NCBI GenBank assembly: GCA_015179045.1
Contig: WHUZ01000041.1
Span: 372,001 to 436,000 of the forward strand
Reading direction: 5' to 3'
Length of the DNA stretch: 64,000 nucleotides
Source of the DNA: Kalaharituber pfeilii
Taxonomy: Eukaryota; Ascomycota; Pezizomycetes; Pezizales; Pezizaceae
Below are positions 1 to 64,000 of the stretch, piece by piece; the stretch's first letter is position 1; the number at the start of each line of letters is the position of its first letter. A program made the translations under genes and the position numbers. The notes under the pieces were generated by a model. The model worked only from the letters and a program-made list of their open reading frames with translations, ran no database searches and was not told where the DNA came from.

Positions 1-281
1 AGTCAATTGGATTGAACAAGCGTCCTACGTTCTTAACTCAACAGTACTTGTTTCCTATGTCACAGTGTATTGAGTTTTTCAAAATATATAATTCTTGTAC
101 ATACACGACAAAAATCTCCACCCACACGTACACAACCTTAGACATTGCTCTAAGTTATCATCCAACAAAGGATTTGAAGAACTTTAATACCTAGGGTGAT
201 TTTAATGAATATATTTATCATCTATTTCACAACACTACCCTTTGATATCCCGCGCTACATACATCGTGGTACCGCATGCTT

Positions 282-945
282 TCACCACACACGCGGATGG
301 CAGTGGAAGTACGAGACCCTATCATTCATAGCACTGTCACAGTTTTTACCTGGATAGGTGAAAATTTGCAGATTGTGTGTACTGGTTATGGGAAGAGTTA
401 TGGTCAGCTAATCAACATAGGAAATATGACACACTAGATACCAATGCTTCCTCTCGGAATACTTACAAGGACCAAAAAATACACTCCACCCCTCGATCGG
501 GACCAACCGAGCTGATTCGAATCATCCAATACGGATCTGGATATATTTTTGTGCATCCAGGATATGCACCCCAATAGCATTGCCCAGCAAAATTTGCATC
601 TATGCGTACAGAAGACGACAAAAGCGTCAGTGGTCTGCCACTTATTCATAAAAATGAAGAAGGATCTGTTTCAATCAACTTACGTTCACACAGGTAAACT
701 CCCATCTTACCGCAAGCTTGTCGTTTATCCAGTATCACCTTTCCGGATGATTTTGCTTCAGCAACCATCTTTTGGAGCTCCTCATATGAAGCTGGTCCGA
801 GGACGACGATGTCCTCTGCAGGCATACCTTCCGCTTGGAACGGATGCGGTGTAGCAGGTGTAGACTCTGCGGGGGCGGGGGCAGCCAATGCTGCTTGAAA
901 TCCTGCGACGACAACGGCAACGAGTGAGAATTTGATAAGGCGCAT
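282..945 (-). CDS. Secreted beta/gamma-crystallin-like preproprotein, copy A
   Basis: Small secreted cysteine-rich protein with three exons: 945-684, 599-467 and 381-282 (164 residues). Introns begin GTAAGT and end in TAG and CAG. Residues 1-21 form a signal peptide and 22-75 a proline/glutamate-rich propeptide ending in the Kex2 site LDKR. The mature part of about 89 residues has seven cysteines in the order C..VYLC...NFAGQC...GC...ISSVGPDRGVEC...NC...HC. The YLC, N-F-G-C and S-S-GPD-G-C spacing is what I know from fungal small secreted proteins with a crystallin-like fold; this is recognition, not a search. The original frame is intact across all exons. Its role is unknown: effector, antimicrobial or wall protein are all possible. 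Copies B and C have the same exon plan. Confidence 0.75.
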
Positions 946-1086
946 TATGATAGAGGCGGTGGCGTTCGACAGGGACTTTTATTGAAGGGTAAAGATCTGT
1001 ATTCCACTAGGCTGTGGACGGTTTAAATGTTGACTCTAGATGCGGCGATCCAGGCTTAATTTATACTTTTTCACATTGATTGACTG

Positions 1087-1089
<3 letters not shown>

Positions 1090-1127
<38 letters not shown>

Positions 1128-1750
1128 TATCATTATATTAATAGGGAGATTTTGCTGGCACCAGGGACGCTCCCAGGGAGCCATCAGAGGAAATATCACG
1201 CGGCACGGGGTTGGCGCGGGGATAGCCGCGCCACGCGCTAGAATATCATACGGACGAAATCTTCACCCTGAGCCTGGACATTTGGGTCTGGATCCCTGGA
1301 AACCACCTCTGTTTGACCCCCCATCTATCTTCACCAATTTTTGTCGAAATTTCATTCTGAAAAGCAGGTATCGATTCAGCGACCTAAATTCATGTGAACA
1401 ACCAAAAACCAGGGAATGTTGGAGAATATTGAGTCATGATCTATGCAATTGAAAGGGACTGAATATTTCTATGGGATCTAAGCTAACATGAAAGCCTACA
1501 TAACGTGCATCTACGCCAGTAGTCTCATGCCAAGTCCAATACTTGCACCTGTCTAGTACCATCACTTACTAATAAACAACGGAAAATCTACAAGTATCCC
1601 TGACGAAGCAAAATCTCAATTGCGATTTTTCCCAGGCTCAGGGTTGTGCCACACACTAAAAGACTTTCATCCCTGATGCATCCCTGGGTAGCAAAATCTT
1701 CCATTACTCGCATGCCGCCCTATGGGCTATCATATGGCGAGGTTGATTTT
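1090..1750 (-). mobile_element. Poly(T)-headed retroelement insertion (family D), copy A
   Basis: A long T run (from 1091) is followed by about 620 bases with no coding frame, including the motif TTGCTGGCACCAGGGAC. Copy C has the uninterrupted sequence near 52215-52230, so this is an insertion; CTGATAT on the left and CTGAATA on the right look like the target duplication. It is shared with copy B (20918-21521). The right end contains the lineage 2 LINE hairpin without its own poly(A), which suggests a chimeric 5' end. The element class (SINE or truncated LINE) is not resolved. Confidence 0.6.
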
Positions 1751-1754
1751 CTGA

Positions 1755-2045
1755 ATACCGGTCTCCATGAGTGGGTCATCTGATGTTCATCGGAGCCAGT
1801 CAGTCCAGTGCTCTATTCTGTGAAAAGTTTGGATCCTTGACGGTTGCATAGACAAGGGTTGCGAGTGGTCTGTACTCACAATTGTGACAGTAAAGAGCCT
1901 CGACACTTTAGCAGAGGTACGGGATGCAGTAATAGAGGAGTGGAATAGGTTAGGAGCAGAGACTTTGAATCGCTATGTGGAAAGCATGCCAGATAGGATA
2001 GCTGCTGTAATTGCTGCTAATGGAGGCCATACTCGGTATTGAAGG
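1755..2045 (+). pseudogene. Tc1/mariner transposase C-terminal relic, copy A
   Basis: The frame ending near 2040 reads ...AVIEEWNRLGAETLNRYVES..., then MPDRIAAVIAANGGHTRY and a stop. That is the typical end of a Tc1-family transposase (W..I....L..L..SM..R...VI...GG.T.Y). Only the last part is recognisable and no catalytic triad is present, so this is a relic. Copy B has the same relic at 21537-21818 in slightly better condition. Confidence 0.6.
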
Positions 2046-2171
2046 ATCATGTATTTTTTACAAGTACATAGCTCTTTTCTCACTTTTCGCTGATTTTGTT
2101 GTACTATTCTTCCTTTGTACCCTGTCTACGCAACTGTCAAGGATCCCCTGTTTTTCCGCTGTATACAAGTA

Positions 2172-2630
2172 CAGTTTTCCCTTGCTATACCGGACCTCGT
2201 TGTACCGGAAACCTTGCTATACCGGATGCTCTCAGGTTGCTATATCCCGCTCCCATACAAAACCCTCTTTAGGGCGGCACGCGAGTATTGATATAAAAAA
2301 AAAAAAAAACCCTCTTGCTATACCGGACGCACTAAGAATACAGGAATTGCCAGGCACTTACCCCCCTGTCTCCATACAAATAATATTTGCTATACCGGAT
2401 ACACCAACACTGAAACGTCCAATCTTGGCTATCCCACATTGCATTCACCTTCAGATGCTTACTAAACTTAACATTACATAATAAAATTAGGCTGTCGTTG
2501 TTCCCAATTACATTATTTTTGCTGCCCATCCCTATTCTGTCCTGCCAAGCATTTTATTCTATAGCGGAACCTTGCTATACCGGACGAAAAAGGCCAGATT
2601 TTACAGATCCGGTATAGCAAGGGAAAACTG
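2172..2630. mobile_element. Tigger/pogo-like MITE (CAGTTTTCCCTTGCTATACC), copy A
   Basis: Terminal inverted repeats begin CAGTTTTCCCTTGCTATACC. The unit CTTGCTATACCGGA recurs inside. Copy B is uninterrupted at the same place (about 22560-22575), so the insertion site is TA; the right-hand TA has mutated to TC. There is no coding capacity. A lineage 2 micro-retroposon (2270-2307) sits inside. Related copies lie at 21846-22460 and 59843-60230. Confidence 0.8.
2270..2307 (+). mobile_element. Micro-retroposon, lineage 2 tail (38 bp)
   Basis: The body is only about 25 bases (TAGGGCGGCACGCGAGTATT...) plus poly(A), between two copies of AACCCTCTT (2261-2269, 2308-2316). The sister MITE at 59843-60230 has a single AACCCTCTT at the same place, so it is an empty site. 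The 5' end falls in the hairpin loop. Confidence 0.85.
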
Positions 2631-2929
2631 TCGGTTATTCCTGTTCGCAACAACATATGCCAAGAAACCATGAACCGACTTATCGGAAACTCCCACCGGG
2701 CACGCAGGGGGTGGATTATTACACGGCTGTGGCGCGATTCACTCAGGCAAGGATATTCAATAGAAGTAATTTGCAATGCCCCAATATGGCAACAATGACA
2801 ACGCAACACCCGCACAAATTTTGTGAGGTATTGCGCAGCCCCACAAAAATGCGAAAAATACTATGAGGAAGAAAGAACAATAAATATACTGCTAAAAACA
2901 AGACAGCTTGATAGTTGGAGTACCAAACA

Positions 2930-3340
2930 AGTCTTAATGACAGCATGAATGCTTGTAGGCGTGATAAGGACTAATCAATTGCAACTCCCAACAGTGAATG
3001 AAAGCATAACTGAAGTGCCGTTCTAACGGTCTCAAGTGAGCCTGGCGCGATCTCCAAATGGGGATAATGGGTGTGAAGGTTAGCCTTCACCTTGATCCCA
3101 GCATGTTCAATGGAGTTGAGACCCTGAGAGTAAAGTGCCCAGGCAGGAAGGAGTTGAATGCATTTCCTCGAAATCCATTCATGGTATCCTGGACCGTATG
3201 AGCCGGGGTATTATCCTACATAAAAGAAATATTTTCATGCCTGAGAGAAGTAGTCTATTTTCCATCAAGGTAGGCTAGACAACAAGGGAGTTCTTTTCAC
3301 AGCACCCTGGTATAATGTGATAACTGGCAAGCCGAATCTG
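2930..3340 (-). pseudogene. Tc1/mariner transposase relic, copy A
   Basis: Read on the minus strand, this is the equivalent of copy C 51090-51480, where a QDNVPAHTVQDTMNQF-like segment (Tc1 catalytic D-N-x-P-H motif) is followed by L-N-x-x-E/H. Stops and frame changes interrupt it in every copy. It does not encode a full transposase. Confidence 0.55.
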
Positions 3341-3537
3341 GTTACCGAATGAGGCTGATGGCCGAATACAGCTGACGATAGCAGCAGCCGAACGATGGGG
3401 TCGACATATGTAGCTGCGACTCAGGACGAAGCGACTAGATGCGCACTGACATAAAGATCGTCCCGACGGATCGAATGGGTAGAATGGTTAGCATATGCCT
3501 ACGTACCGACGAACAAGCCGGGGTATCTCATAGCTCA

Positions 3538-4204
3538 TAGTGAGCGGCACGAGCCGAGCCAGCTCGAGCTTAAGACAGCCAAGATCACGCTAGTGTTTCT
3601 CTTGACAGCTCGCTAAAATGCTCAGCCAGCGCAGGGTTTCATAAACTTGCAGCAGGAGTAAATGTAGAACAGTAGAAGAAATACTGAATTTAGCGGAAAG
3701 CGGCGAGGGGGATGAATATACGAGCGGGAGGGGCTGCGAGGGCTGCTTGGTCACGGTGAGGACTAGATATAGAGATACCGTTGAGTCTATTGAACGTAGA
3801 GTCGCAAGAACAGCAGGTTTATATACATGAGAAAGCATAGCATAACGTGACTTGTGAACCATGACTGAATAGGAAATTATCAGGGAAGATATCATATCAG
3901 GAAAGGTGAGAACGGCATGGGATGCGTGGCTTGCAAAGGGAACGCCGTGGCGTAAGCCACATAAAGCTGGCGTTGTGGCGTATTCATACACAATCCAATA
4001 GGGAGGTTAAATGCATGAGTGGAACGACAAAATAACAGAGAAGATAAATAATAATAGCAACAGGTGGCAACGGATGTAATGTTCCGACAATGAAGCTGTA
4101 GAATAGTTTAGATTAGTTATCAATATCATGTAATCAAGGCTCCCTGGCTCGAGCCCACCTTCTATTTGACGAGCTCGGCTCGAGCTAGCTCGTGCCGCCC
4201 ACTA
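3538..4204. mobile_element. hAT-like MITE (TAGTGAGCGGCACGAGC), 667 bp
   Basis: The ends are TAGTGAGCGGCACGAGC and its inverse GCTCGTGCCGCCCACTA. The flanks are ATAGCTCA (3530-3537) and ATAGCCCA (4205-4212), an 8-bp target duplication with one change. Copy C (about 50480) is uninterrupted here. Subterminal GAGCT/AGCTC repeats are dense. A 133-codon open frame inside shows no recognisable domain. Confidence 0.85.
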
Positions 4205-5424
4205 ATAGCCCATGTGCTATCTCTGTATTCCTTACATATAAACGAAGCTATCTACTTTTCGAGTCTCTGGATTTCTCCCCACAGGCCATAACCCACTTTT
4301 CTCATCACTAATAAAGCATTCTCATATCATTTCCTTGATTTCTGCACTTGTTTGCTCTACACATTCTGGTAGCCCCTTTTCCTCTGAAGTTCTGAAGATC
4401 CATTTCATATATGGGTCCGCACTACACCCCACTGAACGTTCATCACTTCAAATAACTTTAGTGAGCCAATCCCTATCGGTCCAGTGCGTATACCTCTTAT
4501 TCCACTCATAAGGTTTTTTGCAGTATCTGCAGTACTAATTATAGAGTTGGGGTTTCTTGTGATATTTTCGGATGTATGCTGCCTTTAATCTCTAGTAAGT
4601 TTTACGCCTATTAACCCCTGGTGCAATGTCACGACGCAGAGTTGCAAAAGTGAATGAGCGGTCCTGTCAGCTAGCTTTACGCAGTCTTTGATCAATCCGC
4701 ACAATAATCCTACCAGGTCGGCCTGATCTAGGTAAAGATACTAGTTCGGTTCGCTTCCACTGCTTTGATAGTATATTTGACAATGGAGATTTATACTCAT
4801 TGCTGATATCACGGAAGGGTGGACAAGCTCGTCGCATTCCAATATCTGGGTTGGGCATTTACTGGGGGTTTCTGGGAGCCATGGCGTCGATATCCTTGTG
4901 AAAAGTAAATAATTACGTGGCATGGTAGTTGATATCTGGAGTTACCAAGAACGGTTTCGCAAATACTTTTGTGCGATGATATGCTCTTGTCATAGCCCGC
5001 GGGGCGGCACTGATACATGAAAAAAAAAAGATACATATATGGGGTCAGCCCGAGCTAATGCTCTACCAAACAATCACGCATGTTCAATCACTTGGTAAAG
5101 CTGAATCCAGCGATTCACTAGCTCTCTGTTTGTTGATTGTCCATTTTGGTATTGCGGACTAGCATCGGTGTCCCACAGCAAGGGTGTCAGTTCCTTCTAT
5201 CAATTCCCTTCGTCAATCTTGGACTGTATAAGCAGCGTTTTCATCCTAGCCTGTGTATTTCGAAGGTACGTTACGGTCTCATCTTTAAGCAGCTATCTTA
5301 ATCATCTGAAAAAAAAAAACTTTTTGACCTGTTGCATGTTCTGCTAGATGTACGTAAAAACGCATGATTAGCAAAACTTCTTGTCATTGTAGTAAGCGTG
5401 TAGGTAGACTTTCGGAAAATGCAG
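4205..5424. other. Segmental-repeat DNA without a recognised gene
   Basis: This stretch is conserved in B (to 24760) and C (49090-50500). Only short frames occur and they change between copies. I see no domain, RNA gene or terminal repeat. Confidence 0.5.
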
Positions 5425-6930
5425 GGTTTTCCTCGTTTCTTTTTACACCAATCAACCCCGCTTGCAGCACGATGCTATTGTAGGGTCCCTGGTAATGCTC
5501 TCAGAGATTGGAGATAGGTAGAAGTAAAATACAATCCTACAGTGACTACTTGACCGATTCTTTCCCCCCCTTTCTTGTGATCTCCCATAATACCGGATAT
5601 GATTGAAAAATGTAACTCATCCCATACCCCCCATTTTCCTTCGTCTTCCAATTTTATCCACTTTCTCCCGGAGGCCCTCCGATATTCCTTCCTGCGCTTC
5701 GCACTCAAAAAGTAGATGGCTCCCGGTTTGTATCTCTCCCTTCCCACACTATCGGAATCTATCTTTCCTATCCCCTTCAGCCCGCCTCGTCATTCTGCCT
5801 CTTTTTAACTCCCCAATTTCCTTCACAGCCATTTCCATCTTCTCGCACTCCCATCCTCAGCTCTCTCTTGACTCACTGCTTAAAGTCTATCCTCCTTCAC
5901 CGTTGCCTATTGTAATCCCCCATATGCCCATTCTCTCCCTTCCTCCTTCTCAATTCCACTAATGTCCGTTTTCCATCAGATGTGCCGTACTGATGGATTC
6001 TTGACCTTCATGTTGCTGTTCTTATTTGTGCCACATCCAAGATTGTTTCCATATCCTTTACCTCGACTATGAAGTTGTCACTTCTATCCGGCTCCAGTAC
6101 CCTCTCCGGTTGCTTTTTTGGGGCGACTGGTATTGGAGTCTCTCCATCTCCTTCTTCCACTCTTTCTGTCCCTTCTACCCTGTCTCACTTCTCCAAATTG
6201 GTATAATCCTAATCATTCCCGTAGACATACTCCTCCGGCTTCTTAGGCTCATACCCCTATTGCTGTTCCCCAATCCGGTCGCCATTTACCTTACCCATGT
6301 ATTCTACTTCAATAATGTTCACTGAAGGTTAAGTTCTCATCGAAACTATAACCGTTTCAGTTTTTCTCCCTTTTCTAATAGCTTTTCCCTTTCCGAAAGT
6401 TATCACCTCCCACGTGTTTCTTCCAAAGATATCCCGTCCTCCGTGGAATATACAGGAGATTGGCTGTTTGGAGTAAGTTTGAGGGTTCTTGGATGATAAT
6501 AATCCAGTGCTCATGTAGAATGGTGTTAACTGGAAGGGGAATAAGAGGTTTTATTTTTTCCAGCGTGTTCAAGCCGACCTTCTTACTAACTGCAAGCACT
6601 CGATTGAGGTTGTCTCATCCAGCTCTGCGGTCAATGGCAGGCATTGAAAATTTGTCTACTACGTGGAGAACCATGTGTCCCTTGGACTATTGTAAGCAAT
6701 GCCTATCGCAGCGCATCCTCTCGATTGTAAGGGCCTGGTTCTCCTTAACTTCTTCTATCTTTAAAAGCATAATTCTATTATCAACCGTGACTTTTAGTAT
6801 CTGGAATCAAAATCAAATTCTATATCTCCCTGCTTTCAGAAAAAAACAAAAACCGAACGACCATTATTTTTTACCTGCAGTAATACGGGAACAAAATATC
6901 TGGATTATTGAGATAACATTCTAAACTCGT
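5425..6930 (-). pseudogene. Old lineage 1 LINE relic, copy A
   Basis: The right-to-left reading matches the LINE C-terminal half. The tail with ACCCCGCTTGCAGC and AGGGTCCCTGG lies at about 5455-5490, and the coding remnants are those described for copy C (47690-49090). It is far more decayed and AT-richer than the LINEs at 11270-13549 and 15253-17468. Because A and C share it, it was inserted before the segmental duplication. Confidence 0.65.
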
Positions 6931-8371
6931 GCACTCTGTTCGGCATTAACAGTATGCAGCCTCTCATTGAGGCTAGTGTTTGAGCCGTTTTATTGGGCCC
7001 CGACCTGCAGTCAATGCCAGACGTTGTAGGTTGACAAAATCTTGGTCGATGATTATGAATGCATGTCCGGTAGCGCAGCAATCACCACAATAGCCAAGGT
7101 AATCGACATCGATTAGTATGGTTTTGAAGACAGTGAAAGATCCCAATTGTTATTGGATTCTCTGAGAGGAAAAGGCTTCATAGTCAAATATCATTGATAT
7201 TCATGGAGTGAGTATGATGTCACGGTTAGTTGTAGCAATAAAATCGTCCATCAGTGAGGGGAGTCAATAATCGAAATGAGATTTGGAACATGAGCTGTCT
7301 TCATTGAAATTTCTTTTACCGCCCTTAATGCTGGTTGTTGAATTGCATAGTGACCTACTTGAATAAATGTATTAAATAGAGTGGCGAGGAGTAAGGTGAT
7401 AAAGAGTTAATAAATGCTATGGGGAAAATAGTAGTGCTTGTATCTATAATAACCTATGGAGTCACAAATTTGGGGTAGTTTTCCATAATACGAATTAATT
7501 ATCTACTAGTCTTAGGGAAATATTACTTGATTAAATAGTTGTAGGCATTTGCTTAAGGATATGCCCAACGTAAGTGGGTTTTTTTCAAAATTCTCCGAGT
7601 TTCATGTAAACAGAGCTACGGTTGTCACAGTAACATTGAATTACACATACTGCGAAATTACGGTGATGTTGGAAAAGCTATTAATTAGCGGATTACGGAG
7701 GAATTCTCTGCGACCCAACCACCTACAAGCATACTAGTATCAGAGACGTAGTTCTTAGTTTTGGACTTTGCTAAGATTCCTCAAGCGGGATTCCATAATT
7801 CAGGTCAGTACTTGCCTAAGTTCTATTCATTCTACTCTGTTCAATCGTTTTATGCCACGAATTTGAACTGATATTTGCCCGAAGTATCCTACGAATATTC
7901 GCCAGTACATGACTCGGTTTCCTTTAGAATTGCAGATCTCCGGGCAAATACTTGTTTTTTATGGCAATTTGTTATATAGATTTTCGACCCAAAAGTATTC
8001 ACGATTTTTCATCTCTGATAGTATCCGATTACATATGTGTAGTCTGAAAACTACTTGTCAGTTTGTCTGAAGATTAAAAATCCAGCTAAATGGTATAATA
8101 TATTACTGTAGGCTAATGATTACAGCTTGATCATGTTCTACTAAATTAACAGTATAAGTTTGGCATCAGATAAAGTGGGTATGTCTTTCAGTACCCCTAT
8201 CTTATTTTGGCAAATGTCTGCAAGTGATGTCCAAGAATTGCCTCGTGGCTTCGCTGATCTAGGGGGGTATGCAGGTTAACTTTGTGTAACCGTCAGGCGG
8301 CGTAGATGTTTATTTTTCAGTTTACTTCTCTTCAGCCTTTCACCTGAGCTACATTTACACCTATACATAAA
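6931..8371. other. Segmental-repeat DNA upstream of the CFEM gene
   Basis: Matched by 42720-43120, 45345-46009 and 47260-47570 in C. Around 7100-7190 a decayed frame is shared with a 66-codon frame in C (47243-47443, minus); I do not recognise it. The last few hundred bases before 8372 should contain the CFEM promoter, but I saw no distinctive site. Confidence 0.4.
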
Positions 8372-9328
8372 ATGGATCCTTACTTGGGCACATGGCACTG
8401 GTTAAGCCTAAGCCTCCAACTAATTCTCATCCTGATAGGGGTGTCTTGTGGACAAGAAAACAATGACGACCTCATCAACTTCGGAGATCTCGATGTGGAT
8501 TGGGATGCTTATCCCACATGCTTAGCAGATTGTTTCCTCCGGTGTTCTCGGACGTTCTTTTGCCAGGATATCACCGCTGGCTGTGCGACAAACAAGTGCC
8601 TATGCAGCCCGGCAAAATGGAAAGAAGCGCAAGGCAGAGCACGAAGTTGTGCAGTCCTTGAATGCCCTTACATCTCCGGTGACCCTGATACTGCAGAAGA
8701 ATTGTTTATACAGTATTGTCCAATGAAGGGCTATGAACTTGTAAGTACCTCCCACTGAATACTACCATGATCAGAGAGCGGTCGCAGTTGCCGAAGGGAA
8801 AACATCAAAACCATACACCAGGTCTATGTGACTTTGCTGGCAGCTCGGTTTCCAGTACATAAACGTGCAGGAATGGCAATAGTAATATCAAAGTTTCTGT
8901 TTCTTCCGAACATCACTAATTCCTTATACATGTATGTATAATCAGGATCAAAATCCACGTCACGCCGTTCCGCACACTTAACAACTTCAGCGTCCAAAAC
9001 TACAAGCCTTGCTCTGCCTACAGTACCCTTTTCCGACACTTTTTCCGATGCCCTGAATTCTGAAAAAATATCTTCGTCCATTTACGAGCCCACAGTGCGA
9101 TCAACGGAGGTTTCCACAACAACCGTGGTGCCAAATAAGACCGAAACCTCTAGCGACGCAGGAACCTCCACAGGAGGGGATGGGGGTGGCAATGGGAAGG
9201 ATGGGTTTTCAAAGGCAGAAATTGCTGGTATTGTCGTTGGTATTGTGGGCGCACTTGCTACGATTATAGCTGTTCTAGATCAAATGAGGAGGAGGCGGAA
9301 GGCTGCGGTGGGGGCTCAAGCAAGTTGA
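8372..9328 (+). CDS. CFEM-domain single-pass membrane protein, copy A
   Basis: Predicted cell-surface protein. Exon 1 (8372-8740, 123 codons) has a signal peptide (about residues 1-27), then a CFEM-like cysteine array: CLADCFLRC..FFC...GC..NKCLC..........SC..LEC......QYC. It ends at a GTAAGT donor at 8741. The last exon, ending at 9328, gives a Ser/Thr-rich stalk, a Gly/Asp-rich linker, a transmembrane helix (IAGIVVGIVGALATIIAVL) and a basic RRRRK cytoplasmic tail. The join is not settled: AG sites near 8945 and 8990 do not keep frame with the 8741 donor, so a second intron or other sites are likely. CFEM proteins are known in fungi for haem/iron uptake, adhesion and virulence; the role here is inference. 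Copy C differs at only 3 of 123 residues in exon 1. Confidence 0.75.
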
Positions 9329-9763
9329 TTCATCGCCGTTTGCGTAGTATTGAATGCTATTGAGAAACAAGAGGTTGAAGGCTTTCCCCACGTTGGCAAA
9401 TGAGGTATTGAGGATAACGAAGTAGATTGTAACTGCATTATGTTGCGTAGCGAGACTGGGATGTGGGTGGGTGTTGACTTTATGATCGGTGTGCCGTCTG
9501 ACTGCATTCGGGTTGTTAACTACCAAGCGTTTGCCTCTACCTGTGGGACTTTATAATTCACAGGCGATAGATACTCTGTGAATTACCAGTACAGTTTCTT
9601 AAGTACAGTTTCTCAAGTATGTTCTATGGTACGAAGGGCATTTGCCAAGCCACACTAGTTCAGATGAGGAGGGGAGAATGGCTTCTGCTCCGTAACTTCT
9701 TGATCTTCAATCAAGAATTGCATCAACCTCCACACAATCATACATTATTTCACACTCCGCACC

Positions 9764-9802
9764 GTACCTCGCCATAGCCCATAGGGCGGCACGCGAGTAA
9801 TG

Positions 9803-9835
<33 letters not shown>
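9764..9835 (+). mobile_element. Micro-retroposon, lineage 2 hairpin (72 bp)
   Basis: GTACCTCGCCATAGCCCATA, then GGGCGGC and about 30 A. Target duplication CACTCCGCACC (9753-9763, 9836-9846). The inverted copy at 41030-41075 is uninterrupted. The 5' end lies six bases before the hairpin. Confidence 0.9.
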
Positions 9836-9836
<1 letters not shown>

Positions 9837-9876
9837 ACTCCGCACCACAGCTGGAGCCGCTGCGGTGCGGAGTGGA
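9836..9876. repeat. Foldback hairpin, copy A
   Basis: Inverted repeat CTCCGCAC...GTGCGGAG around a GGAGCC loop, with two mismatched positions. The perfect form is in copy C at 41033-41071. Its left arm was hit by the micro-retroposon at 9764-9835. Confidence 0.7.
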
Positions 9877-9879
9877 CGC

Positions 9880-10715
9880 GGATCTACGTAGGTGTTGTCC
9901 TTCCCTTGCTCTTCTCACAGGGCTACTGATACTGTAGCTAACTCATCCATCTTCTCTGCAAATAGTATGGCTGGCCAGTCAAATAAGCCTACATTCACCG
10001 TCTGCTACACTACAATCAGTTCTGTGGGACTGCCGCGGCCCGTTGCTCCATCCACAAATGAACTCTTTGTACCACTTTTGATGCTGAAAAGCTAACAAAT
10101 GCCTCCAGTGGACCTAGGAGGGCAGCACGATACCGTGTGAGACTTCGGGAGCTTTTGGCCCAAGGGATCAACGTCGAAGGTTGCAAGGCTGCACTTACAT
10201 CACTTGACACTCTTCCCCCGGGCCCCGGAAGCCTTTGAAGAAAAAGTACCCCAGCAACTGCGGATAGGGCATTGGGAAAATTATTGGCTGGGCCTCAAGT
10301 GGGCTCCCCATGCAAGGTCAATATCGCTGCTTGCATCTCCATGCATGTGAACGGACAAATGGAAGTTGAGTATGGTAGGTACTATCTGGTCAGAGATGGG
10401 GAGCTTATCAGTGGGGCAGGGAAACTCAAGGACCTTGATGAGTTTAAGTTGTGGATCACACCAGACAGGGGTAACTTATGAATCGAGAAGGCGAGCTTGT
10501 CCTTTTTACTCCGTGTTATCTATCAATCCCTCAGAGCTACAAGAGGTATCTTATGCAGAGTATATGCACAATGTATACCATTACCGTCCTAACCCAAATG
10601 GTGATCACTATCTTCTTTCTAGTGTGAGGCCCCAATCCTACATATGCCTTTCTCCATACCAACAGATCCCAGTGGGCACCACCATGTCAGGGGCTAGTCA
10701 AACAGCTTCACTGCC
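9880..10715 (+). pseudogene. Unrecognised coding remnant
   Basis: Two plus-strand stretches look protein-like: one around 10098-10240 (..RAARYRVRLRELLAQG..) and one at 10272-10481 (..EVEYGRYYLVRDGELIS..). The continuation to 10710 (..QIPVGTTMSGASQTAS..) resumes after the micro-retroposon at 10716. Frames change between pieces, and the copy C equivalent is split by a MULE-like element. I do not recognise a family; a decayed transposon or host gene are both possible. Confidence 0.3.
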
Positions 10716-10772
10716 CTGCCATGGCGAATAGCTGCATGCGGGGTCACGTGATAAAAAAAAAAAAAAAAAAAT
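10716..10772 (+). mobile_element. Micro-retroposon, lineage 1 hairpin (57 bp)
   Basis: CTGCCATGGCGAATAGC...GCGGGGTCACGTGAT plus poly(A). Target duplication AGCTTCACTGCC (10704-10715, 10773-10784). The copy C site near 38625-38640 is empty. The 5' end is at the base of the hairpin. Confidence 0.9.
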
Positions 10773-10904
10773 AGCTTCACTGCCAGCAGTAATCGATATG
10801 AGCAACGACGTTCTGCAAGGGTTTGGCAAGCAAGCCAGAAAGCTTGAGCACGACACACCTGCGAACCAACATCATACACCCCATACAGGATACAGTACAC
10901 TCTC

Positions 10905-10975
10905 GATATAAGAATATGGTCGGCTTGCAGGCCAATATTCTTATATCGAATATATTCTTATATCAAGTAGAGTGG
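10905..10975. repeat. Short AT-rich foldback (CTCTCGATATAAGAATAT)
   Basis: CACTCTCGATATAAGAATAT is mirrored by ATATTCTTATATCAAGTAGAGTG about 35 bases later. The same structure is in copy C (38421-38521). A related form lies at 37735-37892. It is probably a small MITE; the target duplication is unclear. Confidence 0.5.
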
Positions 10976-11200
10976 AGATTCAGTCATATAATATACATGA
11001 CACTAGCTATACCAACACTAAATGCCTAGATAAACTCGCATATGGCATACACTAAATTCTGCTCAATCGCTAGTTCTCTTTTGCTATTGTTGTACAGGCA
11101 ATCAGTATCGGTTCTTTGACTGGGAGTGTTAGGTATACATATTAAAAGGGGAGTATGGTATGGCGACGCGGGAAATACCCCAAGGTTGAGGTTCGCCGGA

Positions 11201-11258
11201 GGTCCTGTCATGGCGAACAGCCGCAAGCGGGGCTATGTGAGGAAAAAAAAAAGAAAAA
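11201..11258 (+). mobile_element. Micro-retroposon, lineage 1 hairpin (58 bp)
   Basis: GGTCCTGTCATGGCGAACAG...GCGGGGCTATGTGA plus an interrupted A run. Target duplication GGTTCGCCGGA/GGTTCGCTGGA (11190-11200, 11259-11269). It is also present in copy C (37540-37601), so it predates the duplication. Confidence 0.85.
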
Positions 11259-11269
11259 GGTTCGCTGGA

Positions 11270-13549
11270 ACTGGTTTTTTTTTTTTTTTTTTTTTTTTTT
11301 ATTCACGTAACCCCGCATACAGGCTACCAGCCTATGGCAGGGACCCATATACCCGGGCCAGGTTTGGGACAACTTACTACGGAATCTACATACACACCTT
11401 GAGCACCCAGTGCCCTCCGCCCCCCGGTCCCCGGCTACCCCAGATCGAGGCAGGCAAACCAGTACTCGACCGGGTCACCTTCCACGCCTTCTTGCTTCCA
11501 GCCTCTCTCCTCTAGGTCCTCCCAGGACTGCCAGGTGACATGTGCCCCGTTTTTGTTCTTCCTCTGAGGCCGCTCCAGTTCTGTGCATCTGAACACCACA
11601 TGCTCAGCACTCCATGCCTCACCACATGTGCATTGTACCTTCTCGCCACTGACCATCCTCCTCCACATAGCTCCGCCTTTTCCAGTCCGCAGCCAAGTGT
11701 AATTTGTGAGTGCTCTCCTGCCCCACTTTACGAATTTGCCCTTCCCAAACCCTGCACGCTCCCTCTCCTCTTTTCTTTTTCGAACTAACTCTTGACGCAA
11801 CCCACCCTCAGTGGCCTGCCCATCATACCTCATGCACTTGGTCCCCTCTTTGGCCAATTCATCCGCCTTCTCATTGCCTTCTATCCCCACGTGGGCCTTG
11901 GCCCATGCCAGCTTCACTGCATCCGCCTTCCTTAGCCTCCGCCGCCTCTCTGCAATCAGCTCTATCACCCGCGCTAGGTCTGCAGTTCTTGCCTTGCCAG
12001 TTTTTCCTGCTTTCTGGACTGCACTGATAGCTGCCTGAGAGTCTGCGAGTAGTAGTACTTTTGCACTGCCATCAACTGCTTCAAGGGCACCTCTCATTCC
12101 AGAGACCTCACCGTCCCACACAGTTGCTTTTGTGCCTACCCACCGGGACCCCTCTGACTCACCTGCTACCACCTGCCTCCAGCACCATCCGCCACCAACA
12201 CCGCCTTCCTCACTGCAGCTGCCATCTGTAAAAATAGCCACCGAGTCACCCTTAGCCTCATTGATGGCCTTTTCCCATTTGGCTGGGGCGTCTTCCTTGC
12301 ACAGCTTGAGTTCAATGACCTCAATGCCTGTCTGTGGTAGGTGTACATCTCGCCCCCAGGACACTTTCCTCTCCTCATTGACCTCGAGAGTGCTGGCAAT
12401 CTTTCCAGCTACTGACTCAAACCCATCATTTTTGTCTGTAGCATAACTCAAGCTAAAGTCTCTCCAGTCCCTCCCACTCTCACCCTCTCTGTCTGGGTCT
12501 GGGGCTACCATTCCAGTGAAGCTTTCCGGCCATAAATCTCCGACTCCTGTAGGGTCCCTCACTGATCTTAGTGCATATCTTGCTTGGCCTTGATCGAGAA
12601 TCGTCGTTACACTCTCTACTCCAGCAATGGCCTCTACCTTTACTCTCGCTGCCCCTCGGACTGCACCAGTGCATTTGCGGAATGCTTGATACTGCAACTT
12701 CTCAAACTCCTCTCTCCACTGCTTCTGGCCTCTCCACCCAATTTCGGACCCCCAAAGGGCCACTGCCCTTACCATGCCTGTATAAGCCTTTCTCCATGAG
12801 ATAGGACTCATACCCCATTGAGAGTTGCCTAGCCCAGATCGCGCGCGCATGAGTTTCCTGGCTTTCTCGATCCGGCTTGTCCAGTGGAGGTCGAAATCAA
12901 GAGTGCTATCACAAATCACCCCTAGCCACTTGCACCTCTCAACATCTGCCCTTCTCTTGGCCTTCTTACCCATGACTAGGACCTCCTCCTTTGAGGTCTC
13001 CAGTGGTAGATCGTGAGCTTCAGCAACCTCCCTGACTACTCCTGCAATTCTCTCCCCAATTCTCCTCATATCCTTTCCTCCTTCCCAATCCAGAATAACA
13101 GTTCATATCATCTACAAATGAGGGCAGCTCCACTTCACAGTCTCTCACTGTTGTAGCTACCTTTGTTTCCATCTCTTCTAGAATTGGTGCCATGTATATG
13201 AGGAACACAACTGGAGATAAAGGCGAGCCCTGCGGCACACCTACATTCGATCTGCCATTGCCCCTCACCTGTCCGTCCCATTCCACCTCAAACTCTCGCT
13301 CCCGGAAGAAGGTTTCTAACTAGGACAACCATTTCTCAGCTTTAGAACCCTGTACTCGGTGCTTGACCATATCCCAACGTGTGTTCCCAAAGCCTCCCTT
13401 GACATCTTCCATAATCCACACTGCCCCACCGCCACGTGCCAGGGCTCTCTGGCTCTTCACAACTGCCCGGAATAAGGCATCAATTGCAGACCTTCCTCTC
13501 ACTCCTCCAAACTGCCCATGGTGGAATACCGTAGTCCAGCTTGTTGCAA
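11270..13549 (-). pseudogene. Lineage 1 LINE (Tad1-like), truncated and broken
   Basis: Non-LTR retrotransposon on the minus strand. The poly(A) reads as T at 11275-11300, next to a 3' hairpin with stems CCCTGC/GCGGGG and AGGCT/AGCCT. The long frame 13069-11435 holds the RT thumb (W-L-G-V-x-x-D), an RNase H domain (IFTDGSC..., WDGEVSGMRGALE, LLADSQAAI, KAHVGIEGNEKADELAKEG) and a C-terminal zinc knuckle (CTCGEAWSAEHVVFRC). Upstream fragments carry RT motifs EDVKGGFGN, GVPQGSPLSP and FVDD (13502-13020), with a stop near 13320 and a frameshift near 13075. The 5' RT part, ORF1 and endonuclease are absent. Copy C lacks the insertion (37496-37535). Confidence 0.85.
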
Positions 13550-13575
13550 GTGGTTGCCATTATGGCAAACTGGTT

Positions 13576-13661
13576 AAGCGCTTTGAGGGTTTAGACCCAG
13601 GGGCCCTGCCATGGCGAACACCCGCATGCGGGGTCACGTGACAAAAAAAACAAAAAAAAAC
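13576..13661 (+). mobile_element. Short retroposon, lineage 1 tail (86 bp)
   Basis: About 68 bases of LINE tail (..GGGTTTAGACCCAGGGGCCC..) with the hairpin and interrupted poly(A). Target duplication GCAAACTGGTT (13565-13575, 13662-13672). The copy C site near 37500 is empty. Confidence 0.85.
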
Positions 13662-13944
13662 GCAAACTGGTTTTATTGGACTCTTGTTAGAAGCTGCACT
13701 ATATGCTGTGGTTGGATAGTCCAGTTATATTTTTCGATCCTTCTGAATTCAAGTGGCCCGGCGTGATAGTGAGATAAATGGAGGAAAATAGGAATCTGCG
13801 TGTCTGAGGAGAATATCGATTGGAACAGGGAGGATAGTTGAAGAGGAGCAATCAAACTACCTACTTAGATACTAGTCGCCAAGACTTGGGGAATGCTGCA
13901 CTGATATTTGACCAACCACTTACTCTCCACTGTATGTATCTCAC

Positions 13945-14018
13945 CTGGCCCCAGTATATGGGTCCCTGTCATAGGCTAGTAGCCTATATGCAGGGTTAGG
14001 TGATTAAAAAAAAAAAAG
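13945..14018 (+). mobile_element. Short retroposon, lineage 1 tail with a perfect double stem
   Basis: ..CCCTGTCATAGGCTAGTAGC..CAGGG then GTTAGGTGATT and poly(A). The outer stem CCCTG/CAGGG and the inner stem ATAGGCT/AGCCTAT are both perfect. It is shared with copy C (37151-37228). No convincing target duplication is visible. Confidence 0.7.
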
Positions 14019-14493
14019 GAAAAGAATATAATCCTGCTCCTCTTGCTCCTCTCTATTCTAGACTAAACGGCATCTCTATCTCTCCCGTTCGTGAATAGCT
14101 TTACGGTGATAAGGTTAACGACTTATGCGAAATGAATAAGTAGTGGTGGTGGCCAGAACTCAAGGAAAGAAACTAGGGGTTAAATGAGAGGGAAAGGAAT
14201 AGGATCAAGAACAAGAGCGAAGGAAGGTACACGAGGTAGAGAGAGGCAAAGAGAGAAATGAAAAAGCAAATGAAAGCTAGGAAAGAGAAGTGCTGGACGG
14301 ATTTCACAATTGCGACGAAGGAACGGATTCATGGAGCATTAAGACAATAGGAGAATAAGAAAACGATATAGACAAAGGTGGCAGGAGTGACGAAGAGAAA
14401 TGCAAAGCATTGATGAGAGGAATCTCGCGTAGAATCAGATGCACTGAAGAAGAGGAAAGTGAACAAGAAGTCCTGGATGGGGGACTAAGGGCT
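14019..14493. other. End of copy A, no recognised gene
   Basis: Purine-rich DNA (GAAAGGAA/GAGAGA runs) matching 36350-37140 in C. It contains only short unsupported frames. C carries a hAT-like MITE here (36615-36912). Confidence 0.5.
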
Positions 14494-14585
14494 GGACCTC
14501 TCCGGGCAGGCCAGACTGGCCTGCCCGGATGCAGGGGTATCGACAGGGGACTGTAGACTAGCCTGCCCAGTTGCAGAGGTATCTA

Positions 14586-14732
14586 CAGGGGACGGCACAG
14601 GTCTTCAGATCGCATGCCAGGCTTATGCATATGCGTGAGAGGCGAGGTATGTAGACATTCCTATTGGTTTTATAGACTACATACATATACCTTGAGTGTA
14701 GTATGCGATCTGATGACCTGTGCCGTCCCCTG
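14586..14732. mobile_element. Small TA-flanked MITE (CAGGGGACGGCACAGGTC), 147 bp
   Basis: The ends CAGGGGACGGCACAGGTC..CAGATCGCAT are inverted repeats of about 30 bases with a single change. TA flanks both sides (14584-14585, 14733-14734). CAG ends with TA fit the Tc1/pogo group. No coding capacity. Confidence 0.75.
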
Positions 14733-15252
14733 TACTAGCCGAAAAAATAATATCCGGACAGGGGATAATTGCATGTTATGTGCTATGCAGCATTTGGTGT
14801 AAACTAACATATGTTCGTAGTGGATAACCAATGAGACTAGTCCAATTTCGTAGATTGTCGAATTTTATTATGTCAGATTCCGGACAGCTGACATAACGAA
14901 TTTGGGCCTATCATACAGCTGCAGAATAAACACATAACACAAGAACAAGGTAGTATATACAAGGACGGTAGGCAAAAAAGGTCCAGGTAAAAACTCAAGT
15001 ATCATTCTTAGTAACATAACAATATTCTCATAGGTGCTGAAATAACCCCCCAGAAAAGAGCAGCCATTGTGGCATACATTGAGGTATTCGTATACCAATA
15101 GCCCAAGCAAGCTTTTATCAATAAAACAATATCTACAATAATAAAGATACTGAAATCAACATGCACTGACATCATTGAGAATGCAGTTTTGAGAGCTTTA
15201 CATGCATCAGCTACAAATCTTGAAGTTGTGATAAAGTGCAGATGAGAGTACT

Positions 15253-17434
15253 GGGAGCGAGGGGGTGAGAAAGAAGCGGAGGTGGTTGGAGGAGTTTATG
15301 GGAGGCAGGGAGTTCGGAGTGTGGTGGGACGGCGAGGAGAAAGGGAGGGGCAGGTCGAACGTGGGGGTTCCGCAAGGGTCACCACTGTCACCGGTCATCT
15401 TCCTCATCTTCATGGCACCCACCATTGAGAAGATGGAGAGAAGGCTGAGGGGGGTGGCGATGGGGGCGGAGGTAGAAGTGCCATCGTATGTTGACGACCT
15501 GGCAGCAACGATCCTAGACTGGCACGGGTACTGGGATATGGGGCGGCTCAGGGAGAAAGTGAAGGTGGCGATGGCGGAGGTGGCGGAAGAAGACCAGATC
15601 CCGCTGGAGGAGTCGAAGTGGGAGATGATAACCTTCGGGGTGGGAACGAGGTGGAAGAAAGAGGGGAGATGCTAAAGTGGTTAGGGGTCATCTTCGATGA
15701 GAACTTGACCTTTGGCGCACATTGGCGAAACAGGCTGAGCCGAGCGCGGAGGCTGGTGGGGGCTCTCTCGGGACTGGGCAACCGGAACTGGGGGATGTCT
15801 CCACGCAGCTGGAGGCAAGCCTACACGGGGATGGTGAGGGCGGTTGCAATGTGGGGAAGCGAGATCGGGTGGAGGGGACAGAAGGAATGGAGGAAGGAGA
15901 TGGAGAGAGTCCAGCTGCAGGTGTTGAAGAAGGCGGCTGGAGGAGGGAGAGGAGCGGGGGTAGGAGGGGTGAGTGCGGTTTGTGGAGTGGAGGACGTGGA
16001 GACGGTCCTGGATGGCGCGCAAGCGAGGGCGATCGTCCGGGAGGTGGAGGCGCCGTCAGAGCTGGCGGAGCTTTGCACGGGCGACTTCGGAGGGAGCGAG
16101 GAGAGAGAGGAGGAGGCGAGAAACTGGAGAGACTGGGGGGTGCAGTGGGCGGTGGTCGAGAATGAGGGGTATGAAGCAGTGCTGGACCGCTGGCAAGGTC
16201 AGTGGGCGAGGTTCTCGGAGGAGGGGGAGGAGATCTCGTGGGGAGGGGGGTGTAAGAAGGTGGAGGTGGAAGTGGTGGAGAGGCGGAAAGGAGAAGTGGA
16301 GACGAGGGGGGAGTGGGAAGCCGCGATCGGGGAAGCCGGAAGAAAAAGGGCAGTCCTTTTCTCCGACGGCAGCAAGATCGAGGACAGCAAGGTGGGAGCA
16401 GGGGTGTGGGGGAGGTCGGCAGCCGTGGCGGAGGTGGTGGGGAGAACGGCGACGGTGTTCGATGGGGAGGTGAGGGGAGTGAGAAAGGCGCTGGAGAGTG
16501 TGGAGGAGGAGGTCCCTGTACTGATCTGTTTAGATTCTGAGGCTGCCGTCATGGCGATCCAGAAGGCAGGCAGGGAGGGAAAGGGGAAAACCGAGGATGT
16601 GAGGAGAGTGGTGGATGCCGTGGCGAGGAGGAAGAAGAAGGGAGGGGATGCGAAACTGATGTGGGTCAAGGCTCATATCGGAATTGCAGGGAATGAGAAG
16701 GCTGATGAGTGGGCAAAGAAGGGGACGGCGGTGGAAGGGAAAGAGGTGGCCACCGGGAGCGGGGTGCGCCAGAGGATTAAGGCGTGGAGGAAGGAGAGGA
16801 GGGAGGTGGAAGGTTTCGGGAAGGGGAAAGTAATGGAGTGGAATAGGACAGCGGTGTCCAATTTCACAGCATTGCGACTGGAGAGAGGAAGATGCAGGGT
16901 GTGGTTGAAGAGGATGGGAGCGGCGGAATCGGAGAAGTGCGGCTGCGGGGAGGCACAGACGGGGGCGCACCTAGCCTTCCAGTGCAGTCAGCAGAGGTTT
17001 CGCCCAGAAGGCTTCAGAGGATGGGGGGATGTGGAAAAGAACTGGAAAAGGGCGGCAGAGAATGGGGAGGAGTGGGATGAGTTGGAAAGTTCTTTTCCGG
17101 GATCAAGTTTTAGGAGCGCGCCGTGCGATAATTTTCGGGCCGGTTTGCGAAGGTGTGGAGGGTTTTTAGTGCGCCGCGCGGTTTACCGACCCGGGTCGGG
17201 GAAAATTCGCCGTCGGAGAAGTTTGCGAAAGTGTGGGGAAGAGGGGAGGGGGGAGAGGGGGGGATATATAGTGGGGCCTCCTTGAGGCAGAAACCGGAAG
17301 GTCCGTCCGGAGGTTTCTGGAATCAGGTGGTAGAAGTAGATAGAAAGTTCTTTGTTTGTTAAGCCTGTCTCCGGGCTTCGAGGGCTTGCCCAGGGACCCT
17401 GCCATGGCTTGGCGCTGTAAGCGGGGTTATGTGA

Positions 17435-17468
<34 letters not shown>
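15253..17468 (+). pseudogene. Lineage 1 LINE (Tad1-like), 5'-truncated, best copy
   Basis: Target duplication GATGAGAGTACT (15241-15252, 17469-17480) defines a 2.2-kb insertion. The first frame (15265-15675) has RT motifs GVPQGSPLSPVIF and YVDD. A frameshift near 15660 leads into the frame to 17285, with the RT thumb, RNase H (LFSDGSKIE, FDGEVRGVRKALE, LDSEAAV, KAHIGIAGNEKADEWAKKG) and a CGCGEAQTGAHLAFQC zinc knuckle. The 3' end (17340-17468) is the CCCTGCCATGGC...GCGGGGTTATGTGAT hairpin plus about 30 A. The endonuclease, ORF1 and the first RT motifs are missing. It is strongly GC- and purine-biased and looks young. The empty site is near 46720-46730. Confidence 0.9.
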
Positions 17469-17470
<2 letters not shown>

Positions 17471-17529
17471 TGAGAGTACTGCCACTGGAGGTAGGTCACT
17501 ACTGCTTGTTTTCACTGCTATTGCAGTGC

Positions 17530-17720
17530 TCTTCTGTAGCCTGTTCCAGAGGCTTTTCCGGAAGCTTTTGCGGAGGCTGTTCTGAGGCTGTTCCGGAGGT
17601 CGTTCCGGAGGTTGTTCCGGAGGCTACTTCGGAGGCCGTTTCGGAGGCCGTTTCGGAGGTTGTTTCGGAGGCTGTTTCGGAGGCTGTTTCGAAGGCTGTT
17701 TGAGCTCGAACAGCCTCTGG
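17530..17720 (+). repeat. 12-bp minisatellite (GTTTCGGAGGCT)
   Basis: About fifteen imperfect units of GTTYCGGAGGYT in tandem, part of the TIR element. Open frames through it read (V/A)SEAVSEVVPE repeats. Units are homogeneous locally (TTCCGGAGG first, then TTTCGGAGG). The inverse copy lies at 46435-46670. Confidence 0.8.
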
Positions 17721-18229
17721 AACAGCTCTTGGAATGGCCTTGGAAAAGCTTCTAGAAAAGCCCTGAAGAGCAGTCTTGAAATCTTAGGATCTATCAGAAT
17801 AGTAACTTCTGATCATTATAATGCCTGAACCGGTACTTATCATGGTTGCCTGCAGCACCATTTTTATATTCCTAATAGAGGACTTATATCTATTTTCCTT
17901 GTCCTGATACATAGGTATAGGACTGTTGGTGTTACAAGTCCCAAATTCATTATGTCAGCTGTCCGGATACTTCTGACATAATAAAGTTGGACACTTCCAC
18001 GAAATTTGGACTGGTCTCATAAAACATCCCACGGCCAAGCATACGAAAATATGCTAGTTTATGCCAACTACTGTATAGCGCATGATATGCATTTATCCCC
18101 TGTCTGGATACTTATTTTTTCGGCTAGTAGATACCTCTGCAACCGAGCAGGCTAGTCTACAGTCCCCTGTCCATACCCCTGCATCCGGGCAGGCCAGTCT
18201 GGCCTGCCCCGAGAGGTCCCGTGTGTGTT

Positions 18230-19595
18230 AGGGCTGTGTAGATATCGATATTCAGTGGTGCGTGCTCTTGAGGCTCGGGGAGTGAGGTAATGTTGTAGTG
18301 GGTAGATTGACGTGTGTGCATATGAGAATTCGGGGAACGTTTTTGAGTGATTTTGAAGTAGTGGGTATTGAAGGCCCTACTATTGGTATTTTAACGGCCG
18401 GCCGGACTAGGCAAGTAAGATCGCCATGGACCGGCCCGACCTGCCTAGGCCGGCCTGCTTGGTCCGGCTGGTCCAGGTGGTTTCAGGTCCATTGCCGATC
18501 ACGGCCTGGCCTGATGGTAACCCTCGCAGTCCATTGGAGGTGTAAAACACTGGTGGCTAGAGGCTGGAGCATGATGTTCTGGATCACGTAGGTATCCTCA
18601 TTTCTTGCTCCATTTCTCGTAAGACACTCCAAAGCTGTGCGGATTGGAAGGAAGGAACGTTTCAATCTCGGTCCTAGCTGCCAAGGCGAATGCTGGAGTT
18701 ACTCTCTCATGAGGAGCCGGGCCATAGGGATGGAGGAAGTTCGTCAACCTCGAGTGTAGAGTCTGCCACTACGATGTTGCCAGTTGCAACGTCATCGTCT
18801 GCCAATAGGTGCGGAGGAAAAGATGGCCGGGAGGGCTACAGGCCTCCGGCCAGGGAAGGGGGACGAACAGGATTCGTTGGTGGAAAGAATGTTATGGCGG
18901 AATGGTGATGATGGCGGCATAATTTGTTGTAGCATCATCATGTTCTGCCAGCTCAATGCCGTTACGAGCCTCAGTGCTCTGTCGTCAGGTGGTTTCTCCC
19001 GCAAGCAGAGCTTGGTTCTGCTGCCAGCGATCATCTCTGCCACTTCTACTCCGTCCATTTCTGCTATCTTATATATCCTACCGTCACTTGTGCAATAAAA
19101 GCTCCTAGGACCACAGTGGACTGTGGATGTGGCTTTGCGGGAGTGATGCGGGTAGAGGGCCATATAGAGGATGACATAGAGACACTGGAAATGATTGCCA
19201 TTGGATAGTATCAGGGAGTCAGGGGGAAACTAGAAGGAGAATCAATAGGCAAAGACAGATGACAATGTTCAGTAGGGATAGAAATTCCTTGGCAAAGTAC
19301 CGAGAAAGACTCCGGAGGTGCATATTGCAGCTCCGTTTTCGAGTACTGTAGAGCTTATTGGAAATGGTATAATTTAACGTAAAAGTCTTTGTCTTTGCAC
19401 CTCGTTCTATCTTCCTTTTCTGCACCTCTTTCTCTGCGTCATGTCCTGTAGATATTTCTACTATGATATGAGTGGTCACCTGACAGCCACGTGACTTCCT
19501 GATTCTATTCCTGATTTGGCAATATCTATACTCGCTTTCGTTCGTCGCCCTTAAGTATAATTACATGCCCGACTTCCCTCCTGTAGGTTTTGAAG
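18230..19595. other. First part of the segmental unit, copy B
   Basis: GC-rich DNA including GGCCGGCC-type motifs (18390-18480). It is matched inverted at 53330-54975 and is absent from A, which is cut by the window edge. One possible gene is listed separately (18792-19163). Confidence 0.5.
18792..19163 (-). CDS. Hypothetical 123-residue protein, copy B
   Basis: This open frame is preserved at the same length in copy C (53739-54110, plus) with about seven amino-acid changes. The middle (..YKIAEMDGVEVAEMIAGS..REKPPDDRALRLVTALSWQN..) looks protein-like. I recognise no domain or signal peptide. As most visible changes alter an amino acid, there is no sign of purifying selection, so it may be chance. 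Confidence 0.3.
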   Translation of the reverse strand: MALYPHHSRKATSTVHCGPRSFYCTSDGRIYKIAEMDGVEVAEMIAGSRTKLCLREKPPDDRALRLVTALSWQNMMMLQQIMPPSSPFRHNILSTNESCSSPFPGRRPVALPAIFSSAPIGRR

Positions 19596-19907
19596 TCAAT
19601 TGGATTGAACAAGCGTCCTACGTTCTTAACTCAACAGTACTTGTTTCCCATTTCACAGTGTATTGAGTTTTTCAAAAATATATAATTCTTGTACATACAC
19701 GACAAAAATCTCCACCCACACGTACACAACCTTAGGCATTGCTCTAAGTTATCATCCAACAAAGGATTTGAAGAACTTTAATGCCTAGGGTGATTTTAAT
19801 GAATATATTTATCGTCTGTTTCACAACACTACCCTTTGATATCCCGCACTACATACATCGTGGTACCGCATGCTTTCGCTGGACTAACAGCAGCTTACAC
19901 AAGCGGA

Positions 19908-20098
19908 AATTTTTTTTTTTTTTAAATCACATAACCCCGCTTGTAGCACGTGGCCATGGCAGGGTCCCTGGGCAAGCCCTCGAAGCCCGGAGACAGGCTT
20001 AACAAACAAAGAAATTTCTATCTACTTCTACCACCTGATTCCAGAAACCTCCGGACAGACCTTCCGGTTTCTGCCTCAGGGAGGCTCCACTATCAATC
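19908..20098 (-). mobile_element. 5'-truncated lineage 1 LINE fragment (about 190 bp)
   Basis: T run, then ATCACATAACCCCGCTTGTA and the tail of the 15253-17468 family. The flanking CAAGCGGA (19900-19907, 20098-20105) is the likely target duplication; copy A is uninterrupted near 290-300. It lands at the 3' end of the secreted-protein gene and supplies that copy's last codons. Confidence 0.8.
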
Positions 20099-20759
20099 AA
20101 GCGGATAGCAGCGGAAGTACTCGACCTTATCATTTATCTCACTCCAACAGTTTCCTGGTTTGGTGAAAATTTGGTGATGGTTTGAACTGGTTATGGGAAG
20201 AGTTATGGTCAGCTAATCAACATAGGAAATATGACACACTAGATACCAATGCTTCCTCTCCGAATACTTACAAGGAAAAAAAAATACACTTTATGCCTCG
20301 ATCGGGAGCAACCGAGCTGATTCGAGTCTGCCAATACGGATCTGGATATATGCGTACGCATCCAGGATATGCACCCCAATAGCATGGCCCAGCAAAATTT
20401 GCATCTATGCGTACAGAAGACGACAAAAGCGTCAGTGGTCTGCCACTTATTCATAAAAATGAAGAAGGATCTGTTTCAATCAACTTACGTTCACACAGGT
20501 AAGCTCCCATCTTCTTACTGCAAATATCAAGTTCTCGTTTATCCAGTTTCACCTTTCCGGATGATTCTGCTTCAGCAACCATCTTTTGGAGCTCCTCATA
20601 TGAAGCTGGTCCGAGGACGACGATGTCCTCTGCAGGCATACCTTCCGCTTGGAACGGATGCGGTGTAGCAGGTGTAGACTCTGCAGGGGCGGGGGCAGCC
20701 AATGCTGCTTGAAATCTTGCGACGACAACGGCAACGAGTGAGAATTTGATAAGGTGCAT
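20093..20759 (-). CDS. Secreted beta/gamma-crystallin-like preproprotein, copy B
   Basis: Exons 20759-20489, 20404-20272 and 20186-20093 give 165 residues. The plan is the same as copy A: signal peptide, propeptide to LDKR (residues 72-75), then a seven-cysteine mature domain. Differences include a changed mature N-terminus (ELDICSKKMGAYLC), APD for GPD and a different C-terminus. The last codons lie in LINE-derived sequence: the insertion at 19908-20098 replaced the end of the gene and provides a new in-frame stop. All introns and frames remain intact, so this copy may still be expressed, with a 3' UTR made of LINE. Confidence 0.7.
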
Positions 20760-20917
20760 TATGATAGAGGCAGTGGCGTTCGACAGGGACTTTTTGCAGG
20801 ACTGAGCAAGATATTGAAGGGTAAAGATCCGTATTCCACTAGGCTGTGGACGGTTTAAATGTTGACTCTAGATGCGGCGATCCAGGCTTCATTTATACTT
20901 TTTCACATTGATTGACT

Positions 20918-21521
20918 GATTTTTTTTTTTTTTTTTTTTTTTTTTATATCATTGGAGATTTTGCTGGCACCAGGGACACTCCCAGGGAGCCATCAGGGAT
21001 AGCTGCGCCACGCGCTAGAAAATCATACGGACGAAATCTTCACCCTGAGCCTGGACATTTGGGTCTGGATCCCTGGAAACCACCTCTGTTTGACCCCCAT
21101 CTATCTTCACCAATTTTTGTCGAAATTTCATTCTGAAAGCAGGTATTGATTCAACGACCTAATTCATGTGAACAACCAAAAACCCGGGAATGTTGGAGAA
21201 TATTGAGTCATGATCTATGCAATTGAAAGGGACTGAATATTTCTATGGGATCTAAGCTAACATGAAAGCCTGCATAACGTGCATCTACGCCAGTAGTCTC
21301 ATGCCAAGTCCAATACTTGCACCTGTCTAGTACCATCACTTACTAATAAACAACGGAAAAATCTACAAGTATCCCTGACGAAGCAAAATCTCAATTGCAC
21401 TTTTTCCCAGGCTCAGGGTTGTGCCACACGCTAAAAGACTTTCATCTTTGATGCATCCCTGGGTAGCAAAATCTCCCATTACTCGCATGCCGCCCTATGG
21501 GCTATGGCGAGGTTGATTTTC
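20918..21521 (-). mobile_element. Poly(T)-headed retroelement insertion (family D), copy B
   Basis: The same insertion as 1090-1750, with small internal deletions. The right end again holds the lineage 2 hairpin (TTACTCGCATGCCGCCC..) without its own poly(A), shortly before the target-site copy CTGAATAC. Being shared by A and B, it predates their separation. Confidence 0.6.
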
Positions 21522-21536
21522 TGAATACCGGTCTCC

Positions 21537-21818
21537 ATGAGTGGGTCATCTGATGTTCATCGGAGCCAGTCAGTCCAGTGCTCTGTGAAAAGTTTGGAAA
21601 AACAAGGGATCTTTGACGGTTGCATAGACAAGGGTTGCGAGTGGTCTGTACTCACAATTGTGACAGTAAAGAGCCTCGACACTTTAGCAGAGGTACGGGA
21701 TGCAGTAATAGAGGAGTGGAATAGGTTGGGAGCAGAGACTTTGAATCGCTATGTGGAAAGCATGCCAGATAGGATAGCTGCTGTAATTGCTGCTAATGGA
21801 GGCCATACTCGGTATTGA
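21537..21818 (+). pseudogene. Tc1/mariner transposase C-terminal relic, copy B
   Basis: A 93-codon frame ending ..LNRYVESMPDRIAAVIAAN.GGHTRY. It is the Tc1-type C-terminal end, in frame with the stop. The upstream DDE region is not present here. Confidence 0.6.
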
Positions 21819-21845
21819 AGGATCATGTATTTTTTCAAGTACATA

Positions 21846-22460
21846 CAGTCTACCCTTGCTATACCGGACCTCGCTATACCGGAAACCTTGCTATACCGGA
21901 TGGCCTCTGGCTGCAACATCCGTTCCCCTGCTACCATCACTTGCTACAATGTTGTTCGAGTAATTAGAAACTGGGCACTTCGTTGCTTCTTGTTCCATGT
22001 TCCGAGATTAATTGCTAACCACTTACCACTTTATTTCAAAATACCTGACTTAGTAGATACAGCTACTGGTCAGCTTAAAACAATAAATTAGATACCTTGG
22101 ATATCAAAGTTAAGTTAAAGTACAGTAATCTTACCAATTCATCTCAAAGATGTTTATCGAATTCATTTAACTTTTCTTTAGCATATTTTGGTTCTAGTCA
22201 ATGTTTACATATTCGATGCTTCTCAAGCACACTCAACGCTCGATATTTTTCTAGATTTCGTGACGATGCATATTGATGTCTTTGGCTGGATGTGAAACAA
22301 GTTGATGTTTACTTCGTTCATCTCCTATTTCAGTAATTATTTGAATTTACAAAATTATATCACCCCCCTGTCTGCCAAGCATTTTCTTCTATACCGGAAC
22401 CTTGCTATACCGGACGAAAAGTGCCAGATTTTAGGGATCCGGTATAGCAAGGGTAGACTG
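21846..22460. mobile_element. Tigger/pogo-like MITE (CAGTCTACCCTTGCTATACC), 615 bp
   Basis: Perfectly placed TA on both sides (21844-21845, 22461-22462) and terminal inverted repeats CAGTCTACCCTTGCTATACC. Copy A is uninterrupted at 2060-2075. The interior differs from the other two members and is AT-rich without coding capacity. Confidence 0.85.
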
Positions 22461-22879
22461 TAGCTCTTTTCTCACTTTTCGCTGATTTTGTTGTACTATT
22501 CTTCCTTTGTACCCTGTCAACGCAACTGTCAAGGATCCCCTGTTTTTCCGCTGTATACAAGTAATATCGTAGGTTATTCCTGTTCGGAACAACATATGCC
22601 AAGAAACCATGAACCGACTTATCGGAAACTCCCACCGGGCACGCAGGGGGTGGATTATTACACGGCTGCGGCGCGATTCACTCAGGCAAGGATATTCAAT
22701 AGAAAGTATTTGCAATGCCCAATATGGCAACTGGCAACGCAACACCCGCACAAATTTTGTGAGGTATTGCGCACCCCCACAAAAATGCGAAAAATACTAT
22801 GAGGAAGAAAGAACAATGAATACCGTATACTGCTAAAAACAAGACAGCTTGATAGTTGGAGTACCAAACAAGTCTTAAT

Positions 22880-23600
22880 GACAGCATGAACGCTTGTAGG
22901 CGTGATAAGGACTAATCAATTGCAACTCCCAACAGTGAATAAAAGCATAACTGAAGTGCCGTTCTAATGGTCTCAAGTGATCCTGGCGCGATCTCCAAAT
23001 GGGGATAATGGGCGTGAAGGTTAGCCTTCACCTTGATCCCAGCATGTTCAATGGAGTTGAGCTCCTGGCAGTAAGGTGCCCAGGCAGGAAGGAGTTGAAT
23101 GTAATGAGCGGCACGAGCTAGCTCGAGCCGAGCTGGAGGGTGAGCTCGAGCCAGCTCGTGGGTGAGTGAGCTAGAAGGTGGGCTTGAGCCAGGGAGCCTT
23201 GATTACATGATATTGATAACTACTGTAATCTAAACTATTCTACAGCTTCATCCTCCTCGCCGCTATCCGCTAGATTCAGTATTTCTTCTACATTTACTCC
23301 TGCTGCAAGTTTATGAAACCCTGCGCTGGCTGAGCATTTTAGCGAGCTGTAAAGAGAAACACTAGCGTGATCTTGGCTGTCTTAAGCTCGAGCCAGAGTT
23401 CGAGCTCATGCCAGGCCAGCTCGAGCTGGCTCGGCTCGTGCCGCGCTCACTAGTTGAATGCATTTCCTTGAAATCCATTCATGGTTTCCTGGACCGTATG
23501 AGCCGGGGCATTATCCTGCATAAAAGAAATATTTTCATGCCTGAGAGAAGTAGTCTATTTTCCATCAAGGTAGGCCAGGCAACAAGGGAGTTCTTTTTGA
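22880..23600 (-). pseudogene. Tc1/mariner transposase relic, copy B, split by a MITE
   Basis: The same relic as 2930-3340, interrupted by the hAT-like MITE at 23102-23452. Stops in all frames. Confidence 0.5.
23102..23452. mobile_element. hAT-like MITE (TAATGAGCGGCACGAGC), 351 bp
   Basis: Perfect 8-bp target duplication GTTGAATG (23094-23101, 23453-23460); copy A has one GTTGAATG near 3153. The ends are the TAGTGAGCGGCACGAG family with a G-to-A change at the left end. Confidence 0.9.
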
Positions 23601-23802
23601 AGTGTCCTGGTATAATGTGATAACTGGCAAGCCGAATCGGGTTGCCGCATGAGGCTGATGGCCGAATACAGCTGACGATAGCAGCAGCCGAACGATGGGG
23701 TCGACATAGCAGTGGCCTCGGTGCAACTCAGGACGAAGCGACTAGATGCGCACTAACATAAGGCTCGTCCCGACGGATCGAATGGGTAGAATGGTTAGCA
23801 TA

Positions 23803-23990
23803 TGTTGAGCATCTTCATGGTCTTCTCTCATGTTCTCTCTTGTTCATTATGCTAGTGGTACTTCATGTACAGTGTTTGTGTGTCCTCATTGCCTGATCGT
23901 TCAGTACTCATTCACTTCGTCTACAAATATCTGTTCATTCGTTCTCCTCTACCGAGTTCTACACTGGTCAACTCAATGGTAAGATACAGG
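23803..23990 (+). mobile_element. Solo-LTR-like insertion (TGTTGAGCATC), copy B
   Basis: Absent from A (3495-3500) and present, longer, in C (50520-50745). It starts TGTTGAGCATCTTC and is pyrimidine-rich, as Ty1/copia LTRs often are. No coding part, no clear target duplication, and the right end is deleted in B. The class is an inference. Confidence 0.45.
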
Positions 23991-24365
23991 CCTACGTACC
24001 CACGAACAAGCCGGGGTATCTCATAGTTCACCTGCTATCGCTGTATTCCTTACATATAAACGAACTTTCGAGTCTCTGGATTTCTCTCCGCAGGCCATAA
24101 CCCACTTTTCTCATCACCAATAAAGCATTCTCACATCATTTCCTTGATTTCTGCACTTGTTTCAGTTGGCTCTACACATTCTGGTAGCCCCTTTTCCTCT
24201 GAAGTTCTGAAGATCCATTTCATAATTGGGTCCGCATTACACCCCACTCAACGTTCATCACTTCAAATAACTTTATTGAGCCAATCCCTATCGGTCCAGT
24301 GCCTACACCTCTTATCCCACTCATAACGTTTTTTGCAGTATCTGCAGTACTAATTATAGGGTTTG

Positions 24366-24628
24366 AAGCTTCACGCTCTCGAGCGGAAGAAAGAAATAGA
24401 CAAATTCAATTGATCAAAGTACCTACATGACCTACCGCCTTATATATTTTTCACTGCCGACCAACAATTTTCCGACAACGGAGATATGCATAGGAATACA
24501 AATAACATAGACAATCCGCCGGTTCCGCCATTTCACCTGCTTAACTATTCGCTGACCCGCTCAACTATCCGCCGGTTTCATAATCTATCCACATGCGGTG
24601 CCGGGATTACTTCGCCGGTACAACAAGG
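24366..24628. mobile_element. Solo-LTR-like insertion, about 260 bp, copy B
   Basis: Present in B and C (49967-50230) but missing from A at about 4545. It runs from TGAAGCTTCACGCTCTCGAG to GCCGGTACAACA, i.e. TG...CA. The target duplication is not clear. No coding capacity. Confidence 0.4.
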
Positions 24629-24760
24629 TCGAGGTTTCTTGTGATATTTTCGGATGTGTGCTGCCTTTGACCTCCAGTAGATTTTACGCCTACTAACCCG
24701 TGGTGCAATGTCACGACGCAAAGTTGCATAAGTGGATGAGCGGTCCTGTCAGCTAGCTCT

Positions 24761-25328
24761 TGTAAAGAATGGGTCAGGGCCGGGGTCGAGGTACAGGGTA
24801 GGCAGCGGGTGCCAGGGAGGCAGCGGAGTTCACGGCGGGTAGAGACAGTCGGCGCTATATGATGTAGAGAGAGATGTATGCAGAGTTACGTACAGCCTGA
24901 GTGTGGATACAAGTTGTTACGTCAGGAGCAGAGAGGGAGGTGGGGATGAGCCTCCTTTATGGAGAGCCCAGGAACTTGGCAGAAGAACATTCTAGAGAAT
25001 CAAACGAGCACAGAAACTTGGCAGAAGAACATTCTAGATACAGGAGAATCAAACTAGCGTGGGAGAAACTTCAATCTAATACAGGGGAACCTTCTGGACG
25101 AATCATAGATGTAAGAGAATATTCAGGAACATATGGGCAGCGACCGGGATGCAAGCGGCTGCTGTGCGTAAGGACTCGGGGCTGGTGGCGAGGGTCGGAG
25201 CTTTCAGGCACTGCCGCTATGCGGCGGCTCGGCAGGAGTTCGGGCTGTGGCAGGGTCTCGGGGCCTTGGGTCTCACGTGTCACGTGCGGGAGGAGTATTT
25301 CGGCCGTGGTGGAGGTTGATTCGTTACA
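24761..25328 (-). mobile_element. LTR of a Ty3/gypsy element (568 bp)
   Basis: The boundaries are TGTAAAG...CGTTACA (TG..CA in either direction). It follows copy B DNA directly and is followed by degraded chromodomain-gypsy pol on the minus strand, which makes it the 3' LTR. The partner LTR is not in the window because LINEs cut the element at 27908. Confidence 0.65.
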
Positions 25329-25346
25329 GTAGCCTCTCTTCTGAAG

Positions 25347-25402
25347 TCGCCATAGCCCACAGGGCGGTAAGCGATATATGATATAAAAAAAAAAAAAAAA
25401 AA
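25347..25402 (+). mobile_element. Micro-retroposon, lineage 2 hairpin (56 bp)
   Basis: TCGCCATAGCCCACAGGGCG..., poly(A). Target duplication TCTCTTCTGAAG (25335-25346, 25403-25414). The 5' end is one base before the hairpin. It lies just inside the gypsy LTR. Confidence 0.9.
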
Positions 25403-27907
25403 TCTCTTCTGAAGGGAGAGCTCCAGCGAACTTCAGGGTCGGGGTACTAGGTCTTCGTATGTGCTACTGGTCTCTGTAGGGGTGGTGGTCGAGGTTTGGC
25501 AGGGTAGGAGTTGTAGAAACGTTGGACCAACAAGGGGGCATGAGCACATGACTCTGCAGGTTCCCAGTGTGATGACGGCTCAACAGCATCCACTGTTTCG
25601 CACGGGTACCGGTGTCTAGAGCTGGCGGAATGAAGCCTCACAGGCGGCCTCAATAATCAAATGCTAAGGAAAGGGTCTTCAATTGTCTTGTCTGTGCGTG
25701 TCCATATCTGTATATCTCCGTGTATGTCTCCATGTATGTCTCCATATGTGTTTCCATCCATGTCCGTTGCTGCTTGCTTCCTGCTTCCACAGTCCTATCT
25801 ACATACAATTTATAGACCACCTTCGCCTCCCAACTGAGCCTATACATACATATCTCGCTTCTTAATCATAATTTTCTTCCCATGTGTCATCATGTGGCCC
25901 TACCGCTGAGTACCGCTCCGGCCCGCGTATGGCCTTATTCTTTCCATCGGTACCGTGGTTACCACCACACCAGGTGAGGTGGTCGTAACCAGTATAGTGG
26001 ACGAGGTATTCCAGCTTATTGTACCTTCAGTGGGAGTCAAGGATTTCTTCAACTTCGTACTCCTCTTCATCTTTAACAATGACGAGGGGTGGCGGTTCTT
26101 GGGTCTGGCCAGGGAGAGGGTCGGTGGCGACAAGTTCAAGCAAGGAGGTGTGAAACATGGGATGGACGTTCATTGAGGGGGGGAGTTCGAGCTTAAATGT
26201 ATGAGAGGAAATCTTCTTTTGGATCTTGAACCTTCCCAATCTCTTATAGTCAAGCTTTCTAGAGGGTCATGTAGTATGCAGGTTTCGTCCAAGTAACCAG
26301 ACCTCATCACCGATGTCATACTTGGGTATGAGTAGGCGATGCTGGTCGGAGTTTTCAGCCTGTACAACTTGTGCCCACTTGATTTCAGTTCGCAGGTACT
26401 CCTCGAGGGCCTGTAGGTGGTCAACATACTTCTGAAGGACCAGAAGGATGGGTAACTTGGCGTTGGGCTTAGGGAGTAGGGTGTAGTGCGGATGGTAGCC
26501 ATAATTGGCGAAGAAGGGAGTTACTCCTGTAGTTGAGGACAGAGTATTATTGTATGTGAATTCGGCTAAGGTGAGAACGTCAGCCCAGTTGTTCTGTTGG
26601 TAGTTGCAGTATCCCCGCAGGTACTGTTCCAGGATTGCATTGACTCACTCGGTTTGTCTATCGGTCTGGGGATGAAAGCTGGTTGAGAGTTTCTGTTAGA
26701 TTCCGAGAAGTTTGCAGAGAGTTCTGGAGAATTTGGAGGTGAACTGGGTACTCTTATCGGAGACAATAGATTCTGGCAAGTCATATAATCTGAATACATA
26801 ATCAAAAAAGAGCTGGGCAGTATTCTTGGAGTTAGCATCGGACCGGGTAGCGAGGTAATGTACCATTTTCATGAGGCAGTCCACTACGACTAAGATCATA
26901 TCCTTACCATTAGATTCAAGCAGTCTGGTAATAAAGTCCATGGACAGAGAATTTCAGCTTCATTGAGGTATTTCTAAGGGTTTCAGGACTCCGTAGGGTG
27001 CATGACAAACAGGTTTGATATAGGAGCAGATGTCACAGTTCTAGATGTAGCGAGCTATAGTTGTATGCATACTAGGCTAGTAGTAATTTCAAGACAAAAT
27101 CTCATATGTTGAATCTTGTCCTGAGTGTCCTACTACGAGGTGTTATCGCCATAGCCCATAGGGCGGCATGCGATTAATGAAAGAAAAAAAAAAAAAAATA
27201 CTACGAGGTGGTTATAACAGGTATGAATAATCTTGGTTCATAGTTCAAGGTTGTCAGAGATATATACCAGTCTGTAGATGTATAATAAACTATCCTTGAA
27301 GTCATATTCTCTCAGAGAGACTTTAGAGTATCATTTTTCTCCTCTTTCCAGTACCTTCTGTATATCTTGAGCGAAGGAGTCGGTCTGGGTTAGGGTCTAG
27401 ACCTTGGCTTCATGACTATTTACTATAGTATTCAAAGAGAAGGAGGAGAATTTTTTGCCTAAAATGATTTCTTATATTGGCTTAGCACGATTATCCCCCT
27501 CCTTAAGAAGATCTCCAGATTGTCTTGTCAGCATGTCAGCTTTCCCGTTCTTCTCTCCGAGGCAGAAGGTAATCTTAAAGTTGTATTAGGCTAACTCGCC
27601 TGCCCATCGAGCTTGGCAGCAGTTCAACAAAGTCTTTGATTTGAATATTTCTAGGTTGTGATGGTAAGTAATGATGGTGAATGGCTGTAGTAGTGCATGT
27701 AGGCATATATGCTACTTATTAACTGCCTGTATGATAGCCAATAGTTCCTTATCTCCAATTCCATAGTTGCTTTCTGCTGGTGACATTTTCTTACTTATAA
27801 AAGCGACTGGGTACAGTACCATTTTGCTGTTCTCGGGGAATTTTTGTAACAGGATTCCAGATGTAGTATAGTTGGAGGCATCAGTTTCCAAGATTGTTTC
27901 CAGTTTA
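25403..27907 (-). pseudogene. Ty3/gypsy chromovirus pol, degraded
   Basis: Minus-strand pieces in pol order: RNase H near 27890-27700 ([15 protein letters not shown], then [20 protein letters not shown]), integrase core (26941-26570: MDFITRLLESNGKDMILVVV, LPESIVSDKSTQF), and a C-terminal segment with a chromo-like end (26239-26027: FKLELPPSMNVHPMFHTSLL, EYEVEEILDSH). Stops and frameshifts separate them. Gag, protease and the first part of RT are missing. A micro-retroposon splits it at 27142-27198. Confidence 0.8.
27142..27198 (+). mobile_element. Micro-retroposon, lineage 2 hairpin (57 bp)
   Basis: GTTATCGCCATAGCCCATAG... with A-rich tail. Target duplication TACTACGAGGT (27131-27141, 27199-27209). 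Confidence 0.9.
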
Positions 27908-29430
27908 GGTTTTTTTTTTTTTTTTTTTTTAATATCACGTGACCCCGCTTGTAGCTGTTCGCCGTGGCAGGGCCCCTGGGTCTATACCCTCAAAGCCCGG
28001 AGGCAGGCTTGTCTAACTACATCTTCCACCGCCATCTCTACAAACGAAAACATCGACCCCTCCCCGCCCCACTTCTCCGAGGCACTTAAACCCGCATCCA
28101 CATACACTCCCCTCCATCGCTTTCCCGATCCTTACTTCCCACTCCTTCCCCATCCCCTTTCCCGTTCTCAGTCTCGTGAACGCCGTTGCAGCCCCCCTTC
28201 TCCACTCCATCACTGCGCCCCCCCCCCCCGTACCCCCTTCCTCTTTCTGCCGCGCGCAGTCGCTTCCACTTCTGCCGCAGCCCCCCTTCTGTCACCACCG
28301 ACCTCCCTATCCTGTCCGCCGCCTTCTTTGCTTCAACGTCCGCCGCCTCGTTGCCGGCGATACCAATGTGTGCCTTGACCCACATCAGTTTGACGTCTCC
28401 CCCTCTCCTCTTTCTTTTTGCAATTTCGTCCACCACCCTCCTTAGGTCTCCGGTTCGTGCTCTCCCTAATCTTCCTGCCTTCTTCACTGCCGCGATTGCT
28501 GCCTGTGAATCGGTTAGGACGACTACGTTCGCCGGTGCCGGTACTGTTTTTTCCAACCCCCTTCTCATCCCCTTCACCTCCCCGTCCCACACCGTCGCCC
28601 CCGTTCCCATCTCTTCTCCTCCCCCGCCGTCCCATTTCCAAAAACCCCCTCCTACTCTCCCCTTCTCATTCATACTGCCGTCCGTATAGACGGCCCCTGC
28701 CCCCTGCGTTGCCCAAAAGATCGCTGACTCCCACTCCTCCGCTCCCCCCCCCTTTGCGACCTTCGCTATTGGCCTCTTCTACCTCCACTTTCGCACATCT
28801 CCCTCCCCATGACACTTCGTCTACCCTCTCCGGCATTACGAAGCTCACTGTGCTCTGTACCCTTCCCGCCACCGACTCGAACCCGTCCTTCTTCTGTGTC
28901 TCCCACCCCACGCTCCAATCCTTCCAGTCCCGACCCCGCTCCTCCACGTCCCCCTCCCCCCTGAAGTCCGCGGTCCATATGTCTCCACAGCCCTCCGGGT
29001 CCCCCATACTTCTCGCTACAAACCGCGCCTGTGCAGCGTCTAATGCTGTCTCCGCACTCTCCACTCCGGCGATCCAGTTGACTTTCTGCATCGCTGCTCC
29101 GTGGACAGCACCCGTGGCCTTTTTCAGTACCTGGTACTGAATCTTTTCCATTTCCCTCCTCCACTCTTTCTGCCCCCTCCATCCTATTTCCGAACCCCAC
29201 ATCATCACCGCTCTGATCATCCCCGTGTACAACTGTCGCCAGCTCCGTGGGCTCATCCCCCACTGCCCCTCGCCCACCCCCATCATGGCTCCCATGAGCT
29301 TTCTCGCCTTCTCTATCCTCGCCTTCCAGTGGAAGTCGAAGTCTAGAGTCGTATCGAAGATTACTCCCAGCCATTTCACTCTCCACCTCCTTCCTCTTTC
29401 TCTTCCCCTTGCCGAAGACGATGTCTTCGT
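27908..29430 (-). pseudogene. Lineage 1 LINE, 5'-truncated
   Basis: T run at 27910-27930, then the ACCCCGCTTGTAGCTGTTCG hairpin. Two overlapping frames (29379-28666 and 28673-28086) hold the RT thumb (KWLGVIFDTTLDFDFHW) and RNase H (WDGEVKGMRRGLE, LTDSQAAI, KAHIGIAGNEAADVEAKKAA); the catalytic-side TDGS region lies at the frame break near 28680. Sequence before the thumb is gone, and the copy abuts a lineage 2 LINE head to head near 29430. No target duplication pairs with the left end. Confidence 0.85.
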
Positions 29431-29434
29431 GCTT

Positions 29435-31276
29435 CATTTCGTCGGAGATGACATAAAGGCAGCCTTCAATCACGTTCGGAGCGAGAGGGTAGCCCAAAGG
29501 ATCGAGAAAGAGGACCGAAACATCGCGGCGTTCGTACAAGGCTTTAGCGAACCAACGAAATTCACCCTATCATGGGACGGGAAAGAAAGAGGACAAGGCG
29601 AGATGACGGATGGGGTCCCGCAGGGATCCCCACTTTCCCCGGTCCTATTCCTGGCAGGAGTGGCACCACTCGCAAAGAAAACGGAGAAACGACAGTACAC
29701 ACGGACATATGTCGACGACTTTCACAGTGTGATATCCAGCAAATCGCTGAGCCAGCTGAGGAAAGATATCAAGGAACACAGACGCATACTAACCCAGGAA
29801 GCCAGGGAGGAGGGTTTTGAGATAGACCCTAACAAGGCGGAGACATTGATAGTGGGGGTAAAGGGGAAGAGTTACAGACTGGTCGGACTAAAGGTGGACT
29901 GGGAGCTAAAGTTCAACGAGCACTTCGACAAACGGATACGGCTAGGGAAAGCGGCGTGGAACACGGCGTCCAGGCTCACCAAAATACCTCCGAGCAAAAG
30001 AAGACAGCTATACACGAGTATAGCCAGAAATATCGCAACATACGGGAGCTGGGCCTGGCTCAACTACGCGAGAGGGGCACCGGCGGAGAGGAAACTCAGG
30101 GAGCTGGAAAAATGGCAGTATAGCGTAGCGAGAAATATCACAGGGGCCCCCTGGGGCACCAGGAGGGCGATAGTCGACGGGATCATCAATCTGGAGTCAG
30201 TACAAGCGTTCGTAACAGGGGAAGGGGAGAGGGTTGAGGCTCGGGCACTGAGATTTCCGGGAGAAAGGATCGCCAACCCGGAACCGGACTCCACGTACCT
30301 GAGAGGCGACCGAAGGCACAAAGACCCATTACCGTTACACACCGTCCCCACGCACCCGAGCGACACGAGCAAGGACGAGTGGGAGGCCATCATAGAAAGA
30401 GAAACGGATGAAGGGTGGAACGGGGTGTACACGGACGGGAGTAGAATAGAGGGCACGACAGGAGCAGGGGTACACCACCGGCACGAGACAAAGTCCTTTT
30501 ACTTGGGGAGAAGGAGCACGGTAAACGACGGCGAACTCATAGCAATAAGCGAGGCATTAAAGCTAACGGGTGAGCTACTAATCGTTACCGCTCACAAACG
30601 GCGATAACAAAACTGCAGAAGATAGCGGGAGGAGAACCTACAGCCAACGGAGCTTCCAACATGGTGAGGAGACGGTGGGAAGAACGAGCGGCCAGAGGGG
30701 ACTTAGACCTCGCCATCATCTGGGTCAAAAGCCACAAGGGAATCAGAGGTAACACGGAAGCGGACCGAGCCGCAAAGGTCGGCACAGCCCTGCAGTGTGA
30801 GGATGAGATCATAACGGAGGCGGGAATAAGACAGGATTACAAGGCGAGGAGAGCCGCGGAGAGGAACCAGGCAGAACTCAACTACCGGCCGACACAACGA
30901 GCAGATAAGCGCCGGTACCTGGCCACCCTGGCCGGAATCCTGGGGAACAAAGGCCTCAAGGAATGGAGATACAAGATAGGGAAGGCGGATTCACCGGAAT
31001 GCCGATGGTGTGGCCAGGCGTCAGAGAGCTGGGAACACATAAGGAGTGACTGCATCGCCTGGAACCGAAAGAACACGAAAGTAGCAGAAGGTATAAGACA
31101 GGTGGAAAAAGGCACGAATCTGGTGGAGTTATTGGAGTGGGCCGGGGAGGACTAGATATTTAAGGATTTAGTTTCTGTTCTAAGTTTTCTTTTCCTTTTC
31201 TCATCTATGTACTTAAACATCGCCATAGCCCACAGGGCGGCACGCGATTAATGAAATTAAAAAAAAAAAAAAAAAA
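29435..31276 (+). pseudogene. Lineage 2 LINE (Tad1-like), 5'-truncated
   Basis: Starts inside RT (DDIKAAFNHV), then GVPQGSPLSPVLFL and YVDDFHSV, the thumb, and RNase H (GVYTDGSRIEG, VNDGELIAISEAL). A frameshift near 30590 moves to the frame 30661-31155 with IIWVKSHKGIRGNTEADRAA and a C-terminal zinc knuckle (CRWCGQASESWEHIRSDC). The 3' end is the CGCCATAGCCCACAGGGCGG hairpin and poly(A) at 31260-31276. The protein sequence is clearly different from lineage 1. Confidence 0.85.
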
Positions 31277-32193
31277 CACCCGAGCCTTCCAAAGGAGCTT
31301 GTTTCAGTAGTAATAAAAGTTCTAGAAGAGATGCCTGAATTACATTGTGAAGAACCTATGGATGGTGAGCAATATGCATGGCCAAATATGGCTTTAGATA
31401 GACTCCAGGACATGCATTTACCAAAGGCTTCGCTGTGGTGACTTTGAGTGGGTCTGAAAAGAAAGGTCGTATACACTATGGATGTGTACATCATGGCAAG
31501 CCCCTAGATACTAGAAAACTAGATGCAGAGAATTCTGAAGGTATGTCAATATATTTTAGTTAAGACTTATGTACTAATATATATATAGTACAGCGCAGAC
31601 ACCAGACCAACACACAAGCCAAAGAATGTCTATGGGCAATATCTATCAATTTGCGAGTAGATATAGATACTGGAACAGATACTTGGGTGCTTGCAACATC
31701 AGATAAAATCCAGACACATCCTTTGGCACCAAAACCGTTAATATATACCCAGCATAAATGTTGCAATACTGATTATCAGCAAGCAGTAGGAGATGCTATA
31801 CAGCATAGGTGAGCAGGATTGAGTTACAATATGTCCTTACACCTTCGTACAGAAGAAGGAATGCAGTTGAATCCTAAAGCATACTATAACAGCAATCGTA
31901 GCAGTAAAATTCCTATTACTGCTGAGGAAATAATCGATCGGATGTTAAGAGAACTAACAACAGCTGGTTGTCATATCACTGATCATTCCACAGTACCAAC
32001 AATACCTCATCACTTTGTACCAGTCGCATCTTCCAGCACATTGCCCCAACGTAAAAATAAAGAAAAAGTAACTGGTCGTGCCTTGACAGGAGCTGAAATG
32101 GCAGAAAGGCAGCGAAAGCGGGCTCGGGCAGAGAGTGTGGAGCGTAATGAGACTCAAGATTGTATCACTGTATCCTCTACTGCATCAGTATGA
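31277..32193 (+). pseudogene. MULE-type FAR1-like zinc-finger fragment
   Basis: Exon 1, to 31540, reads KGFAVVTLSGSEKKGRIHYG C..G..., and joins across a canonical intron (31541-31588, GTATGT...TACTAAT...TATAG) to exon 2 (VQRRHQTNTQAKECLWAISI ... THPLAPKPLIY). GF-V....K.....Y.C..G...C...W...(H)HPLAP-P matches the FAR1/WRKY-GCM1 zinc finger that begins Mutator-like transposases. An in-frame stop follows at about 31812, then an open tail to 32193 rich in charged residues. The transposase core is absent. Confidence 0.55.
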
Positions 32194-33618
32194 TGTATCA
32201 TTCTGTATTTCGCACAATCATGTATTTAGGTACTTCGCTTTTTTAATGAATTCTCGCTAGTGGCCAAGTTTGAGACAGGCAGCTCAGCCGCACCATATGC
32301 AAGATGGGACAGTCAGTTATGTAACCTTCGGGACAGTCAGGACAGTCAGGACAGTCCAAAAGGACTCTCCGGAGACATCCCGTTTAGGTAATGAAGGGAG
32401 GTCATGGAGTAGAATCGTTGTTGGGTTAAAAGGACGATCTCTAGAAGCTTACGTGAAGCTCAAAGAATCTTAATGTCAGTAGGATCATGTGCCAACATGC
32501 TCGGTGGTTTGAGAACAGGAGCTAAACTTGCTAATAAATACCGAGCAAGGTTTCGCATCTCTTTTCCGTTATGCTGTTTCACAGAGGACAGGTAGTTGGT
32601 AAGGCGATATAAGCCTGAGAATGGTAGACACTTGTCAATTTGCTCCTCCCGAGCTTGTAACTTCCCACGATCCTTCAGAAGTGCCTGCAACCGTGGTATT
32701 AGATATTGCTTGAGCAAACTAAGCATCATGCCATGAAGCCAATCAAACCTCCACAGCTGATATGCATTGCAGTGAGGATATTCGTTAAGCAGGTTATATG
32801 TTGAATGCACTCCATGTTGTTTCCGTATTGCAGAAAGGTGATCAAAATCATTCCAGTCATCAAAGTACTCTACGGGGTCCCTCAAAGGCCATCCATGCAG
32901 AGCCTAAGAGGTGAAGCTTGTTCCATGTTGTCTTTAGAAACGGTACAGATGGGACACCAAGAGTTTTGAATAAATGCAACTGTACATTGCTCAGGGAAGT
33001 CCGCAACCCAACCATTCAGAATGAGATAACATCGGCGAATTTGTTGATCGGAGCATGGAAGGTTGAGGGGTCCCATGCATCGGAGCGGCGCAAGTATATG
33101 ATAAACAGCAGTATGCCATACCTGTTTGGCATTTAGCTCAGAGCTTGATGCATCAATAGAGACAGGTAGCAGACCAATATATATCCAGGCCAGTGACGAT
33201 TTTTCCCGTCGAAGTTCCTTGTCAATATTTCCGATGGTCATATACAGTAGCCAGAGATATTTGTCGCCCGAAAAATTGGTCAAGTGAGTTTTGTCAGAAG
33301 CACAAATGATGGGGACGATAGTCGACTGTGGTGGTAATGTACTTTGTATTGACCACTACCAGTCTGCGGTATGATTATCCCCAAAGATTCACTCTCCCTC
33401 ATCATTGAATAACTGAATAAGAGCATAATGCATGTAATCGGTAAATGGTAGGTACTTCAAGAGCAGTTTCACGCATTCAATAACGTTTCGGTAGTAAACT
33501 GTACCAATCAATGGGTGTAAAAAATCTGTCCATGTCATCCAATGTCTGACCGGCTTGCCTTGCTTCATATTCGTTAATCCAGGACGTTCGAACAATAGCA
33601 ACCCATAGTACTTGTTAG

Positions 33619-34866
33619 TAGTGTTTGCATCGGTCCAAGTCGGTACAAGTCGGTTTTTCGGTACAAGTTTTCACTTTAGACTGACACCAACTTGCTCCAA
33701 CAAGTCGGTTCTTTTTTTTAGGAAAAACTTGTCCGACAAGTTGAATTTTTTTTTTTTTTTTTTTTTTTTAATATCATTACTCGCGTGCCGCCCTGGGGGC
33801 TATGGCGAGATTAGTTACATGAGATTAGATACATATGAAGGTAGAAGAAAAGGAATAAGAAAAGATCCTGTGTGTCTCCTATGCCCCTGCCCACTCCAAG
33901 ATGTCTCTTAGTGGGTCTGTGTCCTTGCTCTTCGGAGGAGTGACCAAATCTTGCATGCCCCCTGGCCACTTTCGTTTCCATGTCCTGCACCTAGTGAGCA
34001 CATGTTCAGTAGTCTCCTCCTCCTCCTCACACCATCGACATTCTGGGCTGTCTGCTTTCCCGATTTCGTACTGCCATTTCCGTAGTAACTTGCCGCCCAG
34101 TATTCCTGCTAGTGTGGCTATGTGTCGACTTCCAAGTCTTGTCAAGGGACGGTAGCTGAGCCCTAGCCGGTTTCTCTCTGTGGCGCGCTGATGTCTCGAG
34201 GTTTGTCGTATCCCATCTTCTGTTATGGTTTCATCTTGGTAGGGGAGGCATGTGCCTATTTTCGCAGCTGTGTCTGCCTCGGTGTTCCCTTTGACTCCTA
34301 TATGGGACTTGACCCACATCACTGCAACGTCCCAGTCACCTCGGTCTGTTCTCGCTTTCCAGGCGTCTCTAACCAGTTTTGCCGGTCCTTTGTGGGTGGG
34401 CTCTCCCTGGGCGATCTTTAGGAGCTTGGATATCGATACCTTAGAGTCGGTTATGATCAGGAGTTTCCCAGCTTGATTGCGTAATGCTTCGCTCATGGCA
34501 ATGAGTTCTGCATCATTGACAGTAGTCTGTTCCCCTAGGTATGTGGAAGTAGAGGTGTCTTTTGCGTAGGTGCCTAGGCCTGTCTTGTAATCTATCCTGC
34601 TCCCATCAGTGTAGACGGAGTTCCACCCCTCATCCTCGGCATTGGCTATGGCATTCTCGAACTCGAGCTTGTCTGGACAAGTTGAAAATAGAGCCAAAAA
34701 CCGACTTGGACAGGGATTATTTGTATGGTGAAACATAAAATTTTTAACTTGTATCTGTTTCAACTTGTCGGTTGGGCAAGTCGGTTTTTTTTTTGGAAGA
34801 AAACCCAACTTGTACCAAAAACCGACAAGTTAAACTGACAAGTACTTGTAACCGATGCAAATACTA
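33619..34866. mobile_element. hAT-like MITE (TAGTGTTTGCATCGGT) containing a LINE
   Basis: The ends TAGTGTTTGCATCGGT and, inverted, TAGTATTTGCATCGGT sit between perfect 8-bp duplications CTTGTTAG (33611-33618, 34867-34874). The interior repeats ACAAGT/ACTTGT and CCGAC motifs. Without the LINE it is about 310 bp. A detached end (AGTAGTGTTTGCATCGGTCC) recurs at 35186-35210. Confidence 0.85.
33746..34675 (-). pseudogene. Lineage 2 LINE, 5'-truncated (930 bp)
   Basis: Target duplication GACAAGTTGAA (33735-33745, 34676-34686). T run, inverse hairpin (TTACTCGCGTGCCGCCC), then a frame to 33879 that stays open through RNase H (VYTDGSRIDYKTGLG, VNDAELIAMSEAL, VMWVKSHIGVKGNTEADTAA) and the zinc knuckle CRWCEEEEETTEHVLTRC. 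It is intact over the part that was inserted, so it is young. Confidence 0.9.
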
Positions 34867-35217
34867 CTTGTTAGCCAGTATTGAAAGCTCCCGGATTTCC
34901 CTTGAAGATTGAAATATAGTTGCATCCCTATTAGGCCTTTCTCCAATATATGGTTGATGTGTGACTTTGTAGACCCATCTCTCTAGAACTTATAAGCAAG
35001 TTCATAATCCTTAGCTGTATAGAATGGTGCCTAGGGATGCCAATTGGGGCAGACATGAGACGGACGGTCGTACGCTCTAATGGGCAAGCCAGCAGACCCC
35101 GGATGCTGGATAATCCTTGTAGGATGCATCATAAGGGATGGCAGTTTATTCTCAGCAGCGAGGTCATCATTTATTGCATAAGCAAGAGTAGTGTTTGCAT
35201 CGGTCCAAGTCGAGGTA

Positions 35218-36345
35218 TTTAAGGAGGAAGAGGGAGAGGGAGGAAGCGGAGAAGAGGAGGAAACAGTCGGACGAGGGTGGGGTGGGTTGACGAGTTGGGA
35301 GCTCTATACTAAATAATGAGCAACGCCGGAGAAGTGAACGAAGAAAAAATAATCAAAAGCAACTTCGTGTTATGCATATCTGTATATATATGGCTCTGGA
35401 AGCCTCGCCCTTGTACAAAATAAATTAACGAATTCAGTCTTAACGCATCTTGTGATATTTCGGATTACATTTCCCTCAACGGATTCAGCGGGTATATTTT
35501 TCTCTTTCCTTCGTCTAGACTACGCACGCATATGACCCGGCTCCTGAGTTTTTCAGGCTTTACTTGAGAGATCTCACGCACTTTTAGAGTGGGCAAACTT
35601 GATTGCGAATGAAGCTACACGGATTAGTGCTTTTTTTTTCACTTGATATCCTGTCGACGGAATTTTTGTCCTTTGCGGCCGGTTGACGTATGTATATGTA
35701 GCCGTACGGGTATCAAAGTTAGACTTGGCATTACACTATACACGTACGGGTATTTGGCATCAGTCTACGGTTCTGGAATATGCTACGGCCTAGCTTCAAG
35801 TGCCGGCTCTGAGAATAAGTGCCGGCTCTGAGAATGGACCATTTTTTTGCCCATTTGAACAGTGCCTAAACTTGTGTCAGCAATACGATGCAGAGCCTCA
35901 TCAAGCGCCCATGGTGATCTAAGCTTGGAGTCAACATCTCATTTCATTTACTGCGCAACCTACCATAATGTGACCCCAATGCCTGCAATCACTCCTCGCA
36001 ATCTGCAGATCGAGGAACTCATGCTTTCGCAATCTCTGTTTGTAACAGCAAAGCCTGTCTTGCCTAGCTGTGTCTTCCTCAACGAGCTCAACATCATGTT
36101 TCGCAAACAGAGGGCATCACAGGTGCAAAGGCGTGGCGAGTAACAGGAAGGGCCGGGTAGGGGTGTTCGTCTCCAGGCGTTTTTGCTGTGAAGAGGAGCG
36201 TGGGATGTGGAGATTCCATGAATTGAGGTGGCTTGCCTCTTTGCCATTGTGAACTGCACATGACTTGGGCTAGAATTCACCGTAATCGCGGGCGATAAAC
36301 GGAAACCAGTATGGGAAAAAAAAAAAAAAAAAAAAAAAAAAAAGC
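35218..36345. other. Unassigned DNA ending in poly(A)
   Basis: It starts with a purine-rich tract (35218-35280). Only short frames follow, none recognised. A 28-base A run at 36316-36343 marks the end of an unidentified plus-strand retroelement that abuts copy C. Confidence 0.4.
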
Positions 36346-36614
36346 AGACACCTTTCTATGGAACTAACCCTTAGTCCCCCATCCAGGACTTCTTGTTCAC
36401 TTTCCTCTTCTTCAGTGCATCTGATTCTACGCGAGATTCCTCTCATCAGTGCTTTGCATTTCTCTTCGTCACTCCTGCCACCCTTGTTCATATCGTTTTC
36501 TTATTGTCCCATTGTCTTAATGCTCCATGAATCCTTTTCTCGTCGCAATTGTGAAATCCCTCGAGCACTTCTCTTTCCTAGCTTTCATTTGCTTTTTCAT
36601 TTCTCTCTTTGCCT

Positions 36615-36912
36615 TAGTGAGCGGCACGAGCCGAGCCAGCTCGAGCTCAAACGAGCCAAGATCATGCTAGTGTTTTTCTTGCCAGCTCGCTAACATGCTT
36701 AGCCAGTGCAAGTTTCATAAACTGTAAATACCTAATATAGTCATAATTAGAGACTTCGAGCTCATTCTGACCTACCAACAACTTCGAAATGCTCAATTTA
36801 GCTGATAGTAGTGAGAAAGATGAAAATTTAGCTTAGTTTAGCTTGTCAATATTATATATATAATCAATCTAGGCTCGAGCTAGCTCGAGCTAGCTCGTGC
36901 CGCTCACTAGAA
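36615..36912. mobile_element. hAT-like MITE (TAGTGAGCGGCACGAGC), about 295 bp
   Basis: 8-bp duplication CTTTGCCT (36607-36614, 36913-36920), with three extra bases (GAA) before the right copy. Copy A is uninterrupted (AGGCAAAG near 14245-14255). It is closely related in its interior to the copy at 62170-63144. Confidence 0.85.
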
Positions 36913-37150
36913 CTTTGCCTCTCTCTACCTCGTGTACCTTTCCTTCACTCTTGTTCCTGATCCTATTCCTTTCCCTCTCATTTAACCCCTAGTTTCTTTC
37001 CTTGAGTTCTGGCCACCACCACTACTTATTCATTTCGCATAAGTCGTTGACCTTATCAGTGTAAAGCTATTCACGAACGGGAGAGATAGAGATGCCGTTT
37101 AGTCTAGAATAGAGAGGAGCAAGAGGAGCAAGAGGAGCAGGATTATATAC

Positions 37151-37228
37151 TTTTCCTTTTTTTTTTTATTATCACCTAACCCTGCATATAGGCTACTAGC
37201 CTATGACAGGGACCCATATACGGGGCCA
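37151..37228 (-). mobile_element. Short lineage 1 retroposon, shared with copy A
   Basis: T run, ATCACCTAACCCTGCATATA, then GGCTACTAGCC and GACAGGGACCC. Orthologous to 13945-14018, so it is older than the duplication. Confidence 0.7.
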
Positions 37229-37539
37229 AGTGAGATACATACAGTGGAGAGTAAGTGGTTGGTCAAATATCAGTGCAGCATTCCCCAAGTCTTGGCGACT
37301 AGTATCTAAGTAGGTAGTTTGATTGCTCCTCTTCAACTATCCTCCCTGTTCCAATCGATATTCTCCTCAGACACGCAGAGCCCTATTTCCCTCCATTAAT
37401 CTCACTATCACGCCGGGCCACTTGAATTCAGAAGGATCGAAAAATATCACTGGACTATCCAACCACAGCACATAGTGCAGCTTGTAACGAGAGTCCAATA
37501 AAACCAGTTTGCCATAATGGCAACCACCTCCAGCGAACC

Positions 37540-37601
37540 TTTTTCCTTTTTTTTTTTCATCTCACATAGCCCCGCTTGCGGCTATTCGTCATGGCAGGAC
37601 C
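37540..37601 (-). mobile_element. Micro-retroposon, lineage 1, shared with copy A
   Basis: Flanked by TCCAGCGAACC and TCCGGCGAACC. Orthologous to 11201-11258. Confidence 0.85.
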
Positions 37602-37734
37602 TCCGGCGAACCTCAACCTTGGGGTATTTCCCGCTTCGCCATACCATACTCCCCTTTTAATGCAATTCGGGCTCGTGCTGGTTTGCGGTCATCTGCCTTC
37701 GCCCTCTGGAAGCAATTGACGTATTTCCAGCAAT

Positions 37735-38521
37735 AATGCACTATACCCTCAATATAATTCTCGATATAATAATACCATTGATATAAGAATATGACCAGCT
37801 CCCCTCCCATACAAATTAAGAATATTTTCATTACAAGAAATATTCTTAATTTTTCTTGCTTAGTCATGTGCATATTCTAATATCGAATGTGCAATAATAC
37901 TAATTGGGGAGCTTCTCGATAAGAGATACCCCGCTTCTCATCATTTCCATGTACCCTATACACACACACTTGATCTAAAATGTAATTCATTATTATGATC
38001 AACTGTAGATTTCTTTGTGTGTGGAATTTACTTGAGTGAACCTCCTGATTCGATTCATATACTCATCATACCTCCTGCTGCAGCTCCTAAACGTCGAAAT
38101 TGGAACCAAGCCGAGCCGCGAGCGTCGAGATATATGCAGCACAAAATCCACACTGTGGCTGGTGGGCAATCAAACAGTGGTATAAGCAGAAGTACCCAGA
38201 TAAGACATGAACCTTTCAAACCAGTGATACAACATACGAAGGAGACAAGAATCACAGCCTTTCTTCCTTGTATGTATACCTACACTCCCAGTCAAAGAGC
38301 AGATGCTGATTGCCTGTATAACAATAGCAAAAGAGAACTAGCGATTGAGTAGAATTTAGTGTATGCCAGATGCGAGTTTATCTAGGCATTTAGTGTTGGT
38401 ATAGCTAGTGTCATGTATATTATATGGCTGAATCTCCACTCTACTTGATATAAGAATATATTCGATGTAAAAATATTGGCCTGCCACCCAACCATATTCT
38501 TATATCGAGAGTGTACTGTAT
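37735..38521. repeat. Two short AT-rich foldbacks (ATATAAGAATAT)
   Basis: 37735-37892 begins GCACTATACCCTCAATATAA and ends ATATCGAATGTGC. 38421-38521 is the equivalent of 10905-10975. Between them is ordinary repeat DNA with no recognised gene. Confidence 0.45.
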
Positions 38522-39443
38522 CCTGTATGGGTTGTATGATTGGTCCGCAGGTGTGTCGTGCTCAAGCTTTCTGGCTTGCGTGCCAAACCCTTGCAGAACG
38601 TCGTTGCTCGTATCGATTACTGCTGGCCGTGAAGCTATTTGACTAGCCCCTGACATAGCGGTGCCCACTGGGATCTGTTGGTATGGAGAAAGGCATATGT
38701 AGGATTGGGGCCTCACACTAGAACGAAGAGAGTGATCACCATTTGGTAAGGAATGTAATGGTATACATTATGCATATACTCTGCATAAGTTACCTCTAGT
38801 AGCTATGAGGGATCGATAGATAACACGGAGTAAAAATGACAAGCTCGCCTTCTCGATTCATAAGTTACCCCTGTGTGGTGCGATCCACAACTTAAACTCA
38901 TTAAGGTCCTTGAGTTTCCCTGCCCCACCGATAAGCTCCCCGGGATGGCTCGGGACAGGTACTTTTTACCTGTCCACTCAGGGACAGGTAGTTCCTTGTA
39001 CGGTAAGCGGATCGCCAGTGGCGTGCGCTAATATGCAGAAGTTTTCAAGGGTTACGATTCAGAGGTACCTAAGCCAAGATATTATGTACAATACCTGAAC
39101 ATCTAAATAGGTGCAGTGGAAGATACCTGGGACCTTGATGCAACAAGAATATCCTGCGTAGCTTGCGTATCCTCTTCAAGCTCAACTACACCTGAGGAGC
39201 CTTCTCTATGGCGCTTTCTAGTATTTCTTGCAGCAGCTGTTCATTCAGCCAACTCAGCAGAGGTCATAGCATGCACTTTAGCTTTTCCCTTGGTCTTATT
39301 CTGACGAAATTGATTTGAAGCTGGTGGTACAAATTGCTAGATAATTGGCTGAGCACCATGACTAGCAGGTGTGCTGGTGAACATTCATTGCGTGTGGCTG
39401 GTATGAGTATGCTACAAACATGCAAAAAGCTTTGCCTTCTCAC

Positions 39444-39502
39444 TATTTTTTTTTTTTGTTTCTAATATCATTGATCGCTTGCCACCCATAGGGCTATGGC
39501 GA
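39444..39502 (-). mobile_element. Micro-retroposon, lineage 2 hairpin (59 bp)
   Basis: T run, then ATATCATTGATCGCTTGCCA, CCCATAGGGCTATGGCGA. Target duplication TGCCTTCTCAC (39433-39443, 39503-39513). The 5' end is one base before the hairpin. Confidence 0.9.
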
Positions 39503-39580
39503 TGCCTTCTCACCAGTAAGGGTACCATATAACTGTCCTTGGTCATATACTGATTGTAGAAGGAGATGTCAGCCTTGGTT

Positions 39581-39624
39581 TTTTTTTTTTTTTTTTTTTT
39601 TTTATATCATTACTCGCATGCCGC
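39581..39624 (-). mobile_element. Micro-retroposon, lineage 2 (44 bp, 21-base body)
   Basis: T run and ATATCATTACTCGCATGCCGC only. Target duplication TCAGCCTTGGTT (39569-39580, 39625-39636). The insertion ends in the 3' arm of the hairpin. Confidence 0.9.
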
Positions 39625-41032
39625 TCAGCCTTGGTTAGTATATTGGTCCTGTGGCTGCTGTTGAGGTATTGTAATAGGTAGATCTGGAGGTACTTCTCTG
39701 TCGGGCATTGTCTATTTTATGGGTGCTATTGGACATTTGATTTGCCAGTGTGGATGGAGAAGCTAAAGAGAAATCTGTTGATTTGCATAAACAACAACTA
39801 CAAATCCAGTAACTGATGCATAGTCTTGAAGACGATGTAATACATCATTAATAAAAGCGTACTGCTCTTCAGTGATTGGAGTACTTCAATGAAGTTCAGG
39901 AATATCATATCTAATATTGCCTATTTAGGTATAAAAAGATATGCATAGGAGATAGGTATTGGTAAGAAGAATAAGACCGAGATGATAGGTAATGCTAAAT
40001 GTTAGGTAATGCTGATTGAGAGTGGGCATGGCAAGTTATTGAATAAGCAGAAAATATATGCCAGAACAGTTTTCAAGAGCCTTATATACTATTAAAGCTC
40101 TTCAGCCAAGTATTTACAAAATTGCGGTAACAGCTTTTTTTACTTATTATTCAGCCATTTACTATAGTAGGACGCAGTAACAACACAAGTACATAATAAA
40201 TGGTCTGTATTACTGGTAGACTTAATGGATGTATGGCTAACTTCGGGGGTAGTGGCAGTTGGGTTTATTGAAAGACCACCACGTCCTGGCTATCAAGTGG
40301 TAACTAGTAAATGATTCCGCGACAGCAGAGGCGAAAGAGAAAAGCTGTGAGTGGGTAGCAACCAATATCTTCGACATACATGAAGTTGTACTCCGGTACA
40401 TGCGAGGTCGCCACCCTTGAAAACTCTGCATATTAGCGCACGCCACTGGCGATCCGCTTACCGTACAAGGAACTACCTGTCCCGAGTCATCCCGTAAGCT
40501 CCCCAACTCTGACCAGATAGCACCTACCTTACTTAAATTCCATTTGTCCCTTCTCATATATAGAGATGCAAGCAGCTATTTTGACCTTGCATGGGGAGCC
40601 CACTTGAGGCCCAGCCAATAATTTTTCCAATGCCCTATCCGCAGTTGCTGGGGTACTTTTTCTTCAAAGGCTTTCGAGGGAAGAGTGTCAAGTGATGCAA
40701 GTGCAGCCTTGCAACCTTCGACGTTGATCCCTTAGGCCAAAAGCTCCCAAAGTCTCACACGGTTTCGTGCTGCACTCCTAGGTCCGCTGGAGGCATTTGT
40801 TAGCTTTTCTGCATCAAAAGTGGCATAAAGAGTTCATTTGTGGATGGAGCAACGGGCCGCGGCAGTCCCACAGAACTGATTGTAGTGTAGCAGACGGTGA
40901 ATGTAGGCTTATTTGACTGGCCAGCCATACTATTTGCAGAGGCGGCTGTTTGAAGATGGATGAGTTAGCTACAGTATCAGTACTTCTGTGAGAAGAGCAA
41001 GGGAAGGACCACATCTATGTAGATCCGCGTCC

Positions 41033-41071
41033 ACTCCGCACCGCAGCGGTTCCAGCTGCGGTGCGGAGTGT
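41033..41071. repeat. Perfect 16-bp foldback hairpin, copy C
   Basis: Arms CACTCCGCACCGCAGC and GCTGCGGTGCGGAGTG around the loop GGTTCCA. It is a GC-rich perfect stem between two gene regions of the repeat unit. Copy A has the same structure with changes and an insertion. Confidence 0.85.
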
Positions 41072-41390
41072 GAAATAATGTATGATTGTGTGGAGGTTGA
41101 TGCACTTCTTGATCGAAGATTAAGAAGATACAGAGCAGGAGGAGCAGAAGCCATTCTCCCTGAACTAGTGTGGCTTGGCAAATTCCCGTCATACCATAGA
41201 ACATACTTAAGAAACTGTACAGTTCACGGCTCATACAAGTATCTATCGCTTGTCCATCATAAAGTTCCCACAGATAGAGGCAAACGCTTGGTAGTTAACA
41301 ACCCGAATGCAGTCAGAGAGCGATTTCGGCACACCGATCATAAAGTCAACACCCACTCACATCCCAGTCTTGCTACGCAACATAATACAT

Positions 41391-41420
41391 AGAGTACTGA
41401 TATAAAAAAAAAAAAAAAAA
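41391..41420 (+). mobile_element. Micro-retroposon, lineage 2 (30 bp, 13-base body)
   Basis: Only AGAGTACTGATAT plus A, between ACATAATACAT (41380-41390, 41421-41431). The copy A site (about 9440) is empty. It is the smallest insertion here. Confidence 0.8.
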
Positions 41421-41551
41421 ACATAATACATTTACCATCTACTTCGTTTTCTTCAGTACCTCATTTGCCGGTCCAGTAACATAGGAATGTCGGGAAAGCC
41501 TTCAACGTCTTGTTTCTCAATGGCATTCAATACTACCCAAATGGCGATGAA

Positions 41552-42504
41552 TCAACTTGCATGAGCCCCCACCGCAGCCTTCCGCCTCCTTCTCATTTGA
41601 TCTAGAACAGCTATAATTGTAGCAAGTGCGCTCACAATACCAACGACAATACCAGCAATTTCCCCCTTTGAAAACCCATCCTTCCTATCGCCAACCCCAT
41701 CCCCTCCTGTGGAGGTTCCTGCATCGCTAGAGGTTTCGGTCTTATTTGGCACCACGGTTGTTGTGGAAACCTCCGTTGATCGCACTGTGGGCTCGTGAAT
41801 GGACGAAGATACTTGTTCAGAATTCAGGGCATCGAAAAAAGTGTCGGAAAAGGGTACTGTAGGCAGAGTAAGGCTTGTAGTTTTGGACGCTGAAGTTGTT
41901 AAGCGTGCGGAACGGCGTGACGTGGATTTTGATCCTGACTATACATGTATAAGGAATTAGTGATGTTCGGAAGAAACAGAAACTTTGATATTGCTATTGC
42001 CATTCCTGCACGTTTATGTACTGGAAAACGAGCTGCCAGCAGAGTCACATAGACCTGGTGTATGGTTTTGATGTTTTCCCTTCGGCAACTGCGACCGCTC
42101 TCTGATCATGGTAGTATTCAGTGGGAGGTACTTACAAGTTCATAACCCTTCATCTGACAATACTGTATAAACAATTCTTCTGCAGTATCAGGGTCACCGG
42201 AGATGTAAGGGCATTCAAGGACTGCACAACTTCGTGCTCTGCCTTGCGCTTCTTTCCATTTTGCCGGGCTGCATAGGCACTTGTTTGTCGCACAGCCAGC
42301 GGTGATATCCTGGCAAAAGAACGTCCGAGAACACCGGAGGAAACAATCTGCTAAGCATTTGGGATAAGCATCCCAATCTACATCGAGATCTCCGAAGTTG
42401 ATGAGGTCGTCATTGTTTTCTTGTCCACAAGACACCCCTATCAGGATGAGAATTAGTTGGAGGCTTAGGTTTAACCAGTGCCATGTGCCCAAGTAAGGAT
42501 CCAT
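41552..42504 (-). CDS. CFEM-domain single-pass membrane protein, copy C
   Basis: Exon 1 is 42504-42136, ending at the same GTAAGT donor as copy A; the last exon ends at 41552. The CFEM cysteines, Ser/Thr stalk, transmembrane helix (GIVVGIVSALATIIAVL) and RRRRK tail are all kept. Relative to A, exon 1 has three substitutions. The intron region differs by small indels (a GTAT unit near 41945), so its exact exon border is also unresolved. The promoter region is altered by an insertion at 42551-42693, just upstream of the start codon. Confidence 0.7.
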
Positions 42505-42550
42505 TTTATGTATAGGTGTAAATGTAGCTCAGGTGAAAGGCTGAAGAGAA

Positions 42551-42693
42551 TTTTTTTTTTTTTTTTTTTTTTTTTTTTCATTAATCGCATGCCGCCCTAT
42601 GGGCTATGGCGATATTTAAATACATAAAATAAGTGAAATATATGCGTCACTCTCATCTATTCTCCCCGTGCCCATTCCAAGATCTCCCGTATA
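42551..42693 (-). mobile_element. Lineage 2 LINE 3' fragment (143 bp) upstream of CFEM copy C
   Basis: T run, hairpin and about 80 bases of LINE 3' end (..CCATTCCAAGATCTCCCG). Target duplication AAAGGCTGAAGAGAA (42536-42550, 42694-42708). The copy A site is empty (about 8326-8340). It sits about 45 bases upstream of the ATG at 42504. Confidence 0.9.
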
Positions 42694-43123
42694 AAAGGCT
42701 GAAGAGAAGTAAACTGAAAAATAAACATCCACGCCGCCTGACGGTTACACAAAGTTAACCTGCATACCCCCCTAGATCAGCGAAGCCACGAGGCAATTCT
42801 TGGACACCACTTGCAGACATTTGCCAAAATAAGATAGGGGTACTGAAAGACATACCCACTTTATCTGATGCCAAACTTATACTGATAATTTAGTACAAGC
42901 TGTAATCATTAGCCTACAGTAATATATCATACCATTTAGCTGGATTTTTAATCTTCAGACAAACTGACAAGTAGTTTTCAGACTACACGTATCTGATCGG
43001 ATACTGTCGGAGATGAAAAATCGCGAATACTTTTTGGTCGAAAATCTATATAACAAATTGCCATAAAAAACAAGTATTCGCCCGGAGACCTGCAATTCTT
43101 AAGGAAACCGAGTCATGTAGGTA

Positions 43124-45342
43124 CTGTAGGTGACGCACTCGAACCAAGACATGCTAACGAACCAACCAAAAATTGCTTTTTCTGAGAGGTCATGAGAGGG
43201 GTTAACCAGTGCATTAGAAACCGTAGATGAAGAATAATATAGAATTCTGGCAAAACTCGGACTTCTCTATCACCAGCAGTCAATCATGGGTAGAATCAAA
43301 CAATGTCAGAAAGATGATCAGCAAGAATGTAGTATTGCAAAAGCAATACAAGCCTACCGCCTAGGACAGGAAGAGAGTATTAGAGCTGCTGCAGATAACT
43401 ATGGGATACCATATCCAACATTAAGAGCAAGAATCAATGGTGGTGCAAAAAGTCGAAGACAAGCGAATGAGGATATACAGCTATTAACACCAGCAGAGGA
43501 GAAAGTAATTAAGGAGTGGTGTATACGGTTAGATAATCAGGGATTACCGCTTCGGGTAGATATGGTACGAGAAATGGCACGAACAATTCTTCGAGCTCGA
43601 GAATGTGACAAAAATCCGGAAAAATATTGGATTTCACGATTTCTAGACCGAAATCCCGAATTGACTACTAAGTTCAGTTCTCAAGTCAAAAAACAACGGA
43701 TTTTATCCTCCTATCCTATGGTTATTAAGGATGCCCTTCGAAAGCTACAGAAAGTCATTGATGATTACCAACTTTCACCACAATATATCTATAATATGGA
43801 TGAAAAGGGCTTATTGATGGGAAAGTCACCCCGAGTGAAGGTTATTTGTAGGCGAGGGAGGAAAAGTCCACCTATGATGAAAGACGGAAATCGTGAGATT
43901 ATTACATTACTAGAAACGGTTGCTGCAGATGGATTTTTACTACCACCCATGATTATTTATAAGGGAAAATCACATCAAGATGCATGGTATGAGTATCTGA
44001 ATGAAAAAGATTCGGATACTGTTTTCGCATATTCAGATAAAGGGTGGACGAATCAGATCCTGAGTGCAGACTATCTTCGGTTATGTTTTGAACCGCACAC
44101 CTCTTTCCGAACACTTCCACGTCAATATCGACTTCTTATCGTTGATGGTCACAACTCTCACTTTAGTTGGAACTTTCTGCATTATTGTATACAGCATGAT
44201 ATCATTGTATTTTGCCTTCCACCTCATACCACACATCTCTTGCAGCCATTAGACGTTGGACTCTTTGGACCCCTTCAGCATTATTACGCTCGTGGTGTAG
44301 AACAGGCTATGCGAACTGGACGTGAAGCTATTAGCAAGAGAAACTTTCTACCGTATGTTGGACTAGCCTCAAGGTTGATTTAAATTAGAATCAATAGCTG
44401 ACACTATATAGCATTCTTCGAGAAGCTCGTCAACTTACTTATACTCCCAAAAATATCAAGTCAGCATTTGCCAGCAGTGGTATATGGCCAATCAACTATC
44501 GAGTAGTCTTAAGCAAGCTTCCGCAACCTACAAACAGGAGTAACCCACTCAGAGCTGTGACAGTCCATAGCTCAAAATTTATGCTTTCTAATCCCCGGAA
44601 GACTATACCTTCTACCCCATCCAATTCTCGCGCAGTCCGACAAACCACTCTTTATGCTCTTCATCTTCATAAAGAAAACCCAGCAGCACCAGAAATACCA
44701 CTTCTGATCCAAAAGCTCAGCTCTGCGGCTGAGCAGTCTCTCACTCATAGTATTCTGGACAAGGAACGTACTCGTGACTTGGAGATAGCATTGGATAGGC
44801 GATCAAAGGAAAAAAACAATAAGGGACGAAAGGTTATTACCACTGCAAGAGCAATCACAGGTGCAGAACTCCTCCGGCTCCGGCTAGCAGGTATTTCTTT
44901 AGATAACTCTCCAGTGGTTGATGTGCCGGGTTCAGGTGAAACAACCACTAGGAACTCAGAAGTATTTTTCCACATCTCTTTAATTAATAAATCTCTACTA
45001 ATTTTAATAGCTACCAGCTTCATCTTCTAAGCCTTCTGAGCCTCGCTCCCTTGTGGTTGTGTTGAAAATACCCCCTCACATCGATGGTGCCGAGAAACCT
45101 GGGTCCGTATCCGCACCTATCATCAATACAGAGTTAGCCAGCGGTAAGCCAAGCAGAAAAACAGCGAAGAGGCCGAAAAATAAAAGCAGTGTGGATATAG
45201 TTGCAGGAAATTAAGAAGCATAGGTATTTGCATGGGTATAGAGTGGTATTTATGTAGATAATTGTACGAAAAGTGAACCGGAACCATGCCGATTTTCAGT
45301 GGTTAGTAAGCACGTCGTGGTTAGTAAGCCAGTCATCTACAG
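43124..45342 (+). mobile_element. Pogo/Fot1-like DNA transposon (2.2 kb)
   Basis: Imperfect inverted ends of about 50 bases (CTGTAGGTGACGCAC.. and, inverse, CTGTAGATGACTGGC..) next to TA. Copy A is continuous at the same site (about 7905-7915), so the element is private to C. It encodes the transposase listed below. Confidence 0.8.
43286..45030 (+). pseudogene. Pogo-type (DDE_1) transposase, frameshifted
   Basis: The first frame (43286-44383, 365 codons) has an N-terminal psq-type helix-turn-helix (about residues 15-55), a CENP-B/Tc5-type second DNA-binding domain (65-135), and the DDE core: YNMDEKGLLMG, RLLIVDGHNSH and LPPHTTHLLQPLDVGLFGPL. A frameshift near 44370 moves it to a frame (from about 44405) reading ..LTYTPKNIKSAFASSGIWPI, a typical pogo C-terminus that runs to 45030. 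The core catalytic residues are present, but the frameshift separates the C-terminal part, so the copy is probably inactive. Confidence 0.8.
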
Positions 45343-46009
45343 TACTGGCGAATATTCGTAAGATACTTCGGGCAAATGTCAGTTCAAATTCGTGGCGTAA
45401 GACGATTGAACAGAGTATGCATAGGATGAATAGAACTTAGGTAAGTACTGACCTGAATTATGTAATCCTGCTCGAGGAATCTTTACAAAGTGAACTGCGC
45501 CTATTGTATGCTTGTAGGTGGTTGGGTCGCACTAATTAATTGCAACATCACCCTAATTTTCGCAGTACGTGTACTGTACTACTTCAATGTTGTTGTGACA
45601 ACAGTAGCTCTGTTTACATTAAACTCGGAGAATCTTGAAAAAGCCCACTTACTTTGGGGAAAACTGCAAATCCTTAAGCAAATGCCCACAACTATTTAAT
45701 CAAGTTAAATTTCCACAAAGACTGGTAGATAATTAATTCGTAATGTGGAAAACTGCCCCACAAATTTGCGACTCCATAGGCACAAGCACCATTATTTTCC
45801 CCATAGCATTTATTCCCCTTTATCACCTTACTCCTCGCCACTCTATTTAATACATTTATTCAAGCAGGTCACTATGCAATTCAACAACCAGCATTAAGGG
45901 CAGTAAAAGGAATTTTAATGAAGACAGCTCATGTTCCAAATCTCATTTCGATTATTGACTCCCCTCACTGACGGACGATTTTATTGCTACAACTAACCGT
46001 GACATCATA

Positions 46010-47259
46010 CTAGCCGAAAAAATAAGTATCCACAGGGGATAAATGCATATTATGCGCTATGCAGTTTTTGGCATAAACTAGCATATTTTCGTATGCTTGG
46101 CTATGACACTCAGTGTGGATTTTATTATGTCAGATATATCCGGACAGCTGACATAACGAATTTGGGACTTGCAACACCAACTGTCCTATACCTACGTATG
46201 AGGACAGCGCAAATAGATGCAAGTCCTTTACTAGAAATATAAAAATGGCACTGCAGGCAACTATGATAAGTACAGGTTCAGGCATTATAATGATCAAAAC
46301 TTACTATTCTGATAAGTCTGACTACTATTCTGATAGATCCTAAGATTTCGAGACTGCTCTTCAGGGCTTTTTTAGAGACCATTGAAATACTGTTTAAGAG
46401 GCTGATCGAGCTCAAACAGCAATAGCCTCCGAAACAGCGTCCGAAGCAGCCTCCGAAACGGCCTGGAAAGTAGCCTCCGGAACAACCTCCGGTACGACCT
46501 CCGGTACGACCTCCGAAACAGCCTCTGAACAGCCTCCGGAACACCCTCTTAAACAGCTACTCAAACAGCATCCAGAATAGCCTTCGGAACAGCCTCCGAA
46601 CAGCCTCTGGAACAGCCTCCGCAAAAACTTCCAGAAAAGCCTCTGGAACAGGCTACAGAAGAGCACTGCAATAGCAGTGAAAACAAGCAGTAGTGACCTA
46701 CCTCCAGTTGCAGTACTCTGTTCTGCAATTTATTACAACTTCAAGATTTGTAGCTGATGCATATGTGAAGCTCTCAAAACTCCATTCTCAATAATGTCAG
46801 TGTATATTGATTTCAGTATCTTCATTATTCTAGATATTGCTCTTATTGATAAAAACTTTGCTTGGGCTATTTGTTATGCGAATACCTCAATGTAGGCCAA
46901 CAATGGCTGTTCTTCTCCAGGGGGGTTATTTTAGCACCTACAAGAATATTAGTATCTTACTTAGTATGATAATTGAGTCTTTACCCGGACTTTTGTTGCT
47001 TGCTGTCCTTGTATATATTACCTTGTTCTTGTATTTATTCCGCTGCTGTATGATAGGGGGTCTCCAGAATTGCGGAGAAGACCCAAATTCATTATGTCAG
47101 CTGTCCGGATTTCATTAGGTCAGCTGACATAATAAAAATTGGACGCTATCATGAAATTCTGGACTGGTCTAAGGAGTCAACCATACAAAAATATGCCAAA
47201 AACTGCATAGCGCATAATATGCAATGGTCGCCTGTCCGGATACTAATTTTTTCGGCTAG
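46010..47259. mobile_element. TA-flanked TIR element (CTAGCCGAAAAAATA), 1250 bp
   Basis: The ends CTAGCCGAAAAAATAAGTAT..TTCGGCTAG are between TA and TA; copy A has a single CATACTCACTCC at the site (about 7205-7216), confirming the target. The inverted repeats exceed 100 bases. It contains a 12-bp minisatellite and a hydrophobic 93-codon frame (46837-47118) related to 14868-15110. No transposase recognised. Confidence 0.8.
46435..46670 (-). repeat. 12-bp minisatellite, inverse orientation
   Basis: AGCCTCCGAAAC-type units, the counterpart of 17530-17720 but with a different order and number of units. It belongs to the TIR element. Confidence 0.8.
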
Positions 47260-47689
47260 TACTTGCTCCATGAATGTCAACTATGTTCACTATGAAGCCT
47301 TTTCCTCTTGGAGAATCCAATAACAATTGGGATCTTTCACTGTCCTCAAAACCATAATAATCGATGTTGATTGCCTTGGTCATTGCGGTAATTGCTGCGC
47401 TACCGGATATGCATTCATCGACCAAGATTTCGTCAATTTCCAACGCCTACTTAGCATTAACTGTAGGTCGGGGCTCAATGGGCTCAAACGCCGATGCTAA
47501 TACTGAGGCTCAATATGAGGCTGCATACTGTTAACGCCAAACAGAGTGCGCGAGTCTAGAATGTTATCTCAATAATTCAGACATTTTGTTCCAGTATTAC
47601 CTGGCATGAAAATAATCATCATTCGGCTTTTGTTTTTTTCCGAAAGTAGGAGATATAGAATTTGATTTTAATTTCAGATAATAAAAGTC

Positions 47690-49090
47690 ACGGTTGATAA
47701 TAGAGTTATGTCTTCAATGATAGAAGAGTTTAAGGGAAAGTCAAAGCCACCTCAAGTCCAGGCCCTCACAATCGACAGGATGCACTGCAACGGGCATTGC
47801 GTACTATAGTCCAAGGGATTCATGGTTCTCCACGCAGTGGGCAAATTTTCAATGCCTGCCATTGACCGCAGAGCTGGATGAGACAGCCTCAATCGAGTGT
47901 TTGCAATTAGTAAGAAGATCGGCTTGCACACGCTGGAAAAAATAAAACCTATTATAGGATCCCCCTTCCAGTTAACACTGTTCTATATCTGCACCGGAAT
48001 ATTTTCATTCAAGAACCCTCAAACTTACTCCAAACAGCCAATCTCCTGCATATTCCGTGGAAGACGGGATATCTTTGGAAGAAACACGTGGGAGGTGATA
48101 ACTTTCGGAAAGGGAAAAGCTATTAGAAAAGAGAGAAAAACTGAAACGGTTAGAGTTAGTTTCGATGAGAACTTAACCTTCAGCGAACATTGTAGAAGTA
48201 GAATACAAGGATGAGGAAAATGGTGACCGGATTGGGGAACAGCAATGGGGGTATGAGCCTAAGAAGCCGGAGGAGTATGTCTACGGGAATGATTAGGATT
48301 ATAGAAATATGGAGATGCGGGATAGGATAGAAGGGACAGAAAGAGTGGAAGGAGGAGATGGAGAGACTCCAATACCAGTCGCCTAAAAAAGCAACCGGAG
48401 AACGTATTGGAGCCGGATAGAAGTGACGACTTCATGTTCGAGGTAAAAGAAATGGAAACGATCCTGGAAGTGGCACAAACAACAAGAGCAGCAAAATGAA
48501 AGATTAAGATTCCATCAATACTGCACATGCGATGGACAAGGGACATTAGTGGAATTGAGAAGGAGGAAGGGAGAGAATAGGCATATTAGGGATTGAAATG
48601 CGCAACGGTGAAGGAGGATGGACTTAAAGCAGTGAGTCAAGAGAGAGCTGAGGAAGGGAGTGCGAGAAGATGGAAATGGCTGTGAAGGAAATTTGGGAGT
48701 TAGAAAGAGGCAGAATGGCGAGGCGGGCTGAAGGAGATAGGAAAGATAGATTCCGACAGTGTGGGAGGGGAGAGATACAAACCGGGAGCCATCTAGTTTT
48801 TGAGTGCGAAGCGCAGGGAGGAATATCGGAGGGCCTCCGGGAGTGGGATGGAGAAAGTGGATAAAATTGGAAGACGAAGGAAAATGGGGGGTATGGGATG
48901 AGTTACATTTTTCAATCATATCCGGTATTATGGGAGATCACAAGAAAGGGGGGGAAAGAATCGGTCAAGTAGTCACTGTAGGATTGTATTTTACTTCTAC
49001 CTATCTCCAATTCTGAGAGCATTACCAGGGACCCTACAATAGCATCGTGCTGCAAGCGGGGTTATTAGGTGTAACAAAAAACCGAGAAAA
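47690..49090 (+). pseudogene. Old lineage 1 LINE relic, copy C
   Basis: Decayed pieces: VSFDENLTFSEHCRSRIQ (RT thumb side, about 48155-48210), GQKEWKEEMERLQYQ (48330-48380), and KEIWELERGRMARRAEG with a degenerate knuckle CGRGEIQTGSHLVFEC (48690-48810). The tail ACCAGGGACCCTACAATAGC...AAGCGGGGTTATTAGGTG ends near 49075. Stops in all frames. Confidence 0.7.
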
Positions 49091-49966
49091 ACCCTGCATT
49101 TTCCGAAAATCTACCCGAAAATCTACTTACGACAATGACGAGAAGCTTTGCTATCGTGCATTTTTTCGTACATCTAGCTGAACATGCAACAGGTCAAAAG
49201 GTTTTTTTTGGCAGATGATTAAGATAGCTGCTTAAAGATGAGACCGTAACGAACCTTCAAAATACACAGGCTAGGATGAAAATGTTGCTTATACAGTCCA
49301 AGATTGACGAAGGAAGGAACTGACACCCTCGCTGTGGGACACCGGTGCTAGTCCGCAACATACCAAGTGGACAATCAACAAACAGACAGCTGGCGAATCT
49401 CTGGATTCAGCTTTACCAAGTAATTGAACATGCGTGATGGTTTGGTAGAGCATTAGCTAGGGCTGACCCCACATATGTATCTTTTTTTTTTCATGTATCA
49501 GTGCCGCCCTGCGGGCTTTGACAAGAGAATATCAGCGCACAAAAGTATTTGCGAAACCGTTCTTGGTAACTCCAGATATCAACTACCATGCCAGGTAATT
49601 ATTTACTTTTCACAAGGATATCGACGCCATGGCTCCCAGAAACCCCCAGTAAATGTCCAACCCAGATATTGGAATGCGCCGAGCTTGTCCACCCTTCCGT
49701 GATATCAGCAATGGGTATACATCTCCATTGTCACATATACTATCAAAGAGTGGAAGCGAACCGAACTAGTATCTTTACCTAGATCAGGCCGACCTAGGAG
49801 GACTATTGTGCGGATTGATCAAAGACTGCGTAGAGCTAGCTGACAGGACCGCTCATTCACTTATGCAACTTTGCGTCGTGACATTGCACCACGGGTTAGT
49901 AGGCGTAAAATCTACTGGAGGTCAAAGGCAGCACACATCCGAAAATATCACAAGAAACCTTGACCC

Positions 49967-50230
49967 TGTTGTACCAGCAAAGTAATCCCGGCACCGCATG
50001 TGGATAGATTATGGAACCGGCGGATAGTTGAGCGGGCCACGAATAGTTAAGAGGTGAAATGGCGGAACCGGCGGATTGTCTATGTTATTTGTATTCCTAT
50101 GCATATCTCCGTTGTCGGAAAATTGTCAGTCGGCAGTGAAAGATATATAAGGCGGTGGGTCATGTAGGTACTTTGATCAATTGAATTTGTCTATTTCTTT
50201 CCTCCGCTCGAGAGCGTGAAGCTTCAAACC
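49967..50230. mobile_element. Solo-LTR-like insertion, copy C
   Basis: Equivalent of 24366-24628, absent from A. Ends ..CGAGAGCGTGAAGCTTCA. Confidence 0.4.
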
Positions 50231-50519
50231 CTATAATTAGTACTGCAGATACTGCAAAAACGTTATGAGTGGGTGTAGGCACTGGACCGATAGGGATTGG
50301 CTCACTAAAGTTATTTGATGTGTAGAACCAACTGAAACAAGTGCAGAAATCAAGGAAATGATATGAGAATGCTTTATTAGTGATGAGAAAAGTGGGTTAT
50401 GGCCTGTGGAGAGAAATCCAGAGACTCAAAAAGTAGATAGTCTCGTTTATATGTAAGGAATACAGAGATAGCACATGAGCTATGAGATACCCTGGCTTGT
50501 TCGTGGGTACGTAGGCACA

Positions 50520-50745
50520 CGATACAAGAGGAATGTAAAGAGTAACTAGCTGTATCTTACCATTGAGTTGACCAGTGCAGAACTCGGTAGAGGAGAACGA
50601 ATGAACAGATATTTGTAGACGAAGTGAATGAGTACTAAACGATCAGGTAATGAGGACACACACACACTCTTCACATGAAGTACCACTAGCATAATGAACA
50701 AGAGAGAATATGGGAGAAGACTCAGAAGACCACGAAGATGCTCAA
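50520..50745 (-). mobile_element. Solo-LTR-like insertion (TGTTGAGCATC), copy C
   Basis: The longer version of 23803-23990; on the minus strand it runs from TGTTGAGCATCTTCG to CTCTTGTATCG. Copy A lacks it. Confidence 0.45.
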
Positions 50746-50978
50746 CATATGCTAACCATTCTACCCATTCGATCCGTCGGGACGATCTTTATGTCAGTGC
50801 GCATCTAGTCGCTTCGTCCTGAGTCGCAGCTATGTCGACCCCATCGTTCGGCTGCTGCTATCGTCGACTGTATTCGGCCATCAGCCTCATTTGGTAACCC
50901 GATTCGGCTTGCCAGTTATCACATTATACCAGGACGCTTCAAAAAGAACTCCCTTGTTGTCTGGCCTACCCTATTGGA

Positions 50979-51056
50979 ACTGCTATGTAACTAAACATCT
51001 CTATAGCCCCCAGGGCGGCACGCGATTAATGAAGGAAAAAAAAAAAAAAAAAAAAA
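50979..51056 (+). mobile_element. Short retroposon, lineage 2 tail (about 78 bp)
   Basis: ACTAAACATCTCTATAGCCC, CCAGGGCGGCACGCGATTAA, poly(A). TACCCTATTGGA and TACCTTGATGGA are a possible diverged duplication. The copy A site is continuous (about 3262-3275). Confidence 0.7.
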
Positions 51057-51640
51057 ATACCTTGATGGAAAATACTTCTCCCAGTCATGAAAATACTTCT
51101 TTCATGCAGGATAATGTTCCGGCTCATACGGTTCAAGATACCATGAATCAATTTCGAGGAAATGCATTCAACTTCTTCCTGCCTAGGCACCTTACTCCCA
51201 GGATCTCAACTCCATTAAACATGCTGGGCTCGCCATAGCCCACGGGGCGGCATGCGAGTAATGATAAAAAAAATAAAATAAAAAAAAGAACATGCTGGGA
51301 TCAAGGTGAAGGCTAACCTTCACACCCATTATCCCCATTTGGAGATCGCGTTAGGCTCACTTGAGACCATTAGAATGGCACTTCAGGATGCTTTCATTCA
51401 CTGTTGGGAGTTGATTAGTCCTTATTATCTCCAGAATCTTGTCATATTAGCATGCTTACAAGCGTTCATGCTGTCATTAAGACTTGTTTGGTACTCCAAC
51501 TATCAACCTGTCTTGTTTTTAGCAGTATATTCATTTTTCTTTCTTTCTCATAGCATTTTTCGCATTTTTGTGGGGGTGCGCAATACCTCACAAAATTTGT
51601 GCGGGTGTTGCGTTGCCATTGTTGCCATATTGGGCATTGC
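51057..51640 (+). pseudogene. Tc1/mariner transposase relic, copy C
   Basis: MQDNVPAHTVQDTMNQFRGN and then LNMLG/SLETIRMAL-type remnants of the end of a Tc1 transposase. Its frame is broken by the micro-retroposon at 51229-51288 and by older changes. Confidence 0.6.
51229..51288 (+). mobile_element. Micro-retroposon, lineage 2 hairpin (60 bp)
   Basis: CTCGCCATAGCCCACGGGGC.., interrupted A run. Target duplication AACATGCTGGG (51218-51228, 51289-51299). The copy A site is empty (CCCAGCATGTT near 3097). Confidence 0.9.
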
Positions 51641-51786
51641 AAGTACTTCTATCCAATGATGTGGATCGTTCGGAAATATCCTTGCCTGAGTGAATCGGGC
51701 CGGAGCCGTGTAATAATCCACCCGCTGCGTGCCCGGTGAGCTTCGGGCGCTGATCGATAAGTCGGGTCATGGATTCTTGGCATATG

Positions 51787-52210
51787 TTATTTGGAAAAGG
51801 AATAACCTATGCAATGACTAGCTTCTGAGCCGGTTGCGCTTACTCGGTCCGGTTGCTTACAACGATACCTTGTGGAAATTCGGTGGATATTGTACAGCTT
51901 ACTCATTCTGGTGCAACCGGAGAAAGTACGCGGAGTTACGCCCGCGAAGAGAAAGAAGGCAGCAATAAGCTCGAACGCCGCAAGTACAGCGTCATCATGT
52001 AAAACTTCGACCGTCCAAGCTCTTATTCTCGGCATTGCATCCAACAACCTGAAAGTTACGTCACCTTACAGAAAAACTTTTGCCTTTTTCCCAAGACCTC
52101 AGAGCAGGTACGAGAACACGGCGCCATAGCGAACTGACCGATGCTATCCAGGATAGAACACCGGACTGACTGGCTTCGATGAACATCAGACGACCCACTC
52201 ATGGAGGCTG
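51787..52210. other. Stretch private to copy C
   Basis: No match in A or B, which have the family D insertion and the Tc1 C-terminus here. An 86-codon frame (52047-51787, minus) and an 85-codon frame (51872-52129, plus) are not recognised. Confidence 0.4.
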
Positions 52211-52364
52211 ATATTCAGTCAATCAATTTGAAAAGGTATAAATTAAGCCTGGATCGCCGCATCTAGAGTCAACCGTCCACAGCCTAGTGGAATACGGATC
52301 TTTACCCTTCATATCTTACTCAGTCCTGTAAAAGTCCCTCTCGAACGCCTCCGCCTCTATCATA

Positions 52365-53023
52365 ATGCGCCTTATCAACTTCTCACTCGTTGCCGTTGCC
52401 GTCGCAGGCTTCCAAGCAGTATTTGCTGCCCCCGCTCCCGCAGAGTCTACGCCTGCTACACCGCATCCGTTCCAAGCGGAAGGCGTGCCTGCAGAGGACA
52501 TCTTCGTCCTCGGACCAGCTTCATATGAGGAGCTCCAAAAGATGGTTGCTGAAGCAAAATCATCCGGAGAGGTGAAACTGGATAAACGACAAGCTTGCGG
52601 AGAGATGGGAGTTTACCTGTGTGAAAGTACGTTGATTGAAAAAGATCCTTCTTCCTTTTTATGAATAAGTGGCAGACCACTGACGCTTTTGTCGTCTTCT
52701 GTACTCAGACCCGAATTTTGCTGGGCAATGCTATTGGGGTGCATATCCTGGATGCACACGCATAAATCCAGATCCGTATTGGCAGTCTCGAATCAGCTCA
52801 GTTGGTCCCGATCGAGGCGTGAGGTGTTTTTTTTATTCCTTGTAAGTATTCCGAAAGGAAGCATTGGTATCTAGTGTGACATATTTCCTATGTTGATTAG
52901 CTGACCATAATTCTTCCTATAACCAGTTCAGGCACGCTTCAATCTTTCAGGTATCCAGGTGGAAACTGTAACAGTGCTATGAATGATAAGGTCTTGTTCT
53001 TCCACTGCAACCCGGATGTATAA
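52365..53023 (+). CDS. Secreted beta/gamma-crystallin-like preproprotein, copy C
   Basis: Exons 52365-52626, 52709-52841 and 52927-53023 give 163 residues. The first intron has the weaker donor GTACGT, the second GTAAGT with a GCTGAC branch-like site and CAG acceptor. Signal peptide 1-21, propeptide to LDKR (72-75), then QACGEMGVYLC..NPNFAGQC..GC..ISSVGPDRGVRC..NC..HC. The start is the conserved ATG after a pyrimidine-rich leader. A second AG (52950) inside exon 3 would give a shorter protein; A and B lack it, so the upstream acceptor is preferred. The gene stands on the opposite strand to A and B because the whole unit is inverted. Confidence 0.75.
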
Positions 53024-53738
53024 GCCGCTGTTAGTCCAACGAGAGCATGTGGTACTAGGGTGTATGTAGGGGGACATCAAAGGGTAGTGTTGTGAAACAG
53101 ATGATAAATATATTCATTAAAATCACCCTAGGCATTGAAATTCTTCAAATCCTTTGTTGGATGATAACTTAGAGCAATGTCTAAGGTTGTGTACGTGTGG
53201 GTGGAGATTTTTGTCGTGTATGTACAAGAATTATATATTTTGAAAAACTCAATACACTGTGCAATGGGAAACAAGTACTGTTGAGTTAAGAACATAGGAC
53301 GCTTGTTCAATCCAATTGACGTCAATACCTACAGGAGGGAAGTCGGGCACATAATTATACTTAAGGGCGACGAACGAAAGCGCGTATAGATATTGCCAAA
53401 TAAGGAATAGAATCAGGAAGTCACGTGGCTGTCAGGTGACCACTCATATCATGGTAGACATGACGCAGAGAACGAGGTGCAGAAAAGGAAGATAGAACGA
53501 GGTGCTAAGACAAAGACTTTTACGTTAAATTATACCATTTCCAATAAGCTCTACAGTACTCGAAAACGGAGCTGCAATATGCACCTCCGGAGTCTTTCTC
53601 GGTACTTTGCCAAGGAATTTCTATCCCTACTGAACATTGCCATCTGTCTTTGCCTCTTGATTCTCCTTCTAGTTTCCCCCTGACTCCCTGATACTATCCA
53701 ATGGCAATCATTTCCAGTGTCTCTATGTCATCCTCTAT

Positions 53739-54110
53739 ATGGCCCTCTACCCGCATCACTCCCGCAAAGCCACATCCACAGTCCACTGTGGTCCTAGGAG
53801 CTTTTATTGCACAAGTGACCGTAGGATATATAAGATAGCAGAAATGGACGGAGCAGAAGTGGCAGAGATGATCGCTGGCAGCAGAATCAAGCTCTACTTG
53901 CGGGAGAAACCACCAGACGACAGAGCACTGAGGCTCGTAACGGCATTGAGCTGGCAGAACATGATGATGCTACAACAAATTATGCCGCCATCATCACCAT
54001 TCCGCCATAACATTCTTTCCACCAACGAATCCTGTTCGTCCTCCTTCCCTGGCCAGAGGCCTGTAGCCCTCCTGGCCATCTTTTCCTCCGCACCTATTGG
54101 CAGACGATGA
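53739..54110 (+). CDS. Hypothetical 123-residue protein, copy C
   Basis: Same-length counterpart of 18792-19163. No domain recognised. A small A-rich context and no clear intron. Weak evidence for a real gene. Confidence 0.3.
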   Translation: MALYPHHSRKATSTVHCGPRSFYCTSDRRIYKIAEMDGAEVAEMIAGSRIKLYLREKPPDDRALRLVTALSWQNMMMLQQIMPPSSPFRHNILSTNESCSSSFPGQRPVALLAIFSSAPIGRR

Positions 54111-54851
54111 CATTGCAACTGGCAACATCGTAGTGGCAGTGTTACGGATTGCAACCGACCGTTTGCAAACCGTTGCACCAAAAGGTAGAACTACCGGTAC
54201 CACCCGGTAGTGCGGTCGGTATATATAGGAGTATCCGTACGGGCCGGTCAGCGACTCGCTTACGTTTGCGCACGTGGTCAAGGATCTTGGCTCCCTTGGA
54301 CGTCCACACGTACTAGTAATCAGCTTCCCTCTGCCGCCATGGCACGCCAAGCCGTGACAGGCAGACTCTACACTCGAGGTTGACGAACTTCTTCCATCCC
54401 TATGGCCCGGCTTCTCATGAGAGAGTAACTCCAGCATTCGCCTTGGCAGCTAGGACCGAGATTGAAACGTTCCTTCCTTCCAATCCGCACAGCTTTGGAG
54501 TGTCTTACGAGAAATGGAGCAAGAAACGAGGATACCTACGTGATCCAGAACATCATGCTCCAGCCTCTAACCGCACCAGGGTTTTACACCTCCAATGGAC
54601 TGCGAGGGTTACCATCAGGCCAGGCCGTGATCGGCAATGGACTGAAACCGCCTGGACCAGCCGGACTAACCAGGCCGGCCTAGGCAGGTTGGGCCGGTCC
54701 AGGGCGATCTTATTTGCCTAGTCCGGCCGGCCGTTAAAATACCAATAGTAGGGCCTTCAATACCCACTACTTCAAAATCACTCAAAAACGTTCCCCGAAT
54801 TCTCATCTGCACACACGTCAAGCTACCCACTACAACATTAGCTCACTCCCC

Positions 54852-54918
54852 TTGCCCTGCCATGGCGAACAGCTACAAGCGGGGTCATGTGATATAAAAA
54901 AAAAAAAAAAAAAAAAAA
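54852..54918 (+). mobile_element. Micro-retroposon, lineage 1 hairpin (67 bp)
   Basis: TTGCCCTGCCATGGCGAACA...GCGGGGTCATGTGATAT plus A. Target duplication GCTCACTCCCC (54841-54851, 54919-54929). The copy B site is empty (GGGGAGTGAG near 18277). Confidence 0.95.
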
Positions 54919-54975
54919 GCTCACTCCCCGAGCCTCAAGAGCACGCACCACTGAATATCGATATCCACACAGCCC

Positions 54976-55533
54976 TAACACACACACACACACGCCAGCG
55001 GCTATATCGACGACGCTCAATGAACAGGCCCTATTAGGGTATTCTGCCACCACGGGGGGAAAAGAAGATTGGAACAGCCAGCAGGGGAACATACTCACAG
55101 GATCGAAGTACTCAGAGTATGTTATGCCCAAGCTTTGGTATATACCGAAATGTCGCTTTTCGTTAGCAGCAAAATAGTGTCAATGGAAATAGTCCTAATC
55201 GGAGGAACCCAACTCTAGAACCACCAGGACTTCCTAAGGGAATCACGCTGCCTTTATCAAAAAGAAAAAAAAAAAAAAAAAAAAAAATAAGCGTCTGCAG
55301 CTGGTTACACTATCACTTCCACTGCGATCCTCAGAAAGACAATTCCAGCAGACATTCCATCGGTCTCAGAGCCTCTACCCTACTCGACACAGGCAATGTC
55401 AGATAGCGCCCACGTATCCACGTGGAAGTGCGGCACATGGCACGGGTATTAATAGTGTAACGACAAGCACCTGGTACCTAGCAATTGAGCTAATAATAGC
55501 TGGTTGGCACCACCCCGACAGGACAAATATATA
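54976..55533. other. Unique DNA right of copy C
   Basis: Starts with a short CA run. A 25-base A run at about 55262-55287 may end an unidentified retroposon. No gene recognised. Confidence 0.4.
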
Positions 55534-56494
55534 TGGTGCTGTTGGTCAAGAAGGGACCAGTTGTAAAATTCGCTGACTTGCTGACTAATACGTCCAAATC
55601 ACCTTTGCCTCTTAGATTATTGACCGGGCCCTTGGGTTGACCATCCCCGGGGGTTGACCTCTCCTGATGTTAACGAATAATCAATCTGAGCAAATTCCGC
55701 ACCCACAGTATTGCAATAATGAAACAACTTTATGATATCAGACAACTCAAGTGAAATTCCTGAATGTGAGTATGTTCTGCTTTAGTGCTTTTTTTCACTA
55801 TGAGAAATAATTGACAATGCTGTGATGGTTCTTCAGACACTTAGCTAGTACCAGCCGTACAGCTGAGTCTGTCAGCTATGTCAAGATGGCTCGTCCCAGC
55901 AAGAAAAGAGGAGCTTGTGGACTTGCTTCAATAGCTACAGTTACAGTGGCAGCAGATGCTACTATTACACTGAATTTTATTGTATATTTTTTTTGGCAGT
56001 GGCGAAGCATCATGCTCGCAATAATTGTGAGTATAGTATTGATGCTTTATGACCAACTATTCCTCAGAGTCTTAGTTCTATTTCTGATATTAATATTAAT
56101 CACTTTTCTTACAAATATCTATGTACTTCCTGTCAAGAGGGTTGTAAATAAGTACAAAAGAGTTTACAGAACATGTATATAAAAGTTATCGAAAAATTCA
56201 GTAGATCATGTGCAACTTTCTTTTTCACACTAGTACTAATTCTACAATATTGGCATTCTTGGCATGTAAAATTCAGGAGGCTCCCCATATAAAGTTCAAA
56301 ATTTTCAATCTAGAATTTCTCAGCACTCATTAAATATTTTTTAATTCAGACATCGAAGAGTTGTAGAGCAGACAAAATAGTGCGTAATTACGGAGTTTAA
56401 TTTTCAATCAGGTGTGGTTGTGTAATGAAATTATACTTCAAGTTTCAGTCCGTAATTTTGGTTAGTGGGGGTCCCTTCTTGACCAACAGCACCA
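55534..56494. mobile_element. TA-flanked TIR element (TGGTGCTGTTGGTCAAGAAG), 961 bp
   Basis: Perfect inverted ends TGGTGCTGTTGGTCAAGAAG.GGACC, with TA on both sides. One 98-codon frame (55886-56182) starts MARPSKKRG and becomes a very hydrophobic tail; the start could be the remnant of a Tc1-type transposase, but the rest is not. Treated as non-autonomous. Confidence 0.7.
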
Positions 56495-57635
56495 TATGTA
56501 GGAAATAAGGAAATGCTACCTGTAACAGGTTGGCATGTGCACATCATGTGGCAAATCATGTGGCACAACGGAAGGCCTAACTGTATGACATTCCGCAGTC
56601 TACGTGCTTTGTCACGACATCTTCAAGCTGCTTTGCACACAACCAGGATAATTGGTGCCTTTTGAATGAAGCTCCAAATGCCTAGAAACCAGGATGTTGA
56701 CCCTTTTAGGCTCTAGAGTACCGAAAGAGCTTTCGCATAAGCTCTAGAGCTACCGCTTTGCAAAGCGACACCAGGAAAAGAGTATGAGACCCCTGTTCTC
56801 GTGCCCAGACTCTATGAGACCCCTTGTTACTTCAGCGCCAGCAGGAGCAGCTACAAACCCAGATTCCTGCTCCGAACCTATTAAGTAATTATTTGGGCTT
56901 CTAGAATGCTCAGGATGTCCTCCGCCTTATCGTGGTTGGTGAGATATTTGGAGTTAAAGTTGCAATTCGGAGGGTGAAGCTTTCGCTAGCTGGAGCTTCC
57001 GCTGCGCCACACTTCGTTAACTAGCAGCGGTACTAGTACACCCTGCTCCGGGAGGCTAAACTGTAGAACTTCTTGCAAATTCCGCATCTCAATTTGAGCC
57101 CACTTGAGGCTCCTCGCACTCCTAGGAATTTTTGTTGTCGCATCAGCAGTATCATTGTGCGCAGTATCCTGGTAGACGATGTTAGATTCATGCCAAGGCG
57201 GGGAGTAATGACGAATAACATCGGAGTTAATCATCATTACGAATGGCTCAAGGTTTACAATTGACATGCTCCACTATATCTATAACTATGTAGCATTGTG
57301 GCAGGATTCTGTATTGGCCACCGAGGAGAGCCACCATGATGAGAGACTTGTACTAGGTTTGACAAGGAATTAGGTTGAGAATACATCACTATCATTATCA
57401 TCATTACTCCCACCTCTTGTTCCTCATCCCTTGACCCCAGAGGCTTAAAGCTTCGTCCTAACTAAAGTACATGAGAATTTATCATAATTTTCAATAAGTA
57501 GTAACTGCGTTCCCAAAGCACAGAAAAAAAAAGGCCAAATCTATCCCTTACAGATGTATTAAATGGGAAACAAAACGTTAATAATATATTAAACTGCCGG
57601 AACCCTTCAAGGACCTGCCCACCACGCTCTTCCCC
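56495..57635. other. No recognised gene
   Basis: A 93-codon minus frame (57267-56986) and smaller ones lack any known motif. CTCTAGAG-type short palindromes occur at 56710-56745. ATCATTATCATCATT at 57385-57402 is a small simple repeat. Confidence 0.4.
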
Positions 57636-58878
57636 CTATTGCACCGAACCTTTCCTCCACATATCCTGCAGCCCAAACCCCTCTTCCGCTAAATTACAGA
57701 TCTTGTTCACGTTCTCATCTTCTGGCTCCCCTCCCTTCAGCCCCCATTTCCGCGCATACACTCCCTCGCCATGTCTAATTAACTTCTGCAACTCTCTCTC
57801 AAATGCCGCAGGGTTCCTATAAAATGGCTCCCCCTTTCCGCCGCGCTGCTGCGCTTGCCAATAATTCCTGCCGCCCTCGCGGGTATTTTTTTTTACGCTC
57901 CAGCTCCTCCAGCTGTCCGCGTAGCGTCGCCCAGCGTGTGCCGGTGGTGGACTCTGCGCGCTCAGACTCGGGCTTGTCAAGGAGCTCGGCGTGCGACGGG
58001 TGCGGAAAGAGCAGGGCCAAGTCCGGGAGGACGTTGCCGACGTCGTAGACGTGTCCTACCTTCTCGTCGAGCAGGCTGAAACCCGACATCTGCAAGCGTG
58101 CGTAAAAGTCGCAGTCAGTGAAGTAGTACGGGATGAAAGTGTCCCACCCCCCGATCTGCTTGACCGCAGCGACATTCACCAGCGCCAACCGGTCGTACGA
58201 AAAGAACTTGTATGCCCATTTGTCCTCGGGATTCGCCGAGTCGATTTTGTGCAGCACGGAGATGATCAGGGAGTAGAATGACTGGTACGGAACTTGGTCC
58301 TCGTACCCGACCACTACGGAGTCCATGTGACTCCAGAAGAATCTACCCCAGTTGCGCTTCGTCGCTTCGTAGATGTAGAAGTTTTGCAGCTGGGCAAAGG
58401 TCAGCAGGGTCGGGGTGGTGATGACGTTCACACCGAGGGTGTTGAGGAGGTGCTCGTGCGGGAGGTAGAATGGATTGCCGGGGGAGAGAAGGGCGAGGGA
58501 GTTGGAATCCATGACGCCGGTGTTTTCGATGACGTAGATTTGAGATGGGGGCCAGCCAGCGGCGATGTACGAGAGTACGGATTGTTGGAGGATGGCGTAG
58601 TTGCGGGTGAAGCCGATAAAGAGGGGGGTGAGCGGTGGATTTTCGGGTGGCTTGTTCAAGGGGTGGACCGCCGGTAAAGGCTGTCCCTGGGGGGGGAATC
58701 GGGGGTCGACAGTGGGTTCAGATGTATGCAGCTCTGGGTCTGAGATTTCCGTGTCGCCATTTCGAGATCTGGATGGGTACGAGGATAGGAACGTTGACTG
58801 CTTCATCGTGAGCAACAGTAGCGCGCCGATGGCGACAGAGAGAAGCAGGAGAACCCTGCGCCGAGGGTTTGAGAACAT
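57636..58878 (-). CDS. Type II membrane glycosyltransferase-like protein, with a frameshift
   Basis: Probably a Golgi glycosyltransferase. The start at 58878 gives a short basic N-terminus and a signal anchor (RVLLLLSVAIGALLLLT, residues 8-24), a Pro-rich stem (about 40-80), then a GT-A-like domain with FIGFTRNYAILQQSVLSYI, VIENTG, RFFWSHMDSVVV (acidic metal-binding candidate), GGWDTFIPYYF.TDCDFYARL. The frame ends at 57817, but at a run of nine A (57894-57886 on the minus strand) it leaves a second frame, which continues ..EPFYRNPAAFERELQKLI..YARKWGL..DMWRKGSVQ to 57636 and looks like the true C-terminus. A base-count error in the run, a real mutation or slippage would all explain it. The exact GT family is not assigned. 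It lies outside the segmental repeat and looks like ordinary host sequence. Confidence 0.65.
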
Positions 58879-59569
58879 GTTGTAACTTGTGCTATCACTC
58901 GAAGATGATACCCCTTCAGGTTGAGGATAGGGATTTGCTGGAGCTGGGTCAACTGGTTAGACCTCAGATAACAATAGACCCTGGTTGTCGATATCCGGCG
59001 GAGGGAGCCTTGGGGTTAGCGGAGGCGTCAACAGTCACAAAATTGCAGCAAAAAAGCTTGCTTGCCTCGGTGCATTCATCAGTGGAATTGAGTTTAATAT
59101 TCTGTCATTGCGACGTCGGAACAGGAGATTTGAAGTTAATAAGAGAAAGCCGTGCGGCTGAAGTTTCAGGATATCGCCTCCTGGTCGGCACATTAGTAGT
59201 CATCAACGCATGGGTTATGCAAGATTTTGCAAAGTCTTGGCGCATACGGATACCATAATTGGTCAGTGAAGTGAAGAGCTTTGACAAACGTATATCAGTT
59301 CTCAAACTCGTCGTAAGATGAATTATCAACCGGTGTGTAGACATGTATTAGTACACGTGTATTTTGTGTTTTTGTTAACATCAAGTAATCGTGACACTCT
59401 CCAGTCGCTTCCTGTTCGGTCTCGTCAGACTAGTGGTTGCCAAAAAACATGTACTTACCTCATTTGTATTTTTGTGGCGCTTTTTAGACGTAGCTAAAGC
59501 AATTTAGGTATGACATTCTTGTAGTAAACGGGTAATATTGTACTAGTGTAGAATAAATAAGCCTGAAGC
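58879..59569. other. Upstream region of the glycosyltransferase, no gene seen
   Basis: A 129-codon plus frame overlaps the start region (58869-59258) and has no recognisable motif. No clear promoter element. Confidence 0.4.
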
Positions 59570-59579
59570 ATCCGTAACA

Positions 59580-60388
59580 CGGGATGACTCGGGACAGGTA
59601 GTTCCTTGTATGGTAAGTTCAGCCACTTACTATAGTAGGACGCAGCAACAACACAAGTACATAATAAATGGTCTGTATTTCTGGTAGACTTAATGGATGT
59701 ATGGCCAACTTCGGAGGTAGTGGCAGTTGGCTTTGTTGAAAGACCACACCTCCTGGCTATCAAGTGGTAACTAGTAAATGATTCCGCGAGCAGATGCGAA
59801 AGAGAAAAGCTGTGAGTGGGTAGCAATCATATCTTCGATATACAGTTTTCCCTTGCTATACCGGATGCTCTCAGGTTGCTACATCCCGCTCCCATACAAA
59901 ACCCTCTTGCTATACCGGACGCACTAAGAATACCGGACCAGACAGGAATTGCCAGGCACTTACCCCCCTGTCTCCATACAAATAATATTTGCTATACCGG
60001 ATACACTAACACTGATACGTCCAATCTCACATTGCATTCACCTTCAGATGCTTACTAAACTTAACATTACATAATAAAATTAGGGTGTCGTTGTTCCCAA
60101 TTACATTAACTTTGCTGCCCATCCCTAAAGCTAATTCTGTTTTGCCAAGCATTGTATTCTATAACGGAACCTTGCTATACCGGACGAAAAAGGCCAGATT
60201 TTACAGATCCGGTATAGCAAGGGAAAACTGTACATGAAGTTGTACTAGTACTCGGGTACATGCGAGCTCGCTATGATACCCTTGAAAACTCTGCATATTA
60301 GCGCACGCCACTGGCGATCCGCTTACCGTACAAGGAACTACCTGTTCCTGAGCGGACAGGTAAAAAGTACCTGTCCGGAGTCATCCCG
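59580..60388. mobile_element. MULE-like TIR element (CGGGATGACTCGGGACAGG), 809 bp
   Basis: 10-bp target duplication ATCCGTAACA/ATCCATAACA (59570-59579, 60389-60398, one change). The same ends as 38941-40494. The interior shares the ACATAATAAATGGTCTGTAT stretch with that element and holds a Tigger-like MITE (59843-60230). Confidence 0.85.
59843..60230. mobile_element. Tigger/pogo-like MITE (CAGTTTTCCCTTGCTATACC), 388 bp
   Basis: TA on both sides (59841-59842, 60231-60232); the related MULE-like element is continuous here (about 40370). It is nearly identical to the interior of 2172-2630 and serves as the empty site for the insertion at 2270-2307. Confidence 0.9.
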
Positions 60389-60398
60389 ATCCATAACA

Positions 60399-61310
60399 TC
60401 GCGCCCTCAACTTGACTGTATATATATGTCCCTCTATCTACCGCCAAACCAAGACAGACCACTGCTGCCTGAGTTAAAAAGAAATTAGTACAGCGAATGT
60501 AGTACTTATAGTTTGTCAATGCTGGGTGTCAATGGGCTCGATGCAGATTCGTAGTCAGATTGGGAGCTAGTCTGAAAATACGACAATGGTTGCACCATCT
60601 GTGAGCTCGATTCAAATCTCAGTTACCCATATGTACGTTGCTGCCTGGTTGCGCTACCCCCGTTGGACTGCATTGAGAAGATGACATGCTGTCGGGTCAC
60701 GAAGGTAGTAAGTTGCTCGATTCTACTTTCTACTGGAATGTCCTCAGCACGTCAATGGACTGAATCTTCGTACAATCTTCAGCCCTGTGCGTTTGATGAA
60801 AAATCAAGTATCTCCATGCGACACATACGAAAGCGCGCGCTAAAAGTAAAAGAGCCCAGTTCAAATGGTCTTTTGAAAGAGAGGAATATATTGTTATGGT
60901 CACAAACCACTGCTTTCAAAACAATTGAATTTTCACATACTACTGCGAATTGGTAATGGGGAACCCCATTTTAAGAAATTTAGTAAGTAATGCGAATTAC
61001 TAGAGACTATATGCCACTACATATTACCACGTACGTGTATTGACTTTAATCTTTTGCAATATGCCTTATCTAATTCAAAGAGCTATAATACAACAAAAGC
61101 TTAGGAGGGATATAAAAGCTATTATAATGCTTCTGATTCTTAATTGACATATGATGAACCTATAAAGGGGATAGGTATACATTATTTGTATTTGTGAATG
61201 CATCTTAATATTGACGTGATTGGGATATGAATACGCAGGTGATGCATATAATATGAAATAATCTGGGTGTATACAGTAAAGTAGGCTACTAACTGAGTTC
61301 TACCTCATCT
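60399..61310. other. No recognised gene
   Basis: A 97-codon frame (60663-60956) is unrecognised. The second half is AT-rich. Confidence 0.35.
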
Positions 61311-61334
61311 CGTACCGTCTGGTCGGGCATGCCA

Positions 61335-61690
61335 TACCTGTCAAATTCAGTTCATTGTGCCTGGTCTCGCGACGTCAGGTCAGGCCTGCCATCTGCGTCA
61401 AATTCAGCTTATTTGCATCATCTGGTGCCTTGGGTCGGGCCTGCTATACATGCCAAATTAAGCTCATTCTACCTCATCTCGTGTGGTCAGTTTGGGCCGG
61501 CCATGCCTGTCAAATTGAGCTCATTCTGCCTCACCTGACGCCGCGGGGCCGGACCTGCCATATCTATTAAATTCAACTCATTCTGCCTCATCTCACGCCG
61601 TCGGGCCGGAACTGTCATATCTATCAAATTCAGCTCATGTTGCCATATCTTGCGCTGGCGAGGGAGACCTGTTATGTTTAAGTTGAGCTC
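61335..61690. repeat. 57-bp minisatellite, about six units
   Basis: The word CAAATTCAGCTCATT recurs at 61342, 61399, 61454, 61511, 61568 and 61625, mostly 57 bases apart, with a decayed unit near 61680. Each unit also has TGCCTCATCTC and CGTCGGGCCGGACCTGCCAT. As 57 is 19 codons, reading frames repeat in register; the minus frame 61753-61487 has (M)RQNELNLIDMAGPA-RRR units. Confidence 0.85.
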
Positions 61691-61880
61691 AGGTTGCAGG
61701 CACTTCGGTCCTTTAGCATAGGCCCAAGCTATATCAAATGTGACTGGGTGCATTCCGGCGCGAGGAGTAACAAGTAACTATGCTGACGACGAGTGGCCGC
61801 GATTCCTATTCTATGTAAGAATAAACTCCTCCCGAAGGTTATCCTTAAGTATATGGAGCGTGTACTCTAACCTCAATGTA

Positions 61881-61919
61881 CTGCCATGGCGAACAGCTAC
61901 AAGCGGGTCAGGTGAAATG

Positions 61920-61946
<27 letters not shown>
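61881..61946 (+). mobile_element. Micro-retroposon, lineage 1 hairpin (66 bp)
   Basis: CTGCCATGGCGAACAGCTAC, AAGCGGGTCAGGTGAAAT and about 28 A. Target duplication AACCTCAATGTA (61869-61880, 61947-61958). The 5' end is at the hairpin base. Confidence 0.95.
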
Positions 61947-61951
<5 letters not shown>

Positions 61952-62169
61952 CAATGTAAAGAGACACAAGTTAATTTGAACTATATGTACGTGCATTATA
62001 TTATGCTTATCGCCTTTAGGACCACAATAGGTCACGGCGAATGTACTTAAGTTCTTGTTTATATCATTACTCATATCCCGGCCTATAAGATGTGACGATG
62101 GTTCCACCGTTCAAGCCACAAAACACAGGACATATCGCTTTGGAGGCTAAGAATGTATAACTGGATCAA

Positions 62170-63144
62170 TAGTGAGCGGCACGAGCCGAGCCAGCTCGAG
62201 CTCAAACGAGCCAAGATCATGTGTTTTTCTTGACAGCTCGCTAAAATGCTTAGCCAGTGCAAGGTTTCATAAACTGTAAATACCTAATATAGTAATAATT
62301 AGAGACTTGGAGCTCATTCTGACCTACCAACAACATCTTTTTTTTTTTTTTTTTTTTTTTTTAATTACATAACCCCGCTTGCAGCGCCAAGCCATGGCAG
62401 GGTCCCTGGGCAAGCCCTCGAAGCCCGGAGACAGGCTTAACAAACAAAAAAAATTTCTATCTACCTCGAAAACCTGATTCCAGAAACCTCCGGACGGTCC
62501 TTCCGGTTTCTGCCCCAGGGCGGCTCCACTATATATCTCCCCCTTTCCCCCCTCCCCTCTTCTCCACACTTTCGCATCCCGGCAAGCAAAATTTCCCTGA
62601 CGGCAAATTTCGCAGTTTCCTCCACACCTTCGCAACCTGCAAATTTTCCCCGACCCGGGTCGGTAAATCGCACGGCGCACTAAAACCTGATCCCGGAGAA
62701 GAACCTTTCCAACTCATCCCACTCCTCCCCATTCTCTGCTGTCCTTTTCCAGTTCTTCTCCATATCCCCCCATTCTCTAAAGCCTTCTGGGCGTCTTCCT
62801 CTCTCCAGGCGCATGGCAGTGAAGTTGGACACCGCTATCCTATTCCACTCCATGACCTTCCCCTTTCCAAAGCCCTCCACTTCTCTCCTCTCCTTCCTCC
62901 ACGCTTTCACCCTCTGGCGCACTCCACTTCCGGTGGCCACCTCCTTACCCTGCATCACCGTCCCCTTCTACCAACAACTTCGAAATGCACAATTTAGCTG
63001 ATAGTAGTGAGAAAGATGAAAATTTAGCTTAGTTTAGTTTAGTTTGTCAATATTATATACATAATCAATCCAGGCTCGAGCTCATGCCACGCCAGCTCGA
63101 GCTCACCCTCCAGCTCGGCTCGAGCTAGCTCGTGCCGCTCACTA
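62170..63144. mobile_element. hAT-like MITE (TAGTGAGCGGCACGAGC) containing a LINE fragment
   Basis: Perfect 8-bp duplication TGGATCAA (62162-62169, 63145-63152). Without the LINE it is about 330 bp and closely matches 36615-36912. Confidence 0.95.
62335..62967 (-). pseudogene. Lineage 1 LINE, 5'-truncated, zinc knuckle deleted (633 bp)
   Basis: Target duplication CTACCAACAAC (62324-62334, 62968-62978); the sister MITE is empty at 36768. The frame (62958-62680) follows the 15253-17468 LINE but jumps from MRLERGR to RPEGFREW, leaving out about 36 codons that hold the CGCG..HLAFQC zinc knuckle. T run at 62337-62362 and the CCCCGCTTGCAGCGCC hairpin mark the 3' end. Confidence 0.9.
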
Positions 63145-63189
63145 TGGATCAATCCTGACATCAATCCTGGGAGGTATAGAACATCAGTT

Positions 63190-63667
63190 CTAACACATAC
63201 ACTCCATTCGGCTGTTGTTTCCTCTTCCTCCACACCCACTTATGCGGATTGAACTCTCTTCCGGCAACTGGAACTCGTGCCTCGTGGACGTGTACACGTA
63301 CTGCTCTGGCACCGGCCCGCCAGCTTCCCGGTGCGCCTGCTCGCTTAGCAACGCCCTGTGGAAAGAGCTGTGCCGAAACATAACGACTACCCGACGGGTG
63401 GGCTGTTTGACCCAGACACGGGGCAAGAGATGTGGGGTCGGGAATCCTGCAAAGTAAAGTTTGAGAATGGTGGGGTCCGGGGCGGCTGATCGTGATGCTC
63501 AGAATGGGAGTGTAGGAGGAGATCGACTCTGGAGGCGCACAAGAGCCGAGAGCGAGGTTGGCTTGTGGGGTGTTGGTCCAGGTAGGTTGTGGGGGTTCGT
63601 TTAAGGGAGTGCTAGCCGAAGGGAGGATTTTAAAGCTTGGAGCTGTATGTGAGTGATAGTTAGACAT
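63190..63667 (-). CDS. Possible host gene, 5' part (uncertain)
   Basis: Two minus frames overlap: one from ATG 63667 (MSNYHSHTAPSFKILPSAST...) and one with KQPTRRVVVMFRHSSFHRAL and VYTSTRHEFQLPEESSIR (63426-63190). The second looks like a conserved protein and is followed by a GTATGT donor-like site just before its stop. An intron or a frameshift would be needed to join the two. I do not recognise the family. The hAT-like MITE ends 45 bases downstream and may lie in an intron. Confidence 0.35.
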
Positions 63668-64000
63668 AGTTTTGTCAGGAGTGGATTAAGGCGTCACAGA
63701 AAGAGACCTCAAGACTTTTGATATAAAGTGGGAGAGGCGTAAACCTATTGGATCCCAAGCGCTGGCGCTTTTTAGCTTATGACACCACCAGCTTGGTCAT
63801 GATATAAATATTGATACCTGCACCAGAAGCGTCCATAGGCGCTGGAATGATTCAGGGTCATATTCCCACTACGCGGACTGCCATGAAATGCTAGAAATGG
63901 CGCATGCTCCTGCCCACTGGCGGTCACGGCCTATATATGTTTCACGTTACAGAAGTCTTTTAAAACTCATACGCTACGTAACACCACTTATACAACCAAT
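63668..64000. other. Window end, no recognised gene
   Basis: Possible upstream region of the frame at 63667. AAGCGCTGGCGCTTTTTAGC near 63758 is a short palindrome. Nothing else supported. Confidence 0.3.

Follow-up and report, generated by a model that had tools for sequence, protein, structure and literature searches.

Forty-base retroposons, mostly cut at the base of a LINE 3' hairpin, suggest copying of a defined short RNA

Why are most LINE copies shortened at the 5' end? This is an old question, and the usual answers are weak processivity or host interference. The window studied here (the whole 64-kb stretch of DNA that was analyzed, from a genome that looks fungal) raises the question again, as it holds insertions made of little more than a LINE 3' hairpin and a poly(A) tail. 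Does an enzyme fail at random on a long RNA, or does the template itself set the 5' end? Copies of about 40 bases, mostly cut at the hairpin base, suggest a defined short RNA as the template and not random failure of reverse transcription on a long one.

In the window, lineage A is present on the forward strand at 2259..2316 (body 2270-2294, 25 nt; tail 2295-2309), at 9752..9846 (body 9764-9807, 44 nt; tail 9808-9835; duplication ACACTCCGCACC), at 25335..25414 (body 25347-25384, 38 nt; tail 25385-25402), and at 51218..51299 (body 51229-51265, 37 nt), and on the reverse strand at 39569..39636 (body 39604-39624, 21 nt, the 3' arm only). The body at 2270 begins in the loop/3' arm, and its target duplication, the 11-bp AAAACCCTCTT, comes from a 60-bp local search; wider repeat finders preferred a better-scoring tandem-repeat match. 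The A3 type of lineage A is found at 27131..27210 (forward; body 27143-27183, 41 nt) and at 39433..39515 (reverse; body 39458-39502, 45 nt). Lineage B insertions lie on the forward strand at 10700..10784 (body 10716-10752, 37 nt; tail 10753-10771), 11189..11269 (body 11201-11242, 42 nt; tail 11243-11258), 54840..54929 (body 54852-54895, 44 nt), and 61869..61958 (body 61881-61919, 39 nt). A longer lineage B insertion with two hairpins, at 13565..13672 (forward; body 13576-13642, 67 nt), starts at the AAGC of a second, upstream hairpin, the middle of which is absent. Finally, the insertion at 41379..41431 (forward) has no hairpin, only a 13-nt body (41391-41403) and a tail (41404-41421). A 14th micro-insertion, of lineage B at 37526..37613 (reverse; body 37558-37598), resembles that at 11201, lies in a duplicated segment, and is probably the same event carried along.

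The initial annotation gave these 13 insertions, the 14th aside, duplications of 9-12 bp. All 13 do have a LINE 3' end, poly(A), and direct repeats; the repeats measure 11-16 bp, so that range was slightly low, and those at 10716, 11201, and 39444 contain one mismatch. Many sites were also said to have an empty sister copy, and fetched sequence bears this out for 7 of the 13: 9764 (empty at 41011-41158), 10716 (38578-38714), 13576 (37454-37527), 39581 (C2:102362-102500), 41391 (9395-9513), 51229 (3049-3186 and 22990-23101), and 54852 (18228-18366). Nine of the 13 bodies start no more than 4 nt from the stem base, with offsets of +4 nt (9764), -3 (10716), +1 (11201), -1 (25347), +2 (27142), -1 (39444), 0 (51229), +2 (54852), and -3 (61881); the automatic family call missed the motif variants at 25347 and 61881, so these two were placed by eye. 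The bodies at 2270, 39581, and 41391 (25, 21, and 13 nt) are shorter than a whole hairpin. The remaining one, 13576, starts at the second hairpin. There are more lineages than the two proposed.

Longer relatives lie in the same window. A B-lineage copy at 27910..29400 (reverse; 5' limit approximate; RNase H ORF at 28086-28673) keeps the terminal hairpin, the second hairpin, and the LINE flank and is a source-type copy. An A3-type copy at 29400..31276 (forward; 5' limit approximate), with reverse transcriptase and RNase H ORFs, ends in an A-type hairpin followed by A18. The LINE ORFs of the window match RVT_1 and RNase_H (Pfam); a Pfam search of 57817-58878 and 8372-8740 found no domain, and a PDB search with the reverse transcriptase ORF gave no match. 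The 3'-terminal stem is real, as it is backed by compensatory changes: among 65 distinct lineage A hairpins, the outermost pair is C-G in 42 and A-T in 23, and an apical pair is C-G in 46 and T-A in 16.

Are these insertions products of the LINE machinery? Our sample came from two sources: a poly(A) tail scan of the window and a further 200 kb, and 120 loci elsewhere that were anchored on their final 22 bases (including 7 A's). These loci were taken in listing order and are non-random (A and A3 from C1 and C2, B from C1-C7, and C from C2-C17, including one B2-type locus, L144); chosen on the last 14-15 body bases, they are blind to shorter bodies. Among 330 non-redundant tails, 99 without a lineage were dropped, 21 of which have a duplication (including 2270, 25347, 41391, and 61881). 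The final count, which excludes a tail counted twice (51280) and an artefact (C2:97040), is 122 distinct hairpin-lineage insertions of <400 bp with a target duplication. The repeat caller accepted 145 of 336 real tails versus 16 of 1342 mismatched pairings. An empty site was present in fetched sequence for 39 of 124 insertions (a total that counts one insertion twice and includes one artefact) and for 18 of 73 in the near-flush class, at -3 to +7 (a total that counts one insertion twice). A target junction of pyrimidine|A, a median duplication of 13, and a median tail of 20-21 are common to flush copies (n = 65; 5' end at the base of the terminal hairpin), copies that start inside the hairpin (n = 17), and long copies (n = 24); duplications of the flush class span 10-18 bp. 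Given that flush, partial, and long copies are alike in duplication length, tail length, and target motif, one LINE machinery made them all. The poly(A), the duplications, and the target motif of the long copies support the view that the micro-insertions are retroposons made by target-primed reverse transcription.

The 5' ends of these insertions do not scatter without a preferred site, as those of ordinary 5'-truncated LINEs do. Flush ends, at -1 to +5 of the terminal hairpin base, account for 64 of the 122, with about 2 expected if ends were uniform (binomial p ~4e-78, against a crude null of a uniform 400-nt range); 22 others lie inside the hairpin (among them doubtful cases beside other hairpins, L078 and L086), 12 lie at +6 to +60, and 24 lie beyond. 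In lineage A, 26 starts fall in the 7-nt zone versus 5 in the following 55 nt. A helix starts at the 5' end in 67 of 73 members of the flush class versus 133 of 606 shifted controls. Intact tails number about 5,300 across the genome. For lineage B, the whole genome holds 1849 hairpin matches versus 192 with nine adjoining LINE bases (at most 3 mismatches each), and the exact flank is absent in 88 of the first 100 exact B hairpins listed. Could this nonetheless be ordinary random 5' truncation, with the cluster a product of example selection or microhomology? The longer truncations of these same families do have random-looking ends, with a helix start in 12 of 26 versus 84 of 260 shifted controls, which is no clear excess. 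The cluster, however, is present in a sample without length selection, in the whole-genome counts, and at the second hairpin. Moreover, lineage B copies share one starting G although the duplications before them end in many different ways. We therefore give random truncation almost no credence, and the count of 64 of 122 refutes it for the flush class. The initial annotation had argued for clustering beyond random truncation and had named a smooth distribution as its refutation; the clustering holds up, and the sample is clearly not smooth.

Where, then, does copying stop? In flush copies, the whole hairpin has been copied, and the stop lies on the exit side, at its 5' base. The same is seen at the second hairpin: in a set of 20 loci chosen for having it, the repeat calls put 10 starts at -2 to +2 from its base (L149 of this set and L100 of the main set are one locus). 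In the second-hairpin class of the helix-start comparison (offset 25-45), helix starts number 2 of 7 versus 22 of 70 controls, a low figure because other folds win when the sequence is cut at 60 nt; a 93-nt fold pairs from AAGCC. The idea that the terminal hairpin blocks reverse transcriptase at its 3' side was rejected as the main cause, as bodies would then measure ~10-14 nt; in the window and the C2 set, such short bodies are 41391 (13 nt) and C2:111012 (10 nt). Reverse transcription reaches the 3' side first, yet the enzyme normally copies the whole hairpin and stops at the 5' base, and it does likewise at the second hairpin. Of the two mechanisms in the initial annotation, the simple block is thus disfavored, and the discrete short RNA is favored, short of proof.

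A block by structure upstream of the flush point is possible. Weak helices are predicted there: a GGGT/ACCC stem in lineage B, helices in 12 of 22 lineage A flanks, and helices in 3 of 5 cases at hairpin 2. The A helices, however, show no excess over control windows (53 of 77). Alternatively, the enzyme might leave a long RNA on exit, either because a tail-binding grip is lost once the hairpin has been copied or because it meets such upstream structure. This reading accounts for the stop on the exit side, a tail-binding region of ORF2 is among the features described for zebrafish LINEs (PMC4176376), and the gap between lineages (36 of 46 flush in B, where flush copies predominate, and 26 of 71 in A, where they are common) could reflect protein differences. 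The weak helices in the A flanks would fit as well, though they are no more frequent there than in the control windows. On the other hand, a flush stop at the second hairpin would need a second grip, and loss of grip would predict less precision than lineage B shows at its one G. We consider drop-off unlikely, if worth keeping in view.

As to this precision, 14 of 46 lineage B insertions start exactly at the G of a closing G-U pair, and five start one base on, at CCCTGCC, each after a duplication ending in G. Might the cDNA be trimmed, with RNase H removing the RNA and a 3'-to-5' exonuclease chewing the cDNA 3' end up to the folded hairpin? Such trimming would yield ends flush with hairpin bases, and the LINE ORFs of the window carry RNase H domains. 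In cDNA, though, the G-U pairs of the B stem turn into C-A mismatches, and yet B is the most precise lineage; nor do the longer truncations show a clear helix-start preference. We regard trimming as improbable.

We favor a processed hairpin-plus-poly(A) RNA as the template for most flush copies and, judging from sequence, give it slightly better than an even chance. In this model, the template would be a short fragment that already begins at the base of a 3'-proximal hairpin and that was probably released by decay or cutting of LINE RNA. The upstream single-stranded RNA would be lost to a 5'-to-3' exonuclease or to an enzyme that cuts at the junction of single and double strand, while the hairpin and tail would be protected, the hairpin possibly being held by the LINE protein that recognizes it; the protein-bound remnant would then be inserted. 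A stem-loop of this sort is bound by ORF2 of stringent zebrafish LINEs, as described in PMC4176376. RNA surviving to the next hairpin would give an insertion that ends there, namely, the second size class of lineage B. The 7-nt clustering, the genome-wide step in lineage B, the like behavior at the second hairpin, the exit-side stop, and the precision at the G all favor this model. One to four extra bases are present on 15 of 36 flush B copies, in 11 of the 15 with letters that differ from the G's of the LINE flank, and L151, a second-hairpin locus, has 15 T's at the junction; both are expected if the enzyme ran to the end of its template. Extra junction bases occur at ordinary LINE truncations as well.

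Several observations count against this model. Besides those extra bases at ordinary truncations and the weak upstream helices, 22 of 122 starts lie inside the hairpin. The B stem folds in LINE context with one or two extra pairs, so the preferred G is slightly inside the stem. Of the five hairpins folded, that of lineage C is predicted to be the most stable, yet flush copies are rare in this lineage (1 of 20 loci); hairpin strength alone is thus not decisive. The lineages, then, differ strongly in their rate of flush copies. Of five candidate template-jump chimeras, only one is conceivable (C2:97040/96988); L123 is a micro-insertion into the hairpin of another element.

Could the flush copies instead come from a SINE-like element, an independent small gene or lineage whose transcript consists of hairpin and poly(A) and which spreads by itself? 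The precision and predominance in lineage B would suit such an element, as would some clustering of flush copies among themselves (as high in 1 of 300 shuffles for B and in 12 of 300 for A). Against this, the hairpin consensus is the same in flush and other copies, in both A and B, where the comparison group is every non-flush tail and probably includes flush copies with worn duplications. In A, 17 of 30 flush copies differ by at most one base from a sampled non-flush copy, as do 29 of 41 in B; the flush copies are spread over many hairpin subtypes. Their bodies begin at the hairpin, so that a 40-nt copy would probably be too small for an internal RNA polymerase III promoter or a head of the tRNA, 5S, or 7SL type, and an Rfam scan of the window at the gathering threshold found no family. 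We hold a SINE-like origin to be very improbable.

What would a short RNA template mean? Here, the 5' cut falls at a definable RNA structure, is repeated at a second hairpin, and depends on lineage within one genome, so that template-set and enzyme-set truncation become testable alternatives. The insertions also show how small a mobile unit may be, and length cut-offs in repeat annotation easily miss them. More broadly, an uncapped LINE-derived RNA, cut at the foot of its 3'-terminal hairpin and made of that hairpin and poly(A), may be a regular retroposition template, responsible for insertions of the order of a thousand and, in lineage B, for more copies than all longer ones combined; we put this somewhat short of an even chance. 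If true, RNA processing and not enzyme failure sets the size of a whole insertion class, and the smallest retroposon unit is a recognition hairpin plus a tail.

How do these insertions compare with known systems? Like 5'-truncated LINE copies, they have a LINE 3' end, poly(A), target duplications, and the target motif of long copies; unlike them, the flush copies have discrete 5' ends tied to hairpin bases, and bodies of ~37-46 nt dominate one lineage. LINEs of the stringent type (UnaL2, ZfL2-1/ZfL2-2) likewise carry a conserved stem-loop at the 3' terminus, ahead of the tail and with compensatory changes. Their loop, however, is described as a recognition site and not as the edge of an inserted copy, and recognition here is putative. 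Tad1 in fungi is named alongside other LINE families with a 3' stem-loop (PMC5135761). SINEs that share a LINE 3' end, such as Mg-SINE, are likewise short, non-coding, LINE-made insertions, but the flush copies are far shorter, and neither a promoter head nor a separate lineage is seen. In the MINE chimeras and MGL truncations of Magnaporthe (PMC2104539), fungal LINE reverse transcription also quits its template at preferred positions; there, the enzyme switches template downstream of a sequence motif, whereas here no fused second RNA is seen and the site is a structure. The Ylli fragments of Yarrowia, of 30 bp to 1 kb, are many very short fungal LINE pieces as well, although the account in PMC5014426 identifies no target duplications and describes no discrete end. 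Finally, the retrocopies of microRNA genes described in placental mammals (PMC7692494) are L1-made copies of hairpin-holding RNAs; those derive from host RNA genes, whereas the insertions here derive from the LINE's own 3' end.

All 13 sites listed in the initial annotation as micro-retroposons (2270, 9764, 10716, 11201, 13576, 25347, 27142, 39444, 39581, 41391, 51229, 54852 and 61881) are genuine insertions. That their 5' ends lie at the base of a 3' hairpin holds for the nine that begin at most 4 nt from it; three others are too short for a whole hairpin, and the one at 13576 starts at a second hairpin. Empty homologous sites, claimed for many, were found within the sequence fetched for 7 of the 13 (41391 among them) and for 39 of the 124 insertions of the whole set, as counted before one double count and one artefact came out. 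The insertion at 13576-13642 begins with a copy of the second hairpin that is missing its middle, AAGC being joined to GCTT, as though the enzyme had skipped across. On the minus strand, at 42536-42708, a 115-nt insertion of lineage A (one of the LINE 3'-end groups that we name A, A3, B, B2 and C) is flanked by a 15-bp duplication, and its sister site at 8251-8385 is empty. Sister segments at 20920-20953 and 1090-1135, also on the minus strand, carry A26 and A35 tails with only AATGATAT-like ends before them, and no duplication was found when one was looked for at these two tails.

The window is part of contig C297 in a genome of 78.03 Mb and 360 contigs, and its open reading frames include a LINE reverse transcriptase/RNase H and a Tc5-type DDE transposase; the latter, a DNA transposase with DDE_1, Tc5-type and Psq DNA-binding domains, occupies 43286-44383. 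Together with the overall appearance of the sequence, this content points to a fungal source. A 12-bp minisatellite, CTGTTTCGGAGG, occurs on opposite strands at 17541-17701 and 46424-46651. Genome-wide, an intact LINE 3' end followed by poly(A) was counted 2416 times for A (CGAG type), 1397 for A3 (CGAT type), 1282 for B and 186 for C, and the reversed control pattern gave 0 matches for each of the four. On the 2.99-Mb contig C1, LINE tails are dense in the first 565 kb and sparse beyond, marking repeat-rich and repeat-poor compartments. That the hairpins form as RNA structures is supported by covariation among 65 distinct sequences, of which 42 have C-G and 23 have A-T as the outermost pair of A, while 46 have C-G and 16 have T-A at an apical pair; several other stem bases were fixed by the motif search, so only unconstrained pairs are informative.

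In a sample not chosen by length, we took all A-tails on both strands of the window and of positions 1-200000 of contig C2, plus 120 loci elsewhere (A 40, B 40, A3 20, C 20), the first in listing order, chosen solely by their last 22 bases, 7 of them A, such that bodies shorter than 14-15 nt cannot show up among them. To call direct repeats across the tail we used a distance-corrected score, which passed 145 of 336 real tails versus 16 of 1342 mismatched pairings. We left aside 99 of 330 non-redundant tails without a lineage, 21 of them with a duplication; the final set, free of the double count and the artefact, holds 122 distinct insertions below 400 bp. With offsets counted from the outermost stem base pair, 64 of the 122 5' ends fall at -1 to +5 (hereafter flush), 22 lie inside the hairpin (below -1), 12 between +6 and +60 and the remaining 24 farther out than +60. 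The clustering noticed in the initial annotation is sound, and stronger than sequence reading alone could tell.

Lineages vary greatly in how often they are flush. The share is 26/71 for A, 36/46 for B, 1/3 for B2 and 1/2 for C; in the unselected window and C2 set it is 26/56, and in the anchored sets, where the denominator is all non-redundant hairpin tails including long copies, it is 29/39 for B, 6/39 for A, 2/20 for A3 and 1/20 for C. The lineage C copies (L129-L148) look mutually alike and, unlike B, are nearly all long. In 14 of the 46 B bodies the first base is precisely the G of the G-U pair closing the stem, and 5 more, which may share that start point, begin one base later after a duplication ending in G; given that the B stem gains 1 or 2 pairs beyond this G when folded in longer context, flush is to be taken with a latitude of one or two bases. 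Genome-wide counts agree with the flush excess for lineage B: its hairpin occurs 1849 times with at most three mismatches and 192 times, at the same tolerance, once nine further upstream LINE bases are required, a drop unlikely to be due to mutation because the exact flank is present in just 12 of the first 100 exact hairpins listed. Extrapolation from sampled fractions and tail counts, the sample being non-random, puts the flush insertions that retain an intact tail at roughly 1,470 (B about 950, A 370, A3 140, C fewer than 10). Another LINE copy seemingly has a flush micro-insertion (L123) inside its terminal hairpin, and at C2:96988-97040 a LINE tail of 35 A's precedes a hairpin fragment of 17 nt with 22 A's after it, either a nested insertion or a template jump.

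Lineage B has a second hairpin, AAGCCTGCCTCCGGGCTT, upstream of its terminal one, and we took 20 loci solely by an exact match to this second hairpin plus the 5' half of the terminal hairpin. By repeat call, 10 of the 20 have their 5' end between -2 and +2 relative to the base of the second hairpin (including L149, which is L100 of the main set), and two more appear flush by eye, L167 and L156, the latter resembling a copy of the L152 site. At L151, 15 T's, possibly an untemplated addition to the cDNA, separate the target duplication from a flush second hairpin; L157 and L161 begin 89 and 79 nt upstream, and the remaining five (L150, L153, L155, L164 and L168) continue into the LINE. Genome-wide, the second hairpin falls from 228 to 85 occurrences once seven upstream bases are required, flank variants making 85 an under-count.

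How might such ends arise? Reverse transcriptase comes in from the poly(A) side, and in three different stems, the terminal ones of A and B and the second of B, it usually gets past the hairpin and stops at the 5' base. An entry-side block as the usual stop predicts bodies of about 10-14 nt, and the unselected set holds just two. Helix starts coincide with 67 of 73 flush-class ends versus 133 of 606 controls, a preference, and with 12 of 26 ends of longer truncations versus 84 of 260 shifted controls, no clear preference. As the simplest cause we favor a processed RNA template that would already have ended at the hairpin base, its upstream single-stranded RNA removed and the hairpin and remainder protected. 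Extra bases that differ from the G's of the LINE flank, seen in 11 of 36 flush B copies, would, like the 15 T's at L151, fit an enzyme adding bases at the end of a template. Against a processed template, lineage C, whose hairpin is predicted to be the most stable, yields almost no flush copies, and weak helices are predicted upstream of flush points too, though no commoner than elsewhere. Drop-off once the protein loses its grip on the hairpin would also leave ends at the 5' base, but the second hairpin has flush ends as well, and the B ends are precise. Trimming of the cDNA back as far as a folded hairpin would give the same end point, but G-U pairing in the B stem, which turns into mismatches in cDNA, speaks against it. 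Whichever the route, we class the micro-insertions as discretely truncated LINE copies.

Flush, inside and long insertions share a pyrimidine-A junction, a median duplication of 13 and a median tail of 20-21. For both A and B, the hairpin consensus is equal in flush and other copies, and flush copies span many subtypes. They do cluster somewhat among themselves (shuffles as high, 1/300 for B and 12/300 for A) relative to a comparison group of every non-flush tail, which probably includes flush copies with worn duplications. The simplest reading is that flush copies arose repeatedly from LINE RNA rather than from a single SINE family.

LINE copies with 5' ends at a 3' hairpin base were not found among the titles and abstract openings listed from the open-licence literature, which is weak evidence of absence. 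Stem-loop recognition is established for stringent LINEs (PMC4176376, PMC5135761, PMC3747384), and Tad1 in fungi is named in that connection (PMC5135761). Reverse transcription of a fungal LINE in Magnaporthe is described as having preferred template-switch sites (PMC2104539), and very short Ylli fragments are described in Yarrowia (PMC5014426).
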